In this document: one piece after another, positions 1 through 64,000 of the stretch
How positions within the stretch are numbered: position 1 is the first letter of the stretch
Layout: the number at the start of each line of letters is the position of its first letter
Source: Kaistia geumhonensis
Lineage (GTDB): Bacteria; Pseudomonadota; Alphaproteobacteria; Rhizobiales; Kaistiaceae
DNA: 64,000 nucleotides
Direction: 5' to 3'
NCBI RefSeq assembly: GCF_030815145.1
Contig: NZ_JAUSWJ010000001.1
Span: 3,958,501 to 4,022,500, forward strand
The notes under the pieces: model-generated
Database searches by the model: none
What the model was told of the DNA's origin: nothing
The model's input: the letters and a program-made list of their open reading frames with translations, nothing else
Translations under genes and position numbers: made by a program

Positions 1-56
1 AGCCGTTCTCGATCGAACAACTCGCCGTCAGCGTGAGAGCGGCCATCGATTCATGA
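1..56 (+). CDS. C-terminal tail of a probable response regulator (partial)
   Basis: Only the last 17 codons are inside the window, in the frame ending with TGA at 54-56, reading PFSIEQLAVSVRAAIDS. The two bases before the Pro codon are ag, which fit an AAG Lys codon, so the tail would start with the Lys-Pro-Phe motif that closes CheY-like receiver domains, followed by the amphipathic last helix. The reading is short and the family call is inference. The next gene starts 22 bases downstream on the same strand. Confidence 0.4.
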   Translation, partial: PFSIEQLAVSVRAAIDS

Positions 57-78
57 CCGGCGGCGGATCGGGTGCGAT

Positions 79-1704
79 GTGAGACGGTTGGTCGACGCAG
101 GCTTTCTCGGCCGTCACGCCGTTTTCGGACTGTCGCTGCTGCTGGCGGCGGTGGCGCTCGCCTTCGTCCTCGCGACGGGGCGGGGCTGGGCGGCGCTGGC
201 GCTGTTCGGCGGCTTGGGCGCGCTCGGCATTCACGATCTGCTGCAGCGGCGGCATGCGCTGCTGCGGAACTACCCGGTGATCGGGCATATCCGCTACCTC
301 TTCGAGAATGTCCGGCCCGAGCTTCGGCAATATCTGTTCGAGGACGATCGCGACGCGCTGCCATTTTCGCGCGACCAGCGCACGCTCGTCTACCAGCGCG
401 CCAAGAGCGAGCCCGACCAGCGCCCGTTCGGAACGCTGCTCGATGTCTATGGCCAGGGTTACGAGTTCATGGGCCATTCGGTGCGGCCGCGGCCCGTCTC
501 CGATCCCGCCGGCTTCCGCGTCACGATCGGCAACGACCAGTGCACCGAGCCCTATGACGCTTCCGTGCTCAACATCTCGGGCATGAGCTTCGGCGCGCTG
601 TCGGCGGCCGCGATCCGCGCGCTCAACAAGGGCGCCAGGCTCGGCGGCTTCGCCCACGACACCGGCGAGGGCAGCGTCAGCCCCTATCACGAGGAAGCGG
701 GCGGCGATCTCGTCTGGCAGATCGCCAGCGGCTATTTCGGATGCCGCACCGCGACGGGCGCGTTCGATCCCGAGGCCTTTGCCGCGCGCGCAAGAAGTCC
801 GCAGATCCGGATGATCGAGCTGAAGCTCAGCCAGGGTGCCAAGCCGGGCCATGGCGGCATCCTGCCGGCCGACAAGGTCTCGCCCGAGATCGCGCGTGTG
901 CGCGGCATCGCGGTCGGCGAGGCCTGCGTCTCGCCGTCGTCGCATTCGAGCTTCGACACGCCGATCGGCATGATGCACTTTCTCGCCGAGCTCAGGCGCC
1001 TTTCAGGGGGCAAGCCGGTCGGCTTCAAGCTGGCGATCGGTCATCCCTGGCAGTTCATGAGCATCGTCAAGGCGATGCTGGCGACCGGGATCGTGCCCGA
1101 TTTCGTGGTCGTTGACGGCGCCGAGGGTGGCACGGGGGCCGCGCCCGTCGAGTTCGCCGATCATCTCGGCGTGCCGATGCGCGAGGGTCTCATCTTCGTC
1201 CACAACACGCTGGTCGGCGCCGGCCTCCGGCCCCGGATCCGCATCGGTGCCGCCGGCAAGGTCATCACGGCTTTCGACATGGCCTCGTGCCTCGCCATCG
1301 GCGCCGACTGGGTCAATATGGGCCGCGGCTTCATGTTCGCCCTCGGCTGCATCCAGTCGCTCTCGTGCCACACCAATCGCTGCCCGACCGGTGTCGCGAC
1401 GCAGGATCCGCTGCGCCAGCGCTCGCTGGTTGTCGAGGACAAGGCGGAACGGGTCGCGGCCTTCCACCGGCATACGCTGATGGCGCTCGCCGAGATGCTG
1501 GCCGCCGCCGGCCTCAGCCATCCGGGCCAACTCGGGCCGCATCATCTCGCCCGCCGCGTCACGCCGACGGAGATCCGCCTGCTGTCGCAGCTGCATGCGT
1601 TCCTGAAGCCGGGCGAACTCCTCGCGCCCGTAGCCGAGCCAGGCTTCTACCAGACGAGCTGGGCGCGGGCGCAGGCCGAGAGCTTCGACGCCATGCCGGC
1701 ATAG
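79..1704 (+). CDS. FMN-binding glutamate synthase family protein (membrane-anchored)
   Basis: The 541-residue protein has two hydrophobic segments near residues 12-52, then a glutamate-synthase-type FMN barrel. Cys424, Cys430 and Cys435 form C-x5-C-x4-C, the spacing of the 3Fe-4S site in the large subunit of glutamate synthase, and the barrel carries a GAEGGTGAAP stretch. It lacks the glutaminase domain of GltB, so it belongs to the stand-alone FMN/Fe-S relatives whose substrate is generally unknown. The start is GTG; an ATG two bases upstream is followed at once by a stop. It converges with the transsulfuration operon, about 50 bases away. Confidence 0.85.
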   Translation: MRRLVDAGFLGRHAVFGLSLLLAAVALAFVLATGRGWAALALFGGLGALGIHDLLQRRHALLRNYPVIGHIRYLFENVRPELRQYLFEDDRDALPFSRDQRTLVYQRAKSEPDQRPFGTLLDVYGQGYEFMGHSVRPRPVSDPAGFRVTIGNDQCTEPYDASVLNISGMSFGALSAAAIRALNKGARLGGFAHDTGEGSVSPYHEEAGGDLVWQIASGYFGCRTATGAFDPEAFAARARSPQIRMIELKLSQGAKPGHGGILPADKVSPEIARVRGIAVGEACVSPSSHSSFDTPIGMMHFLAELRRLSGGKPVGFKLAIGHPWQFMSIVKAMLATGIVPDFVVVDGAEGGTGAAPVEFADHLGVPMREGLIFVHNTLVGAGLRPRIRIGAAGKVITAFDMASCLAIGADWVNMGRGFMFALGCIQSLSCHTNRCPTGVATQDPLRQRSLVVEDKAERVAAFHRHTLMALAEMLAAAGLSHPGQLGPHHLARRVTPTEIRLLSQLHAFLKPGELLAPVAEPGFYQTSWARAQAESFDAMPA

Positions 1705-1753
1705 GCCGGCAGGTCCCGACGCGAGCGTCCGGTGATGCTCCGGCGAAAGGTCG

Positions 1754-2914
1754 CTATCCCAACGCCTGCTCGAGATCGGCGATGAGGTCCTGCGCATCCT
1801 CGATGCCGGCCGAGATGCGCACCAGCGAATCCGAGATGCCGATCGCCTGCCGCTGCTCGGGCGGGATCGAGGCATGCGTCATCACGGCGGGATGCTCGAT
1901 GAGGCTCTCGACGCCGCCGAGGCTCTCGGCGAGGGCGAACAGCCGCACGCGCTCCAGGAACCGCGTCGTACCCGCGAGGTCGCGGTCGAACTCGACCGTG
2001 ATCATGCCGCCAAAGGCATGCATCTGGCGCTTCGCCAGCGCATGCTGCGGATGGCTTTCGAGGCCGGGATAGCGGACCGAGACGACATCCGGCCGCGCCT
2101 CCAGCCAGCGCGCGATCGCCATGCCGTTCTCGGAGTGCCGCTGCATGCGCAGCGCCAGCGTCTTGAGGCCGCGCAGCGCGAGGAAGGAGTCGAAGGGGCC
2201 GGAGATGGCACCAACGGCGTTCTGCAGGAATTTCAGCTGTTCGGCGAGATCCTCGCGCGGGCCGACGGCCACGCAGCCGCCGACCATGTCCGAATGGCCG
2301 TTCAGATATTTCGTCGTCGAATGCACGACGAGGTCGAATCCGATCTCCAGCGGGCGCTGGATATAGGGGCTGGCGAAGGTGTTGTCGGCGACCGCGATCA
2401 GGTTGTGGCGCTTGGCGAGCGTCGCGACCGCTTCGAGATCGACGATGCGCAGCATCGGATTGGTGGGCGATTCCACCCAGATCATGCGTGTCTCGGGCCG
2501 GATCGCCGCCTCGATGGCGGCGAGGTCGGTCACGTCGACGAAGCTGATCGAAAGGCCCGCGGAGCGCTTGCGAACCCGCTCCATCAGGCGGAACGTGCCG
2601 CCATAGATGTCGTCGGTGGCGATGACATGCGCGCCGCTGTCGAGCAGTTCGAGCACGGTGCCGATCGCCGCGAGGCCCGAGGCGAAGGCGAAGCCGGCGC
2701 TGCCGCTTTCGAGATCGGCGATCGCCCGCTCGAAGGCGAAGCGCGTCGGGTTCTGCGAGCGGGCATATTCGAAGCCCTTGTGAACGCCGGGGCTCTCCTG
2801 CGCATAGGTCGAGGTGGCGTAGATCGGCACCATCACCGCGCCGGTCAGCGGATCGTGGCTCTGCCCGCCATGGATGGTGCGCGTGGCGAAGGCGAGGCGG
2901 TTCGATGCGGTCAC
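1754..2914 (-). CDS. Cystathionine gamma-lyase/synthase-type PLP enzyme
   Basis: A Cys/Met-metabolism PLP enzyme of the usual length (386 residues). The PLP-binding lysine is Lys202 in HSTTKYLNGHSD, and the family stretches ATSTYAQESPG and YARSQNPTR are intact. The GTG start overlaps the stop of the upstream cystathionine beta-synthase as GTGA, so the two are translationally coupled. With that partner it most likely cleaves cystathionine to cysteine, 2-oxobutyrate and ammonia (reverse transsulfuration). Gamma-synthase activity cannot be excluded from sequence alone. Confidence 0.88.
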   Translation of the reverse strand: MTASNRLAFATRTIHGGQSHDPLTGAVMVPIYATSTYAQESPGVHKGFEYARSQNPTRFAFERAIADLESGSAGFAFASGLAAIGTVLELLDSGAHVIATDDIYGGTFRLMERVRKRSAGLSISFVDVTDLAAIEAAIRPETRMIWVESPTNPMLRIVDLEAVATLAKRHNLIAVADNTFASPYIQRPLEIGFDLVVHSTTKYLNGHSDMVGGCVAVGPREDLAEQLKFLQNAVGAISGPFDSFLALRGLKTLALRMQRHSENGMAIARWLEARPDVVSVRYPGLESHPQHALAKRQMHAFGGMITVEFDRDLAGTTRFLERVRLFALAESLGGVESLIEHPAVMTHASIPPEQRQAIGISDSLVRISAGIEDAQDLIADLEQALG

Positions 2915-4314
2915 GATGCCTGTCTCAGATGGTTGATGAGGTCGATGCGGGTGATGAGGCCGACGAAATCGGCGCCGTCCATGACGATGGCGACTTCGTT
3001 GCGCTCGAAGATCGGCGGCAGGACATCGACCGGCGCGGTGGCCGGCACGGTGTTGAGTTCGGTGACCATGGCGTCGCCGACGCTGTTGCCCGAAGTGCCG
3101 CCGCTGCGGCGCAGGCGTCCCATCGCGCCGAGCACGTCGCTCTCGTCGAGGAGGCCCACCAGGCGTCCGTCCTCGATCACGGGAAGCTGCGAGACGTCCG
3201 CCGAGCGCATGCGCGCATAGGCGGTGGCGAGCGTGTCGGTCGGCGCCACGGTGATCGTGCCGCCCTCGGCGAAGCCGCGCGCCACGAGGTCGCGCAGATT
3301 GCCGTGCTTAAGACGCTCGACGAGGCCCTGCTCGGCGACCCAGACATCGTTGAAGACCTTCGAGAGATACTTGTTGCCCGAGTCGCAGACGAAGGTCACG
3401 ACCCGCTTCGGCTCGGTCTGCTCGCGGCAATAGCGAAGCGCCGCAGCCAGAAGCGTACCCGAGGACGAGCCGGCGAGAAGGCCTTCCTGTGCCAGCAGCG
3501 CGCGGGCGGCGGCGATGCTCTCGCGATCGGTGATGGTGAAGGCGCGGCGGACCAGCGACAGGTCGGCATTCGGCGGCACGAAATCCTCGCCGATGCCCTC
3601 GACCGCCCAGCTGCCGGCCTCGATCATCTGTCCCGTTTCGATGAGCGGTGCCAGGATCGAACCCTTGGGATCGGCGAGCACCATCTGCGTCGAGGGCGAG
3701 ACGCGGCTGAAATAGCGGCCGAGACCTGACAGCGTGCCGCCGGAGCCGACGCCCACGACAACCGCGTCCACGTTTCCGTCGAGCTGCTCGAAGATCTCCG
3801 GTCCCGTCGTCGTCTCATGGGCGAGCGGATTGGCCGGGTTGCCGAACTGGTTCACGAAGAAGCCGCCCGTCTCGGCGGCGATCCGCTCGGCCATGTCCTG
3901 GTAGTATTCCGGATGACCCTTGCCGACATCGGAGCGCGTCGTGCGCACATCGGCGCCGATGGCGCGCAGATGCTGCACCTTTTCGCGGGACATCTTGTCG
4001 GGCACGACGAGGATCAGGCGATAGCCCTTGGGCAGCGCCACCTGCGCGAGGCCGAGGCCGGTATTGCCGGCCGTCGCCTCGACGATCGTGCCGCCGGGCT
4101 TCAGGCGTCCGTCGCGCTCTGCCGCGTCGATCATCGACAGCGCGATGCGGTCCTTGATCGATCCGCCGGGGTTCTGGCTCTCGAGCTTCACGAACAGGCG
4201 GCAGGGGCCGGTGTCGAAGGTCGTCAGCTCGACCATCGGCGTGCGGCCGATGAGGTCGAGGCTCGAGCGGACGGGGCGGGGCAGGGGTGTGGCGGCGCTA
4301 GTCGTGCCAGTCAT
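2911..4314 (-). CDS. Cystathionine beta-synthase (PLP domain plus CBS pair)
   Basis: Joins serine and homocysteine to cystathionine in the cytosol. The N-terminal PLP domain has the SLDLIGRTPMVEL opening, the Schiff-base lysine near residue 54 in GGSIKDR and the phosphate-binding GVGSGGTLSG stretch. The last 120 or so residues form two CBS repeats of about 55 residues, which in the family sense adenosyl ligands. The ATG at 4314 is preferred over one 19 codons upstream because GGAGG lies eight bases before it and homology starts just after it. First gene of a two-gene operon with the gamma-lyase. A 15-base palindrome about 85 bases upstream may be its operator. Confidence 0.9.
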   Translation of the reverse strand: MTGTTSAATPLPRPVRSSLDLIGRTPMVELTTFDTGPCRLFVKLESQNPGGSIKDRIALSMIDAAERDGRLKPGGTIVEATAGNTGLGLAQVALPKGYRLILVVPDKMSREKVQHLRAIGADVRTTRSDVGKGHPEYYQDMAERIAAETGGFFVNQFGNPANPLAHETTTGPEIFEQLDGNVDAVVVGVGSGGTLSGLGRYFSRVSPSTQMVLADPKGSILAPLIETGQMIEAGSWAVEGIGEDFVPPNADLSLVRRAFTITDRESIAAARALLAQEGLLAGSSSGTLLAAALRYCREQTEPKRVVTFVCDSGNKYLSKVFNDVWVAEQGLVERLKHGNLRDLVARGFAEGGTITVAPTDTLATAYARMRSADVSQLPVIEDGRLVGLLDESDVLGAMGRLRRSGGTSGNSVGDAMVTELNTVPATAPVDVLPPIFERNEVAIVMDGADFVGLITRIDLINHLRQAS

Positions 4315-4397
4315 GATCGGGGCCTCCGGCGGGGACACCCCTGATCTAGTCGGTCGCGCCTCCGGCCTCAAGGCGCTCGCTGCGGCGCCAGACCGCG

Positions 4398-4412
4398 ATC
4401 TGTGGAACAGAT
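4398..4412. promoter_or_regulatory. Perfect inverted repeat upstream of the transsulfuration operon
   Basis: ATCTGT-GGA-ACAGAT is a perfect 6-3-6 palindrome and also fits the T-N11-A form bound by LysR-type regulators. It lies 84 bases upstream of the cystathionine beta-synthase start in a non-coding stretch. No convincing -10 is visible beside it. The regulator is unknown and none is encoded next to it. Confidence 0.4.
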
Positions 4413-4517
4413 TGCTCCGCCAAGCGAGGATGCAAGAAACCGAATGCGGTCGATGACGCCGAACGGAGTGTCCGACGGAACGAATTTCCCGGCTGCGGCG
4501 CTACCGGCGGCGAAGCC

Positions 4518-4748
4518 TCAGTTTAGGCCGGCGTGCAACTGTTCGATCTGCGGGACGAGGACTTGGTCGTAGACCTTGCGCTGCGTATCGTCGAGCGCTG
4601 CGACGCCGTCCTCGATGACCAGCGTGATGATGCGGAAGGCCTTGGACCGTCGCTTGACCCGGCCCTCTTCGACGAGCCTGTCGAGAGCCTCGGTGAGGAA
4701 TATTCGACGCAGCATCGGATTAACCCCAGCCAACTGATTCCAATTCAT
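4518..4748 (-). CDS. Small conserved-looking protein of unknown function (76 aa)
   Basis: Not recognised. The protein is soluble, mixed-charge and probably helical, starting MNWNQLAGVNPMLRR and ending with an amphipathic KVYDQVLVPQIEQLH stretch. Tyr, Asn, Ile and Phe use and the lack of low complexity look like a real protein rather than an antisense shadow. A weak AAGAGG lies 10 bases before the ATG. It stands alone between the transsulfuration operon and two small plus-strand genes. Confidence 0.55.
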   Translation of the reverse strand: MNWNQLAGVNPMLRRIFLTEALDRLVEEGRVKRRSKAFRIITLVIEDGVAALDDTQRKVYDQVLVPQIEQLHAGLN

Positions 4749-4845
4749 GAATCGTCAACCTCTTCACCGACGAAATCAAGCTGCGCTGCACTGGATGATG
4801 GCATGGTGCACGATCCGTTGCCTCGTGCGGGGCAAGGGAAAGCGA

Positions 4846-4873
4846 TTGCCGGGGTGGCGTCGAAGCCTATAAA
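4846..4873 (+). promoter_or_regulatory. Sigma70-like promoter for the 71-aa gene
   Basis: TTGCCG at 4846-4851 and TATAAA at 4868-4873 are separated by 16 bases. The predicted start near 4880 leaves a leader of about 18 bases containing GGAG eight bases before the ATG at 4898. The match to the -10 consensus is five of six. Confidence 0.5.
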
Positions 4874-4897
4874 TAGGAACGACGCGGAGTAGACGTT

Positions 4898-5113
4898 ATG
4901 CAGAAGAAGTTGGTTGCGCTCAGGGCGCGGCTTGTCGAAGAGCAACAGAAGCTGATCACCCAGGCTGCAACGACCGGTATGCTGCCGACCGACAGTGCCA
5001 TCAGAAAGATATCCGATATCGAGAATGCGATCATGGCGGTGGAGCACATGATCGAGGATCTTGGCAGCACCAAGCCGGCATCGTCGAAATCCTCGTCGCA
5101 GTCGAGGGGATAG
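4898..5113 (+). CDS. Small helical protein of unknown function (71 aa)
   Basis: Not recognised. Two predicted amphipathic helices (about residues 2-24 and 33-56) are joined by a short TGMLPTDS linker and followed by a Ser/Lys-rich tail, giving a likely helical hairpin or coiled coil. A good promoter and a GGAG ribosome site precede it. It lies upstream of a second small helical protein on the same strand; the 160-base gap and a separate promoter suggest independent expression. Confidence 0.6.
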   Translation: MQKKLVALRARLVEEQQKLITQAATTGMLPTDSAIRKISDIENAIMAVEHMIEDLGSTKPASSKSSSQSRG

Positions 5114-5191
5114 CGCGGGCTTTCCCGGCCGGGGCGGTGCGTCGGGGGACGCCGCGCCGTCGGATCGGGCAGACGGCACAAGCCGGCAGGC

Positions 5192-5220
5192 TTGGCGCCC
5201 GTCACGACTGGCAGTATTGT
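5192..5220 (+). promoter_or_regulatory. Candidate sigma70 promoter for the 119-aa gene
   Basis: TTGGCG at 5192-5197 and TATTGT at 5215-5220 with the ideal 17-base spacer, upstream of the GTG start at 5273. Consensus matches are four of six for each box, so this is a moderate call. Confidence 0.35.
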
Positions 5221-5272
5221 TCCCGGCTCAGGGCCGCCCGCTGATTGAAGCGGCAAGATCAGGATTCGTCAC

Positions 5273-5632
5273 GTGCTTTTCCCCCGCTTCCGTTCCAAGG
5301 AGCGCGATCTCCGCAGCGATATCGACCGGCTCACCACCATCCATCAGGCGGTCTCGCGGGCGCTCGGCGAAGCCGGCAGCGAGTCGCAGGGCTTGATGAG
5401 CCGTCTCGACGATGCCCGTTCCCGCGCCGCCTTTCTCTATGGCGACGTGATCGAGGGCAGCGGGGAAGAGGAGCGCTCCAATTCGGAGATGATCCGCGAG
5501 GCCGAGCGCTTCCTCGTGCGCGGCGAGAAGCGGCGCGACGAGCTCGAGACGCATACGGAATTCCTGCAACGGCTGGACAAGCTTCTCGCCAGCGCCATCG
5601 AGGCCTTGCGCGTGCAGCAGGCCGAAGACTGA
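5273..5632 (+). CDS. Coiled-coil protein of unknown function (119 aa)
   Basis: Not recognised. The protein is almost wholly helical and charged, with heptad-like runs over residues 10-115 (for example DLRSDIDRLTTIHQAVSRAL and HTEFLQRLDKLLASAIEAL). It has no membrane segment or signal peptide. The start is GTG. It ends nine bases before the convergent trxC stop. A structural or regulatory partner-binding role is only a guess. Confidence 0.6.
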   Translation: MLFPRFRSKERDLRSDIDRLTTIHQAVSRALGEAGSESQGLMSRLDDARSRAAFLYGDVIEGSGEEERSNSEMIREAERFLVRGEKRRDELETHTEFLQRLDKLLASAIEALRVQQAED

Positions 5633-5641
5633 GACGCCCCG

Positions 5642-6088
5642 TCAGGCAGTGATCCCGTATTGCTGGAGCCAGGCCTCCAGCGCGTGACCGTCGCTCGCTC
5701 CCGCGCGCTGCGCCACCACGCGGCCCTTGTGCAGGATCATCAGCGTCGGGATGGAGCGGATCTGGTAGCGGGACGCGAGCCCTGGTTCGGCTTCGGTGTC
5801 GACTTTCAGGAACCGGAACTCCTTCTCCATCTTCGCGGCGACGCGCTCATAGACGGGCGCCATAGCCCGGCAGGGCCCGCACCAGGCCGCCCAGAAATCG
5901 ACGACCACCGGCATTGCGTTGCGCGTGACGAAGCGGTCGAAGCTCTCCTCCGTCGCGGCCACCGGTCCGCCGACGAGCAATCGCTGATGGCATTTGCCGC
6001 ATTTGCCGGCCGCGAGGTCGGCGCCGCCGGGCACGCGGTTGATCGCGCCGCAATGCGGGCAGACGATCTCGATCCTTTCCTCGCTCAT
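5642..6088 (-). CDS. trxC: Thioredoxin 2 (TrxC-like, zinc-finger N-terminus)
   Basis: Cytosolic disulfide reductase. Residues 10-33 form a four-cysteine zinc site (Cys10-x2-Cys13, Cys30-x2-Cys33), then a thioredoxin fold with the WCGPC active site (Cys70, Cys73) and the cis-proline in SIPTLMI. The ATG at 6088 overlaps the bigR stop as ATGA; an open extension of 15 codons upstream lies inside bigR and shows no homology. Being coupled to a sulfide sensor suggests a role in reducing persulfides formed during sulfide detoxification, which is inferred from context. Confidence 0.9.
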   Translation of the reverse strand: MSEERIEIVCPHCGAINRVPGGADLAAGKCGKCHQRLLVGGPVAATEESFDRFVTRNAMPVVVDFWAAWCGPCRAMAPVYERVAAKMEKEFRFLKVDTEAEPGLASRYQIRSIPTLMILHKGRVVAQRAGASDGHALEAWLQQYGITA

Positions 6089-6417
6089 TCTCCCGCCTCC
6101 ATCGCGGTTTCCGTAGTGGTCTCGTCGCCGCAATAGATGCCGTGCAGCGTCGTCAGGACGCGCGCGACCTCGCTGGAGGCGAGACGATAGAGCACCTGCT
6201 GGCCGTCGCGCCGCGTCGCCACCAGCTTCATCGCCCGAAGCTTCGAGAGATGCTGCGAGAGCGGCGACTGCGCAAGCTGAACGCGCTCGACGAGCTGGCC
6301 GACGCTGAGCTCGCCCTCCACCAGATGACAGAGGATCAGCAGCCGCTTGGTGTTGGCCATCGCGGCGAGCAGTTCCGCGGCTTCATGGGCGTGCTGTTCG
6401 AAATCGGCGATCTTCAT
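6085..6417 (-). CDS. bigR: BigR/SqrR-type ArsR regulator (sulfide/persulfide sensor)
   Basis: A winged-helix ArsR repressor of 110 residues with recognition helix SPLSQHLSKLR. Cys30 (in LLILCHL) and Cys96 (in HGIYCGD) match the cysteine pair that in BigR and SqrR forms a di- or polysulfide bridge and releases DNA. It is divergent from the persulfide dioxygenase operon and coupled to trxC. A near-palindrome lies between its own -35 and -10. The predicted transcript starts about at the ATG and no ribosome site is present, so the mRNA may be leaderless. Confidence 0.88.
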   Translation of the reverse strand: MKIADFEQHAHEAAELLAAMANTKRLLILCHLVEGELSVGQLVERVQLAQSPLSQHLSKLRAMKLVATRRDGQQVLYRLASSEVARVLTTLHGIYCGDETTTETAMEAGE

Positions 6418-6418
6418 A

Positions 6419-6446
6419 TTGACACATTAGAACATTCGAATATATG
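6419..6446 (+). promoter_or_regulatory. Promoter of the persulfide dioxygenase operon
   Basis: A perfect TTGACA (6419-6424) and TATATG (6441-6446, four of six) are 16 bases apart. It overlaps the bigR promoter on the other strand. The leader to the ATG at 6569 would be about 115 bases. Confidence 0.6.
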
Positions 6447-6453
6447 AATGCAA
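6426..6453 (-). promoter_or_regulatory. bigR promoter
   Basis: On the minus strand TTGCAT (6448-6453) and TCTAAT (6426-6431, five of six consensus) are 16 bases apart. Only eight bases separate the -10 from the ATG at 6417, so transcription should begin at or within a base or two of the start codon. Confidence 0.6.
6433..6450. promoter_or_regulatory. BigR operator in the shared divergent promoter
   Basis: CATTCGAATATATGAATG is an 18-base near-palindrome with seven of nine base pairs. It lies between the -35 and -10 of bigR and covers the spacer and -10 of the divergent operon, so one repressor dimer could shut both. AT-rich palindromes of this kind are known BigR targets; the exact assignment is inference. 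Confidence 0.65.
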
Positions 6454-6568
6454 GAGAAACCGAGGCCGGGTCTCCGGCCCGCCAGCCTCTCCCGCGCCGG
6501 CCCGCCCGGCCTCGCCGGGGTCGCGAGGCGGTATCGGCCGCGAGGGCCAAGAAATCTGGAGCGCATCG

Positions 6569-7510
6569 ATGCCTGCCAAAACCGAGCGCCCGAAGAACGA
6601 TCGCGAGAACATGGAATCCGCTTCGATCCCGTTCAAGGTCGACCTGACGCTCCGGCCGGAGGTCGTGCCCTTCTTCGACCCGGCCACCAACACGATCAGC
6701 TACGTCGTGCGCGACCCGGCATCCGACGCCTGCGCGGTCGTCGATTCGGTGATGGACTTCGATTATGCCTCGGGCCGTATCAGCTATGAGCATGCCGATG
6801 CCATGATCGCCCACATCCGCGCCGCCGGCTGGCGGGTGGAGTGGCTGATCGAGACGCATGTGCATGCCGATCATCTTTCGGCGGCGCCCTACATCCAGCA
6901 GAAGCTCGGCGGCAAGCTCGGCATCGGCGAGAACATCACCGTCGTTCAGAACACGTTCGGAAAGGTGTTCAACGAGGGGACCGAGTTCCAGCGCGACGGC
7001 AGCCAGTTCGACCGTCTGTTCCGCGATGGCGACAGCTATCGGATCGGCGGCATGACGGTGCATGTGCTGTTCACGCCCGGTCACACGCCCGCCTGCACGA
7101 CGCATGTCGTCGGCGACGCGGCCTTCGTCGGCGATACGCTGTTCATGCCGGACGGCGGTTCGGCCCGCGCCGATTTCCCCGGCGGCGACGCGGCGACGCT
7201 CTACCGGTCGATGCGGCGGATCCTCTCGCTCCCCGACGCCGTCCGCCTCTTCATGTGCCACGACTACGCGCCGAACGGCCGCGACATCCGCTGGGAGACA
7301 ACGGTCGGCGAGGAGCGGCGCCACAACATCCATGTGCGCGACGGCATCGGCGAGGACGCGTTCGTCGCGATGCGCGAGGCGCGCGACCGCACGCTGGCCA
7401 TGCCGCGTCTCATCATTCCCTCCCTCCAGGTCAACATGCGCGCCGGTCGGCTTCCGCCCAAGGACGAGAGCGGGCGCACGTTCCTGAAGGTCCCCGTCAA
7501 CGGACTTTGA
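6569..7510 (+). CDS. blh: Persulfide dioxygenase / Blh-type metallo-beta-lactamase-fold hydrolase
   Basis: Oxidises glutathione persulfide to sulfite in sulfide detoxification (ETHE1/Blh group). The fold is marked by THVHADH (His97, His99, Asp101, His102), TPGHTPAC, GDTLFMPD and a late MCHDY histidine. The ATG at 6569 has GGAG seven bases upstream; a later ATG at 6611 is possible. In several bacteria Blh is fused to a DUF442 domain; here that domain is the separate next gene. First gene of the operon under the bigR-side operator. Confidence 0.88.
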   Translation: MPAKTERPKNDRENMESASIPFKVDLTLRPEVVPFFDPATNTISYVVRDPASDACAVVDSVMDFDYASGRISYEHADAMIAHIRAAGWRVEWLIETHVHADHLSAAPYIQQKLGGKLGIGENITVVQNTFGKVFNEGTEFQRDGSQFDRLFRDGDSYRIGGMTVHVLFTPGHTPACTTHVVGDAAFVGDTLFMPDGGSARADFPGGDAATLYRSMRRILSLPDAVRLFMCHDYAPNGRDIRWETTVGEERRHNIHVRDGIGEDAFVAMREARDRTLAMPRLIIPSLQVNMRAGRLPPKDESGRTFLKVPVNGL

Positions 7511-7555
7511 GCGAGTTGCCTGCCCATGTGGCCCTTCACCAGACGAGAGAAGACG

Positions 7556-7894
7556 ATGAACTATCGCATGATCGACGCTGATTTCGCCGTCGCCGGCCAG
7601 ATCACGCCCGATGCCGTCCGCGACATCGCGGCGGCGGGATTCAAGTCCATCCTCTGCGCGAGGCCCGACGGCGAGGATCACGGCCAGCCGGCCTTTTCCG
7701 AGATCGAGCGCGCCGCCGCCGAGAACGGGCTCACCGCGATCCAGATCCCGATCTCCGGCTCGATCGGCGAGGGCGCGATCATCCGCATGGGCGATGCGCT
7801 CGCGGCGATGCCCAAGCCGATGTTCGGCTACTGCCGCTCCGGCGGCCGCGCCGGCTCGCTCTACGCGGCGGCGCAGAAGGCGGCGCAAAGCTGA
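7556..7894 (+). CDS. DUF442 / TIGR01244-type sulfur transferase
   Basis: A 112-residue rhodanese-like, phosphatase-fold domain with the active-site loop GYCRSGGRAGSL, catalytic Cys93. Members of this family move sulfane sulfur or occur fused to Blh dioxygenases. The ATG at 7556 is chosen because the family begins at MNYRMID; ten upstream in-frame codons are non-homologous. It lies between the persulfide dioxygenase and the sulfite exporter. Confidence 0.85.
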   Translation: MNYRMIDADFAVAGQITPDAVRDIAAAGFKSILCARPDGEDHGQPAFSEIERAAAENGLTAIQIPISGSIGEGAIIRMGDALAAMPKPMFGYCRSGGRAGSLYAAAQKAAQS

Positions 7895-7922
7895 GGCTCT
7901 TCCCTCCGGCCCGGATCGAACC

Positions 7923-8714
7923 ATGCATCTCGAACCTCTCCAGTATCTGCTCGGCCTCCTGTCCGGCGGTCTGGTCGGGTTCACGCTCGGCCTCTTCGGC
8001 GGCGGGGGGTCGATCCTCGCGGTTCCGCTGATGGTCTATCTCGTCGGCGTACCGAGCCCGCAGATCGCCATCGGCACCAGCGCCCTGGCCGTCGCCGCCA
8101 ATGCCGGCGCCAATCTCCTGGCCCATGCGCGGCGCGGCAACGTGAACTGGCGCTGCGCGGCGGTCTATTCCGCGGCCGGCGTCGCCGGAGCCTTTGTCGG
8201 CTCGTCGGTCGGCAAGGCCATCGACGGCCAGAAGCTCCTCTTCCTGTTCGCGCTGCTGATGATGGTGGTCAGTTTCCTGATGTTCCGCCGTCGCGGCGCG
8301 GCCGGGAATCCGCACTCCGTCTGCACCATGGTCAACGCCCCGAAGACGGTCGGCTACGGCGCGGCGACCGGCGTGCTGTCGGGCTTCTTCGGCATCGGCG
8401 GCGGCTTCCTTATCGTCCCCGGGCTCGTCGCGGCGACCGGCATGCCGCTCCTCAACGCGATCGGCTCTTCGCTGGTCGCCGTCACGGCCTTCGGCCTCAC
8501 CACGGCCATCAACTATTCCTTCTCGGGCCTCGTCGACTGGCCGCTCGCAGGGCTCTTCATCGCCGGCGGGGTCGGCGGCGGTGTCGCGGGGGCCTTTTCC
8601 GCCGGCCATCTCTCGAAGAGCCGCGGCCTGCTCGGCTCGCTGTTTGCCGGCCTCGTCTTCGTCGTCGCGATCTACGTCGCCGTGCGCTCCGCCACGGCGT
8701 TCTGGGCCGGGTGA
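7923..8714 (+). CDS. TauE/SafE-family sulfite/sulfonate exporter
   Basis: A 263-residue inner-membrane protein with about eight hydrophobic segments and the duplicated TauE motifs GLFGGGGSILAVPLMVY near the start and GFFGIGGGFLIVPGL near the middle. In this operon it probably removes sulfite made by the dioxygenase. The reading frame is open far upstream, but homology and membrane topology begin at the ATG at 7923, 28 bases after the previous stop. Confidence 0.87.
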   Translation: MHLEPLQYLLGLLSGGLVGFTLGLFGGGGSILAVPLMVYLVGVPSPQIAIGTSALAVAANAGANLLAHARRGNVNWRCAAVYSAAGVAGAFVGSSVGKAIDGQKLLFLFALLMMVVSFLMFRRRGAAGNPHSVCTMVNAPKTVGYGAATGVLSGFFGIGGGFLIVPGLVAATGMPLLNAIGSSLVAVTAFGLTTAINYSFSGLVDWPLAGLFIAGGVGGGVAGAFSAGHLSKSRGLLGSLFAGLVFVVAIYVAVRSATAFWAG

Positions 8715-8741
8715 TACCGGCATCGACTGGGAGGTAGGACA

Positions 8742-10037
8742 ATGTCCAAAGTCGTCGTTCTCGGCGCCGGTCTCGGCGGCACGATCATGGCGTATGAACT
8801 GCGCGAGGCACTCGGCCGCGAGCACGCCGTCTGCCTCGTCGCCAAGGGTTCGAGTTATTCCTTCGTGCCGTCCAACCCGTGGGTGGCGGTCGGCTGGCGC
8901 AGCCGCGAGGCGATCACCGTCGACCTCGCGCCGGTCATGCGCAAACGCGGCATCGAGTTCCTTCCCGCCGGGGCGAAACGACTGCATCCGGCCGAGAGGC
9001 GGCTGGAAATGCTGGACGGGACGAGCGTCGACTACGACTATCTCGTGATCGCGACCGGACCCGAGCTCGCCTTCGACGAGGTAGAGGGGTTGGGCCCGGA
9101 ACATTTCACCCAGTCCGTCTGCCATATCGACCATGCGCTGGCGGCGAAGCCGGCCTTCGACGCGCTCGTCGCCAATCCGGGACCGGTCATCGTCGGCGCG
9201 GCGCAGGGGGCCTCCTGCTTCGGCCCGGCCTACGAGTTCGCCTTCATCCTCGACAAGGCACTGCGCGATGCGCGGGTGCGCGACCGCGTGCCGATGACCT
9301 TCGTCACCGCCGAGCCCTATATCGGCCATCTCGGGCTCGACGGGGTCGGCGACACCAAGAGCATGCTGGAAAGCGCCATGCGCAACCGGCACATCAAGTG
9401 GGTGACGAATGCCCGCATCGACAAGGTCGAGGCGGGGACGATGTCCGTCTCCGAGATCGCCGGCGACGGCAGCGTCGCCGCGGCGCATGCGCTGCCCTTC
9501 GCCTATTCCATGATCCTGCCGGCCTTCAGGGGCGTCGAGGCGGTGCGCGGCATCGAGGGGCTGACCAATCCGCGCGGCTTCATCCTCGTCGACCGCCACC
9601 AGCGGAACCCGACCTATCCCGAGATCTTCGCCGTCGGCGTCTGCGTCGCCATTCCGCCGCTGGGCAAGACGCCGGTGCCGATCGGCGTTCCGAAGACCGG
9701 CTTCATGATCGAGTCCATGGTGACGGCGACGGCGCAGAATATCGGCCGCCTCGTCGCGGGCGAGCAACCCAATGCGGAGGGCACCTGGAACGCCGTCTGC
9801 CTCGCCGACTTCGGCTATTCCGGCATCGCCTTCGTCGCGCAGCCGCAGATTCCGCCGCGCAACGTCAACTGGTCGGCAGAGGGCAAGTGGGTGCACATGG
9901 CCAAGATCGGCTTCGAGAAGTATTTTCTCGGCAAGATCAAGGCCGGCAAGTCCGAGCCGTTCTACGAGCATCTCGCGCTTCAGGTGCTCGGCATCGACAA
10001 GCTGAAGGCGGTGAAGACGGACGCAGGGGAGGTCTGA
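8742..10037 (+). CDS. sqr: Sulfide:quinone oxidoreductase
   Basis: A membrane-associated flavoprotein that oxidises sulfide to sulfane sulfur and reduces quinone. The N-terminus has the FAD-binding VVVLGAGLGGT. Cysteines at 127 (SVCHID), 159 (GASCFGPAYEF) and 353 (AVCLADFGYSG) sit at the same numbers as the three essential cysteines reported for the Rhodobacter capsulatus enzyme. VPKTGFMIESM fits the quinone site and the amphipathic C-terminus fits the membrane anchor. GGAGG precedes the ATG. Last gene of the sulfide operon and its entry enzyme. Confidence 0.92.
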   Translation: MSKVVVLGAGLGGTIMAYELREALGREHAVCLVAKGSSYSFVPSNPWVAVGWRSREAITVDLAPVMRKRGIEFLPAGAKRLHPAERRLEMLDGTSVDYDYLVIATGPELAFDEVEGLGPEHFTQSVCHIDHALAAKPAFDALVANPGPVIVGAAQGASCFGPAYEFAFILDKALRDARVRDRVPMTFVTAEPYIGHLGLDGVGDTKSMLESAMRNRHIKWVTNARIDKVEAGTMSVSEIAGDGSVAAAHALPFAYSMILPAFRGVEAVRGIEGLTNPRGFILVDRHQRNPTYPEIFAVGVCVAIPPLGKTPVPIGVPKTGFMIESMVTATAQNIGRLVAGEQPNAEGTWNAVCLADFGYSGIAFVAQPQIPPRNVNWSAEGKWVHMAKIGFEKYFLGKIKAGKSEPFYEHLALQVLGIDKLKAVKTDAGEV

Positions 10038-10043
10038 CGGCGC

Positions 10044-11108
10044 TCAGTCGACGCGGCCGCGCGCGGCGACGGTCTCGGTTGCCACCACATGGTCGCCGGA
10101 GACGAGATGCACGCGGTCGAAGAGGTTGGAAACCGGGCAGGCGTGGTTCGGCAGGATGCGCAGCCGCTCGCCGATCTCGGGCTTCCGCGCCGAGGCCGAG
10201 AAATCGATGGTGCCGTGTTCCTCGCTCAGCCCGGTCACGACGGCGTCGGGATAACCGAGCACGAGGCCGTAGCCGGACAGGCCGAGCAGGTCGCTCGTCA
10301 GCGCCTTGGAGCCCGCATCGACGATGGCGCGATCGTCGGTCGGGCGGCTCACCACCGTCGTGAGGACGGTCAGCGCGCAGTCGTCCAGCGTGCCGACCCC
10401 TTTCGCGACCTGATAGCGATCGAGATAGATATAGGTGCCGGGCCGGTATTCGGTCGCCGCGGCCGTCTCATGCGCCGACCAGAGGTCGGGCGTGCCGCCG
10501 GTCGAGACGATCGCGGGGGGCAGGCCGGCATCGGCGAGCGCCGCGATGATCGCGCCGAGAAGTTCGCGAGCCGGCCCGGGGCTCCCGGCGGGCGGATAGG
10601 TCATGATGCCGCCGAAGGCGAGGCCGCGGCTTCCCGCGATCAGCGCCGCCAGGGCCACCGCCTCCTCTGGCGACTGCACGCCGCAGCGCCCCATGCCGGT
10701 GTCGCATTCGACCAGCACTCTGAGCGGCTTTTCCGCCTCCGCGAAGGTCGCGGCATAGCCCTCGATCGTCGGCGCGTTGTCGGCGGTGACGGCGAGCGTC
10801 AGCCTTTCGTTGAGCCGCCGCAGCCGGTGCAGCTTCTCGGGCCCGATGATGTTGTAGGGCAGGAAGATGTCGTCGAGGCCGGCATCGGCCATCACCTCGG
10901 CCTCGCCGAGCTTCTGGCAGGTGATGCCGATCGCCCCCAGCGCGACCTGCCGCTTGGCGAAGCGCGGCAGCTTGTGCGTCTTGATATGGGGACGCAGCCT
11001 CAGCCTGTGGGCGTCGGCATAATCCTGCGCCCGCGCGAGATTGGCTTCGGCGCGATCGATGTCGACGAGGACACAGGGCGTGTCGAGCTGGTCGATGGTC
11101 AGCGGCAT
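10044..11108 (-). CDS. DSD1 / D-threonine aldolase-type PLP enzyme
   Basis: A fold-type III (alanine racemase-like) PLP enzyme of 354 residues. RPHIKTHK carries the PLP lysine (Lys43) and NHACPVSN the metal site His322-x-Cys324. His-x-Cys is the arrangement of zinc D-serine dehydratases, while D-threonine aldolases usually show His-x-Asp, so D-serine/D-threonine dehydratase and beta-hydroxy-D-amino-acid aldolase activities are both possible. Third gene of the operon SDR-RpiR-this gene, 13 bases after the regulator. Confidence 0.82.
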   Translation of the reverse strand: MPLTIDQLDTPCVLVDIDRAEANLARAQDYADAHRLRLRPHIKTHKLPRFAKRQVALGAIGITCQKLGEAEVMADAGLDDIFLPYNIIGPEKLHRLRRLNERLTLAVTADNAPTIEGYAATFAEAEKPLRVLVECDTGMGRCGVQSPEEAVALAALIAGSRGLAFGGIMTYPPAGSPGPARELLGAIIAALADAGLPPAIVSTGGTPDLWSAHETAAATEYRPGTYIYLDRYQVAKGVGTLDDCALTVLTTVVSRPTDDRAIVDAGSKALTSDLLGLSGYGLVLGYPDAVVTGLSEEHGTIDFSASARKPEIGERLRILPNHACPVSNLFDRVHLVSGDHVVATETVAARGRVD

Positions 11109-11121
11109 TTCGGGTCCTCGT

Positions 11122-12003
11122 TCAGTCGCCGATGGGAAGGCGCGGGTCGTTGACCTTCAGCGTGTTGAGGCTGTGCTTGATGCGGCGAAGGCCTTCCAGG
11201 ACGCGCGGGCCGAGCTGCTCGGCCGTGGCGCTCGCCAGCATGTCGACGATGCCGATCAGGGCATAGCGCGTCGGCGAAGGGCGGAACAGCAGCTGCTCGT
11301 CCTCCGGCACCGCGAAGGAGATCACCGTCGCGGCAGCGTCCGCCAGCGCCGAGCCCGGCGCGGTGACGGCGATCGTCTCGGCGCCGTAGCCGCGCGCGAT
11401 GCGCACCGCCTCGACGAGCGGCTGCACATAGCCGGAGATCGAATAGGCGATCACCACCGTGCCGCTCGATGCGACCGAGGCCGTCATGCGCTGCATCTCG
11501 CCGTCGGAATGCGTTGCGACGGCGAGGCCGAGGCGGAACAGGCGGTGCTCGGTCTCGAGCGCCGCGATCGACGACGACCCTCCGGAGCCGAAGGCGAGCA
11601 CAGAGCGGGCGCGGGCGATATGCCCGGCCGCCTCGACGATGCGGCCGGCATCGACCTGCGCGCGCAGGAGTTCCAGCGCCCCGATCGCGCCGTCGGCGAC
11701 GGCGTCGACGAAGCGGCGTTCGGCGGCGCGGTCCGCGGCGCGGCTCGCGAGATAGGCGCCGCCGATGGCCAGCGCCTGGGCGAGACGGAACTTGAAATCG
11801 CGGATGCCGTCCGTGCCCACGGCGCGGCAGAAGCGGGTGACGGTCGGCTCGCTGGTGCCGGCGCGCCGCGCGAGATCGACGATCGAGGCGCGCGAGGCGA
11901 AATCGAGATCGGCGAGGATGGTGGTGGCCAGCCGCCGCTCCGACCGGCTGCCGCCGGCCTCGGCGCGGCGGATCGCCTCGATCAGGTCGATGACGGCCGC
12001 CAT
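11122..12003 (-). CDS. RpiR/MurR-family regulator of system A (HTH plus SIS)
   Basis: An N-terminal HTH_6 domain (GTSEPTVTRFCRAVG) and a C-terminal SIS domain (AFGSGGSSSIAALETEHRL) that in the family binds phosphosugars or amino sugars. The ATG at 12003, four bases after the SDR stop, is preferred over an in-frame start 20 codons upstream, whose extension is low complexity. Resembles the second RpiR protein at 18262-19128 in domain layout and in the IKHxL-type C-terminus. The likely target is the divergent promoter region at 12770-12892. Confidence 0.88.
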   Translation of the reverse strand: MAAVIDLIEAIRRAEAGGSRSERRLATTILADLDFASRASIVDLARRAGTSEPTVTRFCRAVGTDGIRDFKFRLAQALAIGGAYLASRAADRAAERRFVDAVADGAIGALELLRAQVDAGRIVEAAGHIARARSVLAFGSGGSSSIAALETEHRLFRLGLAVATHSDGEMQRMTASVASSGTVVIAYSISGYVQPLVEAVRIARGYGAETIAVTAPGSALADAAATVISFAVPEDEQLLFRPSPTRYALIGIVDMLASATAEQLGPRVLEGLRRIKHSLNTLKVNDPRLPIGD

Positions 12004-12007
12004 GCCG

Positions 12008-12769
12008 TCAGCCTCCGAGGATCTCGGCGACGAAGCGGCGGTTGCCGGCGGTGAGGCCTCCATCCACGGCCAGCGAGACGCCGGTGATGCCCGAGGAGAG
12101 CGGCGAGGCGAGGAAGAGCGCTGTGTGCGCCACTTCCTCCGGCGTCACGATCCGGCCGAGCGGATAGTGCTTCTCGACTTCCTCGAGCAGGTCGGGCCGC
12201 TTTTCGAGCCGGTGATCCCAGGCCGGCGTGCGCACCGAGCCGGGGCAGATGGCGTTGGCGCGGATGCCATGCCGCCCATGCTCGACCGCGAGCGCCCGTG
12301 CGAAGGCGTTGAGGCCCGCCTTGGCGGCCGAATAGGCGGGATTGCCGAAATGGGCCAGGCCGTTCACCGACGAGACGAGCACGATCGAGCCGCCTCCGGC
12401 CGCGATCATCGGCTGGAGCACGGGCGCGACGAAATTGTAGGTCCCGGTGAGGTTGACCGCGATCTCGCTGTCGAAGGCTTCGGGGGTCGTGTCGTCCATC
12501 AGCTCGGCGCGGCTGAAGCCGGCATTGGCTATCACGGCGGCAGGGGTGCCGGAACGGGCGATGATCGCGGCGAGCGCGTCGCGCGTCGCGGCCCGGTCGG
12601 TCAGCTCGAAGACGGTCGTCTCGGCCTGTCCGAGGCCGTGCAGAAGCGCCGCCTCGCGGTCGCAGGCGGTGACCCGCGCGCCGACGTCGAGAAAGAGGCG
12701 GACGAGCGCCCGGCCGATGCCGCCGCCCGCACCGCTGATGACGACATGTCTTCCCGCCAGATCGAACAT
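12008..12769 (-). CDS. Short-chain dehydrogenase/reductase
   Basis: A classical SDR of 253 residues: NAD(P)-binding SGAGGGIG near residue 12, NAG in IANAGFS, catalytic Ser in LVSSVNG and the Y-x3-K motif in PAYSAAKAGLN. The C-terminal TGVSLAVDGGL is standard. First gene of the minus-strand half of system A and divergent from ridA-M81. The substrate is unknown; neighbours suggest a hydroxy-acid or amino-sugar intermediate. Confidence 0.88.
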   Translation of the reverse strand: MFDLAGRHVVISGAGGGIGRALVRLFLDVGARVTACDREAALLHGLGQAETTVFELTDRAATRDALAAIIARSGTPAAVIANAGFSRAELMDDTTPEAFDSEIAVNLTGTYNFVAPVLQPMIAAGGGSIVLVSSVNGLAHFGNPAYSAAKAGLNAFARALAVEHGRHGIRANAICPGSVRTPAWDHRLEKRPDLLEEVEKHYPLGRIVTPEEVAHTALFLASPLSSGITGVSLAVDGGLTAGNRRFVAEILGG

Positions 12770-12830
12770 CGCCGCCTCCGATGAAGCCTCATGCTTCGCC
12801 GCAAAATGAAAAAAAGCAACATGGATTTGT

Positions 12831-12862
12831 CGCTTGACGGGCCATCATGTCGGGAATTTACA
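12831..12862 (+). promoter_or_regulatory. Probable promoter/operator of ridA-M81 (system A)
   Basis: TTGACG (12834-12839) is followed at 17-18 bases by a weak TTTACA/TTACAT. The stretch from 12831 to 12854 matches the system B promoter on the minus strand (24618-24641) at 19 of 24 positions. The 9-mer GAATTTACA at 12854-12862 also recurs there. The shared core may be the RpiR-bound region. Confidence 0.45.
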
Positions 12863-12892
12863 TAGACGTCCGGTTGGCGCAGGGAGATGGCG

Positions 12893-13267
12893 ATGGCGAA
12901 GCTGAAACAGGTCTACGGCGCGGCGCATGTGCCTCTTTCGCCGGCGGTCCGGGCCGGCGATTTCGTCTATATCTCCGGCCAGGTTCCGACCGACGCCTCG
13001 GGCGCCGTCGTCGCCGGCGGCATTGAGGCGCAGACCCGGCAGGTCATGGACAATGTGAAGGCCGCGCTGGCGCTTGCCGGCTGCTCGCTCGACCAGGTGG
13101 TCAAGACCTTCGTCATCCTTTCCGACGCGCGGGACTTCGGCGCCTTCAACAAGGTGTACGCGACCTATTTCCCGAGCGAGCCGCCGGCCCGCACGACGGT
13201 GGAGGCGCGTCTCATGATCGACATCCGCATCGAGGTCGAAGCCATCGCCTACGCGCCGCAAGGCTGA
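12893..13267 (+). CDS. RidA-family enamine/imine deaminase
   Basis: A 124-residue YjgF/RidA protein that in the family hydrolyses reactive enamines and imines released by PLP enzymes. Family stretches are visible: GDFVYISGQVPTD, the QVMDNVKAAL helix and the PPARTTVEA active-site arginine loop. Two ATGs lie six bases apart; AGGGAG at 12881-12886 abuts the first and is ideally spaced (six bases) for the second at 12893, which decides the start. Forms an operon with the M81 peptidase and faces the PLP-enzyme operon. Confidence 0.88.
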   Translation: MAKLKQVYGAAHVPLSPAVRAGDFVYISGQVPTDASGAVVAGGIEAQTRQVMDNVKAALALAGCSLDQVVKTFVILSDARDFGAFNKVYATYFPSEPPARTTVEARLMIDIRIEVEAIAYAPQG

Positions 13268-13273
13268 TCGTCC

Positions 13274-14758
13274 ATGCGCATCTTCACGGCCTCGTTCGCG
13301 ACCGAGACCAATACCTTCTCGCCCGTGCCGACCGACCGGGCGAGCTTCGAGATGGCCTTCTATGCGCCTCCCGGCGCCCATCCCGCCACGCCGACGCTCT
13401 GCTCCTCGCCGATGGTGGCGCTGCGCCGGCGCGCGGCTGCTGATGGCATCGATCTCGTCGAGGGCACCGCGACCTGGGCCGAGCCCGGCGGGCTGATGCA
13501 GCGCGCCGCCTATGAAGGGCTGCGCGACGAGATTCTCGGCCAGCTCGCCGCGGCGCTTCCGGTCGACGGCGTCGTGTTCGGCCTGCATGGCGCGATGGTC
13601 GCGCAGGGCTACGACGATTGCGAGGGCGATCTTCTGGAGCGCGTGCGGGCGATGGTCGGCCCCGATGTGATCGTCGCCGCCGAACTCGACCCGCACAGCC
13701 ACCTGACGCGCAAGCGGGTCGCCAACGCGGATATCCTGGCGAGCTTCCTGGAATTTCCGCACACCGATTTCTACGAGCGCGGCGAGCATGTCGTCGAACT
13801 CGCGATCCGCGCCATCCGGGGCGAGATCCGGCCGCGGATGTCGGTGTTCGACTGCCGCATGATCGAGGTGTTCCCGACCAGCCGCGAGCCGATGCGCTCC
13901 TTCGTCGACCGCATCAAGGCGATGCAGGGACAGGGAACGGTGCTGTCGATCTCGCTCATCCACGGTTTCATGGCAGGCGACGTGCCCGAACTCGGAACGC
14001 GCATGCTGGTGGTCACCGACGACGATCAGGCCGCCGGCGACGCGCTGGCGCGGACGCTCGGGCTCGAGATCTTTGGCCTGCGCGGCAAGACCATGATGCC
14101 GCAATACGGCATCGACGAAGGGCTCGACCGCGCGCTGGCGATCGCCGCCGAGCGTCCGGGCCGGCCGGTCGTCGCCGCCGACACCTGGGACAATCCGGGC
14201 GGCGGCGTCGCGGGCGACGGCACGCTGATCCTCCGCCGCATGATCGAACGCGGTCTGGACCGCATCGCGGTCGCGACCATCTGGGATCCGATCGCCGTCA
14301 CCTTCTGCATCGCGGCCGGGGAGGGCGCGCGCATCCCGCTGCGCTTCGGCGGCAAGGCGGGCCCGGATGGCGGCGCGCCGATCGATGCCGAGGTCGAGGT
14401 GCTGCGGGTCGCGGCCGAAGGCTGGCAGAGCTTCGGCATGAGCCGCGTCACGCTCGGGCCGGCGGCGGCGGTCCGCCTCGTCGGCACGACGATCGACGTC
14501 ATCCTCAACACCAACCGGACGCAGACCTTCGAACCCGACATCTTCACCAATCTCGGCATCGACCCGATGGCGAAGACGATGCTCCTGGTGAAGTCGACCA
14601 ACCACTTCTATGCCGGCTTCGCGCCGATCGCGTCGGAGATCGTCTATATCGACGCCGGCGCGCCCTATCCCTCCAATCCGCGCCTCACGGACTATCGCAA
14701 GCTCGACCGGCCGATCTGGCCGCGCGTCGAGGATCCGCACGACCTCGGCACCGTCTGA
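13274..14758 (+). CDS. M81 (MlrC-like) metallopeptidase, system A
   Basis: A 494-residue protein of the DUF1485/MlrC family, first known from microcystin-degradation clusters but found widely beside ABC importers. Likely zinc ligands are Asp139 and His141 (AELDPHSHL) and His163 (EFPHTDFYE); HGAM and YDDCEGD are family hallmarks. No signal peptide, so it is cytosolic. Six bases after ridA. It ends three bases from the stop of the convergent system B M81 gene. The real substrate is unknown: amide bonds in an imported conjugate are a guess. Confidence 0.85.
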   Translation: MRIFTASFATETNTFSPVPTDRASFEMAFYAPPGAHPATPTLCSSPMVALRRRAAADGIDLVEGTATWAEPGGLMQRAAYEGLRDEILGQLAAALPVDGVVFGLHGAMVAQGYDDCEGDLLERVRAMVGPDVIVAAELDPHSHLTRKRVANADILASFLEFPHTDFYERGEHVVELAIRAIRGEIRPRMSVFDCRMIEVFPTSREPMRSFVDRIKAMQGQGTVLSISLIHGFMAGDVPELGTRMLVVTDDDQAAGDALARTLGLEIFGLRGKTMMPQYGIDEGLDRALAIAAERPGRPVVAADTWDNPGGGVAGDGTLILRRMIERGLDRIAVATIWDPIAVTFCIAAGEGARIPLRFGGKAGPDGGAPIDAEVEVLRVAAEGWQSFGMSRVTLGPAAAVRLVGTTIDVILNTNRTQTFEPDIFTNLGIDPMAKTMLLVKSTNHFYAGFAPIASEIVYIDAGAPYPSNPRLTDYRKLDRPIWPRVEDPHDLGTV

Positions 14759-14761
14759 CCC

Positions 14762-16195
14762 TCAGCCTGCCCGCACCGAAGCGAGCACCTCAGGCGTGAA
14801 GGCGAAGTCGCGATCGAACGGGAACATCGGTCGTGTGCGGCGCAGATTGCCGATGCGCGGGATGTCCTGGTCGACCACGCCTTCCGAAAGCGCCATCAGG
14901 TTCGGATTGGCGATCGGGGCGAGGTCTGGCGAGAGATAACCGGACTTCACCACCACGAGATCGAAATCCTCGGGGCGGAAGCCGAAGCGCGTGAAATCGC
15001 CGATATCGTGGAACGGCCGGCGTCGGGCGGTCAGGATGATCGTCGCCTGGCCGCTGCGCACAACGGCTTCGCGCAGGTCCGCCTTCCCTGTTTCGAGAAG
15101 GGCGAGCACCTCGACCTCTGTCTCGACCGAGACGCCGGACGGGTCGAGCGTGGCGCCGATGGAGAGCCACAGACGCTGGCCGATGCCGGCGCGATAGGCG
15201 GCTTCGGTCGCCGGCCGGTCCGCGATTCCCGCGAAGAGCGCGCTGCCGCGTCCGCGGTCGAGGAAGACCGCCAGCACGTCGCCGCGGTCGCCGACGCCGC
15301 CGCCCGTCGGATTGTCGCCGGAATCGGCGAGGATCACCGGCCGCGTCGGCGAAGCGGCGGCGAGCGCGATGCACTCCTCGACCGATGTCGTGACGGGGCC
15401 GAAGCGGAAGTCCTCGCGGGCATCCCAGTAGGCGGCGGCGAGCCTGCGCGTCTCGGCCTCCATGGCGGCGCGGTCGGTACCCGTCAGGATGATCGAGGCG
15501 GTGGCGCGCGGCTCGTCGGCCCAGACATAGCCGACCATGATCGAGGCATCGAGAATGCCGGGTATAGCGTCGACCGCGGGCAGCCGCGCATAGAGCGACT
15601 TCGCCGGTTCGTCGACCGTGCTCGTGCGCTCGCCGGGCAGCAGCACCGGAACCCTGGCCCAGACCACGAACGGGTCGATCTCGCCCGCGAGGCGACGATG
15701 GAGCATCGCCAGCGCCCGCCGCTTGGTCTCGGTCACGTCGATATGTGGCGCGGTCCGGTAGGCCGAGAACATGTCGATCGCGTCGATGACGCGCTGGCTG
15801 ACATTGCCGTGCAGGTCATAGCTGACGGAGATCGGGCAATCGGGACCGACGACGGCGCGGGCCGCGGCACACCAGTCGCCCTCGCAATCGTCGATCCCCT
15901 CGACCTTCATCGCGCCATGCATGGCGAGATAGAGCCCGTCGATCGGCAGCGCCTGGCGCAGCCGCTCCAGGAATTCTGCGCGGAACGCCTCATAGGTCGC
16001 GCGCTCGACCGGGCCGCCGGGGATGGTGCGGGCATGGAAGGTGGGCGCGATCTCCCAGTCCCATTCGCCGAGGCAGGCGAAATCGGGCGAGGCGGTGAGT
16101 GCCGCGCCGGTCAGGATGGTGAAGTCCGTCGCCCGGGCCAGCAGCGGATTGTAGGTCGAGCATTCGGTATGGATGCCCCCGACGGCGATCCTCAT
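14762..16195 (-). CDS. M81 (MlrC-like) metallopeptidase, system B
   Basis: A 477-residue cytosolic MlrC-family protein. Asp127 and His129 (SYDLHGNVS) and His151 (TAPHIDVTE) are the likely metal ligands, closer to the usual DLHxN form than the system A copy. The ATG at 16195 overlaps the GH20 stop as ATGA; upstream extension of 25 codons lies inside GH20 and is non-homologous. Last gene of the Gfo-ABC-RpiR-GH20-M81 operon, so it should act on the same imported compound as the hexosaminidase. Confidence 0.86.
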   Translation of the reverse strand: MRIAVGGIHTECSTYNPLLARATDFTILTGAALTASPDFACLGEWDWEIAPTFHARTIPGGPVERATYEAFRAEFLERLRQALPIDGLYLAMHGAMKVEGIDDCEGDWCAAARAVVGPDCPISVSYDLHGNVSQRVIDAIDMFSAYRTAPHIDVTETKRRALAMLHRRLAGEIDPFVVWARVPVLLPGERTSTVDEPAKSLYARLPAVDAIPGILDASIMVGYVWADEPRATASIILTGTDRAAMEAETRRLAAAYWDAREDFRFGPVTTSVEECIALAAASPTRPVILADSGDNPTGGGVGDRGDVLAVFLDRGRGSALFAGIADRPATEAAYRAGIGQRLWLSIGATLDPSGVSVETEVEVLALLETGKADLREAVVRSGQATIILTARRRPFHDIGDFTRFGFRPEDFDLVVVKSGYLSPDLAPIANPNLMALSEGVVDQDIPRIGNLRRTRPMFPFDRDFAFTPEVLASVRAG

Positions 16196-18225
16196 GCGTT
16201 CTCTCCGGTGAGGTCCTGCCAGCCATAGAGGATCGGCATCATGCCGGCGATGGCGCGGAAGCGCTCCCACGACTTGTCGGAGGCGGGCGTCCAGGCCGTC
16301 TCCGCGATGGCCGAGAGGCGGGGGAAGACGAGGCGGTCGAAGATGGCGCGGTCGGACATCGGCTCGGACCAGATGCAGGCCTGGATGCCGAGAAAATGCT
16401 CCCGCTCCGCCTCGCTCCAGCCCCCGGTCGGATCGAAGCGATAGGTCTTTTCCGGGCTGGAGATGCCGGCCCAGCTGGCACCGGGCTCGGCCCAGTCGAT
16501 CGCCTGCGACATGTCGAGATAATAGGCCTGGCCCGGCGAGACGACGATGTCGTAGCCCTCGCGCGCCAGCGACGCCGAGACCTCGTGATTGCGCCAGCCG
16601 ACGAGATAGACCTTCGCCTTGTCGATGACATTGCCATGCGCGGCCTCTTCCCAGCCGCCGGTCACGCAGCCGCGCGAGGCGAGGAACGCCTGCACGCGGG
16701 CGAGGAACTCGGCCTGCAGGATCGCCGCGCCCGAGCCTTCGATGTGATCGGCGCCGTCATGGTTCGTCGTGACATTGTTGCGGCGCGCATGCGACTCGGC
16801 CGCCGCCTTGCCGGCCAGCGTCTCCAGCCGCGCCAGCGCCTGCGGCGAGCCGGACCAGGCGCCGAGCGGCACCTCGTCGGCGCCGATATGGATGATGCGG
16901 TCCGGGAAGAGCGGGATCAGCTCGTCGAAGATCGTCTCGAGGGCGCGGTAGGTTTCCTCGCGCGCCGGGTTGAGGCAGTTGTTTGGGAAGCCCTGCACCG
17001 ACTGGTATTCGCCGCTCTCGCCGGGATCGCGCAATTCGGGCAGCGCCTGCAGCAGCGCGTAGCAATGGCCGGGGATGTCGATCTCCGGCACGACGACGAT
17101 ACCGAGGCTCTTCGCATAGGCGACGATCTCGCGGATCGCGTCCTTCGTGTAGTAGCCGCCGGTCGGCTGCGGTCCGCTGCCGAGCAGCGGCGGCAGCTTG
17201 AGGCCGTGGCCGCGCCAGGCGGCGATCTCCGTCAGCGCCGGATAGGCCTCGATCTCGACGCGCCAGGCCTCGTCGTCCGAGAGATGCCAGTGGAAGCGGT
17301 TCATCTTGTTCCAGGCGAGGATGCGCAGCAGCGCCTTGATCTCGCCTGTCGAATAGAACTGCCGCGACACGTCGAGATGGGTGCCGCGCCAGCCGAGCTG
17401 CGGCGCATCGGCGATGTGGCCGGAGGCGGGGAAGAGGAACGCCGAAGGGTGGCGGAGCGCGCCGCGCAGGATCTGGCCGAGCGTGACGAGGCCATACAGG
17501 AAACCCGTCTCGGTCGAGGCCGCGACGGCGATCGCGTCGGCGGCGAAGTCGATGCGATAGGCCTCGGCGGCGAAGCCCTCGCGCTTCTCCAGCGTGACCG
17601 TGCGCCCGCCCTCGGCGGCGCTCCGCACCAGCGCGTCGCCGGGGAACAGCGCATCGGCGAGGCCCGCGAAGGTCGCGGCCGCGGCTGCCGCTTCCGCGGT
17701 CGTGCCGGCAGGCGCGAGCCCGGCCGGCGTCGGCGCCCGGCCGGCGACGGCGACCTCGGCCGGCCAGGGAATGACCGAGACGGAGACCGGTGCGGTGGCC
17801 GGAACGGGATAGAGCACCGCGCCACGCTTCAGCGGCGCGTTGTCGCCGCGCGCGACCGTCGCCGCGATGGCGACCGGAACGGCGCTGTCGTCCGCGAGGA
17901 TCACATAGGCGGACGTGGCGCCGTCGCTCCAGTGGCGCAGCGGGTAGGAGAGGCCGCGCACCGTCAGCGTCCAGCTCGCGCCCGCCTCCAGCACGAAGCC
18001 CTCCGGCGGCGCGAATTCGGCATGGTTGGACAGCCGCGCCACGAGCGTGCCGCCTTCGACGACCGCCTTCGGATCGATGCGCGCCGGCCCGTTGACCGCG
18101 AGGCGGAAGCCGGAAAGCGGCGTGTCGGAGCGGTTGCTCAGCGTCAGCCTGTAGGAAAGCGGACGCCCTTCGGCGGGCGGCGTCCATTCGGTTTCGAGGC
18201 GGAGGGCGCGCGGCGCGATGGTCAT
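16192..18225 (-). CDS. GH20 beta-N-acetylhexosaminidase
   Basis: A 677-residue glycoside hydrolase. An N-terminal beta-rich region (1-130) is followed by a GH20b-like domain and the GH20 barrel from about residue 275 (WRGTHLDVSRQFYS, FHWHLSDDEAWR). The catalytic Asp450-Glu451 pair is in HIGADEVPLGAW. No signal peptide is present, so the enzyme is predicted to be cytosolic and to act on imported N-acetylhexosaminides. It is in the ABC importer operon, 36 bases after the RpiR gene, and is coupled to the M81 peptidase. Confidence 0.9.
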   Translation of the reverse strand: MTIAPRALRLETEWTPPAEGRPLSYRLTLSNRSDTPLSGFRLAVNGPARIDPKAVVEGGTLVARLSNHAEFAPPEGFVLEAGASWTLTVRGLSYPLRHWSDGATSAYVILADDSAVPVAIAATVARGDNAPLKRGAVLYPVPATAPVSVSVIPWPAEVAVAGRAPTPAGLAPAGTTAEAAAAAATFAGLADALFPGDALVRSAAEGGRTVTLEKREGFAAEAYRIDFAADAIAVAASTETGFLYGLVTLGQILRGALRHPSAFLFPASGHIADAPQLGWRGTHLDVSRQFYSTGEIKALLRILAWNKMNRFHWHLSDDEAWRVEIEAYPALTEIAAWRGHGLKLPPLLGSGPQPTGGYYTKDAIREIVAYAKSLGIVVVPEIDIPGHCYALLQALPELRDPGESGEYQSVQGFPNNCLNPAREETYRALETIFDELIPLFPDRIIHIGADEVPLGAWSGSPQALARLETLAGKAAAESHARRNNVTTNHDGADHIEGSGAAILQAEFLARVQAFLASRGCVTGGWEEAAHGNVIDKAKVYLVGWRNHEVSASLAREGYDIVVSPGQAYYLDMSQAIDWAEPGASWAGISSPEKTYRFDPTGGWSEAEREHFLGIQACIWSEPMSDRAIFDRLVFPRLSAIAETAWTPASDKSWERFRAIAGMMPILYGWQDLTGENA

Positions 18226-18261
18226 GGCAGGGCCTGTCGGTGGTTCGTCGGAGGGGAGGGA

Positions 18262-19128
18262 TCAGTCGCCGAGCGGCTGCGTGTCGTCGCCGTCGCGGTT
18301 GACCATGAGCTGGTGCTTGATGCGGCGCATGCTCTCGACGGAGCGCGGCTGCATGCGGGTCGCGACGGTCTGCGCGACCGCGTCGATCATGGCGAGGAAG
18401 GCGTAGCGGGCCGAGGACGGCCGCAGGATGTCGTCCTGTTCGGGTACGTCGATGGCGAGCAGCACGTCGGCCTGTTCCGCGACCGGCGAGCCGGGGCGCG
18501 TCAGCACGATGCGCTCGAGATGATATTCGCCGGCGATGGCGAGCGTGTTGGCGAGCTGCAGGTTCCGCCCGCTGGTCGAGGAGGCGATGATGACGGTGCC
18601 CTTCGGCGCCCCGGCGGTGCGCATCATCTGCGCCTGGTGATCGATCGAGGCGGTGACGCGCAGGCCGAGCCGGAAGAGGCGGGTCTCGATCTCGTTGGCG
18701 ATCATGGACGATGCGCCGCCGGAGCCGAAGGACAGGATGTAGGGCGCTCCGGCGATGCGTTCCGCCGCCGCCTCGATCGCCATCGGATCGATGGTCTCGA
18801 AGAAGGAATAGAGCGTCGCCTGCGCACAGTTGACGATGTGCCGCGCGATCTCGCCGGCCGTCTCGGGGCCGGAGGGCGGCAGAAGGTAGCGGCGGGCGAT
18901 GAAGCGGCTCTGCGCGAGGCGGACCTTGAAATCGGCAAAGCTCTGGCAGCCGAGGCGCCGGCAGAAGCGCGTCACGGTCGGCGGCGAGGTGTCGGCCCGC
19001 GCCGCCAGTTCGACGATGGACGCGTTGACCGCCGCCTGCACGTCGGAGAGTACGAGATCGGCGAGCCGCCGCTCGGAGCGGCTGAGGCTCTCCATCTCCG
19101 TCTGCAACAGGCCGACGAGGTCCAGCAT
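18262..19128 (-). CDS. RpiR/MurR-family regulator of system B (HTH plus SIS)
   Basis: A 288-residue HTH_6 (DTSPPTVTRFCRRLG) plus SIS (SFGSGGASSMIANEIETRL) protein. It is embedded within the operon between the ABC ATPase and GH20. Related members sense phosphorylated amino sugars such as MurNAc-6-P, which fits a hexosaminidase operon. Candidate operators lie in the region upstream of the first operon gene (24594-24705). Confidence 0.9.
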   Translation of the reverse strand: MLDLVGLLQTEMESLSRSERRLADLVLSDVQAAVNASIVELAARADTSPPTVTRFCRRLGCQSFADFKVRLAQSRFIARRYLLPPSGPETAGEIARHIVNCAQATLYSFFETIDPMAIEAAAERIAGAPYILSFGSGGASSMIANEIETRLFRLGLRVTASIDHQAQMMRTAGAPKGTVIIASSTSGRNLQLANTLAIAGEYHLERIVLTRPGSPVAEQADVLLAIDVPEQDDILRPSSARYAFLAMIDAVAQTVATRMQPRSVESMRRIKHQLMVNRDGDDTQPLGD

Positions 19129-19151
19129 GGCGGCGGCCTTCCTGCCGATGG

Positions 19152-20243
19152 TCAGGCCGCGACGCCGATGGCGGCGCCCGAGGAATCGAAGAGATGGCAG
19201 GCGGAAGGATCGACGCTGACCGTGACCTCCTCGTCGTCCCTCACCGGCGGATCGCCCTCGAACAGCGCGACGAAGGTGTCGCCGGAGGGGAGGGGCGCAT
19301 AGGCGACGGTGTGGATGCCGAGCCGCTCGATGATGCCGGGCTTCAGCGCGAGGCGGAACCCGGTGTCCTGATCGAGGCGGACATGCTCGGGCCGGATGCC
19401 GACCGAAAGCGTCTCGCCGACGAGGCCGGCGCTGCCCGGCCGCGGCAGCGTGATCGTGCCGAGCGGGCCGAGATCGACGGTGACGCCGCTGCCGCTCGCG
19501 GCCGTGCAGCGGCCCTCGAGGAAGTTCATCTTCGGATTGCCGATGAAGCCGGCGACGAAGCGGTTCTGCGGGCGGTGATAGAGATCGAGCGGCGTGCCGA
19601 CCTGCTCGATGCGGCCGCCGTTCAGCACGACGATCTTGTCGGCCATGGTCAGGGCCTCGACCTGGTCGTGCGTCACATAGATCATCGTCGCGCCGAGGCG
19701 CTTGTGCAGGCGCGTCAGCTCGACCCGCATGTCGGAGCGCAGCGCCGCGTCGAGGTTCGAGAGCGGCTCGTCGAACAGGAAGATGCGTGGCTCGCGGACG
19801 ATGGCGCGGCCGATGGCGACGCGCTGGCGCTGGCCGCCGGACAGCATGCCCGGCTTGTGCTGCAGGCGGCTTTCGAGCTGCAGGATGCGGGCCGCCTCGC
19901 CGACGCGGTGGCGGACCTCGTCTTCCGCCAGCCGCTCGACGCGCAGCGGGAAGGCGATGTTCTCGAACACGCTCATATGCGGATAGAGCGCATAGGACTG
20001 GAAGACCATGGCGATGCCGCGCTTGACGGGCGGCAGGTCGTTGACCGGCTTGCCGGCGATGACGATCTCGCCGCCGCTGACCTCTTCGAGGCCGGCGATC
20101 ATGCGCAGGAGCGTGGACTTGCCGCAGCCCGACGGTCCCACGAAGACGACGAACTCGCCCTCGGTGACGTCGAGGTCGACGCCCTTGATGACGTCCGTGC
20201 CGCCGAAGGATTTCTTCAGGCGTGAAAGCGTGAGCGCGCTCAA
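19152..20243 (-). CDS. Sugar ABC transporter ATP-binding protein (UgpC/MsmK type)
   Basis: A 363-residue ATPase with Walker A GPSGCGKST (36-44), signature LSGGQRQR, Walker B IFLFDEPLSNLD and a C-terminal TOBE/regulatory domain as in MalK-type carbohydrate importers. The start codon appears to be TTG at 20243; no better ATG or GTG is in frame upstream, and GGAG lies nine bases before it. Separated from the binding-protein gene by a two-hairpin repeat. Confidence 0.9.
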   Translation of the reverse strand: MSALTLSRLKKSFGGTDVIKGVDLDVTEGEFVVFVGPSGCGKSTLLRMIAGLEEVSGGEIVIAGKPVNDLPPVKRGIAMVFQSYALYPHMSVFENIAFPLRVERLAEDEVRHRVGEAARILQLESRLQHKPGMLSGGQRQRVAIGRAIVREPRIFLFDEPLSNLDAALRSDMRVELTRLHKRLGATMIYVTHDQVEALTMADKIVVLNGGRIEQVGTPLDLYHRPQNRFVAGFIGNPKMNFLEGRCTAASGSGVTVDLGPLGTITLPRPGSAGLVGETLSVGIRPEHVRLDQDTGFRLALKPGIIERLGIHTVAYAPLPSGDTFVALFEGDPPVRDDEEVTVSVDPSACHLFDSSGAAIGVAA

Positions 20244-20267
20244 GTCTTCGGTCTCCGCTGGAGAGAA

Positions 20268-20350
20268 GCCCTCACCCCGGCCTTTCCCGCGAGCGGGAGA
20301 GGCGGCAGGCGCCTTCCCCTCTCCCGTGGGAGAGGGGTCGGGACGAGGGC
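20268..20350. repeat. REP/BIME-like double hairpin between binding protein and ATPase
   Basis: Two strong hairpins lie side by side: 20281-20302 (ten pairs, GA loop, one wobble) and 20316-20337 (CCCCTCTCCC-GT-GGGAGAGGGG, perfect). They are framed by GCCCTC at 20268-20273 and GAGGGC at 20345-20350. This composition is typical of the short palindromic intergenic repeats common in Hyphomicrobiales. Its position after the binding-protein gene suggests mRNA 3'-end protection or partial termination, so that binding protein is made in excess. Confidence 0.75.
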
Positions 20351-20357
20351 CCTGGCC

Positions 20358-21572
20358 TTACTTGTACTGGTCGATGGCGCCGGCCGCCTTGGTCAGCGCG
20401 GCGGCGGGCTCGGCATTGCCGGTCACGACCGACTGGACCATGTCGATCATGGCGTTCTGGAAGCCCTTGTAGTCGAGGAACAGCGGCTCCGGACCACCGA
20501 AGGCGATGCCGTCGAGGAACGGCTTCCAGCTCGGATCCTCCGCGACGAGGCCGTCGACGCCGGCCACGGGGCGCAGCGGCGTCAGGCCGTGCGTCTTCTC
20601 GTAGAGGAACTGGTTCTCGGGATTGGTCAGCAGCTTGGCGAGGTCGATCGCCTGCTCCTCGACGCCGGTGCCCTTGAACACGGCAAGGCTGTCGGTGATC
20701 AGCAGCGTGCCGGGACCCTTGGCCTTCGGGCCGACCGGAAGCGGCGCGACGCCCCACTGGATGTCCTTCGAGACCTGGTTGCGGACCCAGGGGCCGCCCT
20801 CGATCATCGCCACCTTGGCGTCCGAGAACAGCTTGATCATGTCGTCCTGGTCATAGGCCGAGGGACCGTCCTCGGAATAGGGCACCAGGCTCTTGATGAA
20901 TTCGAGCGCCTCGAGATTCTGCGGGCTGTCGAGGGTGATCTTGCCCTCGGAATCGATCACGGTGCCGTCGTTCGTGTACACGTAGTGCAGGAACTGGTGC
21001 ATCGTGTTGTCCATGGTCTTGGCCGGCAGGCCGTAACCGGGGACGCCCGTCTTCTCCTTGATGGTCTTGGCGTCGCTCAGCAGTTCCGCCCAGGTGGTCG
21101 GCGGCTTGTTCGGGTCGAGGCCGGCCTTCTCGAACAGCGCCTTGTTCCAGAACAGCGCCTTGGTAGAGAAGGCGACCGGGATGCCCCAGGCCTGGTCCTG
21201 GAAGGTGACCGTCTCGACAATATGCGGGTAGTAGCCGGCCTTTTCCTCGTCCGTCATCGGGATCGGGACGATGAGGTCGCTGTCGGCGAACTGCTTCAGC
21301 GTGCGCGAGCCGACATAGGCGAGCCCGACGGGCGTTCCGGCGGCGGCGAGGGTCGTGATCTTGTCCTGGCACTGCGCCCAGCCGACGATCTCGACATTGA
21401 CCTTGAAGCCGGGATTGGCGGCTTCCCACTTCTTGATCAGATCCGGATAGGTCTCGGCGATCGCGTCGCCGCACTGGATCATGCTGACCGTCTTGTCCTC
21501 GGCGAAGGACGGAGCCGTCATCGTCGCCAGGACGACGGCGCTTCCCGCCAGAAGGGTCCCGTAATGTCTCAT
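20358..21572 (-). CDS. Sugar ABC transporter substrate-binding protein
   Basis: A 404-residue periplasmic cluster B (MalE/UgpB-like) binding protein. The signal peptide is MRHYGTLLAGSAVVLATM... with cleavage probably after the AFA-type PSFA near residue 24. The family stretches WAELLSDAKTIKEKTG and ALFEKAGLDPNKPPTTWAEL are visible. Its ligand is not predictable from sequence; the GH20 gene suggests an N-acetylhexosamine-containing oligosaccharide or conjugate. Confidence 0.9.
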   Translation of the reverse strand: MRHYGTLLAGSAVVLATMTAPSFAEDKTVSMIQCGDAIAETYPDLIKKWEAANPGFKVNVEIVGWAQCQDKITTLAAAGTPVGLAYVGSRTLKQFADSDLIVPIPMTDEEKAGYYPHIVETVTFQDQAWGIPVAFSTKALFWNKALFEKAGLDPNKPPTTWAELLSDAKTIKEKTGVPGYGLPAKTMDNTMHQFLHYVYTNDGTVIDSEGKITLDSPQNLEALEFIKSLVPYSEDGPSAYDQDDMIKLFSDAKVAMIEGGPWVRNQVSKDIQWGVAPLPVGPKAKGPGTLLITDSLAVFKGTGVEEQAIDLAKLLTNPENQFLYEKTHGLTPLRPVAGVDGLVAEDPSWKPFLDGIAFGGPEPLFLDYKGFQNAMIDMVQSVVTGNAEPAAALTKAAGAIDQYK

Positions 21573-21629
21573 CGCTTTCCCTCGTTGTTTGGCCGGCCCT
21601 TCTCGTCGGGTCGGTGCTGCGCCTGAGCG

Positions 21630-22490
21630 CTATTGCTTGACGGCGCCGGCGGTGAGGCCGGCCACCAGGTAGCGCTGCAGGAAGATGAAGCCGATCATCA
21701 CCGGAGCGATGCCGACGAAGCTGGCCGCCATCAGCTCGTTCCAGACCACGCGCTCCTTGCCGAAGAAGGCGAACAGGCCCACGGCGAGCGGCATGTATTC
21801 CGATTTCGAGTTGAAGGTCAGCGCGAAGATGAACTGTTGTGCATAGGCGCCGATGAAGGTGGCGAGCGCCACGACGAGGATGCCGGGCCCGGCGATCGGC
21901 AGGACGATGCGGCGCAGGATGTAGAGCCGGCTGGCGCCGTCGACCCAGGCCGCCTCGTCGAGCTCGCGCGGGATGCGCAGCATATAGGTCCGAAGCAGCC
22001 AGATCGCCGAGGGGATCAGGAAGGCGACGCCCGGCACGATCATCGCGAAATAGGTGTTGAGCAGGCCCATGGAGCGCATCAGCCGGTAGAGCGGGATGAG
22101 CAGCACGGCGCCGGAGAACATGTTGACCGCGAGGAAGGCGCCGAGCAGCGCGCCGGCGCCGCGGAACTGGAAGCGGGCGAAGGCATAGGCGGCCGGCACG
22201 ACGAGGATCAGCACCGCGATCGTCGCCACGGTCGAGATCAGCAGCGAGTTGAAGATGTAGCGGCCGAGCAGCGGCACATGCTCCCACATCGTGAAATAGG
22301 CGTCGAACGAGCCGTCGTCGGGCCAGAAGCGATAGGGCGACGAGAAGAGATGCGTCAGGGGCTTCAGGGAGACAAGGAAGCCCTCGACGAAAGGCGCCAG
22401 CACGAAGGTCAGGAACAGCGCCAGGCCGCAATAGATCGCGACATATTCGTACCAGCGATAGCGGTCGATCATCGGGCGTCCGCTGCTCAT
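21630..22490 (-). CDS. Sugar ABC transporter permease (MalG type)
   Basis: A 286-residue inner-membrane permease with six hydrophobic segments and the EAA loop ELDEAAWVDGASRLYILRRIVLP that contacts the ATPase. The ATG at 22490 overlaps the stop of the first permease as ATGA, indicating coupled translation of the pair. Longer in-frame extensions upstream lie within the other permease gene and are not homologous. Confidence 0.92.
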   Translation of the reverse strand: MSSGRPMIDRYRWYEYVAIYCGLALFLTFVLAPFVEGFLVSLKPLTHLFSSPYRFWPDDGSFDAYFTMWEHVPLLGRYIFNSLLISTVATIAVLILVVPAAYAFARFQFRGAGALLGAFLAVNMFSGAVLLIPLYRLMRSMGLLNTYFAMIVPGVAFLIPSAIWLLRTYMLRIPRELDEAAWVDGASRLYILRRIVLPIAGPGILVVALATFIGAYAQQFIFALTFNSKSEYMPLAVGLFAFFGKERVVWNELMAASFVGIAPVMIGFIFLQRYLVAGLTAGAVKQ

Positions 22491-23371
22491 TTGCCTTCTC
22501 CCGTTGAGATCTTGCTGACGACGCGGAAGTAGAAGAAGCAGAAGACCGACAGGAACAGGCAGATCATCACGGCGCGGGCGGCGCCCTCGCCATATTTGTA
22601 CGAGCCGATCGCCGTCTTGTAGGTGTCGATGATCATCGTGGTGGTCTGGCCGTTCGGCCCGCCCTGGGTCAGGATCCAGATGATGTCGAAGGAATTGAAG
22701 GTCGCGATCAGCGACAGCATCGACATCGTGACCAGCGCCGGCACGATCAGCGGCAGCGTGATGCGGCGGAAGCGGTAGAAGCGGCCGGCGCCGTCCGTCC
22801 AGGCGGCCTCGTAAAGATCCTTCGGGATCGACTGGATGGCGGCCAGCAGGTAAAGCGTCACCAGCGGCACGCCGATCCACACATCGGTGATGATCGTCGC
22901 CCAGAAGGCGGTTCCGCCATAGGCCAGCCAGGCGAGCGGCCGGTCGAGCAGGCCGACATTCTGCAGGACGCCGGAGATCATCCCGAACTGGCCGTTATAC
23001 ATCCAGCCCCACATGAAGATGCCGATGGCCATCGGCACGATCCAGGGCGGCAGGGTCAGGACGCGGAAGAGGGCGCGGCCCGGCACCAGCGCGTTGAGCA
23101 GCACGGCGCCGCAGGTGCCGATGATCATCTTGATGGCGACGGAGAAGAACGTCCAGACGAAGGTCCGGACGATGATCGTCGCGAAATCGCCGCCGAAGAT
23201 CTTCTGGTAGTTCGCCCAGCCGACCCATTTCACCGTCTTGCGCAGCGAGGCGTCGGTGAAGGAGAGCGTGAAGGTGTCGACCAGCGGATAGGCGACGATG
23301 ATCAGGATGTAGAGGATGGCCGGAAGAAGAAGGGCGAGGGCGAAGAGCGTGGCACCGCGGGAGCCCGTCAT
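22487..23371 (-). CDS. Sugar ABC transporter permease (MalF type)
   Basis: A 294-residue inner-membrane permease with six hydrophobic segments. The EAA loop DLYEAAWTDGAGRFYRFRRITLP lies in the C-terminal third. It pairs with the MalG-type permease to form the channel. It starts 10 bases after the Gfo/Idh stop. Confidence 0.92.
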   Translation of the reverse strand: MTGSRGATLFALALLLPAILYILIIVAYPLVDTFTLSFTDASLRKTVKWVGWANYQKIFGGDFATIIVRTFVWTFFSVAIKMIIGTCGAVLLNALVPGRALFRVLTLPPWIVPMAIGIFMWGWMYNGQFGMISGVLQNVGLLDRPLAWLAYGGTAFWATIITDVWIGVPLVTLYLLAAIQSIPKDLYEAAWTDGAGRFYRFRRITLPLIVPALVTMSMLSLIATFNSFDIIWILTQGGPNGQTTTMIIDTYKTAIGSYKYGEGAARAVMICLFLSVFCFFYFRVVSKISTGEGK

Positions 23372-23381
23372 CGCCGCGTCC

Positions 23382-24539
23382 TCAGTTGCCGCCGCCGGCG
23401 AGCGCCGCGTCGAAGCGCTTCCAGGTCTCGGTCATGTCGACGACCTGCCGCGTGCGCCGCGCCTCGTCCATGGCGAGCGCCAGCAGGCCGGCTTCCAGCG
23501 CATTGACGACCGAGACCGGCAGCGGCGCGCCGTTCAGCATGTGGGCGCCGATGTCGCGGGCCATCTGTTCGTCGGCACCGTAATGGACCGAGAGTTCCGA
23601 GCCGGTATAGGCGGTATCGATCACCTTCTGCGACGTCCGCGCGTCATGGACGCGGAAGAAGTTGCGCACGAAGTCGCCTTCCGCCATGCCCTTGGCGCCG
23701 ATCACGCAGAAACGGCGGAATTCGTCGGGCACGTTCAGATTGGTGTGGAAGGTCATCGACGCGCCGTTCGCGTATTCCACGATCGCGGTCTGGAAATCGA
23801 TGATGTCGGCATCGCTGTCGAACACCTTGTCGGTTCCCATCCAGCCGCTCGGCTTGCGATGATAGACCTCGGTGTCGTTGATGCCGAGTCCTTCCGGCGC
23901 ATTCTTCGGAACGAAGCTGCGCTTGCCGCCGAAACTCGCGACGCGGGACGGGCGAACGCCCATGACGCCGTTGTAGAGGTCGAGGTCGTGGCAGCATTTC
24001 TCCAGCATGAACGAGCCGGAATACTTCTCGTAGCGCCGCCAGTCGCGCATGAAGAACGCGCCGTGATAGGGCGCGATATGCTCCGAAGCCTCGATCGAGA
24101 CGATGTCGCCGAGAAGGCCTTCCGCCTGCGCCTTGCGCAGGTCCACATAGAGCGGTGCGTAGCGCAGCACGAGGCCGACCATGACATTGTCGGAACCGTG
24201 CTCGGCGATCAGCTTCGCCAGTTCCATCGTCTCCTCTGTCGAGGTCACCACCGGCTTCTCGGTGAAGACCTTCACGCCATGGTCGAGGCCGGTGCGGATA
24301 TGGCCGAGATGGAGATGGTTCGGCGAGCCGACCATCAGGAGGTCGAGCTTTTCGCCCGCGAGCAGCGCCTCGAGCGTCTCGTAGTTCTTGCCGACCGGAA
24401 CGTCGAACTGCTTCGTGTAGGAGAGCCCGGCCGGCTCCGGGTCCACATAGCCGACGACCTCGAAATCGGGCAGCGAGGCCGAGAAGATGCGCGCCAGATA
24501 GCCCAGCCGATAGCCGAGCCCGACAATGCCGACTTTCAT
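23382..24539 (-). CDS. Gfo/Idh/MocA-family oxidoreductase
   Basis: A 385-residue NAD(P)-dependent sugar-type dehydrogenase. The N-terminal Rossmann fold reads KVGIVGLGYRLG, and EKP at 94-96 is the family motif with its catalytic lysine. The ATG at 24539 is preceded by AGGGA five bases away; an upstream in-frame start 17 codons earlier lacks this. First gene of the long system B operon, so it probably oxidises or epimerises the sugar brought in by the importer. Confidence 0.9.
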   Translation of the reverse strand: MKVGIVGLGYRLGYLARIFSASLPDFEVVGYVDPEPAGLSYTKQFDVPVGKNYETLEALLAGEKLDLLMVGSPNHLHLGHIRTGLDHGVKVFTEKPVVTSTEETMELAKLIAEHGSDNVMVGLVLRYAPLYVDLRKAQAEGLLGDIVSIEASEHIAPYHGAFFMRDWRRYEKYSGSFMLEKCCHDLDLYNGVMGVRPSRVASFGGKRSFVPKNAPEGLGINDTEVYHRKPSGWMGTDKVFDSDADIIDFQTAIVEYANGASMTFHTNLNVPDEFRRFCVIGAKGMAEGDFVRNFFRVHDARTSQKVIDTAYTGSELSVHYGADEQMARDIGAHMLNGAPLPVSVVNALEAGLLALAMDEARRTRQVVDMTETWKRFDAALAGGGN

Positions 24540-24593
24540 TGAATTCCCTGCATATGACGTATGGTCCGAACGCATGCCGCGCCCGGCCATTTC

Positions 24594-24641
24594 TGTAAAT
24601 TCTTTCCACGATCATGCCGCAACATGTCGGCCTGTCAAGCG
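24594..24641 (-). promoter_or_regulatory. Promoter/operator region of the system B operon
   Basis: On the minus strand a perfect TTGACA (24633-24638) and CATGAT (24611-24616, four of six) are 16 bases apart, predicting a leader of about 65 bases. The stretch 24618-24641 matches the system A promoter at 19 of 24 positions. Just downstream, GTAAATTCTTTCC at 24595-24607 is an imperfect inverted repeat (G-N-AAA / TTT-N-C) sitting on the predicted start and containing the 9-mer shared with system A. Confidence 0.55.
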
Positions 24642-24686
24642 GGCATTTGTTGCATCGCCCCGCATTTCCGCGGCTTTCTGACAAGG

Positions 24687-24705
24687 TCTGAAAGGACTTT
24701 TCAGA
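24687..24705. promoter_or_regulatory. Inverted repeat between system B and the MFS gene
   Basis: TCTGAAA-GGACT-TTTCAGA is a perfect 7-5-7 inverted repeat in the 285-base divergent gap between the Gfo/Idh gene and the MFS gene. It lies about 50 bases upstream of the system B -35 and 120 bases upstream of the MFS start. It could bind the RpiR protein or a separate regulator; no direct evidence favours either. The rest of this gap shows nothing else clear. Confidence 0.4.
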
Positions 24706-24824
24706 AAATGATCGCGCTGCTGAATTTCCGGGCAGTCCGACGCTTCGCCCGCCGACCGTCCGGGCCCCACCTGGGCGTCCGGCCGCCGGAGCTTTCCCGC
24801 TTGTGCCGAGGTCGCGAACGCGCG

Positions 24825-26282
24825 ATGGAGAAGCGTCGATATCCCGCCCCGCCGATGACCTCCTCCGCATCCAAATCGTCGCTGATCGCCTTTCTCGTCG
24901 CCGGGGCCTTCTTCATGGAGAACCTCGACGGCACCGTCATCGCCACGGCCCTGCCGGCGATGGCGCAGTCCTTCGGCGTGCAGCCCGTCGATCTCAATAT
25001 CGGCATGTCGGCCTATATGCTGGCCCTGGCGATCTTCATCCCCGCGAGTGGCTGGATGGCCGACCGCTTCGGCGCCAGGAGCGTGTTCGCCTCCGCTGTC
25101 GCCGTCTTCACCATCGCCTCGGTGCTCTGCGCCATCTCGACGGGGGTCGTCAGCTTCACGCTCTCGCGCATCCTGCAGGGCGTCGGCGGCGCCATGATGG
25201 TGCCGGTCGGTCGGCTCGTGGTGCTCAACAACACCTCCAAGGCCGACCTGATGCGCGCCATCGCGACGCTGACCTGGCCGGCCCTCTCGGCGCCGATCAT
25301 CGGCCCGCCGCTCGGCGGCTTCATCACCACCTATGCCTCCTGGCACTGGATCTTCATCCTCAACGTGCCGATCGGCATCGTGGCGCTCGGCCTCTCGTTC
25401 TGGCTCATCCCCAATGACAGGTCGCAGACGCGGCCGCCGTTCGACTGGATCGGCTTCCTTCTGACCAGCCTCGCCTGTGCCGGGCTCATGTACGGGCTCG
25501 AGGTGATCGGCCATTCCGAGCAGGGCATGATGATCGGCGGCGTCTCGATCCTGGCAAGCCTCGTGTTCGGTGCCGCCGCGTGGCGCCATGCCGGACGCCA
25601 TCCGCATCCCGTGCCCGATCTCGCCGCGGTGCGCATCCAGACCTTCGCCGTCACCATGATGGGCGGCTCGCTGTTCCGCACGGCGGTGAGCGCCGTGCCG
25701 TTCCTGCTGCCATTGCTGCTGCAGCTCGGCTTCGGGCTCGATCCCTTCCAGGCCGGCCTCTATGTGCTGGCGCTCTTCGCCGGCAATCTCGGCATGAAGC
25801 CGCTGACGAGCCTCGTGCTGCGGACCTTCGGCTTCCGCGCGACCCTGATCGGCAACGGCCTCGTCTTCGTCGCCACCATGGTCGGCTGCGCGATGCTGAC
25901 GCCGGCGACGCCGCCCTGGATCATCGCGATCCTCTTCGTCGTTTCCGGCGCCGCGCGCTCGATGCAGTACACCGCCATCAATACGCTCGCCTTCGTCGAC
26001 GTGCCGCAGGAGAAGATGGCCGGGGCGAACATGCTGTTCAGCCTCGTCCAGCAGATCACCTTCGGTCTCGGCATCGCGGTCGGCGCCGTCGTCCTGCGCT
26101 TCGCCGATGCCGTCGCCTCGCCGGGCTCGAGCGGGCTCATGCTGGTGGATTTCCGCTGGACTTTCCTCATCATCGGGGCGATCGGCCTCCTCGGCCTCTT
26201 TGACAGCCTTCGCCTGCCGCGCGACGCCGGCGCGCTGGTGAGCCGCCATCGCATGCCGGCGCCCGCGCCCCGCCGCCCTTGA
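24825..26282 (+). CDS. MFS drug/solute exporter, DHA2 (EmrB/QacA) type
   Basis: A 485-residue inner-membrane transporter with about 14 hydrophobic segments. The DHA2 hallmarks are FMENLDGTVIATALPAMA in helix 1, GWMADRFGAR (motif A) and a motif C-like PALSAPIIGPPLGGF. It would export drugs or metabolites using the proton gradient. The start is uncertain between ATG at 24825 and at 24855; neither has a strong ribosome site. It is divergent from system B; functional coupling is not shown. Confidence 0.88.
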   Translation: MEKRRYPAPPMTSSASKSSLIAFLVAGAFFMENLDGTVIATALPAMAQSFGVQPVDLNIGMSAYMLALAIFIPASGWMADRFGARSVFASAVAVFTIASVLCAISTGVVSFTLSRILQGVGGAMMVPVGRLVVLNNTSKADLMRAIATLTWPALSAPIIGPPLGGFITTYASWHWIFILNVPIGIVALGLSFWLIPNDRSQTRPPFDWIGFLLTSLACAGLMYGLEVIGHSEQGMMIGGVSILASLVFGAAAWRHAGRHPHPVPDLAAVRIQTFAVTMMGGSLFRTAVSAVPFLLPLLLQLGFGLDPFQAGLYVLALFAGNLGMKPLTSLVLRTFGFRATLIGNGLVFVATMVGCAMLTPATPPWIIAILFVVSGAARSMQYTAINTLAFVDVPQEKMAGANMLFSLVQQITFGLGIAVGAVVLRFADAVASPGSSGLMLVDFRWTFLIIGAIGLLGLFDSLRLPRDAGALVSRHRMPAPAPRRP

Positions 26283-26381
26283 CGGGTGGCGAGGACAGAC
26301 AATATCTCGCCCGCAATATCGGCCGGCCGGAAGGTCGTCGTCCACGAAGACTGCGCCCAGCCCCGGCTGCGACGCGAGGCC

Positions 26382-26396
26382 GGCCTCTTTGAGGCC
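26382..26396. repeat. Short perfect hairpin upstream of the aminopeptidase
   Basis: GGCCTC-TTT-GAGGCC, a 6-3-6 perfect hairpin in the 140-base gap between the MFS and aminopeptidase genes. It lacks a T-run and may be a weak terminator or leader structure. Confidence 0.3.
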
Positions 26397-26422
26397 TGGG
26401 CCGCTGCAAGGAGCACTCGTCC

Positions 26423-27676
26423 ATGAACGTCGCCAATCGCGATCCCTTTCTCACCCATGACGTGAAGCTCGACCGGCTCGGCGAGGTCGCCGTCAAGGTC
26501 GGCCTCGGCCTCCAGCCCGGCCAGGAGCTCGTGATGACGGCGCCGATCGACGCGCTGCCGCTGGTGCGCCGCATCACGGAACACGCCTACAAGGCGGGCG
26601 CCTCGCTGGTGACGACCCTGTTCAGCGACGAGGAAGCGACGCTGATGCGCTTCCGCCATGCGCCGGACGGCAGCTTCGACGTCGCCTCCGGCTGGCTGTT
26701 CGAGGGCATGGCCAGCGCATTCCGCGGCGGCGCCGCCCGTCTCGCGATCGCCGGCGAGAACCCGTCGCTGCTGTCGGGGCAGGATCCCGACCGCGTCGCC
26801 CGCGCCAACCGCGCCCGCTCGCGCGCCTACCAGCCGGCGCTGGAGCTGATCGCCGGCTTCGACATCAACTGGACCATCGTCTCCTATGCCTCGCCGGCCT
26901 GGGCGAAGTCGGTGTTTCCGGACGAGAACGAGACGGTGGCGGTCGCGAAGCTCTGGGACGCGATCTTCTCCGCCTCGCGCGTCGACCGCGTCGATCCCGT
27001 GGCTGCGTGGGCCGAGCACAACCGCGCCCTGCATGCGCGCACCCGGCTGCTCAACGACAAGCGCTATCACGCGCTGCATTTCACGGGGCCGGGCACCGAT
27101 CTCGTCGTCGGGCTCGCCGACGACCATGAATGGGAAGGCGGCGCCGGCACGGCCAAGAACGGCATCGTCTGCAATCCCAACATCCCTTCGGAAGAGGTGT
27201 TCACGACGCCGCACAAGGACCGTGTCTCGGGCACCGTCACCAGCACCAAGCCGCTCTCCTACCAGGGCACGCTGATCGACGAGATCAGCGTCCGCTTCGA
27301 GGAGGGCCGCATCGTCGAGGCGACGGCCCGCACCGGCGCGGACGTGCTGCGCAAGGTGCTGGAGACGGACGAGGGCGCGGCGCGGCTCGGCGAGGTGGCG
27401 CTCGTGCCGCACTCCTCCCCGATCTCGGCGAGCGGCCTTCTCTTCTACAACACGCTCTATGACGAGAACGCCGCCTGCCACATCGCGCTCGGACAGGCCT
27501 ATGCGAAGTGCATCCGCGGCGGCGACACGATGACTGCCGACGAGCTCGCGGCCAAGGGTGCCAATCGCAGCCTGATCCATATCGACTGGATGATCGGCTC
27601 GGGCGAGGTGGATATCGACGGTCTCTCCGAAAACGGCGCCGCCGAGCCGATCATGCGCAAGGGCGAGTGGGTCTGA
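26423..27676 (+). CDS. M29-family (thermophilic-type) aminopeptidase
   Basis: A 417-residue cytosolic metallo-aminopeptidase. The opening LDRLGEVAVKVGLGLQPGQELVMTAPIDALPLVR is typical of AmpS/AmpT enzymes, and EHNRALHARTRLLNDKRYHALHFTGPGTDL and HIALGQAYAKCIRGG cover conserved parts, including the metal-binding half. AAGGAG lies nine bases before the ATG. It stands alone between the MFS gene and mprF. Confidence 0.9.
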   Translation: MNVANRDPFLTHDVKLDRLGEVAVKVGLGLQPGQELVMTAPIDALPLVRRITEHAYKAGASLVTTLFSDEEATLMRFRHAPDGSFDVASGWLFEGMASAFRGGAARLAIAGENPSLLSGQDPDRVARANRARSRAYQPALELIAGFDINWTIVSYASPAWAKSVFPDENETVAVAKLWDAIFSASRVDRVDPVAAWAEHNRALHARTRLLNDKRYHALHFTGPGTDLVVGLADDHEWEGGAGTAKNGIVCNPNIPSEEVFTTPHKDRVSGTVTSTKPLSYQGTLIDEISVRFEEGRIVEATARTGADVLRKVLETDEGAARLGEVALVPHSSPISASGLLFYNTLYDENAACHIALGQAYAKCIRGGDTMTADELAAKGANRSLIHIDWMIGSGEVDIDGLSENGAAEPIMRKGEWV

Positions 27677-27869
27677 CGCGGCCCGTTCTCCCGCTCAGCG
27701 CACGTTTGCGTGAGGCCGACGGAAACGCCGGCCGCGCCTTCCCGGTTGCGTCCTGACGCCGCGGAAGCGGCCTCAATCCAGCCAGATTTGCGGCCTCATC
27801 ACAGTGGCAACGCAATATCCGGGAGAGGCGCCGCCGGCACGAGCCAGACAGCGGCGCCTCGAAAATCGC

Positions 27870-30539
27870 ATGACAGAAGCCGCCACCATGTCCCGCCGTG
27901 TCGAGGAGCCCGACGCCGCGCCCGTTCCCGCATCCGGTGAACCGCGCGGAGAGGCCGGATCGCCCCGCGGCTTCGGCGCGCGCATCGCGGAATTCCTCGC
28001 CGCGTCGAAACCGGCGATCGGCATCGGCGCCGGTCTCGCCGTTCTGGTGCTGGTGTGGCTCGCGATCAGCCACCTGATCGGCGAGGTCAACTACGACGAC
28101 GTCGTCGCCGCGCTTCATGCCACGCCGCTCGGCGCGATCGCCGCCGCGGTCGGATTCACCGCGCTCTCCTTCCTCGCGCTCAGCGTCTATGACTGGTCGG
28201 CGCTCGCCCATCAGGGACGCAAGGTCGACTATCCGCTGGTCGCGCTCACATCGTTCTGCGCCTATGCCGTCGGCAACACCGCCGGTTTCGGGCCGCTGAC
28301 CGGCGGCGCCATCCGCTATCGCTTCTATGGCCGTCTCGGCTTCGAGCCGGCGGATGTGGCGCGCATCGTCGCCTTCATCACCATCGCCTTCGGCCTCGGG
28401 CTTGCGGGTGTCACGGCGCTCGGCCTCGTCTTCGATCCTGTCGATGTCGCCGCGCCCGTCGGGCTGCCGCCGGCGATCCTCTCGCTCATTGGCGGCGGCG
28501 TCCTCGTCGCGCTCGCCGCGCTGCTCGGATGGTCCGCCTTCGGTTCGGGCCGCATCGGCTGGCGCGGCGCCTCGGTCGCGCTGCCGGGGCCGCGGATCAT
28601 GCTGGCGCAGTTCGGCGGCACCTTCATCGATGTCGCCGCCTCCGCCGCCGTTCTCTGGGTGCTGCTGCCGCAGACCGATCTCGGCTTCCCGGCCTTCATC
28701 GCCGTCTATGCGGTGGCGATCGGCCTCGGCGTCGCAAGCCATGTTCCGGCCGGCCTCGGCGTGTTCGAGGCGGTGATCGTCGCCGTCATCGGCCGCACGG
28801 CGCCGGTCGATCAGGTTCTGTCGGCGCTCTTCCTCTACCGTGTCATCTATTATGGCCTGCCGCTGGTCGTCGCGTCCGCGGTGGTCGCGACGCTGGAGCT
28901 TCGCCGTGCCACGGCGGGCGCGAAGACCTCGCGGGTCATCCGTGTCGGCGCGCAGCTGTCGCCGCGCGTGATCTCGGCGCTGACGCTCGCCATGGGCGCG
29001 GCGCTGATCTTCTCCGGCGTGACGCCGGCCGCCGACTCGCGTCTCGACATCCTGTCGGGCATCCTGCCGCTGCCGATCGTCGAGGGCGCGCATTTCCTCG
29101 AAAGCGTGCTCGGCCTTGGGCTCATCGCCATCTCGCGCGGCCTCGCGCATCGTCTGGACGGTGCCTGGTGGGCGGCGACCATCGCGGTTGGCCTCGGCGT
29201 GGTGCTGTCGCTGTTGAAGGCGATCGCCGTCACCGAGTCGATCGTGCTCTCGCTGCTGTTCCTGTCGCTGCTGGCGACCCGGCGCGAGTTCACGCGGCCG
29301 GCCTCGCTGTTCCACCAGCGCCTGACGCCCGGCTGGTGGATGGCGATCGCGACGGTGATCGTCAGCGCCGTGGTCGTGCTGTTCTTCGTCTACAGCGATG
29401 TCGACTATTCGCATCAGCTCTGGTGGCAGTTCGAATTCTCCGAGGAGGCGCCGCGCAGCCTTCGTGCGCTGCTCGGAGTCGTGATCGCCGCCGGTTCGCT
29501 GGCCGCCTGGTCGCTGCTGCGCCCCTCCAAGGGCAAGACCGGCGCGCCGACGTCGCAGGAAGTCGCCCTGGCGGTCGCCATCCTCGCCGACCAGCCGCAT
29601 CCCGACGCCAATCTCGTCCGCATGGGCGACAAGTCGCTGCTTTTCTCCGAGGATCGGCGCGCCTTCATCATGTTCGGCCGCCAGGCGCATTCCTGGGTGG
29701 CGCTGTTCGACCCGATCGGCCCGCGCGACGCCTGGCCGGCGCTCGTCTGGCAGTTCGTCGAGATGGCGCAGGCGGCCGGCGGGCGGGCGATCTTCTACCA
29801 GGTGCAGCCGCAGAACCTCTCGCTCTATGCCGATGCCGGGCTGCGCGCCTTCAAGCTCGGCGAGGCGGCGCAGGTCCGTCTTGCGACCTTCGACCTCAAG
29901 GGCGCCAAGCGGGCCGGCCTCCGGCACGGCAACAACCGGGCGATCCGCGAAGGACTCTCCTTCGAGCTGCTGCCGCCCGAGCGGGTCGCCGCCGAGATCG
30001 ACGCGCTGCAGGCGGTGTCCAATCTCTGGCTCGCGGAGCACAAGGCACGCGAGAAGCGCTTCTCGATCGGCGCTTTCGACCGCGCCTATGTCGCGGCGCA
30101 GCCGGCGGCGGTGGTGCGGCGCGAAGGGCGGATCATCGCCTTCGCGACAGTGATGACCACGGCGCGCAAGCACGAGGCGACCGTCGACCTGATGCGCTTC
30201 GCGCCCGATGCGCCCGCGGCGACGATGGAGTTTCTCTTCGTCAGTCTGATGCTCGCATTGAAGGATGACGGCTACGAGGTCTTCGATCTCGGCATGGCGC
30301 CGCTGTCCGGCCTCCATGGCAGCCCGGCGGCGCCGTTCTGGCATCGCCTCGGCCGCGCCGTCTTCGAACACGGCGAGCGCTTCTACAACTTCAACGGCCT
30401 CCGGGCGTTCAAGGCCAAATTCCAGCCGGAATGGCAGCCGCGCTACATGGCGGTCTCCGGCGGGACCAGCGCGATCGTCGCGCTCGCCGATGTCGCCGTC
30501 CTGATCGGCGGCGGACTCAAGGGAGTGGTGGGTAAATGA
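27870..30539 (+). CDS. mprF: Bifunctional aminoacyl-phosphatidylglycerol synthase/flippase (MprF/LpiA)
   Basis: About 889 residues. An N-terminal membrane part with roughly 14 hydrophobic segments (flippase) is followed from about residue 570 by a cytosolic DUF2156/GNAT-like synthase domain that transfers an amino acid, usually lysine, from tRNA to phosphatidylglycerol. Motifs include GNTAGFGPLTGGAIRYRFYG and DLGMAPLSGLHG. In rhizobia the homologue lpiA is acid-inducible. The start is uncertain: GTG 27804, ATG 27870 or ATG 27888. It overlaps the acvB-like gene by four bases. The 190-base gap upstream shows only a 9-base direct repeat (GCGGCCTCA). Confidence 0.9.
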   Translation: MTEAATMSRRVEEPDAAPVPASGEPRGEAGSPRGFGARIAEFLAASKPAIGIGAGLAVLVLVWLAISHLIGEVNYDDVVAALHATPLGAIAAAVGFTALSFLALSVYDWSALAHQGRKVDYPLVALTSFCAYAVGNTAGFGPLTGGAIRYRFYGRLGFEPADVARIVAFITIAFGLGLAGVTALGLVFDPVDVAAPVGLPPAILSLIGGGVLVALAALLGWSAFGSGRIGWRGASVALPGPRIMLAQFGGTFIDVAASAAVLWVLLPQTDLGFPAFIAVYAVAIGLGVASHVPAGLGVFEAVIVAVIGRTAPVDQVLSALFLYRVIYYGLPLVVASAVVATLELRRATAGAKTSRVIRVGAQLSPRVISALTLAMGAALIFSGVTPAADSRLDILSGILPLPIVEGAHFLESVLGLGLIAISRGLAHRLDGAWWAATIAVGLGVVLSLLKAIAVTESIVLSLLFLSLLATRREFTRPASLFHQRLTPGWWMAIATVIVSAVVVLFFVYSDVDYSHQLWWQFEFSEEAPRSLRALLGVVIAAGSLAAWSLLRPSKGKTGAPTSQEVALAVAILADQPHPDANLVRMGDKSLLFSEDRRAFIMFGRQAHSWVALFDPIGPRDAWPALVWQFVEMAQAAGGRAIFYQVQPQNLSLYADAGLRAFKLGEAAQVRLATFDLKGAKRAGLRHGNNRAIREGLSFELLPPERVAAEIDALQAVSNLWLAEHKAREKRFSIGAFDRAYVAAQPAAVVRREGRIIAFATVMTTARKHEATVDLMRFAPDAPAATMEFLFVSLMLALKDDGYEVFDLGMAPLSGLHGSPAAPFWHRLGRAVFEHGERFYNFNGLRAFKAKFQPEWQPRYMAVSGGTSAIVALADVAVLIGGGLKGVVGK

Positions 30540-31984
30540 TGCGTCGTTTCGCTTCCCTCGTCGCGGCCGCCGCCCTCACGGCCGGCCTCGCCCTGCCGGC
30601 ACTCGCAGAGGATGCCGCGGCTCCCGCGGCCCCGGCAGCTCCGGCCGCCGCCGCCGCGCCCGCGAAGGCGCTGCCCGCCTTCACCGCCGGCCTGCTCGGC
30701 AAGCCGCAGATCTTTCTTCCCGACGGCCCGGTGACGGGGACAGTGTTCCTTTTCGCCGATCTGGACGGCTGGACCGCCGACGAGGCGTCGCTTGCCGACA
30801 CGCTGAAGAAGAGCGGCGCCATCGTGGTCGGCATCGACACCGCATCGATGTTCGCCGGCCTCGAGAAGGACAGCGAGGACGAGTGCGTCTATCTCGTCGC
30901 CGATATCGAGGACCTCTCGCATCAGGTCCAGCGCGCGCTCGGCACGCCCAACTATCACTCGCCGATCCTCGCCGGCGTCGGCACCGGCGGCACTCTTGTG
31001 CTCTCGATCGCCGCGCAGACGCCCGACGCAACGATCGGCCACGGAGTCGCCGTCGATCCCGCGCTGGTGCTGCCGCTCAAGAAGCCGCTCTGCACCGATG
31101 CGCCGCGCCAGGACGTCGCCGGAGGGACGGTCTATGGTCTCGCCGAAGGTGATCTCACCAATCCCGTCGATGTGCTCTATACGAGCTCCGCGCCGAAGGA
31201 CGGCCGCGATCACGTCGCCGTGCTGCAGGGGCAGGGCTTCCAGATCAAGACCAAGGACGTCGCCGAGACCGGCTTCGCGGCGCTGAAGTCGCGCCTTGCC
31301 CGGCTCCTCGCGCCGAAGATCGATACCAGCAATCCGCTGGCGGACCTGCCGCTGGTCGAGCTGCCGGCGCAGGCGCGGCACGGCACGATGGCGGTGGTCT
31401 ATTCCGGCGACGGCGGCTGGCGCGATCTCGACAAGTCGATCGGCGATGCCTTCCAGAAGGAGGGCGTTCCGACCATCGGGGTCGACTCGCTGCGCTATTT
31501 CTGGTCGCGCAGGACGCCCGAGCAGACCTCGGCCGACCTTGCCCGGATCATCGACTACTACACCGAGAAATGGGGCATCGATCACGTCGTGCTGGTCGGC
31601 TATTCCTTCGGCGCCGACGTGCTGCCCTCGGCCTACCGGCTGCTGCCGCCGGACGAGCAGAGCCAGGTCGCGGAACTGTCGCTTCTCGGCTTGTCGGACC
31701 AGGTCGACTATGTCATTTCGGTCGGCGCCTTCCTCGGGACCAATTCGGGCGACGGCGAGACGCTGCCGGATATCAAGACGATCAAGCCGGCGCTGATCCA
31801 GTGCTTCTACGGCGAGGAGGAAGACGACAGCCTCTGCCCGAAGCTGGAGGGCAGTGGCGTCGAATTGATCAAGACGACGGGTGGCCATCACTTCGATGGT
31901 GATTATGATGCGCTGGCGCGCCGCATTCTCGACGGGTTGAGCCGGCGCTTGTCCGGGTCGGTCGAACCGGTCGCCGGCCGCTGA
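30536..31984 (+). CDS. acvB: AcvB/VirJ-family periplasmic protein (aminoacyl-PG hydrolase)
   Basis: A 482-residue protein with a signal peptide (to about residue 23), an Ala/Pro-rich linker to residue 45 and two alpha/beta-hydrolase-like halves. The second half has the nucleophile elbow GYSFGAD (Ser357) and a late His in TTGGHHFDGDY. AcvB of Agrobacterium hydrolyses lysyl-phosphatidylglycerol in the periplasm, and VirJ is its virulence-plasmid paralogue. The ATGA overlap with mprF reproduces the lpiA-acvB operon, so synthesis and removal of the lipid are co-expressed. Confidence 0.9.
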   Translation: MMRRFASLVAAAALTAGLALPALAEDAAAPAAPAAPAAAAAPAKALPAFTAGLLGKPQIFLPDGPVTGTVFLFADLDGWTADEASLADTLKKSGAIVVGIDTASMFAGLEKDSEDECVYLVADIEDLSHQVQRALGTPNYHSPILAGVGTGGTLVLSIAAQTPDATIGHGVAVDPALVLPLKKPLCTDAPRQDVAGGTVYGLAEGDLTNPVDVLYTSSAPKDGRDHVAVLQGQGFQIKTKDVAETGFAALKSRLARLLAPKIDTSNPLADLPLVELPAQARHGTMAVVYSGDGGWRDLDKSIGDAFQKEGVPTIGVDSLRYFWSRRTPEQTSADLARIIDYYTEKWGIDHVVLVGYSFGADVLPSAYRLLPPDEQSQVAELSLLGLSDQVDYVISVGAFLGTNSGDGETLPDIKTIKPALIQCFYGEEEDDSLCPKLEGSGVELIKTTGGHHFDGDYDALARRILDGLSRRLSGSVEPVAGR

Positions 31985-32097
31985 CAGGGGAATACCGTTT
32001 GAGCGTTGCGGAAGATGCGGAAGCCGACGAGGCCGCAAGAGGGTCTCTTCGGCGTCATGATAGCGCTGGCATTCATCGTGCATCCTCGCGCAGCATC

Positions 32098-33072
32098 ATG
32101 ACTCTCTCCCTCACACGTCTTGTCTTCGATGTCCTGGTCATCGGCATCGCATCCCTCGTCCTGGTCGGACGGCTGGGGGCGATGGACTGGCTGCTGGACA
32201 TGACCAATTTCTTCCGGCCGCACATCGCGGTCGTGGCGCTGGTCTTCCTGCTGCTCGCGGTCGGATCGGCGAGCTGGATCCGCATCGCGATCGCCGCCGC
32301 CCTGTTCGTCGCCGCCGTCTATCCGCTGGTGGTGGCAACGCTGCCCGCGGCGCCCGCCGCGGCGGCCGGAAACCTGCGCGTCATGGTCGCCAACGTCAAC
32401 GGCGCCAATCCCGAGAAGGAGCGGTTCGCCGCGCTGGTCGGCAAGGAGGCGCCCGATGTCGTCATCGGCGTCGAGGTCATCCGAGGCTGGCGCTCGACGA
32501 TCGAGAGCCTGCCGGGGCTCGGCTACGTCACCAACGGACCGGAGACCCGGCGCTCGGCCGTCATGGTCGCGAGCCGCTATCCGGTGACCGCCGAGCTGGT
32601 CGAGCTCGGCGCCCGGGCGAACCCGACCGAATTCATCGGCGGGTCGATGGCCGTGCGTGCCGAAGTGCAGCGGCCCGGCGCGGCGCGTCCGCTCGTCATC
32701 TATGGCATCCATCCCTCGACGACGCGCGATGCGAGGGGCTGGGTCGCCCGCGACTACTATCTCGAGGGTCTGGCGCGCCGCGTCTCGGAGGAGCCGCCGG
32801 GGACCGATGTGATCGTCGCCGGCGACTGGAACACGCCCTACTGGTCCCCGGTCCTGACGAACTTCTTCGCGACCTCCGGTATCCTGACGACCGAGCGTGG
32901 CCCGTGGCCGCCGCCCACGCGCTTCTTCCGCGAGTTCGGCGCCCCGATCGCGCTCGGTACGCCGATCGACCGGGTTGCCGTCTCGAAGGCGATCGGCGTG
33001 GCGGGCATCCGCACCAGCGAGGATTTCGGCTCCGACCATCTCGCGGTGATCACGGATCTCGCGCTGCCCTAG
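32098..33072 (+). CDS. Endonuclease/exonuclease/phosphatase-family membrane protein
   Basis: A 324-residue protein with three N-terminal hydrophobic segments (to about residue 85), then an EEP domain: MVANVNGANP, VIGVEVIRGW, GDWNTPYWSP and the C-terminal SDHLAVITDL with its catalytic histidine. The domain should face the periplasm, where relatives act as phosphodiesterases on unknown substrates. The ATG at 32098 starts the first membrane segment; an upstream in-frame start at 31999 adds 33 charged residues. It follows acvB by 113 bases. Confidence 0.85.
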   Translation: MTLSLTRLVFDVLVIGIASLVLVGRLGAMDWLLDMTNFFRPHIAVVALVFLLLAVGSASWIRIAIAAALFVAAVYPLVVATLPAAPAAAAGNLRVMVANVNGANPEKERFAALVGKEAPDVVIGVEVIRGWRSTIESLPGLGYVTNGPETRRSAVMVASRYPVTAELVELGARANPTEFIGGSMAVRAEVQRPGAARPLVIYGIHPSTTRDARGWVARDYYLEGLARRVSEEPPGTDVIVAGDWNTPYWSPVLTNFFATSGILTTERGPWPPPTRFFREFGAPIALGTPIDRVAVSKAIGVAGIRTSEDFGSDHLAVITDLALP

Positions 33073-33091
33073 CCTCGGGCCGGCGCCGACG

Positions 33092-34993
33092 CTACCAGCC
33101 CGAGCCGCCGCCACCACCGCCGCCGCCGCCCGACGAGCCGCCGCCCGACGATCCGGACCGTGATCCGGGTGCGGACGAGGCCGACGCCACCGTCTGCGAC
33201 AGGCTCGATCCGAGCCGGTCGACGAGGCTCCCGGGATCGCGATGCGAGCTCGTCGCATACCAGGACGCGACCGCGGCCGAGGCGCCGGCTGCGGCGAGCA
33301 CGCCGGCGAACTTCGCCGCCCAGGCATTCTCGACATCGAGCGCCACGGCATAGGGCAGGTAGCGCTCGAACAGCTCCGGCGTCTTCTCCGGCGGGTGGAG
33401 CACCTCGAGCCGATGCTCCTCGGCGGTGCCGAGATAGTGGCGGAAGCCGAAGATGGCGTCGCGCAGCTTCTGCCCGTCCGGCGTCGGGCTGCGCATCCAG
33501 CCGAAGGACGAGACGAGAACCGGCATGACGACGATCGGCAGAAGCAGCGGCGCGGCGTCGAGCGGCGCCCTGATCGTCGTTGCGAAGGCGACGAGGCCGG
33601 CGCCGAAGAAGGCGACCGCGAAGATACCCATCACGATCCAGGCGACGAGGCGGGTGAACAGCGACTGGCCCGTCTGGCCGGCATTGAGCCCGATGCCGAC
33701 GACGATACCGGCCACCGACGCGAAGGCGAGGCCGAGCACCGCCGCGGTCCCCTGATCGGGGCCGAGCGCGACGATGAGGCCGGCCGCCGTCGCACCATAG
33801 ACGAGCACCGTCAACAGGATGCCGAGCGCCAGCCAGCCAGCGTTCCAGTGGAAGATCGTGCCCGCATAGGCGCGCGCCAGCCCGCCCAACAATGCGCTGC
33901 GGGCGGCCTGCAGCTTCTGGTGATTGCGCTGGACGAGTTCGACCGTCATGGCGCCCCTGAAGAGCGCCGCCTCCATCGCCGCCTCCGCTTCGCCGATCGG
34001 GGCCGTGCCGGCCAGCCGCGAAATGGTCAGCGTCGGGCCGCTGTCGGCAAGCTTCAGATGGCCATGCACGCCGAGATCGAGCAGCGCGGCGGTGAAGGCG
34101 CGGTTGTCGAACGCCATGGAGGAAATATAGCGCGTGGCGGCCGCGCTGAGTCCCGCCGGCGGCGAGAACAGCGGCACCATCGGTCCGCGCGGCGGGTCGC
34201 GCCCGACCTTGAGCCAGGCGAGGGCGAAATAGCCGAGCGCACCGATGCTGCCGACGATCGCCGCGAGCGCGCCGAGATTGTCGTGCAGCCACCAGCCGGC
34301 CCGCCGCCCGAAGGAGGGTGCGTCGACGATGCCCTTCTGCCAGCTCGCCGCGACGGTCAGCCCCTCTCCGATGCCGAGCGGGCGTGTCGTGCGGAAGGTG
34401 ACGGTCGCGGGATGGGCCGTGTCCCACATCACCGCGACGGCATGCTCGCGCGAGCCGGAGGCTCCCGTATAGCCGGCGAGATTCTGGAAGCCGACCGGCT
34501 CGGGGATGGTGATGCGCGCCTCGGCGCTCTCGATCGGAAACGTCCAGCCATTGCCGGTCGCGTTCCAGTAGAGCTCGTCGAAATCGGCGAAATAGCCGAT
34601 CTGCCGCGTCGTCCGGTAGCGGATCGTGTAGTCGTGCGGGCCGTGGGACACCAGCCGGTCGGCCGAGCCGATGCGGATGCGGGTGCCGTTGGCGAGCGGC
34701 AGCAGTTCGTAGGGCTCGGGTTCGCCATCGAGCAGCACCGTCTCGACGGTGAAGCCCACGATGACCGACATGCCGCGGCCATCGACGTAGCGGGTCGGGA
34801 AGTCGCGGTTGATGCCGTGGCGGATCTGGTCGCCCTCGACATCGAAGCGGATGGTCTCGGTGACCAGAAGGTCGCCGCTCCGCTCGACCGCGACGTCGCT
34901 GAGGAAGGACAGGATCCGCTCTTCGGCCGCGGCCGGCAGCAGCGTCGCGACGAGGAGCAGCGCGGCGAGGAGGACGCGCATCATCCGCTGCAA
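33092..34993 (-). CDS. DUF2207-domain predicted membrane protein
   Basis: A 633-residue protein with a signal peptide (to about residue 23), an extracytoplasmic DUF2207 beta-rich domain (ERILSFLSDVAVERSGDLLVTETI), membrane segments near residues 230-250 and 390-500, and a Gly/Ser tail of the form found in this family. The tail explains the GCC/GCG-rich tract at 33095-33160. It lies two bases after the LemA stop; LemA-DUF2207 pairs are common, but their function in envelope biology is unclear. Confidence 0.88.
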   Translation of the reverse strand: MQRMMRVLLAALLLVATLLPAAAEERILSFLSDVAVERSGDLLVTETIRFDVEGDQIRHGINRDFPTRYVDGRGMSVIVGFTVETVLLDGEPEPYELLPLANGTRIRIGSADRLVSHGPHDYTIRYRTTRQIGYFADFDELYWNATGNGWTFPIESAEARITIPEPVGFQNLAGYTGASGSREHAVAVMWDTAHPATVTFRTTRPLGIGEGLTVAASWQKGIVDAPSFGRRAGWWLHDNLGALAAIVGSIGALGYFALAWLKVGRDPPRGPMVPLFSPPAGLSAAATRYISSMAFDNRAFTAALLDLGVHGHLKLADSGPTLTISRLAGTAPIGEAEAAMEAALFRGAMTVELVQRNHQKLQAARSALLGGLARAYAGTIFHWNAGWLALGILLTVLVYGATAAGLIVALGPDQGTAAVLGLAFASVAGIVVGIGLNAGQTGQSLFTRLVAWIVMGIFAVAFFGAGLVAFATTIRAPLDAAPLLLPIVVMPVLVSSFGWMRSPTPDGQKLRDAIFGFRHYLGTAEEHRLEVLHPPEKTPELFERYLPYAVALDVENAWAAKFAGVLAAAGASAAVASWYATSSHRDPGSLVDRLGSSLSQTVASASSAPGSRSGSSGGGSSGGGGGGGGGSGW

Positions 34994-34995
34994 CC

Positions 34996-35550
34996 TCAGA
35001 ACGCGACCTTGGGCGGTATCGAGGCGGCCGCGCGATCCTCGATCTCGTAGAACGGCTCCTCGCGGAAGCCGAGGCTCTGCGCGACCAGGACGGCCGGAAA
35101 GGACTGGATCGAGGTGTTGAGGTCGCGCACCGTCGCGTTGTAGTAGCGCCGCGCCTTCTGCATCTCGTCCTCGATGGCGGCGAGCTCGGTCTGCAACTGG
35201 CGGAAATTGGCGTCGGCCTTCAGCTCCGGATAGGCCTCGGAGATGGCGATCAGCCGGCCGAGCGCGCCCGAAAGCGCCTGGTCGGCCGCGGCCTGGCTGG
35301 TGACGTCGCCGGCGCGCATGCTGGCCGCGCGCTTTTCGGCGACATCCTCGAAGATGCCCTTTTCATGCGCCGCATAGCCCTTCACCGTCTCGACGAGATT
35401 GGGAATGAGGTCGGCGCGCCGCTTCAGCTGCACGTCGATGCCGCTCCAGCCCTCGCGGGCGAGATTGCGCTGCCTGACGAGGCGATTGTAGAGCGCGACG
35501 GCATAGAGGCCGACGGCGACGATGACGGCGATGACGATCAGCGTTGACAT
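34996..35550 (-). CDS. LemA-family protein
   Basis: A 184-residue protein with one N-terminal membrane segment (residues 3-20) and a long helical periplasmic or cytosolic bundle. The family motifs YNRLVRQRNLAREGWSGIDV, LKRRADLIPNLVETVKGYA and YNATVRDLNT are intact. It forms an operon with the downstream DUF2207 gene, a widespread pairing of unknown role. Confidence 0.92.
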   Translation of the reverse strand: MSTLIVIAVIVAVGLYAVALYNRLVRQRNLAREGWSGIDVQLKRRADLIPNLVETVKGYAAHEKGIFEDVAEKRAASMRAGDVTSQAAADQALSGALGRLIAISEAYPELKADANFRQLQTELAAIEDEMQKARRYYNATVRDLNTSIQSFPAVLVAQSLGFREEPFYEIEDRAAASIPPKVAF

Positions 35551-35706
35551 ACCCGTTTCCCCGGACGGCGCGGCGCTCTTCCGGCGCCTCGGCCATGGTA
35601 GCGGTTCCAGAGGCGTTTGGCGCCCCCGCTCCAGCTGCTAGCCCGATCGTTCGACGTCCACTGTAACAGCGCTCACAGCCTATGCGCGGCGCGGACGCTC
35701 GGCGTT

Positions 35707-36177
35707 TCAGGACTGGCGGAAATAGGGCCGGTCCCTGAGCTTCAGGAAGGCAATCGGCATCGCCATCAGCAGCGCCCCGCCGACGATCGAACCGAGAAGC
35801 GTCCCGAGGCCGAGCGCCCCTTGCAGCGTGGCTTCGCGATAGGTGCCGATGGCGATCGGGTAGAACAGGATCACGGCGCTGATCAGCCCGGGCGAGAAGC
35901 GCCCGCGCGTCTTCAAGAACGGCCCGACATGAAAGAAGGTCGCGTTGATGAGGAGCAGCGCGGAATAGATCAACGGGATCAGAGTCAGACTGCCCGCCAG
36001 CTCGGCCTGGACGATGCCGAGGACGATCACGGCGCCGTTGACGACTCCGAAATCGGCCCATGTCACCGGCAGGCGGATCACCGCCCGCGCCCAATCGCGC
36101 CAGTTGAAGAAATACTCTTCGCAGATGTGGATCGTGTAGGCGCCGAGAGCGAGCCAGGCCCAGACGGTCAGAGTCAA
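35707..36177 (-). CDS. HXXEE-domain membrane protein
   Basis: A 156-residue protein with about five hydrophobic segments and the family motif H-x2-E-E in YTIHICEEYFF near residue 17, plus NATFFHVGPFL. The family has no known function. The start is TTG at 36177, supported by AGGAGG at 36183-36188 five bases upstream and the absence of a nearby in-frame ATG. It lies 37 bases after the lytic transglycosylase. The 156 bases between it and lemA show nothing clear. Confidence 0.8.
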   Translation of the reverse strand: MTLTVWAWLALGAYTIHICEEYFFNWRDWARAVIRLPVTWADFGVVNGAVIVLGIVQAELAGSLTLIPLIYSALLLINATFFHVGPFLKTRGRFSPGLISAVILFYPIAIGTYREATLQGALGLGTLLGSIVGGALLMAMPIAFLKLRDRPYFRQS

Positions 36178-36214
36178 TATGGCCTCCTGATCCTCGGCGC
36201 CAGTGTGGCGCGGT

Positions 36215-37420
36215 TCAGCCGCCCTTGAGCGCGTTCAGCAGCGTCGTGTCGGGATAGGCGTCCGGCGGCAGGCCGAGTTCGAGCTGCGCCGCGCGGACGG
36301 CGGCGCGGGTGCCCGAGCCGATCATGCCGTCGGCCTTGCCGACCGGATGGCCGCGCTCCGCGAGCAGGCGTTGCAATTCCTGCACCTGTTTGAAGGTGAG
36401 AGCATCGACCTTGCCGCCGCGGCTGACCGGCGGCGCGCCGGCGAGGCGCGTCGCGAAATAGGCGGCCGTCAGCGAATAGACGAAGGACTGGTTCCACTGG
36501 AGATAGACGTCGAAATTCGCATAGCCGAGGAAGGCCGGGCCGTTGCGGCCCATCGGCAGGATCAGCGCGGCGGGGAGGCCCGCCGCGCCGAGCGTCGAGC
36601 CCGGCGCCGCGGTCACGCCGAGGCTCTGCCATTCGGCGACCGTCTTGCGGATCGAGAGGTCCGACTGCGACCAGTCCATGGTGGCCGGCACGCGCACCTC
36701 GGTCAGCCAGGGCTCGCCGCGCCGCCAGCCCTCGTGCACGAGCAGCGCCGCGGCCGAAGCGAGCACGTCGGGCGTCGAATGCAGCAGGTCGCGCTTGCCG
36801 TCGCCGTCATAGTCGACCGCGAAGTCCCGGTAGTGCGTCGCGAGGAACTGCACCTGGCCGAGTTCGCCGGCCCATGGCCCCTTCATTTCGGCGGCCGAGA
36901 GATCGCCGCGCTCGATGATGGTGAGCGCCGCCAGAAGCTGGTCGCGGAAGAGATCGGAGCGGCGGCAGTCATAGGCGAGCGTCGCCAGCGAGCGCAGCGT
37001 CGGAAGGTCGCCGAGATTGGCGCCGAAATCGGTCTCGAGGCCCCAGAAGGCGACGATCACCGGTGCCGGGACGCCATAGTCCTGGTCGATGCGGGCGAAG
37101 GTCTTCGCATTGCTCTTGATGAGCTGCGCGCCCTTCTGCAGGCGATACTTCGCGACCATGCGGTCCGAGAACTGCAGGAAGTTCTGCGCGAAGACGCTCT
37201 GCGCGCGGTCCTTTTGGACGACGTCCGGCGCGTAGGAGAGGCCGTCCAGCGCCTCGGAGACGGTCTGCGGCGAGATGCCGGCCGCGACCGCTTCGCTCTT
37301 GAAGGCGGTAAGCCAGGCCGGGAAGCCCGCGCCGTTGTTGCTGCAGGTCGCCGCGCCGGCCGCTCCGGCGGCGGTCGCGAGGCAAATGACGGTCAGCAGC
37401 CGCAAACCGGCCTTCAGCAT
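36215..37420 (-). CDS. Lytic murein transglycosylase (MltB type) with peptidoglycan-binding domain
   Basis: A 401-residue secreted enzyme with a signal peptide cleaved near AGAAGAA, an SLT_2 domain with the catalytic glutamate in AFWGLETDFGAN, and a C-terminal PG_binding_1 domain (KQVQELQRLLAERGHPVGKADGMIGSGTRAAV). It cuts peptidoglycan to anhydro-muropeptides in the periplasm. The ATG at 37420 begins the signal peptide; an in-frame start 14 codons upstream would spoil it. Confidence 0.9.
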   Translation of the reverse strand: MLKAGLRLLTVICLATAAGAAGAATCSNNGAGFPAWLTAFKSEAVAAGISPQTVSEALDGLSYAPDVVQKDRAQSVFAQNFLQFSDRMVAKYRLQKGAQLIKSNAKTFARIDQDYGVPAPVIVAFWGLETDFGANLGDLPTLRSLATLAYDCRRSDLFRDQLLAALTIIERGDLSAAEMKGPWAGELGQVQFLATHYRDFAVDYDGDGKRDLLHSTPDVLASAAALLVHEGWRRGEPWLTEVRVPATMDWSQSDLSIRKTVAEWQSLGVTAAPGSTLGAAGLPAALILPMGRNGPAFLGYANFDVYLQWNQSFVYSLTAAYFATRLAGAPPVSRGGKVDALTFKQVQELQRLLAERGHPVGKADGMIGSGTRAAVRAAQLELGLPPDAYPDTTLLNALKGG

Positions 37421-37507
37421 GGGGAAACCTCCGAACGGCAAGTGATCGGCGACACCTGACATTCCCGCGCCGAGAATGCAATGCCGCCGGCCGTGGGAGA
37501 GGGTCGA

Positions 37508-37999
37508 TCAGCCGCCTGCCGCCTCGCCGAACAGCGCGAGCAGCCCCTGCCAGCCGCCGGGCGAATCCAGCATCGGGCGCACGATCTCCGCCTTGTCGCC
37601 GAAGCGCTCGAGATCGCGGTGTTCGAGATCGACCCGCGTTCCGCCCTCGTCGAGCGGCGTGAAGCGGACCTCGACCTCGGTGAGGAGCGCGGCGTCGTAG
37701 CGCCAGTCGGCATCGATCTGCCAGGCAAGCAGCAGGCGAGCCGGCGGCTCATAGGCGAGAACCTTGCCCCAGAGGCATTCCTTGCCCCAGAGGCATTCCG
37801 ACCCGTCCTCGCCGATCTCGTACCAGCGGCCACCGGCGGTCGGCTCCATCACGACGCGCCGCTGCGGCGATGTACCGACGGAATGGCTGCGCGGCCACCA
37901 GCGGTCCATGCCGGAGGCGAACACCTCGAAGGCGCGGGCGGGGTCGGCTCTGACGGTGACGGAACGGCGAACCGGCGCCGGGCGGATGATCGGGTTCAC
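37508..37999 (-). CDS. SRPBCC (AHSA1-like) domain protein with an internal duplication
   Basis: A 163-residue START/Bet v1-like protein (RRSVTVRADPARAFEVFASGMDRWWP ... LLLAWQIDADWRYD ... GWQGLLALF). The GTG start overlaps the ArsR stop as GTGA, the usual ArsR-SRPBCC pair found in bacteria, whose ligand is unknown. Residues 69-80 read ECLWGKECLWGK because of a perfect 18-base tandem duplication at 37763-37798, which inserts six residues in a strand or loop of the domain. Confidence 0.88.
   Translation of the reverse strand: MNPIIRPAPVRRSVTVRADPARAFEVFASGMDRWWPRSHSVGTSPQRRVVMEPTAGGRWYEIGEDGSECLWGKECLWGKVLAYEPPARLLLAWQIDADWRYDAALLTEVEVRFTPLDEGGTRVDLEHRDLERFGDKAEIVRPMLDSPGGWQGLLALFGEAAGG
37763..37798. 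repeat. Perfect 18-bp tandem duplication inside the SRPBCC gene
   Basis: The unit CTTGCCCCAGAGGCATTC occurs twice head to tail without a mismatch. It is in frame and duplicates six residues. Lack of divergence indicates a recent event. Confidence 0.9.
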
Positions 38000-38328
38000 G
38001 TCGGGGTCTCCCTGCCTGCCGGCTCGTCGTCGCGGTCCGCCTCGGCGGCGAATGCGGCGAGCGCGTTGTCCCAGAACTGATCCAGCCAGCGGCGGATCTC
38101 GCCGAGGCCGGCCGGGTCGATGCGATAGATGCGCCTCGTCCCCTCCGCCTCGTCCCGCACCAGTCCCGCCTCCTTGAGCACCTTGAGATGCTGCGAGACC
38201 GCCGGCCGGCTGACCGGCAGGCCTTCGGCGAGCCGTCCGACGGGCAGCGGGCCACGGCCGAGGCGCACCAGAATGGCGCGCCGCATCGGGTCGCCGAGGG
38301 CGGCCCATCGATCTGATTGGTAAGTCAT
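37996..38328 (-). CDS. ArsR-family regulator
   Basis: A 110-residue winged-helix repressor without the metal-binding cysteines of ArsR or SmtB. The recognition helix is SRPAVSQHLKVLKEAG, followed by the wing. This is the subfamily that precedes SRPBCC genes, here overlapping by four bases. A perfect 16-base palindrome covers its start codon, suggesting tight autorepression. Confidence 0.9.
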   Translation of the reverse strand: MTYQSDRWAALGDPMRRAILVRLGRGPLPVGRLAEGLPVSRPAVSQHLKVLKEAGLVRDEAEGTRRIYRIDPAGLGEIRRWLDQFWDNALAAFAAEADRDDEPAGRETPT

Positions 38329-38335
38329 GACTTAC
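38320..38335. promoter_or_regulatory. Perfect 16-bp operator over the ArsR start codon
   Basis: GTAAGTCATGACTTAC is a perfect palindrome whose centre is the ATG (38326-38328) of the ArsR gene. It also touches the predicted -10, so binding would block initiation directly. Confidence 0.7.
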
Positions 38336-38361
38336 GATAGCAGGATGGCTGCGGAGATCAA
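38334..38361 (-). promoter_or_regulatory. Predicted promoter of the ArsR-SRPBCC operon
   Basis: Minus-strand TTGATC (38356-38361) and TATCGT (38334-38339) with a 16-base spacer. The -10 ends five bases before the ATG, so a leaderless mRNA is likely; no ribosome site is present. It overlaps the 3' end of the upstream gene. Both boxes match the consensus at four of six. Confidence 0.4.
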
Positions 38362-38714
38362 GCGCCTCCGGCGGCGGTCCTGTCGAAGGCGGCGACCATC
38401 CGTTTCGGCGCCGCGGCCCGCCAGGCGCGGGTCACCAGCGGGGCGAGGCGGTCTGGATCGGTGGCGGCGAGGCGGACGAGCACATAGGCATAGCCGCGAT
38501 AATGGTCGGTGATGAAGAATGTCTCGGGCTCGAGTTCGATCAGGAAGTCGCGCTCGCCGCGGTCGCAGGGGAGGGCGAAGACGGTGCCCTCGTCGCGGAT
38601 GCGGCCGAGGAAGCGCTTGCCGACGACGAAGGACATCGTCCCGTGATGCGTCGACTCCTGGACGCCGGGAAGCGCGAGGAAGAGACGGCGGAGATCGTCG
38701 GCGGTCACGGGCAT
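38358..38714 (-). CDS. MmcQ/YjbR-family protein
   Basis: A 118-residue cytosolic protein with the family pattern DDLRRLFLALPGVQESTHHGTMSFVVGKRFLGRI ... YVLVRLAATDPDRLAPLVTRAWR, a double-wing DNA-binding-like fold of unknown function. The ATG at 38714 is taken because homology begins there; 14 upstream codons are basic and non-homologous. It ends 30 bases before the ArsR start. Confidence 0.87.
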   Translation of the reverse strand: MPVTADDLRRLFLALPGVQESTHHGTMSFVVGKRFLGRIRDEGTVFALPCDRGERDFLIELEPETFFITDHYRGYAYVLVRLAATDPDRLAPLVTRAWRAAAPKRMVAAFDRTAAGGA

Positions 38715-38742
38715 GGTCTTGGCCAAACGCCTTCTGTCTCGG

Positions 38743-39720
38743 CTACTCCGCGGCAATCCTCGCAGCGTCCGTGTCGGCGAAGAAGAGCGCGCTGACGGAT
38801 TCGCCGCAGTTGATGCGCCGCATGGCCTCGGCGAGCGCCGGCGCTACCGAGAGCACGGTCAGCTTCGGCACGCGCTTTGCCGCCGGTACGGGGACCGTAT
38901 TGGTGCAGACGATCTCGACGATGTCGGGCTCGGCCGCGAGGCGGCCGATGCTCTCGCCAGCGAAGATGCCATGGGTCGTCGCGACGCGCACCGAACGCGC
39001 CCCGCCTGCCCGCAGATGCTGCAGGAGTTCCAGCACCGATCCGCCGCTCGCGATCTCGTCGTCGAGAACGATCACGTCGCGGTCGCGCACATCGCCGATG
39101 ATCGCCGAGATGCGCACCTTGGTGTCGCTGATGCGTTCCTTCGCGCCGGCCGCGACTGGCGCATTCAGCCGCTTCGCGAAGGCGGCCGCGTTCTTCGCGT
39201 TGCCGAGATCGGGTGAGACGACCACGACGCGGCTGAGGTCATAGCCCTGGAAATGCGCCGCCAGTTCGTCGAGCGCGTGAAGCTGGTCGACGGGCACGCT
39301 GAAGAAGCCGTGCACCTGCGGCGAATGCAGCGTCATCGTCAGCACGCGATCCGCGCCGGCCGTCGACAGCAGGTCTGCGACGAGACGGCCGCCGAGCGAG
39401 ATGCGCGGCGCGTCCTTCTTGTCCGAGCGGGCATAGGAGAAGTAAGGGATGACGGCCGTGATCCGCGCCGCGGAGGCGCCGCGCGCCGCGTTGAGCATCA
39501 GCATGAGCTCGAACAGGTTTTCCTGGACCGGCGCATTCAGCGGCTGGATGAGGAAGACGTCCTGGTCGCGGCAATTGGCCTGAAGCTGCACTTCGAGACA
39601 GTCGTTCGAGAAGCGCTTCAGCCGCGTCGGCAGCAAGGGGACATGGAGATGCGCGCAGATCTCCTGCGCGAGTTCGGGGTTGGCCTGGCCGCCGAAAACC
39701 GCAATCTCGCGCATGGACAT
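38743..39720 (-). CDS. Ribose-phosphate pyrophosphokinase (PRPP synthetase-like)
   Basis: A 325-residue protein with the duplicated PRTase-like fold. Visible are NDCLEVQLQANCRDQDVF, the DARSDKKDAPR-type ATP region (YARSDKKDAPRISLGG) and the PRPP loop VIVLDDEIASGGS. It makes PRPP from ribose 5-phosphate and ATP. The gene is not in an operon with other nucleotide genes. Two ATGs six bases apart (39720, 39714) are possible starts. Confidence 0.9.
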   Translation of the reverse strand: MSMREIAVFGGQANPELAQEICAHLHVPLLPTRLKRFSNDCLEVQLQANCRDQDVFLIQPLNAPVQENLFELMLMLNAARGASAARITAVIPYFSYARSDKKDAPRISLGGRLVADLLSTAGADRVLTMTLHSPQVHGFFSVPVDQLHALDELAAHFQGYDLSRVVVVSPDLGNAKNAAAFAKRLNAPVAAGAKERISDTKVRISAIIGDVRDRDVIVLDDEIASGGSVLELLQHLRAGGARSVRVATTHGIFAGESIGRLAAEPDIVEIVCTNTVPVPAAKRVPKLTVLSVAPALAEAMRRINCGESVSALFFADTDAARIAAE

Positions 39721-39827
39721 GTCCTGCTGATGCTATGGCGGCCCTTTAGTGGATTCCCCGGGCACAATCAACGCGGTTCCGGCCCGGCGACCCGATATCG
39801 GCGGTCGCGGCCATGGTCGAACGCTCC

Positions 39828-40397
39828 CTAGCCGAGGCGGGCGCACCAGTCTCGCAGCGTGGCTTCGATGGAGGCAGCGGCGGTGCCGTCGCCCTCGAAG
39901 GCCCACCAGATCAAGGCGCCCTGCCAGAGGGCCGACATCTCGCGGGCGCGGTCTTCGCGCGGGCCAACCGCGTCCGCAAGCCTTGGCGCCAGAAGGGCGG
40001 TGAGGCGCGCGCGCCATTCGGCGCCGCGCAGGCGAAGCTCGGGGTCGCGAAGATCCTCCCGCAGCAGCAGCAGCTGGTCGGCAAAGGCGTCGCCCTCGGG
40101 ATAGTCGGCGGAAAGGCGCACCAGCATCGCCACCGCGCCCTCGGGCGTCGGCGGCGTCGCCGCCGCGGCCGCCTCCGTTTCCGCGTCGAGCAAGTCCCAG
40201 GCCCTGACGAGTGCCACCTTGAGGAGGGCCGCCTTGCTGCCGAACCGCTGGACGAGCGTCGCGGGGGCCAGCTGCGTCGCCGCGCTCACGGCGGCGAATG
40301 TCACGGCCTCTGGCCCGCCATGGATCATCAGCGACAGGGCGGCATCCAGAAGATCGGTATCCGAGACGGAGCGGGGGCGGGCCACTTGACCATCCAT
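39828..40397 (-). CDS. TetR-family regulator
   Basis: A 189-residue repressor with an N-terminal HTH (VTFAAVSAATQLAPATLVQRFGSKAALL) and a helical ligand domain. It is divergent from a DHFR-like reductase, and an imperfect palindrome lies between the two genes next to its ATG. The likely target is therefore that shared promoter. The inducer is unknown. Confidence 0.9.
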   Translation of the reverse strand: MDGQVARPRSVSDTDLLDAALSLMIHGGPEAVTFAAVSAATQLAPATLVQRFGSKAALLKVALVRAWDLLDAETEAAAAATPPTPEGAVAMLVRLSADYPEGDAFADQLLLLREDLRDPELRLRGAEWRARLTALLAPRLADAVGPREDRAREMSALWQGALIWWAFEGDGTAAASIEATLRDWCARLG

Positions 40398-40423
40398 TAG
40401 TGAATGAATATTCGTTTATAAAT
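40396..40423. promoter_or_regulatory. TetR operator and promoter region
   Basis: A palindrome centred between 40409 and 40410 pairs 10 of 14 positions, with core AATGAATATTCGTT pairing six of seven. TATAAA at 40417-40422 could serve as the -10 for the plus-strand reductase, whose GGAGG at 40433-40437 lies six bases before the ATG. Binding would cover promoters of both genes. Confidence 0.6.
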
Positions 40424-40443
40424 CATGAGCGCTGGAGGCGACG

Positions 40444-41007
40444 ATGGCAACCATCCGAGGCTATATGGGCGTGAGCCTCGATGGCTATATCGCGGCCGCA
40501 GACGGGGGCATCGACTGGCTGCGGAAATACGACGCCGTCGATCTCGGCGAGCGGGCCTATGACCATTTCATTCGCGACATCGGAACCGTCGTCATGGGAC
40601 GGGCGACCTACGATGCGATCACCACGCTCGGGATCGGCTGGCCCTATGGCGCGCAGCGCGCCCTGGTCGTGACCAGCCGGCCGCTCGCCGATCCGATCGG
40701 CGCCCTGGAGCTCCGGGGCGGCGACATCGACGCGCTGGTCGCGGAGTGTCGGGACTTCGCAGATGGCGATGTCTGGATCGTCGGCGGCGGACGGCTGCAG
40801 CAGGCCTTCATCGAGCGGGGCGCGCTCGACCGGCTGGAACTCTTCGTCGTGCCGGAGATCGTCGGCGGCGGCCATCCGACCTTCCCGCCGAACGGTTTCG
40901 CGCGCAGCCTGCGCCTTGCCGGCGCGGCGCCGCTCGCCGCCGGCATCGTCTGGTTCGATTATCGCTTCGACCCGCTCACGCCGCCTGGCGGCGCTGGTAG
41001 TCCTTGA
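40444..41007 (+). CDS. Dihydrofolate-reductase-like (RibD C-terminal) protein
   Basis: A 187-residue NADPH-dependent reductase fold: YMGVSLDGYIAAADGGIDWL, VMGRATYDAI and DVWIVGGGRLQQAFIERG are typical of the YyaP/YwjB and RibD_C group, whose members reduce unknown pterin-like or other substrates. Under the divergent TetR gene. Its last 32 bases overlap the 3' end of the convergent prfC. Confidence 0.88.
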   Translation: MATIRGYMGVSLDGYIAAADGGIDWLRKYDAVDLGERAYDHFIRDIGTVVMGRATYDAITTLGIGWPYGAQRALVVTSRPLADPIGALELRGGDIDALVAECRDFADGDVWIVGGGRLQQAFIERGALDRLELFVVPEIVGGGHPTFPPNGFARSLRLAGAAPLAAGIVWFDYRFDPLTPPGGAGSP

Positions 41008-42562
41008 TCTCGGTGGCGACGATATCGGGCGAGCGGTCGAGTTCGTAGCGCAGCTCGAAGGCCGAGGGGGCCATGAAGACCGGCGCGCCGTCGAGATCGG
41101 AGGCCATCGAGCCGCGATGGCGCTCGATGAAGGTCTCGAGCTTGTCGCGGTCGTCGGAGGAGATCCACCGGCACACCGAGAAGCGCGAGGATTCGAAATC
41201 GATCGGCAGGCCGTATTCGGCCTGCATCCGCTCCTTGAGCACGTCGAGCTGCAGCGCGCCGACCACGCCGACGATCGCCGGCGAGCCGTCATGCGGCACG
41301 AAGACCTGCACGACGCCCTCTTCGGCCATCTGCTGCAGCGCTTCCTTCAGCTTTTTCGCCTTCATCGGGTCCTGCAGGCGGATGCGGCGCAGGATTTCCG
41401 GCGCGAAGCTGGGCACGCCGCGGAAGACGAGGTTCTCGCCCTCGGTCAGCGTGTCGCCGATGCGGAGCGTGCCGTGATTGGGAATGCCGACCACGTCGCC
41501 GGCGAAGGCTTCGTCGGCGAGCAGGCGGTCCTGCGCGAAGAAGAACTGCGGCGCCGAGAGCGGGATCGGCTTGCCGGTGCGCACGAGGCGCGCCTTCATG
41601 CCGCGCTGCAGCCGGCCCGAGCAGACGCGCAGGAAGGCGATGCGGTCGCGGTGGTTCGGATCCATGTTTGCCTGGATCTTGAACACGAAGCCGGACATCT
41701 CCTTCTCGGTCGGCTCGACCAGCCGGCTCTCGGCCTGCTGCGGACGGGGCGGCGGCGCGAAGGCGGCCAGCGCGTCGATGAGGTCGCGCACGCCGAAATT
41801 CCTCAGTGCCGAGCCGAAATAGACCGGCGTCAGATGGCCTTCGCGGAAGGCCTCCATGTCGAAGCCGTTCGCGGCGCCCTCGATGAGCTCCATTTCCTCG
41901 CGGAAGGTCGCGACCGCCTCGGGCGTCGTGAGCCCGTCGATATAGGGATCGTTCGGCCCGCTCACGACATGCGGCTCGGCATCGGTGTCGATGCGGCGCA
42001 CGCGACGCCCGACGATGTCGTAGGTTCCGGCGAAGTCGCGGCCGCGGCCGATCGGCCAGGTCATCGGCGCGGTGTCGAGCGCCAGCGTCTTCTCGATCTC
42101 GTCGAGCAGGTCGAAGGGATCGCGGCTTTCGCGGTCGAGCTTGTTGACGAAGGTGACGATCGGAATGTCGCGCAGGCGGCAGACCTCGAACAGCTTGCGG
42201 GTGCGGTCCTCGATGCCCTTCGCCGCGTCGATCACCATGACGGCCGAGTCGACGGCGGTCAGCGTGCGGTAGGTGTCTTCCGAGAAGTCCTCGTGGCCGG
42301 GCGTGTCGAGCAGGTTGAAGATCGCGCCGCCATATTCGAACGTCATCACCGAGGTGACGACCGAGATGCCGCGCTCGCGCTCGATGTTCATCCAGTCCGA
42401 GCGGGTCTGGCGGCGGTCGCGCTTGCCCTTCACCTCGCCGGCGAGCTGGATCGCGCCGCCCATCAACAGCAGCTTTTCGGTCAGCGTCGTCTTGCCCGCA
42501 TCGGGGTGCGAGATGATGGCGAAGGTGCGACGGCGGTCGACGGGTCCTGCGGATGCGTCCAT
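40976..42562 (-). CDS. prfC: Peptide chain release factor 3
   Basis: A translational GTPase that recycles RF1 and RF2. G1 is SHPDAGKTTL (19-28), with G3 in DTPGHEDFS and G4 in NKLDRE, then the beta-barrel and C-terminal RF3 domains. The length of 528 residues is typical. ATG 42562 is preferred; a TTG six codons upstream is also possible. Convergent with the DHFR-like gene with a 32-base overlap. Confidence 0.93.
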   Translation of the reverse strand: MDASAGPVDRRRTFAIISHPDAGKTTLTEKLLLMGGAIQLAGEVKGKRDRRQTRSDWMNIERERGISVVTSVMTFEYGGAIFNLLDTPGHEDFSEDTYRTLTAVDSAVMVIDAAKGIEDRTRKLFEVCRLRDIPIVTFVNKLDRESRDPFDLLDEIEKTLALDTAPMTWPIGRGRDFAGTYDIVGRRVRRIDTDAEPHVVSGPNDPYIDGLTTPEAVATFREEMELIEGAANGFDMEAFREGHLTPVYFGSALRNFGVRDLIDALAAFAPPPRPQQAESRLVEPTEKEMSGFVFKIQANMDPNHRDRIAFLRVCSGRLQRGMKARLVRTGKPIPLSAPQFFFAQDRLLADEAFAGDVVGIPNHGTLRIGDTLTEGENLVFRGVPSFAPEILRRIRLQDPMKAKKLKEALQQMAEEGVVQVFVPHDGSPAIVGVVGALQLDVLKERMQAEYGLPIDFESSRFSVCRWISSDDRDKLETFIERHRGSMASDLDGAPVFMAPSAFELRYELDRSPDIVATEIKDYQRRQAA

Positions 42563-42631
42563 GGGCTCGTTGTCGGGCAATGTTGGCTTTGGCCGGCATG
42601 GTTAGACGACCGCGCCGCGAAAGGCCAGTCC

Positions 42632-42982
42632 TCAGCGCTTCCGGATGATGGCGGCCAGCCCGAGGGCGAGCCAGCCGAAGATCATCGCCGTGCCGCCCCA
42701 GGGGGCCGCGAAGGCGAGGGCCGCGCTGCCGGAGAGATCGTGAAAGGCGAGCGCGCCGGCAAAGACGAGGAGGCCGGCGGCGATGACGAAGCCCGCCAGC
42801 AGCATCGGCCGGCTGGCCGCCCGTCCATGAAGGCCGAGCGCGAGCAGGGCCGGCGCCTGCGCCATCGCGATCTGCCCGGCGGTCGCGAGACGTTCGGCGC
42901 CGGCGATATGGGCGCCGGCCGCCGCGAGGGCGACACCGGCGGCGCCGGCGAGGCCGGCTGCGAAGAGGAGGATGCGGTCCAT
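42632..42982 (-). CDS. DUF423 small membrane protein
   Basis: A 116-residue protein with four hydrophobic segments (about 4-22, 35-52, 60-80, 95-112) and the DUF423 pattern GAHIAGAERLATAGQIAMAQAPALLALG. Function unknown in all organisms. It lies 69 bases upstream of prfC on the same strand. Confidence 0.85.
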   Translation of the reverse strand: MDRILLFAAGLAGAAGVALAAAGAHIAGAERLATAGQIAMAQAPALLALGLHGRAASRPMLLAGFVIAAGLLVFAGALAFHDLSGSAALAFAAPWGGTAMIFGWLALGLAAIIRKR

Positions 42983-43046
42983 GGCGCGGATATCCCTGCT
43001 TGGTGCTGGCGCGACCGTAGCTCCCGCCCTAAGTTGCGTCACGATC

Positions 43047-43063
43047 CCTAAAATCGATTCAGG
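43047..43063. promoter_or_regulatory. LacI-type operator upstream of the epimerase
   Basis: CCTAAAATCGATTCAGG contains AATCGATT, the self-complementary core with central CG typical of LacI/GalR-family operators. TAAAAT at 43049-43054 within it matches a -10 at five of six. A near-identical site occurs at 49242-49258. The AGGAGG at 43061-43066 is the ribosome site of the next gene. Confidence 0.55.
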
Positions 43064-43072
43064 AGGACCAGC

Positions 43073-43915
43073 ATGATCGTCGTGACGGGTGGCAGCGGGC
43101 TCGCCGGGCGGGCCGTGATCGAGGATCTCGTTTCGCATGGTTACGACGTGACGTCGATCGACAGCGCGCCGCAGCCGGCGGGGCAGGGCGTGAAGTTCTC
43201 GCGCGCCGACCTGACCGATTTCGGCGAGACCATGGCCGCGCTCTCGGCGATCGACGAGCGCGTCTCGAACGTGACCGGCATCGTGCATCTCGCGGCGATC
43301 CCGGCGCCCGGCCTCGCGCCGAACCATGTGATCTTCGAGACCAACATGATCTCGACCTACAACATCTTCGAGGCGGCGCGCGTGCTCGGCATCCGCAATG
43401 TCGTCTGGGCGTCGAGCGAGACGGTGCTCGGCCTGCCCTTCACGACGCCGCCGCCTTATGTGCCGGTCGACGAGGAGTATCGCGGCCGGCCCGAGACGGC
43501 CTATTCGCTGTCGAAGTTCCTCTCCGAGGAGATGGCGAAGGAGTTCTGCCGCTGGGACCCGTCGTTCAAGATCTTCGGCCTGCGCTTCTCCAACATCATG
43601 GCGCCCTACCGCTATTCCGAGTTCCCGGATTTCGACAAGGACGTGAACGCGCGCAAATGGAACCTCTGGGCCTATATCGACGCGCGCGACGCCGCGCAGG
43701 CCGTTCGCCTCGCGCTCGAATCGAAGCTGACCGGCGCCGAGGTGTTCATCATCGCCAACGAGGACGGCGTCATGAGCCGGCCGAACGACGAGTTGCTCGA
43801 CACCGTCTTCCCGGGCGTGACGCGCAAGCGTGCCTTCGGCCCGCACGAGACGCTGCTCTCGATCGACAAGGCCAAGAAGGTGCTCGGCTACAAGCCCGCC
43901 TATAACTGGCGCTGA
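43073..43915 (+). CDS. NAD-dependent epimerase/dehydratase (extended SDR)
   Basis: A 280-residue protein with Rossmann motif VTGGSGLAG, catalytic Y144-x3-K148 in TAYSLSKFL, and an extended-SDR C-terminal domain (WNLWAYIDARDAAQAVRLALE). It is similar in layout to uronate dehydrogenases and other sugar epimerases, but the substrate cannot be fixed. A strong AGGAGG lies six bases before the ATG, and a LacI-type operator covers the promoter. Confidence 0.88.
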   Translation: MIVVTGGSGLAGRAVIEDLVSHGYDVTSIDSAPQPAGQGVKFSRADLTDFGETMAALSAIDERVSNVTGIVHLAAIPAPGLAPNHVIFETNMISTYNIFEAARVLGIRNVVWASSETVLGLPFTTPPPYVPVDEEYRGRPETAYSLSKFLSEEMAKEFCRWDPSFKIFGLRFSNIMAPYRYSEFPDFDKDVNARKWNLWAYIDARDAAQAVRLALESKLTGAEVFIIANEDGVMSRPNDELLDTVFPGVTRKRAFGPHETLLSIDKAKKVLGYKPAYNWR

Positions 43916-43921
43916 CGCGCG

Positions 43922-43948
43922 CTGAGGGCGGCCGCGCGCCGCCCTCAG
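43922..43948. terminator. Bidirectional hairpin between convergent genes
   Basis: CTGAGGGCGGC / GCCGCCCTCAG form a perfect 11-pair stem with a CGCGC loop between the epimerase stop and the convergent SDR, overlapping the latter's stop codon. No T-run follows on either strand, so termination strength is uncertain. Confidence 0.5.
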
Positions 43949-44727
43949 TCCGCCAGTTGGCCGGCGGTCAGGTTGAAGATCTCCGCCGTCACCGAGGCGG
44001 CGTAGTCGGAGGCGAGCAGCACCGCGGCGCTGCCGACATCGGCGAGCGGCGGCAGTCGGCCGAGCATGGTCGAGGCGCCGTAGCGGGCGTCGAGTTCGGC
44101 GCGGGGGATGCCCTCCCTGGCCGCCTGTTCGTCGAAGAGGTCGGAGAGGCCCGGCGCATCGGGCGATCCGGCCGAGCGGATGCAGGCGACGCGGACATTG
44201 TGCGGCCCGAGCTCGGCCGCGAGCTGACGGCAGAGCGCCTCGATCGCCGCGCAGGCGACGCCGAAGCCGCCGGTCGTCGGCGACGGGTTGCGGGCGCATT
44301 GGGCCGTCAGTGCCAGGATCACGCCGCTTCGCTGCACCGACATCCGCCGTGCCGCCGCCGTCGCCGTGAGGAACTGCGTCCGCATCGCGCGCTCGATCGG
44401 CTGCATGAAATGCGCGGCCGGCATCGCGGCGAGCGCCGTGCCCTGGATGTCGGCGACATCGATCAGGTTGAACGATATGTCGACGCGGCCGAAGCGCTCG
44501 ATGATCGCCGCCATATGGCGTTCGACGGCGTCGGCATCCAGCGCATCGACCGCCATCGCCGCGGCATGGCCGCCCTTGTCCCAGATCCGGCAGGCCACGC
44601 GCTCCAGCGTCGCCGCCGTCCTGCCCGCCAGCACGACATGGGCGCCGTGCCGCGCGAATGCCTCGGCGACCGCGCTGCCGACCGCGCCGCCGCCGCCATA
44701 GATGACGGCCACTTTTCCTCCCAGCAT
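43945..44727 (-). CDS. SDR-fold protein lacking the catalytic Tyr-Lys motif
   Basis: A 260-residue short-chain dehydrogenase fold with an intact glycine-rich YGGGGAVGSAVAEAF and C-terminal SDR pattern. The NNAG motif is replaced by NLIDVAD (87-93), the catalytic Ser region reads LTAQ, and Y-x3-K is F155-x3-C159. It is probably not a classical dehydrogenase: it may bind nucleotide only or have a changed role. GGAGG five bases before the ATG at 44727 supports that start over one nine codons upstream. Confidence 0.8.
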   Translation of the reverse strand: MLGGKVAVIYGGGGAVGSAVAEAFARHGAHVVLAGRTAATLERVACRIWDKGGHAAAMAVDALDADAVERHMAAIIERFGRVDISFNLIDVADIQGTALAAMPAAHFMQPIERAMRTQFLTATAAARRMSVQRSGVILALTAQCARNPSPTTGGFGVACAAIEALCRQLAAELGPHNVRVACIRSAGSPDAPGLSDLFDEQAAREGIPRAELDARYGASTMLGRLPPLADVGSAAVLLASDYAASVTAEIFNLTAGQLAD

Positions 44728-44822
44728 GTCGTCCTCCGCCTGCGTCTGCGGCAAGGACGAACGGAGAGGGGGCGTTCCGACAGAGCGGGTCCGCTTCCGG
44801 CGATGGGCTGGCGAGGCCTTGC

Positions 44823-47800
44823 TCAGAAGCGGACGGACAGAAGGCCGTTCAGCCCGTTGGACTGGCCGTTGTCGGCGAAGGCGCCGCTGTAGCGGATGTC
44901 GGCCGCGACAGCCTGGCCGAACCGGTAGCTGGCACCGAGGTCGACGATCGCCGCGTTGCGTCCGATCGCCGGTCCGACGACCGCGAAGGGGTCATCGCCG
45001 GCAGCGAAGGCGAGGGTCGAAACGGGAGTGACGTCGCCGAAGGCATAGCGCCAGCCGAGATTGCCGCTGAGCGAGAGTGCGTCGGAGACGATCGGCAGCG
45101 GTGCCTCGACGCGCAGGCCGAGCGTCGAATACGTGTTCGACAGGCTGCCCGGCTCGATCGCCAGCGCAGCTGCGCCGCCGATCTCCTCCGCGTCGTCGAG
45201 ATTGGCGTGCACATAGGCGAGCCCGGCATAGGGCTCGATCCGGGCGACGCCGAGCGCGACATGATGCGAAACCTCGGCGAAAAACTGTCCGGTCCCGCCA
45301 TCGACATCTGCGGCGAGAGAATCGGAGAACGTCGCCATCGTCACTGTCCGCGACGTTGCCATGTCCTGCCATTCATACGCCCCGCCGAAGCGCAACGCGA
45401 CCGGCCCGAGCGCCGCGCCTCCATAGAACGCGAGGTCCCAACTCGTCATCGAGGCGGACGAGCCGAGCGCCGATTGCGCATAGCTGGTCGAGCCATATCC
45501 GCCCGCGATGCCGAGACGCAAACCGTCGGTCACCTTGGCATCGGCGCCGGCGACAAAGCCGCCGCTGTCCCGAGACAGTTCCGCGGTATTGCCCGATGCA
45601 TCCGTTTCGCCCCAGTAGCCGTAGCCCTGCATCCAGACGGAGGATTCGAGGCCGGGCGCCAGAGCCGCCGTGGCGGGACCGGCGCCGTTGCTGCTGTCTT
45701 CATCCGCCTGCCGCAGACGGGCGCCGACCGCGTCTCGCAGCGTCGCCGATTGCTCCTGCATCACGGTGAGCGTCGCTGGATAGATCTGCCCGGACAGCTG
45801 GTCGAAGGCGAGACCGGCAGTCTGCAGATTGAGTACCGATGCGGCGGCGAGCAGGCGATCCGATTCCGGATGCGCGGCGAGCGCCGCGGCGACGGCATTC
45901 TGGTTTTCCGTGCCCCATCCTGACGTGATCGCGGCAAGATCGGGAACCGACGAGGCGATCACGCTCGTTGGCGTCGTTGTCACCGCGATATCGAGGAAGG
46001 GATAGGCGGATCCGAAGGGGTCGTTGACGGATGTGAAGGAGCCCGTGATGCCGCCGCCGGCGACGAGAACCGTGTAGCTCGATGGCATGTCGAGCGTTCC
46101 CGGCGCTGCGATAAGGTCGAGCGCGCCCCCGAGCGCCGCGGATCCGCCGACGTAGATCCGGTCGCTCTGGCCCGAGGCGCCGATTCCTGCCTCGTAGGTT
46201 GAGCCGGCCGAGAAGGTGGCGGCGCCCGAGACCGTGAGATTGCCAAGGCCACCCGCCTGGCCCGGGGCGACGACGCCCGCATTCGCGAGCGAGGCCATCG
46301 TGCCGGTGCCCTGCAGGCGGCCGCTGTTCGTGACCGATCCGTCGATGAGTCCGTCATTGTCGAGAAGGCCGGAAGATACGACGTCGCCGATGACCGAACC
46401 GCCGGACGCGTTGATCATGGATCCGGCATTGAGCACGCCGCCTGCCAGCATGCCGCCATTGACCAGCGTGCCGAGATTGACCACTGGGCCGTTCACGGAG
46501 ACGAAGGTCCCCTGATTGATCATGCTTGCCGCGGGGGCGACCTGATAGCCGCCGCCACTGATGAAGGCCCCGGCTTCGCCGATGGCGAAGTCGCCGCCGA
46601 GCGTGCCCGATAGAGCGAGTATGCCGCCGGTGACGGTCGTCCCGCCCAGATAGCTGTTGGTGCCGCCAAGCACCAGCGTGCCGGAACCGGCCTTGGTCAG
46701 GCCGCCGGGGCCGTCGATATCGTTGCTCCAGAAGTCGATGGCATTGAAGCCGCCGCGAGTGGCGTCCATCGTCACGACAACGTCGTTCTCGAAGCTGCCA
46801 TAGCCGCCGGCGGCGGCATAGAGGTTCAGGCGCGCCCATCCGGTCGCATGGTCGTCGAGCGGCACGCCAGACGGCAGCTCGGTCGAGGCGAGCACCGCGC
46901 GGCGCTGCTCCGCGGAGAGATAGGGAAAGCGCGTGGCGATCAGCGTTTCGGCGTTCGCCGGCACGATGGGCTCGTCGGTCGTGGAGCCGACCGAGGGCAA
47001 GCCATAGGTGATCGAGGCGATATGCGCGGCGTTGGCCGCGGCCAGATCGACGGGATCGGGGAAGGCTCCGCCGGCGACGCAGCCGACGGCGTTCGAAACG
47101 CCGCCTGCGCAGGACGCGTAGGGAGTCGAGACCGTCGATCCGAGCATCGCATGCAGCTCGGCCGAGGCCGCGTCGATCAGGGTGCCGAAATTGGAGGAAT
47201 AGCTCGGATTGTTCGAGAGCAGCTGCACCATGTCGTAGGTCGCGACGATGCGGCCGCCGATCACGTCGGTGGGATAGTGAAGGCCGAGAACGTTGCGGCT
47301 GAGCCCGAACTCCTGCGCCGCCGTCATCAGCGGCTGATACTGCTCCGGAAGCAGCACGGCATAGAGCAGGGCTGTGGTGTAGCCCGCCGTCGTATGCCCG
47401 CTCTGGAAGGCGGCCTGGCCCTCGTTGTCCTTCCACTGTTCCTTCTGATTCTCTGCGAGGTCGTGCGGGACACCCTCGATCTTGGACCACGGCGTATCGG
47501 CGATCGCCGACGAGGTGAGATAGGGCCGCGGATCGAGGGCAGCGCCTGGATGTCCGGGCAGCAGGCCATAGGCGAGGCCATAGGTGTTGCCGGTGGCGTA
47601 GGCATCCTTGATGGCGCTGATCTGCAGCGTGCCGTTGAGCGGCGCGTTCAGGAGATCGACCACGCTTCCCGGCAGCAGTTGGGCGCCGGAGAGCCCGGCC
47701 ATCGCCGCCCCGGTCTCGGTCGGCACCATGTTCCAGATATGCTCCGAGATCACCGGCGGGACGAAGATGTCCTCGGAGTTCGGCACGGCGATCGATTTCT

Positions 47801-48113
47801 GCTCGGGCGTCGATGTCGCGTAGATCTGCTCGATGGCCGCCATGTTGGCGTCGAGCAGCGCGCGTCCCTCTTGCGTCGACAGGAGATTGCCGAATGTGGA
47901 GACGGCGTCGATCTGTCCGGCCTGCTGAACGCTGGCGCAGGTGCTGCTGACGCAAACCTCGACCGAGCCGAAATCGGCCGTTTGGGCAAGGGCAGGTGTG
48001 GCGGCGAGCAACGCTGTCAGGGCAAGCGCGACGCCGGCGCCGTCCCGCGCGCACGACATGAGCCCCTTGCCAGCCGGTAGTGCGAACGGCGCCGCGCGCA
48101 CGGGTCTCGTCAT
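44823..48113 (-). CDS. Autotransporter with secreted PAP2-type phosphatase passenger
   Basis: A 1096-residue protein: signal peptide (cleavage near TPALAQ), PAP2/acid-phosphatase domain with S238-G-H-T and S272-R-x5-H279-x3-D283, a PATR autotransporter repeat around residue 470 (GGLTKAGSGTLVLGG), a Gly-rich beta-helix to about 720, and a C-terminal 12-strand barrel from about 820 ending in Phe. The first PAP2 motif (K-x6-RP) keeps the Arg-Pro in LDPRPY but its Lys is not at the usual spacing. It should display a phosphatase on the cell surface. A start at 48059 with AAGGGG before it is also likely. Confidence 0.88.
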   Translation of the reverse strand: MTRPVRAAPFALPAGKGLMSCARDGAGVALALTALLAATPALAQTADFGSVEVCVSSTCASVQQAGQIDAVSTFGNLLSTQEGRALLDANMAAIEQIYATSTPEQKSIAVPNSEDIFVPPVISEHIWNMVPTETGAAMAGLSGAQLLPGSVVDLLNAPLNGTLQISAIKDAYATGNTYGLAYGLLPGHPGAALDPRPYLTSSAIADTPWSKIEGVPHDLAENQKEQWKDNEGQAAFQSGHTTAGYTTALLYAVLLPEQYQPLMTAAQEFGLSRNVLGLHYPTDVIGGRIVATYDMVQLLSNNPSYSSNFGTLIDAASAELHAMLGSTVSTPYASCAGGVSNAVGCVAGGAFPDPVDLAAANAAHIASITYGLPSVGSTTDEPIVPANAETLIATRFPYLSAEQRRAVLASTELPSGVPLDDHATGWARLNLYAAAGGYGSFENDVVVTMDATRGGFNAIDFWSNDIDGPGGLTKAGSGTLVLGGTNSYLGGTTVTGGILALSGTLGGDFAIGEAGAFISGGGYQVAPAASMINQGTFVSVNGPVVNLGTLVNGGMLAGGVLNAGSMINASGGSVIGDVVSSGLLDNDGLIDGSVTNSGRLQGTGTMASLANAGVVAPGQAGGLGNLTVSGAATFSAGSTYEAGIGASGQSDRIYVGGSAALGGALDLIAAPGTLDMPSSYTVLVAGGGITGSFTSVNDPFGSAYPFLDIAVTTTPTSVIASSVPDLAAITSGWGTENQNAVAAALAAHPESDRLLAAASVLNLQTAGLAFDQLSGQIYPATLTVMQEQSATLRDAVGARLRQADEDSSNGAGPATAALAPGLESSVWMQGYGYWGETDASGNTAELSRDSGGFVAGADAKVTDGLRLGIAGGYGSTSYAQSALGSSASMTSWDLAFYGGAALGPVALRFGGAYEWQDMATSRTVTMATFSDSLAADVDGGTGQFFAEVSHHVALGVARIEPYAGLAYVHANLDDAEEIGGAAALAIEPGSLSNTYSTLGLRVEAPLPIVSDALSLSGNLGWRYAFGDVTPVSTLAFAAGDDPFAVVGPAIGRNAAIVDLGASYRFGQAVAADIRYSGAFADNGQSNGLNGLLSVRF

Positions 48114-48181
48114 TCCGGTGCCTTTCGTGAATGCGGGTCGGAGAACGCACCGCCTCCGGCGAAATACGCACCGGCGAGGAC

Positions 48182-48258
48182 AGTATAGAAGTGTTCACTT
48201 TCATACATAACGGCTCGCGAAGCCGGTCGTTATGATGAATCGACAGTAGAAATACTGT
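48182..48258 (-). promoter_or_regulatory. Promoter and palindromes upstream of the autotransporter
   Basis: The minus-strand TATACT (48182-48187) is a five-of-six -10 with no good -35, hinting at activator control. Upstream are a hairpin at 48208-48232 (TAACGGCT with AGCC-GTTA, interrupted by four bases) and a perfect repeat ACAGTA-GAAA-TACTGT at 48243-48258. ACAGTATAGAAGTGT at 48180-48194 resembles the latter. The 274-base gap shows nothing else clear apart from the 3' end of the next gene. Confidence 0.45.
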
Positions 48259-48387
48259 TCTGGGAGACTAGAGTGTACGAAAGCATTGCGGCAAGCGCCT
48301 GCGCTTGCAGCGCTCGCCACATTCTGCAGGCTTGACAAAAATGACACAGTGCCGCGGGTGTGGCGCCGCGGCCAGTGTGCCGCGCGG

Positions 48388-49158
48388 CTACACCACCGCC
48401 GTCACGCCACCGTCGACATAGAGGATGTGGCCGTTGACATAGCTCGACGCGTCGGAGGCGAGGAAGATCGCGGCGCCCGCGAGTTCCTCGAGTTCGCCCC
48501 AGCGGCCCATCGGCGCGCGCTGGGCGAGCCAGGCGTGGAAGCTCTCGCTCTCGACGAGGGCGCGGTTGAGTTCGGTCTTGAACCAGCCCGGTCCGATGCC
48601 GTTCACATTGATGCCGTAGCGGGCCCATTCGGCGCACATGCCCTTGGTCATCATCTTGATGGCGCCCTTCGAGGTCACATAGGGCGTGATCGTCGCGCGG
48701 CCGAGCTCGCTCGTCACCGAGCAGATATTGATGATCCGGCCTTTGCGGCGCGGGATCATGTGGCGGGCCACCGCCTGGCCGACGATGAACGGCGCATCGA
48801 CATTCGTTTCCAGCACGCGGCGGAAATCCTCGAGCGGAAACTCCTCGAGCGGCAGGCGCTTCTGCAGGCCGGCATTGTTGACGAGGATGTCGATCGGCCC
48901 GATCTCGGCCTCGATCGTCGCGACGGCCTCGGTGACCGCGCCCTGATCGGTGACGTCGAAGACGGCCGTCTCGATCCGCTCGACGCCGGCTTCCCGAAGC
49001 GTGCCTGCGGCATCGTGCAGGGCCTCGGCGCTGCGGCTGTTGAGGATGACGGTCGCGCCGGCCTCGCCGAGGCCGCGGGCGATGGCGAGCCCGATGCCGC
49101 GGCTCGAACCGGTCACCAGGGCCACGCGTCCGGTCAGGTCGAATAGTCTTGTCGCCAT
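48388..49158 (-). CDS. SDR oxidoreductase, gluconate 5-dehydrogenase-like
   Basis: A 256-residue classical SDR with TGSSRGIG, NNAG (LVNNAGLQKRLP), Ser in NICSVTSELGR and Y-x3-K in TPYVTSKGAIK. The LQKRxPLEEF and MCAEWARYGINVNGIGPGWFKTELN stretches resemble gluconate 5-dehydrogenase (Ga5DH/IdnO) types. Divergent from an aldo/keto reductase, with a LacI-type operator in the 117-base gap between them. Confidence 0.87.
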   Translation of the reverse strand: MATRLFDLTGRVALVTGSSRGIGLAIARGLGEAGATVILNSRSAEALHDAAGTLREAGVERIETAVFDVTDQGAVTEAVATIEAEIGPIDILVNNAGLQKRLPLEEFPLEDFRRVLETNVDAPFIVGQAVARHMIPRRKGRIINICSVTSELGRATITPYVTSKGAIKMMTKGMCAEWARYGINVNGIGPGWFKTELNRALVESESFHAWLAQRAPMGRWGELEELAGAAIFLASDASSYVNGHILYVDGGVTAVV

Positions 49159-49241
49159 GCTTGCTCCTCCGAGGCGCGCCTGCCGGCGCCGCTATCCTGA
49201 TAGCCGCTTGACGCTGGCACGGCCAGCGCGCACATGCTCGA

Positions 49242-49258
49242 CCTTAAATCGATTCATC
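49242..49258. promoter_or_regulatory. LacI-type operator upstream of the aldo/keto reductase
   Basis: CCTTAAATCGATTCATC is the same site as at 43047-43063 (CCT, then AAATCGATTCA shared; one mismatch in the first 15 bases). It lies 18 bases upstream of the ATG at 49276 and between two divergent genes, so it could control both. TTGACG at 49208-49213 is a candidate -35. Confidence 0.55.
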
Positions 49259-49275
49259 CTCGCAAGGAGCCCGCC

Positions 49276-50283
49276 ATGCCCCATGTCGCCGCGCCGAACC
49301 GCTACGACACGATGACCTATAACCGCGTCGGCCGCAGCGGCCTGAAGCTGCCGGCGATCTCGCTCGGGCTCTGGCACAATTTCGGCTATGACGGCCGCGT
49401 CGAGACGATGCGTGCGATGTGTCATCGCGCCTTCGATCTCGGCATCACGCATTTCGATCTCGCGAACAATTACGGCCCGCCGCCCGGATCGGCCGAGGAA
49501 TTCTTCGCGACCATCATCAATGGCGACTTCAAGCCCTATCGCGACGAGCTGATCGTCTCCACCAAGGCCGGCTATTACATGTGGCCGGGACCCTATGGCG
49601 AATGGGGCAGCCGGAAATACCTGGTCGCGAGCCTCGACCAGAGCCTTCGCCGCATGAAGATGGACTATGTCGACATCTTCTATTCGCACCGCTTCGACCC
49701 CGACACCCCGCTGGAGGAGACGATCGGCGCGCTGGACGCGATCGTCCGCCAGGGCAAGGCGCTCTATGTCGGCATCTCGTCCTATTCCTCGGCGCAGACT
49801 CGCGAGGCGCAGTCGATCGCCCGCCGGCTCGGCACGCCGCTGGTGATCCATCAGCCGCGCTATTCGATGCTCGACCGCTGGACGGAGCGCGACAACCTGC
49901 TCGACACGCTCGAGGAGGAGGGCATGGGCTGCATCGTGTTCTCGCCGCTCGAGCAGGGCGTGCTGTCCAACCGCTATCTCAAGGGCATCCCCGACGACAG
50001 CCGCGTGCGCCACTCGCATTTCCTGCAGGAAAAGTCGCTCTCCGAGCAGAATCTCGCCCGCATCGCCGCGCTCGACGCCATCGCCCGGCGGCGCGGCCAG
50101 ACGCTGGCGCAGATGGCGCTCGCCTGGGTGCTGCGTGACCGGCGCATGACCTCGGCGCTCATCGGTGCCAGCAAGGTGGCGCAGATCGAGGACGCCGTCG
50201 GCGCGCTCGCGAATGTCGAGTTCAGCGCCGAGGAGCGGGCCGAGATTGACACGCATGCGATCGACGGCATGCTGCGCGCATGA
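49276..50283 (+). CDS. Aldo/keto reductase, L-glyceraldehyde-3-phosphate reductase (YghZ) type
   Basis: A 335-residue (alpha/beta)8 NADPH-dependent reductase. Catalytic tetrad regions are visible: DLANNYG (Asp, Tyr), STKAGYY (Lys) and YSHRFDPD (His). The NNYGPPPGSAEE and MWPGPYGEWGSRKYL segments are typical of the YghZ/Kv-beta-like AKR14 group. AAGGAG six bases before the ATG at 49276 decides the start over an ATG 14 codons upstream. Followed closely by the AGE-family gene. Confidence 0.9.
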   Translation: MPHVAAPNRYDTMTYNRVGRSGLKLPAISLGLWHNFGYDGRVETMRAMCHRAFDLGITHFDLANNYGPPPGSAEEFFATIINGDFKPYRDELIVSTKAGYYMWPGPYGEWGSRKYLVASLDQSLRRMKMDYVDIFYSHRFDPDTPLEETIGALDAIVRQGKALYVGISSYSSAQTREAQSIARRLGTPLVIHQPRYSMLDRWTERDNLLDTLEEEGMGCIVFSPLEQGVLSNRYLKGIPDDSRVRHSHFLQEKSLSEQNLARIAALDAIARRRGQTLAQMALAWVLRDRRMTSALIGASKVAQIEDAVGALANVEFSAEERAEIDTHAIDGMLRA

Positions 50284-50310
50284 CCATCTCGCGGCGTGGG
50301 GGCGCGATCG

Positions 50311-51516
50311 ATGTCGGACGGCTTGTTGCGTCTCGCCGCGCTCGGGAAGGCGGCGAGGAACGCGCTCGAGGATGACCTGCTGCCGTTCTGGCACCGGATG
50401 GAAGACAGGGCGCATGGCGGCCATTTCGCCGCGATGAGCCATGACGGCGTCGTCGACCGCAAGGGTCCGAAATCGACCGTCTTCGTCGCGCGCATCCTGT
50501 GGACGATGTCGGAGGCCGGCCGTTCGCTCGGCTCGGCGTCGTCGATCGAACAGGCCCGCCATGCCGCCCGCTTCCTGCTCGACCGTCTGGCCGACCGGGA
50601 AACGGGCGGTTTCTTCTGGTCGGTGACGCATGACGGCCGGCCGCAGGAGGCCGACAAGCATCTCTATGCGCATGCCTTCGCGATCTACGGGCTCTCCGCC
50701 TTCGCCGCCGCGACGGGAAGCGCCGAGGCGCATGACGCGGCCGTCGAGACTTTCGGGCTGATCGAGGATCGCGCCCGGACGGCGCGCAGCGGCTATCGCG
50801 AGGCCTTCGACCGGCTCTGGAGGCCGATCGACAACGGGCGGCTGGCGCCTGGCCACGCCGGCGCCGCGCGGACGATGAATTCGCACCTCCATCTCCTGGA
50901 GGCCTATACCGCGCTGGCCGCGCTGACGGGGGAGGAGACGCACCGGTCGGCGCTCGCCGATCTTCTCGATCTCATCCTCCGCCGCTTCCTCGCGCCCGGC
51001 GGGAGCCATGCCTTCTCGATGCTGGACGACAAGCTGTCGCCGCTCGCGGGACCGATCTCGATGGGCCATGACATCGAGACCGCCTGGCTGATCGACGCGG
51101 CGGCCGATGTGATCGGCGACGCCGCGCTCTCCGGGCGGACGCGCACCGCATCGGATGCGCTGATCCGAAGCGCCAGCGAGTTCGGCTATTGCGGCGCGCG
51201 GGGGTTCCTCACGGAGCGCGGGCCGGACGGAACGGTCGATCCCTGGCGCGTCTGGTGGGTGCAGGCGGAAGCGGTGGTCGGCTTCGTCAACGCTTTTCAG
51301 CGTACCGGCGACGAGGCGATGCTCGCCCGCGCCGAAGTCATCTGGGACTATGCGGAACGGGTGATGCGCGACCGCCGTCTGGGCGAATGGCACTGGCGCG
51401 TCGATGCCACGGGGCGGCCCGATCACAGGAAGCCCAAGGTCGAGCCGTGGAAGGAGCCCTATCACCAGGCGCGGGCATGCCTCGAACTGATGCGGCGATC
51501 GGGAGCGATCAGATGA
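50311..51516 (+). CDS. AGE-family epimerase/isomerase
   Basis: A 401-residue (alpha/alpha)6-barrel enzyme of the N-acylglucosamine 2-epimerase group. Visible are HGGHFAAMSHDG, LYAHAFAIYGLSAFA, MNSHLHLLEAYTAL, MGHDIETAWLI and the C-terminal WWVQAEAVVGF with conserved active-site histidines. Likely aldose-ketose isomerase or 2-epimerase on a hexose. The ATG at 50311 is chosen over a GTG 15 bases upstream. It follows the reductase by 27 bases as an operon, and its stop overlaps the convergent TerC gene by eight bases. Confidence 0.87.
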   Translation: MSDGLLRLAALGKAARNALEDDLLPFWHRMEDRAHGGHFAAMSHDGVVDRKGPKSTVFVARILWTMSEAGRSLGSASSIEQARHAARFLLDRLADRETGGFFWSVTHDGRPQEADKHLYAHAFAIYGLSAFAAATGSAEAHDAAVETFGLIEDRARTARSGYREAFDRLWRPIDNGRLAPGHAGAARTMNSHLHLLEAYTALAALTGEETHRSALADLLDLILRRFLAPGGSHAFSMLDDKLSPLAGPISMGHDIETAWLIDAAADVIGDAALSGRTRTASDALIRSASEFGYCGARGFLTERGPDGTVDPWRVWWVQAEAVVGFVNAFQRTGDEAMLARAEVIWDYAERVMRDRRLGEWHWRVDATGRPDHRKPKVEPWKEPYHQARACLELMRRSGAIR

Positions 51517-52153
51517 CGCCGGCCTTGTCGGCGAAGTGGAACATCTCGAGGCCGCCGTCGAAGATCATGCGCGCCGCCACCCAGGCGATGACGAGCAGGC
51601 CGACATAGGCGATCCACGGCGCGCGCTTCATGATGCGGGCAACGAAGTTCGCCGCGACGCCCATGAGGGCGACCGAGAGCACGAGCCCGACGATGAGCAC
51701 CCAGGTGTGGTCGCGCGCCGTGCCGGCGACGGCCAGCACGTTGTCGAGCGACATCGAGACGTCGGCGATCACGATCTGGCTGAGCGCCTGGCCGAGGGTC
51801 TTGGTGCCGGTCGTGGCCGGTGTGTCCTCGAGCGCGGCATGCGCCTCCTCGGACTCGAGATGGTGGCCGCTGCGGATCTCGCGCCACAGCTTCCAGCAGA
51901 CCCAGAGCAGAAGGATGCCGCCCGCCAGCGTCAGGCCGATGATGCCGAGCAGCTTGGTCGCGAAGAAGGCGAACATGATGCGCAGCGCCGCCGCCGCGCC
52001 GATGCCGATGATGATCGCCTTGCGGCGCATGTCGGGCGGCAGGCCCGCCGCCGCCATGCCGACGACGATGGCATTGTCACCGGCCAGTACCAGGTCGATG
52101 AGGACGACGGTCGCGAGCGCGATCAGTTCGGCACTGACGAAATCCATCAACAA
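51509..52153 (-). CDS. TerC-family integral membrane protein
   Basis: A 214-residue membrane protein with seven predicted segments. The family motif DLVLAGDNAIVVGMA near the start and DVSMSLDNVLAVAG in the second half hold the acidic residues of the two repeats. Relatives export manganese or calcium or aid metal loading during export. The start is uncertain: TTG 52153 has GAGG five bases upstream, while ATG 52147 is two codons later. Confidence 0.88.
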   Translation of the reverse strand: MLMDFVSAELIALATVVLIDLVLAGDNAIVVGMAAAGLPPDMRRKAIIIGIGAAAALRIMFAFFATKLLGIIGLTLAGGILLLWVCWKLWREIRSGHHLESEEAHAALEDTPATTGTKTLGQALSQIVIADVSMSLDNVLAVAGTARDHTWVLIVGLVLSVALMGVAANFVARIMKRAPWIAYVGLLVIAWVAARMIFDGGLEMFHFADKAGVI

Positions 52154-52186
52154 TCAGACCTCGGAAGGATCATGCGGCGGGGTGTG

Positions 52187-52231
52187 AGCCCTATCTGGGG
52201 CTGAAATCGGCCATTGTCCAGCGAAACGCTG
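52187..52231. repeat. Two small hairpins between the aldo/keto reductase and terC
   Basis: AGCCC-TATCTG-GGGCT at 52187-52202 and CAGCG-AAA-CGCTG at 52219-52231 lie in the 89-base gap upstream of terC. Neither is followed by a T-run. They may form a leader or a weak terminator. Confidence 0.35.
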
Positions 52232-52242
52232 TTACGCCGCAC

Positions 52243-53244
52243 TCAGGCAGGAACCGGCGCGGCGGGGTCGATGAGGCCTTCCGTCTTGAGGTCGCTCCAC
52301 AGCGAGGCCGGAATTTCCGCTTCGAACCAGTCGACGATCTGGTCCACTTCCGCGGCCGAACGCGGGCCGGGAATGACGCTGGCGACAGAGGGATGGCCGA
52401 GCGGGAAGGCGAGGGCGGCGGCGGGAAGCGCGACGCCGTGCGCGTCGCAGACGGCGGCAATCCGTCTCACCCGGTCGATGATCGGCTGCGGCGCGCGGGA
52501 ATAGTTCCAGGTATCGCGTCCGGCGAGGATGCCGGAATTGAACGGGCCGCCGACGATGATCGAGGTGCCGGCCCGCTCGCAGAGCGGCAGCAGCGTCGTA
52601 AGAGGCTCCTGCTCCAGCAGCGTGTAGCGGCCGGCGAGCAGGAACGCGTCCCAGTCGCCATGCTTCATCGCCTCGACGAGCACCTGCCATTCGTTGACGC
52701 CGATGCCGATCGCCTTCACGGCGCCGGAGGCGCGCAGCGCGTCGAGCGCCTTGTAGCCACCCTGCATCGCGACGGGGAACAGCTCGGCGTTCTTCTCGGT
52801 GCCGTGCGTGTCGCTGCCGATGTCGTGCAGCAGCAGGAGGTCGATATGGTCGAGGCCGAGCCGCTGCAGGCTGTCCTCGAAGGAGCGCATCACGCCGTCA
52901 TAGGAATAATCGTAGACATGCTCGAAGGGGAGCGGATCGATCCACTGGTCGCCGGCATCCTGCGGCGTCGTGCGCGGCCTCAGCAGCCGGCCGGCTTTCG
53001 TGGACAGCACCCAGCCGGAGCGGCCGCGCAGCGTGTCGCCGACGAGCCGTTCGGAGCGGCCATAGCCGTAATAGGGCGCGGTGTCGAAGAAGCGGATGCC
53101 GCGCTCATAGGCGCGGTCGACGATCGCGGCGGCGTCGGCATTGCTGATGGGCGGGCGCACATTGCCGCCGAGCGTCGCGGTGCCGAGGCCGAGCGTGGTG
53201 AGGCGTGCCGCCGTTCGGCCGGCCGGGCGGGTATCGATGGTCAT
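52243..53244 (-). CDS. Aldo/keto reductase, L-fucose/D-threo-aldose 1-dehydrogenase type
   Basis: A 333-residue AKR. FDTAPYYGYGRSE holds the catalytic Asp and Tyr, LSTKAGRLL the Lys and LLLHDIG the His. The insert LRPRTTPQDAGDQWIDPLPFEHVYDYSYDGVMRSFEDSLQRLG is characteristic of galactose/fucose/D-threo-aldose 1-dehydrogenases. Likely oxidises an aldose at C1. It lies upstream of terC on the same strand but is probably independent of it. Confidence 0.88.
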   Translation of the reverse strand: MTIDTRPAGRTAARLTTLGLGTATLGGNVRPPISNADAAAIVDRAYERGIRFFDTAPYYGYGRSERLVGDTLRGRSGWVLSTKAGRLLRPRTTPQDAGDQWIDPLPFEHVYDYSYDGVMRSFEDSLQRLGLDHIDLLLLHDIGSDTHGTEKNAELFPVAMQGGYKALDALRASGAVKAIGIGVNEWQVLVEAMKHGDWDAFLLAGRYTLLEQEPLTTLLPLCERAGTSIIVGGPFNSGILAGRDTWNYSRAPQPIIDRVRRIAAVCDAHGVALPAAALAFPLGHPSVASVIPGPRSAAEVDQIVDWFEAEIPASLWSDLKTEGLIDPAAPVPA

Positions 53245-53390
53245 GGCTCTCTCCCTCTTGCGACCAACGCTCTACCGGCCGGGGCGGGCGCGAGGCAAGG
53301 CCGTTGGCGGTCGTCGAGGGGGCCGATGCGCCGCTTGGGCATCGCGGCTCATCGCGCGTAAGCTCGCCGGGCGCGAAAGGGAGGAGAGCG

Positions 53391-54230
53391 ATGCTGTCGA
53401 TTCGGGTGATGACGCCGGCCGAGCTCGACATTGCCATCGGCTGGGCCGCCGAGGAGGGCTGGAATCCCGGCCTCGGCGACGCGCTGCCCTATCGGGCGGC
53501 CGATCCCGACGGTTTCCTGATGGGGTTCATCGGCGACGAGCCGGTGACGGCGATCTCGGTCGTCGCCTATGGCGCCCATTTCGGCTTTCTCGGCTTCTAT
53601 ATCTGCCACCCCGGCTTCCGCGGCCTCGGCTACGGCATCCAGACCTGGCATGCCGGCATCGACCGGCTCGGGACGCGGACGATCGGCCTCGACGGCGTCG
53701 TGGCGCAACAGGACAATTATCGCGAATCCGGCTTCATGCTGGCGCATCGCAACATAAGGTTCGGCGGGCGGGTCGCCGTGGAGGCACCGGACGATCCCCG
53801 CCTCGTGCCCGTGACACCGGCTTTGACGGCCGCGGTGGCCGCCTGCGACGCGGCCTTCTTTCCGGGCCCGCGCGGCGCGTTCCTGCATCTGTGGCTGAAC
53901 GGGGAGGGCGGCCGTTTCGCCGTCGCCTTCGTCGAGGGCGGCCGCGTGACCGGCTATGGCGTCATCCGCCCGGCCGTCACCGGCTTCAAGATCGGCCCGC
54001 TCTTCGCGCCGCATGAAGAGGCCGCCGAGCTGATGTTCCGCGCGCTCGCGGCGCGGGCCGGCGGCGAGCCGGTCTTCATCGATCCGCCCGAGCCGAACGC
54101 CGCCGCGCTGGCGCTCGCGGACCGCCATGGCCTCGCGCCCGCCTTCGAGACCGCGCGCATGTATCGCGGCGCCGCGCCCGAGCTGCCGCTGGCCTCGATC
54201 TATGGCATCACCAGCTTCGAGCTCGGCTGA
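53391..54230 (+). CDS. GNAT N-acetyltransferase with two domains
   Basis: A 279-residue protein. The first GNAT domain spans about 1-130, with the acetyl-CoA loop CHPGFRGLGYGIQ (R/Q-x2-G-x-G/A type). The second half (about 140-275) resembles the Acetyltransf_18 domain (FKIGPLFAPHEEAAELMFRAL ... GFETARMYRG-like end). AGGGAGGAG precedes the ATG. The substrate is unknown. It stops 14 bases before the aspartic-protease-like gene. Confidence 0.85.
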   Translation: MLSIRVMTPAELDIAIGWAAEEGWNPGLGDALPYRAADPDGFLMGFIGDEPVTAISVVAYGAHFGFLGFYICHPGFRGLGYGIQTWHAGIDRLGTRTIGLDGVVAQQDNYRESGFMLAHRNIRFGGRVAVEAPDDPRLVPVTPALTAAVAACDAAFFPGPRGAFLHLWLNGEGGRFAVAFVEGGRVTGYGVIRPAVTGFKIGPLFAPHEEAAELMFRALAARAGGEPVFIDPPEPNAAALALADRHGLAPAFETARMYRGAAPELPLASIYGITSFELG

Positions 54231-54244
54231 AGGCGGTCGGACCA

Positions 54245-55231
54245 ATGCGGCTCCTGCCCGTCCTCGCCGGTCTCGCCGGCATCCTGCTTCTCGCTGCCGG
54301 AGCCGGGGCGGCGGAGGAGCGGGCGGTGATCCCGCTGCATGCGCGGCCGGGGCCGAGCGGTTTCGCGAACATCATGACGGTCGCGGTCGGTGGTGGCGCG
54401 CCGCATGACGTACTCTTCGACACCGGCTCGAACGGGCTGCGCATCCGCGCCGAGGCGGTCGGTCCGGAGGTCCGGCTGACCGACATCCCGATCACCTATT
54501 CCTACACCAGCGGCAATGTGCTCAGGGGCGTGCTGGGCTATGCACGGGTCGCGTTTCCGGGCGCCCGGCCGGCGGTCGCGACGCCGCGCGAGATCGCGAT
54601 CCAGGTGGTGCAATCCGTCACGTGCAAGGCCGACAAGCCGCGCTGTCCCGGCTGGCCGAAGAGCCAGGCCGGCGTGCTCGGCGCCGCCTATAATCCGACG
54701 CCCATCTTCAATCCGCTCGCGCAGCTCGAAGGCCGTCTCGCGGACGGTTTCGTCGTGGTCGCCGACGATCTGGCGCGGCCGGGCATCGCGCCGCATGTCA
54801 TCGTCGGACCGGACGAGGCCGATCTCGCCGGCTTCTCCTTCGCGCCCTTCGATGCCTGGACGGGCGGCAGCCAGCCGGACGGCCTCAGGGCGTGGAACAC
54901 GAAGAGCGTGATGACCTGCTTCTCCGTCGACCGGGGGCCCGAGCGCTGCCACGGCACGGTCTTCGATACCGGAGCGGGCAATGGCAGCTTCGAGGTACCC
55001 GACCATCCGGTGGGACGGACCGTCCGGCCCGGCAGTCTCGTGACGACCCGCGTGCCGGAAGCGGGCATGACGCTTTCGATCGTCGCCGGCTCGGCGCACT
55101 GGACCAACCGCTACCGCTTCGCGCCGCCGCATGGCAGCGTGAAGGGCTTCAATTCCGGCGGCCTCGTCTTCCGCCACATGCAGATCGCCTTCGATGCCGT
55201 GAAGGGCCGGATCGGCTTCAAACGGCCCTGA
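54245..55231 (+). CDS. Secreted DUF3443/pepsin-like aspartic-protease-fold protein
   Basis: A 328-residue protein with a signal peptide (to about residue 23) and two Asp-Thr-Gly motifs, FDTGSNGL (Asp59) and FDTGAGNG (Asp241), as in the two lobes of pepsin-type proteases. Paired cysteines (127/134 and 225/235) suggest disulfides in the periplasm. The family DUF3443 has no proven activity. It follows the GNAT gene and converges with the DUF1513 gene two bases away. Confidence 0.8.
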   Translation: MRLLPVLAGLAGILLLAAGAGAAEERAVIPLHARPGPSGFANIMTVAVGGGAPHDVLFDTGSNGLRIRAEAVGPEVRLTDIPITYSYTSGNVLRGVLGYARVAFPGARPAVATPREIAIQVVQSVTCKADKPRCPGWPKSQAGVLGAAYNPTPIFNPLAQLEGRLADGFVVVADDLARPGIAPHVIVGPDEADLAGFSFAPFDAWTGGSQPDGLRAWNTKSVMTCFSVDRGPERCHGTVFDTGAGNGSFEVPDHPVGRTVRPGSLVTTRVPEAGMTLSIVAGSAHWTNRYRFAPPHGSVKGFNSGGLVFRHMQIAFDAVKGRIGFKRP

Positions 55232-55233
55232 AC

Positions 55234-56337
55234 TCAGCCGACGCGGCGCATGTGATTGTCGAACTCGACGCCGGCGGCGCGCACGATCGGCGTCAGCCCC
55301 GGATCGTCGACGCCGACGAGGCGGCCGTCACCGGCGCTGGCGACGAATTCGTGCCCGACCGCGCCGGCGATGCCGCAGCCGTCGCGCAGCGCATGGACCT
55401 TCGCGAGGGAATGCCGCTCGGCATCGAAGACGAAGACGGTGCCGCCGATCGGCGAGGTGACGGCGACGGCTGTGCCGTCGCGGCTCGCCGTCACCGAGCC
55501 GATATAGTTGCGGGCGAGCGGCGCAATATCGTCGGGGAAGGCGATCAGGTCCGCCTTGTCCTCTCCGCCCGGGCCGATCCGCCCGACGAGCGGCGGGCGG
55601 CGGGTGCGCTCGCCTTCCCACTGGCAGCCGAACCACAGCGCACCGGCGCCGTCGAAGGCCATGTGCCGGGTCGAGAGGCGGTTGAGGCTCGCGTCGAGCC
55701 GCGTCTCGCCGATGCGATCGCCGGTGCCGCTGTCGATGCGCACGATGGATGGACGCATCTCGGAAAGGTCGATCTTCTGGCGGCCGAATTCGGGATGGGT
55801 CTCGATGCCGCCATTGGCGACCACGAGCGTCTTGCCGTCGGGCGCGAGCAGGATCTCGTGCGAATCCATGCCATGCGTCTCGAATGCGCCGATGCGCCGC
55901 CCGCCGTCCGCGACGTCGTAGACGCCGACCACGCCGCGCGGCCGCTCGCCGAGAAAGGCATTCTCCGTCGCGTAGAGCAGCCTGCCATCGGCCGAGAAGA
56001 TGCCATGGCCGAAGAAGTGATGTCCCTCGGGCGGATTGATGGTGGCGAGGGGTGCGAGACGGTCGAGATCGACGATGACCGCGAAATAGCCCGGCCGGCG
56101 CGCGAAGGCGGCGACGCGCCGCCGCTCCCGGTCGACGGCGATGTCATGGCCGCGTCCCGCGAGCGGCAGTCGCCCGATCTCGCTTCCGTCCTCGCCGATC
56201 ACCAGCAGCGCGTGAAGCCGTGGTCCGACGCGGACGGAACTGACATAGGCCGGCCGATCGACGAGGCCTTCCTCGGCCGTGCGGATGCGGAGCAGCCCCG
56301 CCATGCCGTCCTGGAACCGGCGAAGCGCGCCCGCCAT
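55234..56337 (-). CDS. DUF1513 beta-propeller-like periplasmic protein
   Basis: A 367-residue protein of the DUF1513 family, made of repeated beta strands (FGHGIFSADGRLLYATEN, HEILLAPDGKTLVVANGG) with several conserved histidines (HHFFGHG, DSHE, RHMAF). A TAT or Sec signal is not clear at the N-terminus. DUF1513 genes are commonly found beside imelysin and DUF1111 genes, as here. The TGATG overlap with the second imelysin shows coupling. The family's role is assumed to be iron-related. Confidence 0.83.
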   Translation of the reverse strand: MAGALRRFQDGMAGLLRIRTAEEGLVDRPAYVSSVRVGPRLHALLVIGEDGSEIGRLPLAGRGHDIAVDRERRRVAAFARRPGYFAVIVDLDRLAPLATINPPEGHHFFGHGIFSADGRLLYATENAFLGERPRGVVGVYDVADGGRRIGAFETHGMDSHEILLAPDGKTLVVANGGIETHPEFGRQKIDLSEMRPSIVRIDSGTGDRIGETRLDASLNRLSTRHMAFDGAGALWFGCQWEGERTRRPPLVGRIGPGGEDKADLIAFPDDIAPLARNYIGSVTASRDGTAVAVTSPIGGTVFVFDAERHSLAKVHALRDGCGIAGAVGHEFVASAGDGRLVGVDDPGLTPIVRAAGVEFDNHMRRVG

Positions 56338-57458
56338 CAGTCGCCGTCCAGCGCGTTGAAACCGGGCGAGATGCCGGCATCGGTGGGAAAGCGGTAGCCA
56401 TAGAGGTCTTCGAGCCCCTTCAGCGCGTCGAAGGCGGCGCGCAGATGCGCATAGGCCGCCTCGCTTGCGAAGGCGTCCTGCCAGCTGGCATTGGCGGCGA
56501 GCCCCGCCTGGTAGGCCGAAAAGCCCTTGATGCTCGCGGCGCCGAGGCGCGGCGCCTCGGACGGCACCAGCGAGAAGAGGTCGGCCTTGCCGGCGAGATC
56601 CTCGATGCTCCGGCCGGACGCCGCGAGATAGGCGAGCGCGTTGCCCGAGGGGACGAAGGCGGCGCGCGCGGGCTTGGCCGAGGCGAAATCGGTGCCGATT
56701 GCCGGCAGCATCCGCTGGTCTCGCACCTGCAGGAGGCCGGTCGTGATCGCCTTCATGATCTCGATCACCGGTTCCTCGGCGTCGCGATAGACGATGTTGC
56801 TGCCGCCGGGCGTGCGCATCAGCGTCGCCCAGCCGCCTTCCCGGGTCCAGCCGTCCAGGGTTTCGGTCGCGATGGTCTCGAGATTGCCGGCGATGGCGGC
56901 GGCCAGCTTCCAGCGATAGGCGCGCGTCTCGGCGTCGCGCGATGCGCCGAAGACGAGGCTCTCATAGGCCGGCATGCCCTGGACGGCGGCCGAGAGCCTG
57001 GCGATGGCGCCGGGCTCCAGCAGGGCGGTGTCGGTCTCGGCGAGCATGCGGCGAAGCTGGCGCGCCCCGGTTCCGTGACGGTCGGGATAGTAGGAAAAGC
57101 GCTCGATCCTTCCCTTCTCGGCCATCGGGCCGAAGCGGAGGAAGTCGACGCGGGCGAAGGCGGCGACCGTCGCGGCGAAAGCCTCGCGCACCGCCGCGGG
57201 CGGCTCGGCAGGCGCGTCAGGTGCAGCGGCGACCGTCGCGGCCCGCAAGGCCGCGCTCGCCTCGACCAGGCTGCGATAGGCCGGAAGGAGATAGCCCTCG
57301 ATGGCCCGGTCGGTCACCGCGTCGAGTTTCTCGGGCGTGATCGGCGTCGGCGCCACGGCGACCGGCGGCGCCTCGACGTCGTCGCCCGACGCGAACGCCT
57401 TGCGCACGAGGAGCGCCAGCGGCGAGAGCAGGAGGAGCCTCTTCGTGATCTCGATCAT
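56337..57458 (-). CDS. Imelysin-family protein (second copy)
   Basis: A 373-residue protein with an N-terminal hydrophobic signal-like segment (residues 8-24) and the imelysin helical fold, with YRSLVEASAALRAATVAA, FLRFGPMAEKGRIERFSYYPDR and the C-terminal DALKGLEDLYGYRFPTDAGISPGFNALDGD typical of the shorter imelysin branch. The GxHxxE motif of the first copy is absent. Such proteins are linked to iron acquisition. The ATGA overlap with DUF1111 and the overlap with DUF1513 place it in a single operon. Confidence 0.87.
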   Translation of the reverse strand: MIEITKRLLLLSPLALLVRKAFASGDDVEAPPVAVAPTPITPEKLDAVTDRAIEGYLLPAYRSLVEASAALRAATVAAAPDAPAEPPAAVREAFAATVAAFARVDFLRFGPMAEKGRIERFSYYPDRHGTGARQLRRMLAETDTALLEPGAIARLSAAVQGMPAYESLVFGASRDAETRAYRWKLAAAIAGNLETIATETLDGWTREGGWATLMRTPGGSNIVYRDAEEPVIEIMKAITTGLLQVRDQRMLPAIGTDFASAKPARAAFVPSGNALAYLAASGRSIEDLAGKADLFSLVPSEAPRLGAASIKGFSAYQAGLAANASWQDAFASEAAYAHLRAAFDALKGLEDLYGYRFPTDAGISPGFNALDGD

Positions 57459-58660
57459 AACCGTCCCAGAAATTCGATGAGCTTCGCCCGATCGGCATCC
57501 GACAATGCGTCATAATTGGCACGGGCGCGTGACGCTTCGCCGCCATGCGCGCGCACCGCGTCGTCGAGTGTCGCTGCCCGCCCGTCATGGAGATAGCGCG
57601 TCTCTCGCCCTTGGCGAAGGGAGAGCGCGATCAGGGGCGGCGTGCGCCATTCCCCCGAGGCGACATTTCTCTCTCCGACGCCGTCGTCGAGCCCGGCGCC
57701 CATGTCGTGCAGCAGGAGATCGCTGTAGAGCGTCACCGCCCCGCCGCCGCGCTTCGGCATCGCGGGCACATGGCAGGCCGCGCAGCCGGTGCTCGCGAAG
57801 ATCGCGGCGCCCGGCTCGCTCGCGGCCGGGAGGTTCGGCGCCGGCAGTCCGTCGAGATAGGCCGTGATGAGCCCCACCATCTGGCGCGAGATTTCCTCGC
57901 CGTCGAAGCTGGCGTCGCGCCCGTCCGGCGCGGCGAGGCATGCCGCCTCCGCCGTCGTGCAATCGCCGGCGGGATGGGGCGCGAGCGGGCTGGAAAGGCC
58001 GATATCCAGCATGAAGGCATCGGCGATCTGCTGGTCGAGCGTCGCGGCCGACGCCTTCCAGCCATAGCGCCCGACATGGCCGCCCGCGAGGATGCGGGCG
58101 CGGCCGCGCACGCCGTCGCCGTCGCGATCGTCCGGATCGGCGCCGGCGAGGATCGCGGCCTCGTCGACCAGCCCGATCCGGCCGATGCCGGCAAGCGGCG
58201 GGGCGAGGCGCGGTCCGAGCTTCGTTGCCGGCGCCGGCGCGCCGAAGGCCGGCAGGAAGTCGGCCACCGTCGGTCCGCCGGGCGTCACGCTGTAGGCGAC
58301 GGTACCTTCGCTTTCGAGGCCATGCACCGCGCGGGGCTGGATCTGCCTGCCATAGACGGGATCGCCGTTGCCCGCCGCATCGCCGAGGCGGGTGGCGAGA
58401 CCGCGCGCCGTCACGGTGCCGTCCTCGGCAACGCTCATGCGCGCGGCGAAGGCCTTGCCCATATGGCAGCTCGCGCAGCTCTTTTCGTTGAAGAGCGGGC
58501 CGAGACCGTCATTGGCGAGCGTCGACGACGGCGCGGCGACCCACAGCCGGTCGAACAGCGCCTTGCCCGCCGCCCGCTCGAGTCCGTCGGCAAGGGCGAG
58601 CGCCGGCAGGGCAGCGGCAGCCGCCAGCACCAGGGCAAGGCGGCGCATGCTCACGCGCAT
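57455..58660 (-). CDS. DUF1111 di-haem cytochrome (thiol oxidoreductase-like)
   Basis: A 401-residue periplasmic cytochrome c peroxidase-like protein with a signal peptide to about residue 25 and two haem c sites, C62-A-S-C65-H66 and the later STGCAACH. DUF1111 proteins accompany imelysins. The start lies in a 12-base tandem duplication, giving four in-frame candidates (GTG 58666, ATG 58660, GTG 58654, ATG 58648); the GTG overlaps the upstream stop as GTGA. The frame remains open through the upstream gene, but homology does not. Confidence 0.87.
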   Translation of the reverse strand: MRVSMRRLALVLAAAAALPALALADGLERAAGKALFDRLWVAAPSSTLANDGLGPLFNEKSCASCHMGKAFAARMSVAEDGTVTARGLATRLGDAAGNGDPVYGRQIQPRAVHGLESEGTVAYSVTPGGPTVADFLPAFGAPAPATKLGPRLAPPLAGIGRIGLVDEAAILAGADPDDRDGDGVRGRARILAGGHVGRYGWKASAATLDQQIADAFMLDIGLSSPLAPHPAGDCTTAEAACLAAPDGRDASFDGEEISRQMVGLITAYLDGLPAPNLPAASEPGAAIFASTGCAACHVPAMPKRGGGAVTLYSDLLLHDMGAGLDDGVGERNVASGEWRTPPLIALSLRQGRETRYLHDGRAATLDDAVRAHGGEASRARANYDALSDADRAKLIEFLGRL

Positions 58661-58668
58661 GCTCACGC
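58645..58668. repeat. 12-bp tandem duplication at a translation start
   Basis: GCATGCTCACGC occurs twice without a mismatch. It duplicates both an ATG and a GTG start of the DUF1111 gene and includes the stop codon of the multicopper oxidase. Confidence 0.9.
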
Positions 58669-60120
58669 CACCTCGAACCACGCCATCATGCCGGTCTCCT
58701 GATGCTCGATGACATGGCAATGCATCATCCAGCGGCCCGGATTGTCGGCGACGAAGGCGACGTCGATCACCTCGTTGGGCAGCAGCAGAACCGTGTCGGC
58801 GAGATGCGGCGGCAGGTCGCGCTTGTTCGACTCCAGCACCGTGAAGCTGTGGCCGTGCACATGGATCGGGTGCATGCGCGGGGTCACGTTCTTGAGCGTC
58901 AGCCGATAGCTGCGGCCGCGCTCGAAGCGGGCGATCGGCGGCGGAAGGCGGTCCATGCCGCTGCCCGGCCAGGACTGCTTGTTGATCGACCAGAGGCTCG
59001 CCGCCGAGAGGCAGAGCGGCCCGAGAAAGCCGCCGTCGTCGCCCGCAGCCGCCTGCACCGCCGCGGCGGTCGCTGTCGCGGAGAAGGTGAAGAGCTGCGG
59101 CTCGGCGGCGGAAAGATCGGGCGCCGCGATCCGCGCGGCCGCGAGCGGGGCCGGCGCGAACGGTCCGCTGCGCAGGGCCGGGCCGTGCGCGACGAGACGG
59201 GCGAGCGGCACCGGTTTCGCCGCGAAATAGTCGAGCACCGTCGCGCTGCCGCCATCGGCCGGCGTCCGCACGATGACATCGATGCGCATCGCCGGTCCCA
59301 TCTTCCACGAGCGGAGCGGGAAGGGCGGGCAGGCGAGGCCGTCGATCGCGACGACGACCGCGTCGGCACCCTCGATGCCGAATTCCATGATCCGTGTCGG
59401 ATCGACATTGAGGATGCGCAGCCGCACATCGGCCGAGGCCGGCACGTCGATCGCCGGCATCTCGGCGCCGTTGACGCTGCGCACCGTGCCGAAGGTGCCG
59501 GCGCGGCCGGCGCCCTCCAGCGTCAGGAAGGGCAGGAAGCCGTCACGGGCCTCGTTGAGCCGCCAGTCGCGGATGGCGAGGATCCGCTCCGCGTCATAGG
59601 GCTCGACCTCGTCGCCCTCGACGATCAGGACGCCCATGAGGCCGCGGCCGAGCTGCTCGACCGTGTTGCAGTGGGTGTGGAAGAAGAAGGTGCCGGGATC
59701 GGGCGGGACGAAGGAGTAGTCGAAGCTCTCGCCCGGCTCGACCGGCTTCTGCACGAGATAGGGCACGCCGTCCTCGGCATTCGGCAGGCGGATGCCGTGC
59801 CAGTGGACCGAGACATGCTCGCCCGGTTGCGTCAGGCCGTTGACGAGATGCGTGTCCAGCCGCTCGCCGAGCTTCACGCGCACGACCGGCGGCAGTGCGC
59901 TGTCGGTGAAGGTCCAGAGCGGCAGCGCGTTGCCGTTGGAGCAGGGAAGGGCGAGCGAGCGTTCGGCGGCGGTGAGATCGAGCCGCACTACTCCCCCCGG
60001 CCCCGGCGGCAATGGCGGCGGCAGGGCACGCGCATCGGCCGGCGCCGAGGAAGGGCGGCCGAACAGCGCCGCGCCGGTGAGCGCGGCCGTGCCGGCGAGG
60101 AAGGAACGGCGGCTGAGCAT
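58663..60120 (-). CDS. Multicopper oxidase (laccase/ferroxidase-like), Tat-exported
   Basis: A 485-residue periplasmic oxidase. The N-terminus SRRSFLAG is a twin-arginine signal. Copper ligands are complete: HWH (106/108), HTH (148/150), HPIHVHGH (417/420/422) and HCHVIEH with M (467-469, 473, 478), giving T1 ligands His417, Cys468, His473 and Met478. It could oxidise Fe(II) or Cu(I), or act as a general laccase. Its stop sits in the duplicated start region of DUF1111, placing it first in the operon MCO-DUF1111-imelysin-DUF1513. Confidence 0.9.
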   Translation of the reverse strand: MLSRRSFLAGTAALTGAALFGRPSSAPADARALPPPLPPGPGGVVRLDLTAAERSLALPCSNGNALPLWTFTDSALPPVVRVKLGERLDTHLVNGLTQPGEHVSVHWHGIRLPNAEDGVPYLVQKPVEPGESFDYSFVPPDPGTFFFHTHCNTVEQLGRGLMGVLIVEGDEVEPYDAERILAIRDWRLNEARDGFLPFLTLEGAGRAGTFGTVRSVNGAEMPAIDVPASADVRLRILNVDPTRIMEFGIEGADAVVVAIDGLACPPFPLRSWKMGPAMRIDVIVRTPADGGSATVLDYFAAKPVPLARLVAHGPALRSGPFAPAPLAAARIAAPDLSAAEPQLFTFSATATAAAVQAAAGDDGGFLGPLCLSAASLWSINKQSWPGSGMDRLPPPIARFERGRSYRLTLKNVTPRMHPIHVHGHSFTVLESNKRDLPPHLADTVLLLPNEVIDVAFVADNPGRWMMHCHVIEHQETGMMAWFEVA

Positions 60121-60137
60121 GATGGACTGAAGTCCTA

Positions 60138-60168
60138 AAGACCCGGCCGAGCGGCGCGGCCGGGTCTT
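60138..60168 (-). terminator. Intrinsic terminator-like hairpin after the first imelysin
   Basis: AAGACCCGGCC and GGCCGGGTCTT form a perfect 11-pair stem with a nine-base loop. On the minus strand the stem ends in TCTTTAG, a short T-run. It lies between the first imelysin gene and the multicopper oxidase, so it would partly separate the two transcripts. Confidence 0.6.
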
Positions 60169-60213
60169 ATCTAGGTGTCGGCCGCGGGGCGGTCGATGCG
60201 GCGTCTCGCCCTC

Positions 60214-61491
60214 TTACTGCGCCGTCACGGCGTCGGGATTGTCGAGGCTGTCGGAGCCCTCGACCTCGATCTTGAGGCCGAGCGCCGCGACGACGCCCTC
60301 GATGGCGCGGGTCTGGCCGACGAGGCCGTCGATCGCGTCCTGCACGATCTTGTTGCCCTTGTCGTTGCCCGCGCCGATCATCTGGTCATAGGCCTCGCCG
60401 CCATCCGACGTGTCCTTCATGACCTGCATCTTCGCGGTGGTCGCGGCGAGCGCGTCGTCGACGCGCTTCGCGGCTTCCGCGTCGCGGGCGGCGGCGTAGT
60501 CGCGGATGCTGGCGCCCTCGATCACCGTGCCGTCGGCGCGGGTATACTTCGCCTGCCAGATCGAGACCATGCCGGCCTGGTCGTAGTAGTGGCTGTCGGC
60601 GGTGTCGTCCGAGAAGCAGTCATGCTCCTCCTCCGGATCGTGCAGCAGCAGGCCGAGCTTCATGCGCTCGCCGGCGAGCTCGCCATAGGAGAGCGAGCCG
60701 AGGCCGGTCAGGATCGTCACGAGGCCGCCGTCGGGACCCTTGGCGTCCAGCTCCTTGCGCGCCTCGCCGCCGTCCTTCCAGTCGTCGGCCATCTCGGTGA
60801 GATCGGAGATCAGCAGCTCGGTCGCGGCCTTGAGATAGGCGGCGCGGCGGTCGCAATTGCCGTTGGTGCAGTTCTTGGTGTCGTAGTCGCTGGCCGGACG
60901 GTTGCCCGCGCCGGGGCCGGTGCCGTTCAGGTCCTGCCCCCACAGCAGGAATTCGATCGCGTGATAGCCGGTGGCGACATTGGTCTCGACGTCGCCCGCC
61001 TCCTGCAGCTTGCGCAGGAGATCGGCATTGATCACCGTCGCGTCGACCTTGTCGGGGCCGATCTGGATTTCCTTGTTGGCGATCACGTTGGCCGTGTAGA
61101 GCGGGTTCGAATCCGAGGCGTCGCCATAGGTCTTGGTGTCGACATAGTCGATCAGGCCCTCGTCGAGCGGCCAGGCATTCACCTTGCCCTCCCAGTCGTC
61201 GACGATCGAATTGCCGAAGCGGTAGCCCTCGGTCTCCATATAGGCCGGGCGCGCCGCCTTCCACGCCGTGCGGGCGGCGGCGAGCGTCTCGGCCGTGGGA
61301 TTGGCGATCAGCGCGTCGATGGCGGCGTCCAGCGCCTTGGCGCCCGTGACGGCATCGGCATATTTCGCGGCGGCGATGTCGGCATAGGTCTTGAGGACCG
61401 CCTCGGCCGTCGGGCCGTCTGCCGCCCGGGCCGGCATGGCAGCCATGATGGCCACAGCCGCGGTGGCGGCGAGGAAGAGCTTTCCGATCAT
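60214..61491 (-). CDS. Imelysin (IrpA/ICMP-like) periplasmic protein
   Basis: A 425-residue protein with a Sec signal (cleavage near ARAADG, residue 24). The imelysin motif G-x-H-x2-E is intact in TGYHAIEFLLWG, and WPLDEGLIDYVD and HDCFSDDTADSHYYD are family hallmarks. Members bind or help take up iron at the cell surface or periplasm. AAGGAG lies nine bases before the ATG. The frame stays open for another kilobase upstream but lacks homology. Divergent from the zinc importer genes. Confidence 0.92.
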   Translation of the reverse strand: MIGKLFLAATAAVAIMAAMPARAADGPTAEAVLKTYADIAAAKYADAVTGAKALDAAIDALIANPTAETLAAARTAWKAARPAYMETEGYRFGNSIVDDWEGKVNAWPLDEGLIDYVDTKTYGDASDSNPLYTANVIANKEIQIGPDKVDATVINADLLRKLQEAGDVETNVATGYHAIEFLLWGQDLNGTGPGAGNRPASDYDTKNCTNGNCDRRAAYLKAATELLISDLTEMADDWKDGGEARKELDAKGPDGGLVTILTGLGSLSYGELAGERMKLGLLLHDPEEEHDCFSDDTADSHYYDQAGMVSIWQAKYTRADGTVIEGASIRDYAAARDAEAAKRVDDALAATTAKMQVMKDTSDGGEAYDQMIGAGNDKGNKIVQDAIDGLVGQTRAIEGVVAALGLKIEVEGSDSLDNPDAVTAQ

Positions 61492-61577
61492 CAGTCCCGT
61501 CTCCTTCGATCGACCGCACCCGCGGTTTCGCGCACGTTTCAACCTCCGGGGCGAGGAAGTCAAGAATATCCAACTCT

Positions 61578-61592
61578 TTGAAATTGTTCCAA
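61578..61592. promoter_or_regulatory. Candidate Irr/ICE-like iron box upstream of imelysin
   Basis: On the minus strand TTGGAACAATTTCAA matches the alphaproteobacterial iron-control-element form TTAGAA-N3-TTCTAA at nine of 12 fixed positions. It lies 87 bases upstream of the imelysin ATG. Without a motif scan this is only suggestive. Confidence 0.35.
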
Positions 61593-61639
61593 TTCCAGAC
61601 TTGTCGTCGCCTTTGCGCGCGAACCCGCTTGCGCTTTGT

Positions 61640-61657
61640 GAAATGATATAACATAAC
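61640..61657. promoter_or_regulatory. Candidate Zur box upstream of the zinc importer
   Basis: GAAATGATATAACATAAC resembles the ATGTTATAA-type Zur operators of alphaproteobacteria and pairs six of nine positions about its centre. TTGCGC (61629-61634) and CATAAC (61652-61657), 17 bases apart, would give a promoter whose -10 lies in the box. It sits between imelysin and the zinc operon and 24 bases before the His-rich small gene. Confidence 0.6.
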
Positions 61658-61680
61658 GTCCCGGACAGTCGCGATCCGGA

Positions 61681-61935
61681 GTGAACCCCTTGACCATCGA
61701 CAGCGAAGCCGGCGCCCTTCCTGCGCCGTCCGCGGGGCATCACGGACATCGGCATGACGCCACCGCCCATCGCGCCACCGCCCATCTCCCCGACGCCCAT
61801 GATCACGATGCGGATGACGCGCGCGTGTCGCCGGGCGGCTTTTCTCCGTTTCTCGCCTCGGCGCTGGACCGGCTGGCGATCGCGGTCGTCTTCTCCGGTC
61901 TCGTGTGGATCGGCGTCGTCTGGGCGCTCGCCTGA
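61681..61935 (+). CDS. His-rich single-span membrane miniprotein of the zinc operon
   Basis: An 84-residue protein with eight histidines in residues 19-42 (GHHGHRH, then AHR-AHL-AHDHD repeats) and one hydrophobic helix at about 61-82. The His-rich part could bind zinc and hand it to the importer. The start is GTG at 61681 or, more likely by spacing, TTG at 61690, which has GGAG eight bases upstream. It stops three bases before the ATPase gene. No family recognised. Confidence 0.6.
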   Translation: MNPLTIDSEAGALPAPSAGHHGHRHDATAHRATAHLPDAHDHDADDARVSPGGFSPFLASALDRLAIAVVFSGLVWIGVVWALA

Positions 61936-61938
61936 ATC

Positions 61939-62688
61939 ATGGCCGTCGCACCCTCCATCCTCTGCCGCGATCTGACGCTGTCCTATCGGCGCCATCCGGC
62001 CGTGCATCATCTCTCCGGCCGCTTCGCGCCGGGCTCCTTCACCGCCGTCGTCGGCCCGAACGGCGCCGGCAAGTCGACGCTGCTGAAGGGCATCGTCGGG
62101 CTGATCCGGCCCGACAGCGGCACGATCGAGATCAGCGGCATCCAGCGCACCGAAATCGGCTATCTGCCGCAGCAGAGCGCGCTTGACCGCGGCTTCCCGA
62201 TGCGGGTGCTCGATCTTGCCGCGATGGGGCTCTGGCGCCGGACCGGCGCCTTCGGCCGCATCAGCGGCGCGATGCTGGCGCGGGCCGAGGCGGCGCTCGA
62301 CGCGGTCGGCCTGTCCGGCTTCGAGAACCGCACGGTCGGCAGCCTTTCCGGCGGCCAGTTCCAGCGCGCCCTGTTCGCGCGCCTGCTCCTGCAGGATTCG
62401 CGGCTCATCCTGCTCGACGAGCCCTTCGCCGCCATCGATGCCCGCACGGCCGAGGCGCTGCTGGCGCTGGTCGGCCGCTGGCATGCCGAGGGGCGGACGA
62501 TCATCGCCGTGCTGCACGACATGGACGCCGTCCGCCGGGCCATTCCGGAGACGCTGCTCATCGCCCGCGATCCGATCGCCTGGGGTCCGACAGCGGATGT
62601 GCTGACGGAGGCGAATATCGACCGCTCGCGCCGCCTCACCGAAGCCTTCGACGATGGCGCCGAAGCCTGCGAGCGGCCGGCAGCATGA
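61939..62688 (+). CDS. znuC: Zinc/metal ABC transporter ATP-binding protein
   Basis: A 249-residue ATPase with Walker A GPNGAGKST (39-47), QQSALDRGFPM Q-loop region, signature LSGGQFQR and Walker B LILLDEPFAAID. The closest functional class is ZnuC/AztA-type cluster A-I metal importers, as shown by the partner permease and binding protein. The last four bases overlap the permease start as ATGA. Confidence 0.9.
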   Translation: MAVAPSILCRDLTLSYRRHPAVHHLSGRFAPGSFTAVVGPNGAGKSTLLKGIVGLIRPDSGTIEISGIQRTEIGYLPQQSALDRGFPMRVLDLAAMGLWRRTGAFGRISGAMLARAEAALDAVGLSGFENRTVGSLSGGQFQRALFARLLLQDSRLILLDEPFAAIDARTAEALLALVGRWHAEGRTIIAVLHDMDAVRRAIPETLLIARDPIAWGPTADVLTEANIDRSRRLTEAFDDGAEACERPAA

Positions 62689-63557
62689 CCCTTCTCGATT
62701 TCGTGGCGGGGCCGTTCATCGAGTTCGGCTTCATGAGGCGCGCCCTGATCGGCTGCGTCGCCCTCTCGCTTTCGGGCGCGCCGATCGGCGTGTTCCTCGT
62801 GCTGCGGCGGATGAGCCTGATGGGCGACGTGATGGCGCATGCCATCCTGCCCGGCGCGGCCGTCGGCTTCCTGCTGTCGGGCTTCTCGCTCTTCGCGATG
62901 ACCTTCGGCGGTGTCGTGGCCGGGCTGACGGTGGCGCTCGCCGCCGGCGCGATCTCCCGGGCGACCGCGCTCAAGGAGGATGCGAGCTTCGCCTCCTTCT
63001 ATCTCGTCTCGCTCGGGCTCGGCGTCCTGATCGTCTCGCTCAAGGGCTCCAACATCGACCTGCTGCACGTGCTGTTCGGCAATGTGCTCGCGCTGGACGA
63101 TGCCGCGCTGATCCTGATCGCCTCGATCGCGACGGCGACCTTCCTCGCTTTCGCGGTGATCTACCGGCTTCTCGTCGCCGAGTGCTTCGATCCCGGCTTC
63201 CTGCGCACGATCGGCGGCGCGGGCGGGGCGGTGCATTTCGTCTTTCTCGTCCTGGTCGTGCTCAACCTCGTCGGCGGCTTCAACGCGCTCGGCACGCTGA
63301 TGGTGGTGGGACTGATCGTGCTGCCCGCGGCCTCGAGCCGCTTCTGGGGCGAGGGCATCGGCCTGCAGATCGTCGCGGCTTCGATCATCGGCATCGTCTC
63401 GTCGGTGGTCGGGCTCGTCGTCTCCTACCATTTCGGCCTGCCCACCTCGCCTGCCATCATCCTCACGGCCGGCGCCATCCATGCCGTCTCGATCCTTGCC
63501 GGACCGAACGGCAGCATCCTGAGTCAGGCGCTGCGTGCGCAGCATCTGAGGGGCTGA
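62685..63557 (+). CDS. znuB: Zinc/metal ABC transporter permease
   Basis: A 290-residue inner-membrane permease of the ABC-3 family with eight or nine hydrophobic segments and the hallmark LVLRRMSLMGDVMAHAILPG and GTLMVVGLIVLPAASSRFWG. It imports zinc or possibly manganese with the ATPase upstream and the binding protein downstream. Confidence 0.92.
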   Translation: MTLLDFVAGPFIEFGFMRRALIGCVALSLSGAPIGVFLVLRRMSLMGDVMAHAILPGAAVGFLLSGFSLFAMTFGGVVAGLTVALAAGAISRATALKEDASFASFYLVSLGLGVLIVSLKGSNIDLLHVLFGNVLALDDAALILIASIATATFLAFAVIYRLLVAECFDPGFLRTIGGAGGAVHFVFLVLVVLNLVGGFNALGTLMVVGLIVLPAASSRFWGEGIGLQIVAASIIGIVSSVVGLVVSYHFGLPTSPAIILTAGAIHAVSILAGPNGSILSQALRAQHLRG

Positions 63558-63583
63558 TCCTTCCTCAACCGACGGAGACTTCC

Positions 63584-64000
63584 ATGCGGATAAACCGTTT
63601 CCTGATCACCGCCGCCCTCGCGACGGTGCTCTCCAGTCCTGCCTTTGCGGCCGAGCCGCTCAAGGTGGTGGCGAGCTTCTCCATCCTCGGCGATCTCGCC
63701 GCGGAAGTGGGCGGCGACCACGTCAAGGTCACGACCCTCGTCGGCCCGAATGGCGACGCCCACACCTTCGAGCCCTCTCCGACCGACGCCAAGGCGCTGT
63801 CCGAGGCGAAGGTGCTGGTCGAGAACGGCCTCGGCCTCGAGAACTGGATGGAACGCCTCGTCGCCGCCTCGGGCTTCAAGGGCGAGACGGTCGTCGCCTC
63901 CAAGGGCGTGAAGCCGCGGGAGTGGGAGGGCGATGCCGAGGAGGCGCACGAGCTCTCGCATGACGACCATGGCCATGCGCTCGATCCGCATGCCTGGCAG
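63584..64000 (+). CDS. znuA: Zinc/metal ABC transporter substrate-binding protein (partial)
   Basis: The first 139 codons of a cluster A-I metal-binding protein; the 3' end lies beyond the window. A signal peptide ends near PAFAAE (residue 23). His60 in GDAHTFEPSP and His136 in DPHAWQ are the expected metal ligands, and residues 122-131 (HELSHDDHGH) form a short His/Asp-rich loop seen in zinc-specific members. GGAG lies about eight bases before the ATG. It follows the permease by 26 bases. Confidence 0.9.
   Translation, partial: MRINRFLITAALATVLSSPAFAAEPLKVVASFSILGDLAAEVGGDHVKVTTLVGPNGDAHTFEPSPTDAKALSEAKVLVENGLGLENWMERLVAASGFKGETVVASKGVKPREWEGDAEEAHELSHDDHGHALDPHAWQ

Follow-up and report, generated by a model that had tools for sequence, protein, structure and literature searches.

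The catabolism of GlcNAc canonically proceeds through NagK, NagA and NagB. A marine oxidative cluster for chitin utilisation, ong, has been described in Pseudoalteromonas prydzensis ACAM 620 and, in the available part of that description, is reported from Gammaproteobacteria and one betaproteobacterium (PMC9537276). The ong pathway combines a GH20 enzyme and a MurR/RpiR regulator with RidA, a deacetylase of the N-acyl-D-amino-acid type and a PLP deaminase of fold III; the D-hydroxy amino acid on this route is the sugar in its oxidised form, glucosaminate (PMC9537276). The M81 family is known from another setting, as MlrC cuts the Adda-Glu amide (PMC12474180, PMC4810221). The M81 literature that we found, as far as its accessible text goes, concerns mainly microcystins, together with a genome study and a transcriptome study, and our search returned nothing tying M81 to amino-sugar catabolism.

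Here, we analysed a window of 64 kb from the soil bacterium Kaistia geumhonensis. A real and complete gene cluster lies at positions 10044-24539, and all the families that a sequence-only reading had named there (GH20, two M81, sugar importer, Gfo/Idh, SDR, PLP enzyme, RidA and two MurR-like regulators) were recovered by Pfam and by a PF07364 search. The cluster consists of two parts. In the core, RidA-M81B is divergent from SDR-RpiR2-DSD-like PLP enzyme, whereas the second, import/glycoside part comprises Gfo/Idh-sugar ABC-RpiR1-GH20-M81A. RidA and M81B are on the plus strand and the other cluster genes on the opposite one:

10044..11108, minus strand: DSD-like fold-type III PLP enzyme (Pfam D-ser_dehydrat and Ala_racemase_N)
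11122..12003, minus strand: RpiR2, MurR/RpiR (HexR-like) regulator (Pfam HTH_6 and SIS; ORF open to 12063)
12008..12769, minus strand: SDR dehydrogenase (Pfam; best NCBIfam model NF005474, below cut-off)
12848..12862, plus strand: TGTCGGGAATTTACA, a putative RpiR operator within the promoter between the divergent RidA and SDR genes
12887..13267, plus strand: RidA-family enamine/imine hydrolase (Pfam PF01042; best NCBIfam model TIGR00004, 105.4 bits, slightly below the cut-off of 106.25)
13274..14758, plus strand: M81B, MlrC-like metallohydrolase (PF07364 search of the genome)
14762..16195, minus strand: M81A, second M81 metallohydrolase (Pfam M81/MlrC)
16192..18225, minus strand: GH20 beta-N-acetylhexosaminidase (Pfam; closest solved relative Nag2)
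18262..19128, minus strand: RpiR1, MurR/RpiR (HexR-like) regulator (Pfam HTH_6 and SIS)
19152..20243, minus strand: MalK/UgpC-type ABC ATPase (Pfam)
20358..21572, minus strand: sugar-binding protein SBP_bac_1 (Pfam; apparent signal peptide, by eye)
21630..22490, minus strand: sugar ABC permease 2 (Pfam; ORF open to 22880)
22487..23371, minus strand: sugar ABC permease 1 (Pfam)
23382..24539, minus strand: Gfo/Idh/MocA oxidoreductase, leading the import operon (Pfam)
24594..24608, minus strand: TGGAAAGAATTTACA, a putative RpiR operator that lies upstream of the Gfo/Idh operon

There is a 394-bp overlap between the raw permease ORFs, but permease 2 probably starts near 22490. The GH20 enzyme is probably cytosolic, as previously proposed, since no signal peptide was seen by eye in its translation. 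An MFS gene at 24561-26282 was rejected as importer and left outside the unit because its best models, below cut-off, are of the efflux type (MdtD/EmrB). Where loci of the Kaistia group lack the GH20 part, the MFS gene adjoins M81B.

Both cluster promoters have GAATTTACA in common, which occurs within the window at those two places only. A longer promoter pattern drawn by eye gave no match, and a shorter site was used instead; its 15-base version, built from both promoters, matches these two places only in the whole genome. L078 and L089, the two loci of the Kaistia group that gave no RpiR match, lack the site, whereas L075 and L076, which retain RpiR1 alone, have it in both promoters. We infer that the site pairs with RpiR1/RpiR2, which would control both operons via TGKNRRGAATTTACA. 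The set, with one RpiR rather than two, recurs in Qingshengfaniella (L184), Allorhizobium (L174, with its ABC part cut off), a genome of the same order and Sinorhizobium meliloti (L179, with no PLP gene at the locus), the loci counted as conserved being L174, L179, L184 and L242. The ABC ATPase is 62-64% identical to its counterparts in S. meliloti, Allorhizobium and Qingshengfaniella. M81B and the PLP gene are not always adjacent, as seen in S. meliloti L179 and Shinella L178. Judged from these sequence comparisons, the arrangement is beyond chance, since the set is kept in other genera and one site is common to both promoters; this bears out the earlier view of a single catabolic unit, which is probably co-regulated. 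In S. meliloti, SMb21151, which from gene order would be the ATPase of L179, has been named for the uptake of 'sugar amines' (PMC2848018) and is given beside SMb21552 (aacC4, acetyltransferase) in the accessible part of another report (PMC3687685).

With somewhat better than even confidence, we propose that the cluster encodes a non-phosphorylating oxidative pathway, under common regulation, by which an N-acetylhexosamine (GlcNAc or GalNAc) arriving as a small glycoside is degraded. Gene content, conservation, the common site and enzyme substitution between homologous loci are directly observed, the comparison with the characterised ong pathway points to the function, and every one of the enzymatic steps is deduced from sequence. 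The glycoside would be brought in by the ABC importer and the N-acetylhexosamine freed by the cytosolic GH20; the SDR would then oxidise C1, with opening of the lactone giving an N-acetyl-aldosaminate, from which M81B, as an N-acyl-D-amino-acid amidohydrolase, may remove the acetyl group. The resulting 2-amino-2-deoxyaldonate, a D-configured 3-hydroxy amino acid, would be dehydrated and deaminated to a 2-keto-3-deoxyaldonate by the DSD-like PLP enzyme, helped by RidA hydrolysing the enamine/imine, and completion would fall to a kinase and an aldolase encoded elsewhere in the genome. Two KDPG aldolases of this genome score above cut-off, and a KDG/KDGal-type kinase-like gene lies just outside the window (genome 4023112).

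This cluster unites GH20, an RpiR-type regulator and RidA as ong does, and the two would share a deacetylase acting on an N-acylated sugar acid that resembles a D-amino acid, a PLP deaminase of fold III that has H-x-C, KDG as product and the absence of initial phosphorylation. The earlier judgement that no known pathway has this set is thus not supported, given the components of ong named above. Nevertheless, according to the available part of its description, ong employs a D-aminoacylase-type deacetylase (OngB) where M81 stands here, an SSS importer and a periplasmic GH20 instead of a sugar ABC importer and a GH20 without apparent signal peptide, and extracellular LPMO oxidation in the place of the SDR (and Gfo/Idh). 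KdgK is encoded within ong, whereas neither KdgK nor an SSS importer was found in the present cluster, where the importer is of the ABC type, the kinase lies outside and M81A is an addition. Membership in ong was rejected on OngB and OngC. No match to the amidohydrolase superfamily (OngB type) was found among 12 Pfam-scanned cluster proteins, the thirteenth, M81B, matching PF07364, and elsewhere in the genome the Azospirillum D-aminoacylase had no counterpart at E<=1e-45 among the 3 of 42 candidates scored. Nor is the PLP enzyme orthologous to OngC: it falls in a separate clade with 19-25% identity to 16 OngC-type proteins, fold family and H-x-C being common to both. The pathway proposed here likely starts from the same sugar as the canonical GlcNAc route, but no cluster protein has a kinase, NagA or NagB family match. 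NagA is found elsewhere in the genome beside ROK-kinase- and CutC-like matches, so that ordinary GlcNAc use may exist alongside.

The assignment of an amide-opening step to M81 gains support from M81B, which is related to MlrC (PDB 7ylq) over its full length (363.5 bits, phmmer). The PF07364 search of the genome gave two matches (289.5 and 332.6 bits), and both M81 proteins belong to the family (PF07364/PF07171) by score and by the Asp/His/His residues that match the zinc residues of MlrC, D139, H141 and H163 in M81B and D127, H129 and H151 in M81A. M81B would thus resemble MlrC in its predicted amide hydrolysis and in a zinc triad at equal spacing, and differ from it in gene neighbourhood and in a predicted substrate that is a small N-acetylated sugar acid rather than Adda-Glu peptides. 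M81A scores 149.3 bits against the MlrC microcystinase model NF041767, below the curated cut-off of 999 bits. At E<=1e-90, M81A was detected only in its own genome among 385. M81A alone does not serve to mark the GH20 part, because a GH20 match was present in just 4 of the 80 stretches kept (from 308 relatives), all from the Kaistia group.

The PLP enzyme is predicted to be a 2-amino-2-deoxyaldonate (D-3-hydroxy amino acid) dehydratase/deaminase, which agrees with the earlier suggestion that such an enzyme degrades a D-configured beta-hydroxy amino acid and is assisted by RidA. Among its solved relatives are D-threonine aldolase (4v15), at 177.6 bits, and, at 149 bits, D-threo-3-hydroxyaspartate dehydratase (3wqc), the latter sharing with it the fold-III PLP family. 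By overall score it is nearer to the aldolases, yet an aldolase function is disfavoured by its metal motif, which is H-x-C as in the dehydratase and not H-x-D as in aldolases; H-x-C is kept in 70/70 relatives at >=45% identity. Likewise, it scores 203.5 bits against the model of the 3-hydroxy-D-aspartate aldolase BhcC (NF045642), below the cut-off of 690 bits. Compared with that of 3wqc, its substrate likely has a longer polyhydroxy chain.

Some homologous core loci carry TRAP importers, frequently accompanied by a KDG-type kinase, and in others a D-aminoacylase replaces M81B. In Paracoccus and Phaeobacter, TRAP-M81B-PLP loci that also hold a kinase and RidA represent versions for acid import, the best models of such kinases being KDG or KDG/KDGal kinase, below curated cut-offs. 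The deacylase is swapped in the dipeptide ABC-D-aminoacylase-RidA-PLP loci of Azospirillum, L063 and L067. A bridge locus, L273, combines an OngC-type PLP enzyme, a D-aminoacylase, RpiR and RidA with an SDR 50% identical to that of the window, a 2-keto-3-deoxygalactonokinase (DGOK, 284.7 bits) and a sugar ABC importer of the Phyllobacterium type, which differs from the window's (27-34% identity in SBP and permeases). The SDR accompanies M81B in 15/15 loci that have a sugar ABC importer and in 0/12 whose importers are only of the TRAP or dipeptide type, just two to three independent changes standing behind these counts. Conversely, KDG-type kinases are present in none of the stretches examined for these 15 loci, in 6 of the 12 others and also in L245.

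The sequence-only reading had proposed an imported conjugate of N-acetylhexosamine and an amide-linked D-beta-hydroxy amino acid, with GH20 removing the sugar, M81 opening the amide and the PLP enzyme degrading the amino acid. The import of a hexosamine-containing compound stands. A separate amino-acid partner is unlikely, since in ong the D-hydroxy amino acid is the oxidised sugar, as it would be here. Moreover, the KDG-type kinases at TRAP-M81B-PLP-RidA loci and the DGOK of the bridge locus suggest a keto-sugar acid as product of the PLP enzyme, and at the homologous loci of Phyllobacterium and Nitratireductor there is neither a glycosidase among the neighbouring genes listed nor a GH20 match. 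What remains of the conjugate idea concerns mainly M81A, an extra amidase that would be superfluous in the oxidised-sugar model: M81A adjoins GH20 in all nine tabulated loci having both, and its relatives in some genomes adjoin ABC transporter genes that appear to be of the dipeptide type. Alternatively, M81B, RidA and the PLP enzyme could serve in general salvage of N-acyl or peptide-bound D-serine/D-threonine, beside an unrelated sugar importer. For many PLP-enzyme relatives (49-65%), indeed, neither a deacylase nor a RidA match lies close by, some of them standing alone or among housekeeping-type genes, so that the family may serve D-Ser/D-Thr generally; L064, L071, L073 and L178 have dipeptide-type ABC partners, and OngC also deaminates D-Ser and D-Thr in the available part of its description. 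We nevertheless consider this improbable, given the promoter site shared with the sugar importer operon, the constant SDR of sugar ABC loci and the sugar-acid kinases of the TRAP/dipeptide loci, L245 and L273. Finally, the SDR could follow the PLP enzyme and take the 2-keto-3-deoxyaldonate as its substrate, the first oxidation being left to Gfo/Idh or preceding import, which would fit the lack of KDG-type kinases at the 15 sugar ABC loci, as though the SDR had replaced them, but is likewise improbable, as SDR and DGOK coexist in L273 and no Gfo/Idh was found at 50% identity at L172, L177, L237 and L238 despite their SDR.

The oxidative N-acetylhexosamine pathway that we favour predicts an intracellular N-acetylhexosamine 1-dehydrogenase. 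We give an even chance to the broader view that Alphaproteobacteria possess a complete internal route of this kind, in which free GlcNAc/GalNAc is oxidised in the cell, M81 performs deacetylation, the PLP enzyme was recruited independently of OngC, and hydrolase families (M81, D-aminoacylase-/EF_0837-type amidohydrolases) were swapped for deacetylation between similar loci. If true, the oxidised-amino-sugar route would extend to rhizobia and Rhodobacterales and would account for this neighbourhood on S. meliloti and Rhizobium replicons. The deacetylation of sugar acids would be a new catabolic role for the M81 family, and a class annotated as 'M81 metallopeptidases' would gain a function.

Pfam scans and a genome search with PF07364 located every gene named in the sequence-only reading where it had been placed. 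The cluster (10044-24539 of the window, which is 3958501-4022500 of a 4.59 Mb single-contig genome) opens on the minus strand with the PLP enzyme, the MurR/RpiR regulator RpiR2 and the SDR; RidA and the M81/MlrC-like metallohydrolase M81B follow on the plus strand, between the SDR and a second such metallohydrolase, M81A. M81A, GH20, the regulator RpiR1, the ABC ATPase, the SBP, two permeases and Gfo/Idh then all lie on the minus strand. That reading had proposed a glycoconjugate from which a separate amino acid is released and degraded; its outline stands, but a separate amino acid is not supported, the amino acid handled by the cluster being most likely the oxidised sugar itself. We consider a model in which an N-acetylhexosamine would be oxidised at C1 by the SDR, deacetylated by M81B and converted by the PLP enzyme and RidA to a 2-keto-3-deoxyaldonate. 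Neither M81A nor Gfo/Idh is used in any of these steps, which we count against the model.

The PLP enzyme is of fold type III. Against solved relatives it scores 177.6 bits with D-threonine aldolase, 152.6 with the BhcC-type D-3-hydroxyaspartate aldolase and 149 with D-threo-3-hydroxyaspartate dehydratase, so that the overall score leans towards the aldolases. Its metal motif, NHAC, is dehydratase-like, whereas the compared aldolases have SHVD or GHCD. H-x-C occurs in all 70 relatives with at least 45% identity and in 3 of 11 more distant matches (two of the 11 partial). The enamine released by a dehydratase is what RidA proteins clear. M81B is related along its full length to MlrC, and the glutamate of the Adda-Glu bond is D-configured. 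Zinc-residue counterparts, from alignment and spacing, are D139/H141/H163 in M81B and D127/H129/H151 in M81A. MlrC is described as cleaving the Adda-Glu amide (PMC12474180), and the zinc residues are given as D167/H169/H191 in MlrC and D138/H140/H162 in 3IUU (PMC4810221).

The ong pathway for oxidised chitin is described as containing GH20, an SSS importer, MurR/RpiR, RidA, KdgK, the D-aminoacylase-type GlcNAc1A deacetylase OngB and the PLP deaminase OngC, which converts glucosaminate to KDG and also accepts D-Ser and D-Thr; with one exception, the strains reported there are Gammaproteobacteria (PMC9537276). The cluster would operate like this pathway, yet is no member of it: counterparts of OngB and OngC were sought in the cluster and none was found. 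Judged by sequence, the PLP enzyme is no OngC orthologue, since it shares 19-25% identity with 16 OngC-type proteins and falls in a separate clade; all 16 have H-x-C too (SHPC). A D-aminoacylase search across 396 phylum genomes gave matches in 52, and 20 of the 58 listed places, chosen by eye, were fetched. Ten of these stretches from other genomes (L263-L272) resemble ong clusters, with GH20, RidA, RpiR, D-aminoacylase and OngC-type matches in 10/10 and kinase matches in 6/10; L264, checked for both, has SSF and KDPG aldolase. Among the remaining ten, six (L273, L276, L277, L279, L280, L282) have an OngC-type protein and no GH20 match, and four have no OngC-type protein.

In an evenly drawn class sample of 385 genomes, at least 24 (own genome included) have a PLP relative sharing ≥47% identity, and the next match is at 43%; the count is a lower bound, since scoring covered just the best few candidates of each genome. 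All 23 remaining loci were fetched: M81B is present in eight, a D-aminoacylase in three, an EF_0837-type deacetylase without M81B in four and none of these in eight, and RidA was detected in ten. No deacylase or RidA match was seen in the stretches around PLP-enzyme relatives such as those at L232-L236 (63-65%), L246-L253 (49-51%) and L054 (60%), and Pfam scans of neighbours in L232, L054 and L246 gave genes such as those for cytochrome c assembly and FtsZ/FtsA. M81B occurs without a PLP gene at L178 and L179. Both kinds of locus are counted against the model. The PLP enzymes of L232-L236 and L246-L253 are of the H-x-C (dehydratase) type and come from two groups of same-order genomes. In L245 the PLP gene is accompanied by an amino-acid ABC importer, a KDG-type kinase and RidA, and no deacylase was detected in the stretch. 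At L239, a sulfatase (10631-12346) with a weak N-sulphoglucosamine sulphohydrolase C-terminal match adjoins the PLP gene, and SDR, RidA and RpiR matches lie near the pair. Glucosaminate, which could serve rhizobial versions of the locus as a substrate of plant origin, is among the root-exudate metabolites listed for common bean with and without phosphorus supply (PMC4192682).

M81B is found in 32 of 75 tabulated stretches, which pool the class sample, a phylum sample, same-genus loci and plasmid records picked for matches. All 15 with a sugar ABC importer have the SDR, and none has a KDG-type kinase within the stretch; of the 12 with only TRAP or dipeptide-type importers, none has the SDR and six have the kinase; the five with neither importer type all have the SDR. 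The association of SDR with importer type (Fisher p = 5.8e-8) is suggestive and not a significant independent test, because the tree holds just three importer changes and 2-3 independent pairs. TRAP-type loci of Paracoccus and Phaeobacter read RpiR // TRAP-M81B-PLP plus kinase and RidA, the best models for their kinases being KDG or KDG/KDGal kinase, under curated cut-offs. By this distribution the SDR might stand in for the missing kinase. One locus bears on this point:

L273, 1-11672 (genome of another class): sugar ABC importer, SDR, OngC-type PLP enzyme, RpiR, D-aminoacylase, 2-keto-3-deoxygalactonokinase, RidA

L273 argues against the SDR as a kinase substitute, and its kinase implies that the product there would be a 2-keto-3-deoxyaldonate, as in the C1-oxidation model. 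Its SDR is 50% identical to that of the window and scores above the NF005474 cut-off; its D-aminoacylase is 42-50% identical to those of ong and clusters with that of L057. Its importer resembles that of Phyllobacterium (SBP 60%, permease 68%) and is just 27-34% identical to the window's own; the Phyllobacterium core is the nearest to that of the window. L273 appears to join a window-type SDR and a Phyllobacterium-type importer serving an ong-type core. It looks like an oxidative N-acetylgalactosamine pathway locus, and suggests that the substrate may be GalNAc as well as GlcNAc.

For the downstream steps, the Kaistia genome offers candidates: two KDPG aldolases above cut-off and a kinase match about 0.6 kb past the window end, 33% identical to the Paracoccus kinase (best model KDG/KDGal kinase, whose cut-off is 400, at 177.8 bits). 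One NagA scores above cut-off, with ROK- and CutC-like matches adjoining nagA (L197), so that the cluster may coexist with a conventional GlcNAc route. Separately, consecutive genes at 6569-10037 of the window encode a metallo-beta-lactamase-fold protein, a TauE/SafE exporter and a pyridine nucleotide-disulphide oxidoreductase, at a guess a sulfide/persulfide detoxification unit.

Within the genus, M81B is present in 13 of 14 genomes, own counted (15 of 28 in the family), and the whole cluster in four others. In loci fetched from eight of the 12 other same-genus genomes possessing the core, RidA-M81B // SDR-(RpiR2)-PLP is present in 8/8, and the Gfo/Idh-ABC-RpiR1-GH20-M81A part in four (L074-L077), being absent from L078, L079, L089 and L090. 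Within the 64 kb window GAATTTACA has exactly two copies, one in the RidA/SDR promoter and the other upstream of Gfo/Idh, against 0.03 expected from shuffles. The 15-base pattern TGKNRRGAATTTACA, derived from these same two sites, matches nowhere else in the 4.59 Mb genome, and the reversed pattern used as control gives no match. GAATTTACA lies in both promoters of L074, L075 and L076, while L077 has it in one and CGATTTACA in the other; L075 and L076 retain both sites with RpiR1 as sole RpiR. L079 and L090, which lack the GH20 part, have it once each; L078 and L089 have neither GAATTTACA nor an RpiR match. No copy was seen at the cluster promoters that were checked in other genera. We read the site as a putative RpiR operator linking both modules within this genus.

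Outside the genus, the set recurs with a single RpiR gene in place of the pair in Qingshengfaniella alkalisoli (L184), same-order L242 and Allorhizobium pseudoryzae (L174, where ABC genes extend past the stretch end and Gfo/Idh was not seen in the stretch). Sinorhizobium meliloti ml28 pSymB (L179) likewise has one RpiR and lacks the PLP gene at the locus; in strain ml45 (L188) a PLP relative adjoins an amino-acid ABC importer and RidA. Across L174, L179, L184 and L242, M81A is 53-61%, M81B 55-59% and GH20 40-45% identical to the window counterpart; Gfo/Idh (55-65%) and permease 1 (63-78%) were compared in the three loci that have both. GH20 has M81A immediately downstream of it in all nine tabulated loci containing both. 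In L184, Gfo/Idh is followed by genes of the same orientation (15463-18192) encoding CutC, a ROK protein whose best model, N-acetylglucosamine kinase, scores below cut-off, and an SIS protein annotated as MurQ. GNAT acetyltransferase genes adjoin GH20 in Rhizobium/Sinorhizobium loci with ABC genes dipeptide-type by appearance (L181 8794-9264, L182 17479-17949), and one lies between M81B and the ABC genes in L179 (14081-14581); as a guess, they could re-acetylate glucosamine units, enabling GH20 action. The window core is closer to Phyllobacterium (M81B 77%, RidA 75%, PLP enzyme 70%, SDR 57%) and the ABC-Gfo/Idh part to the Rhizobium/Sinorhizobium type; the Kaistia cluster appears to combine two homologous systems that merged.
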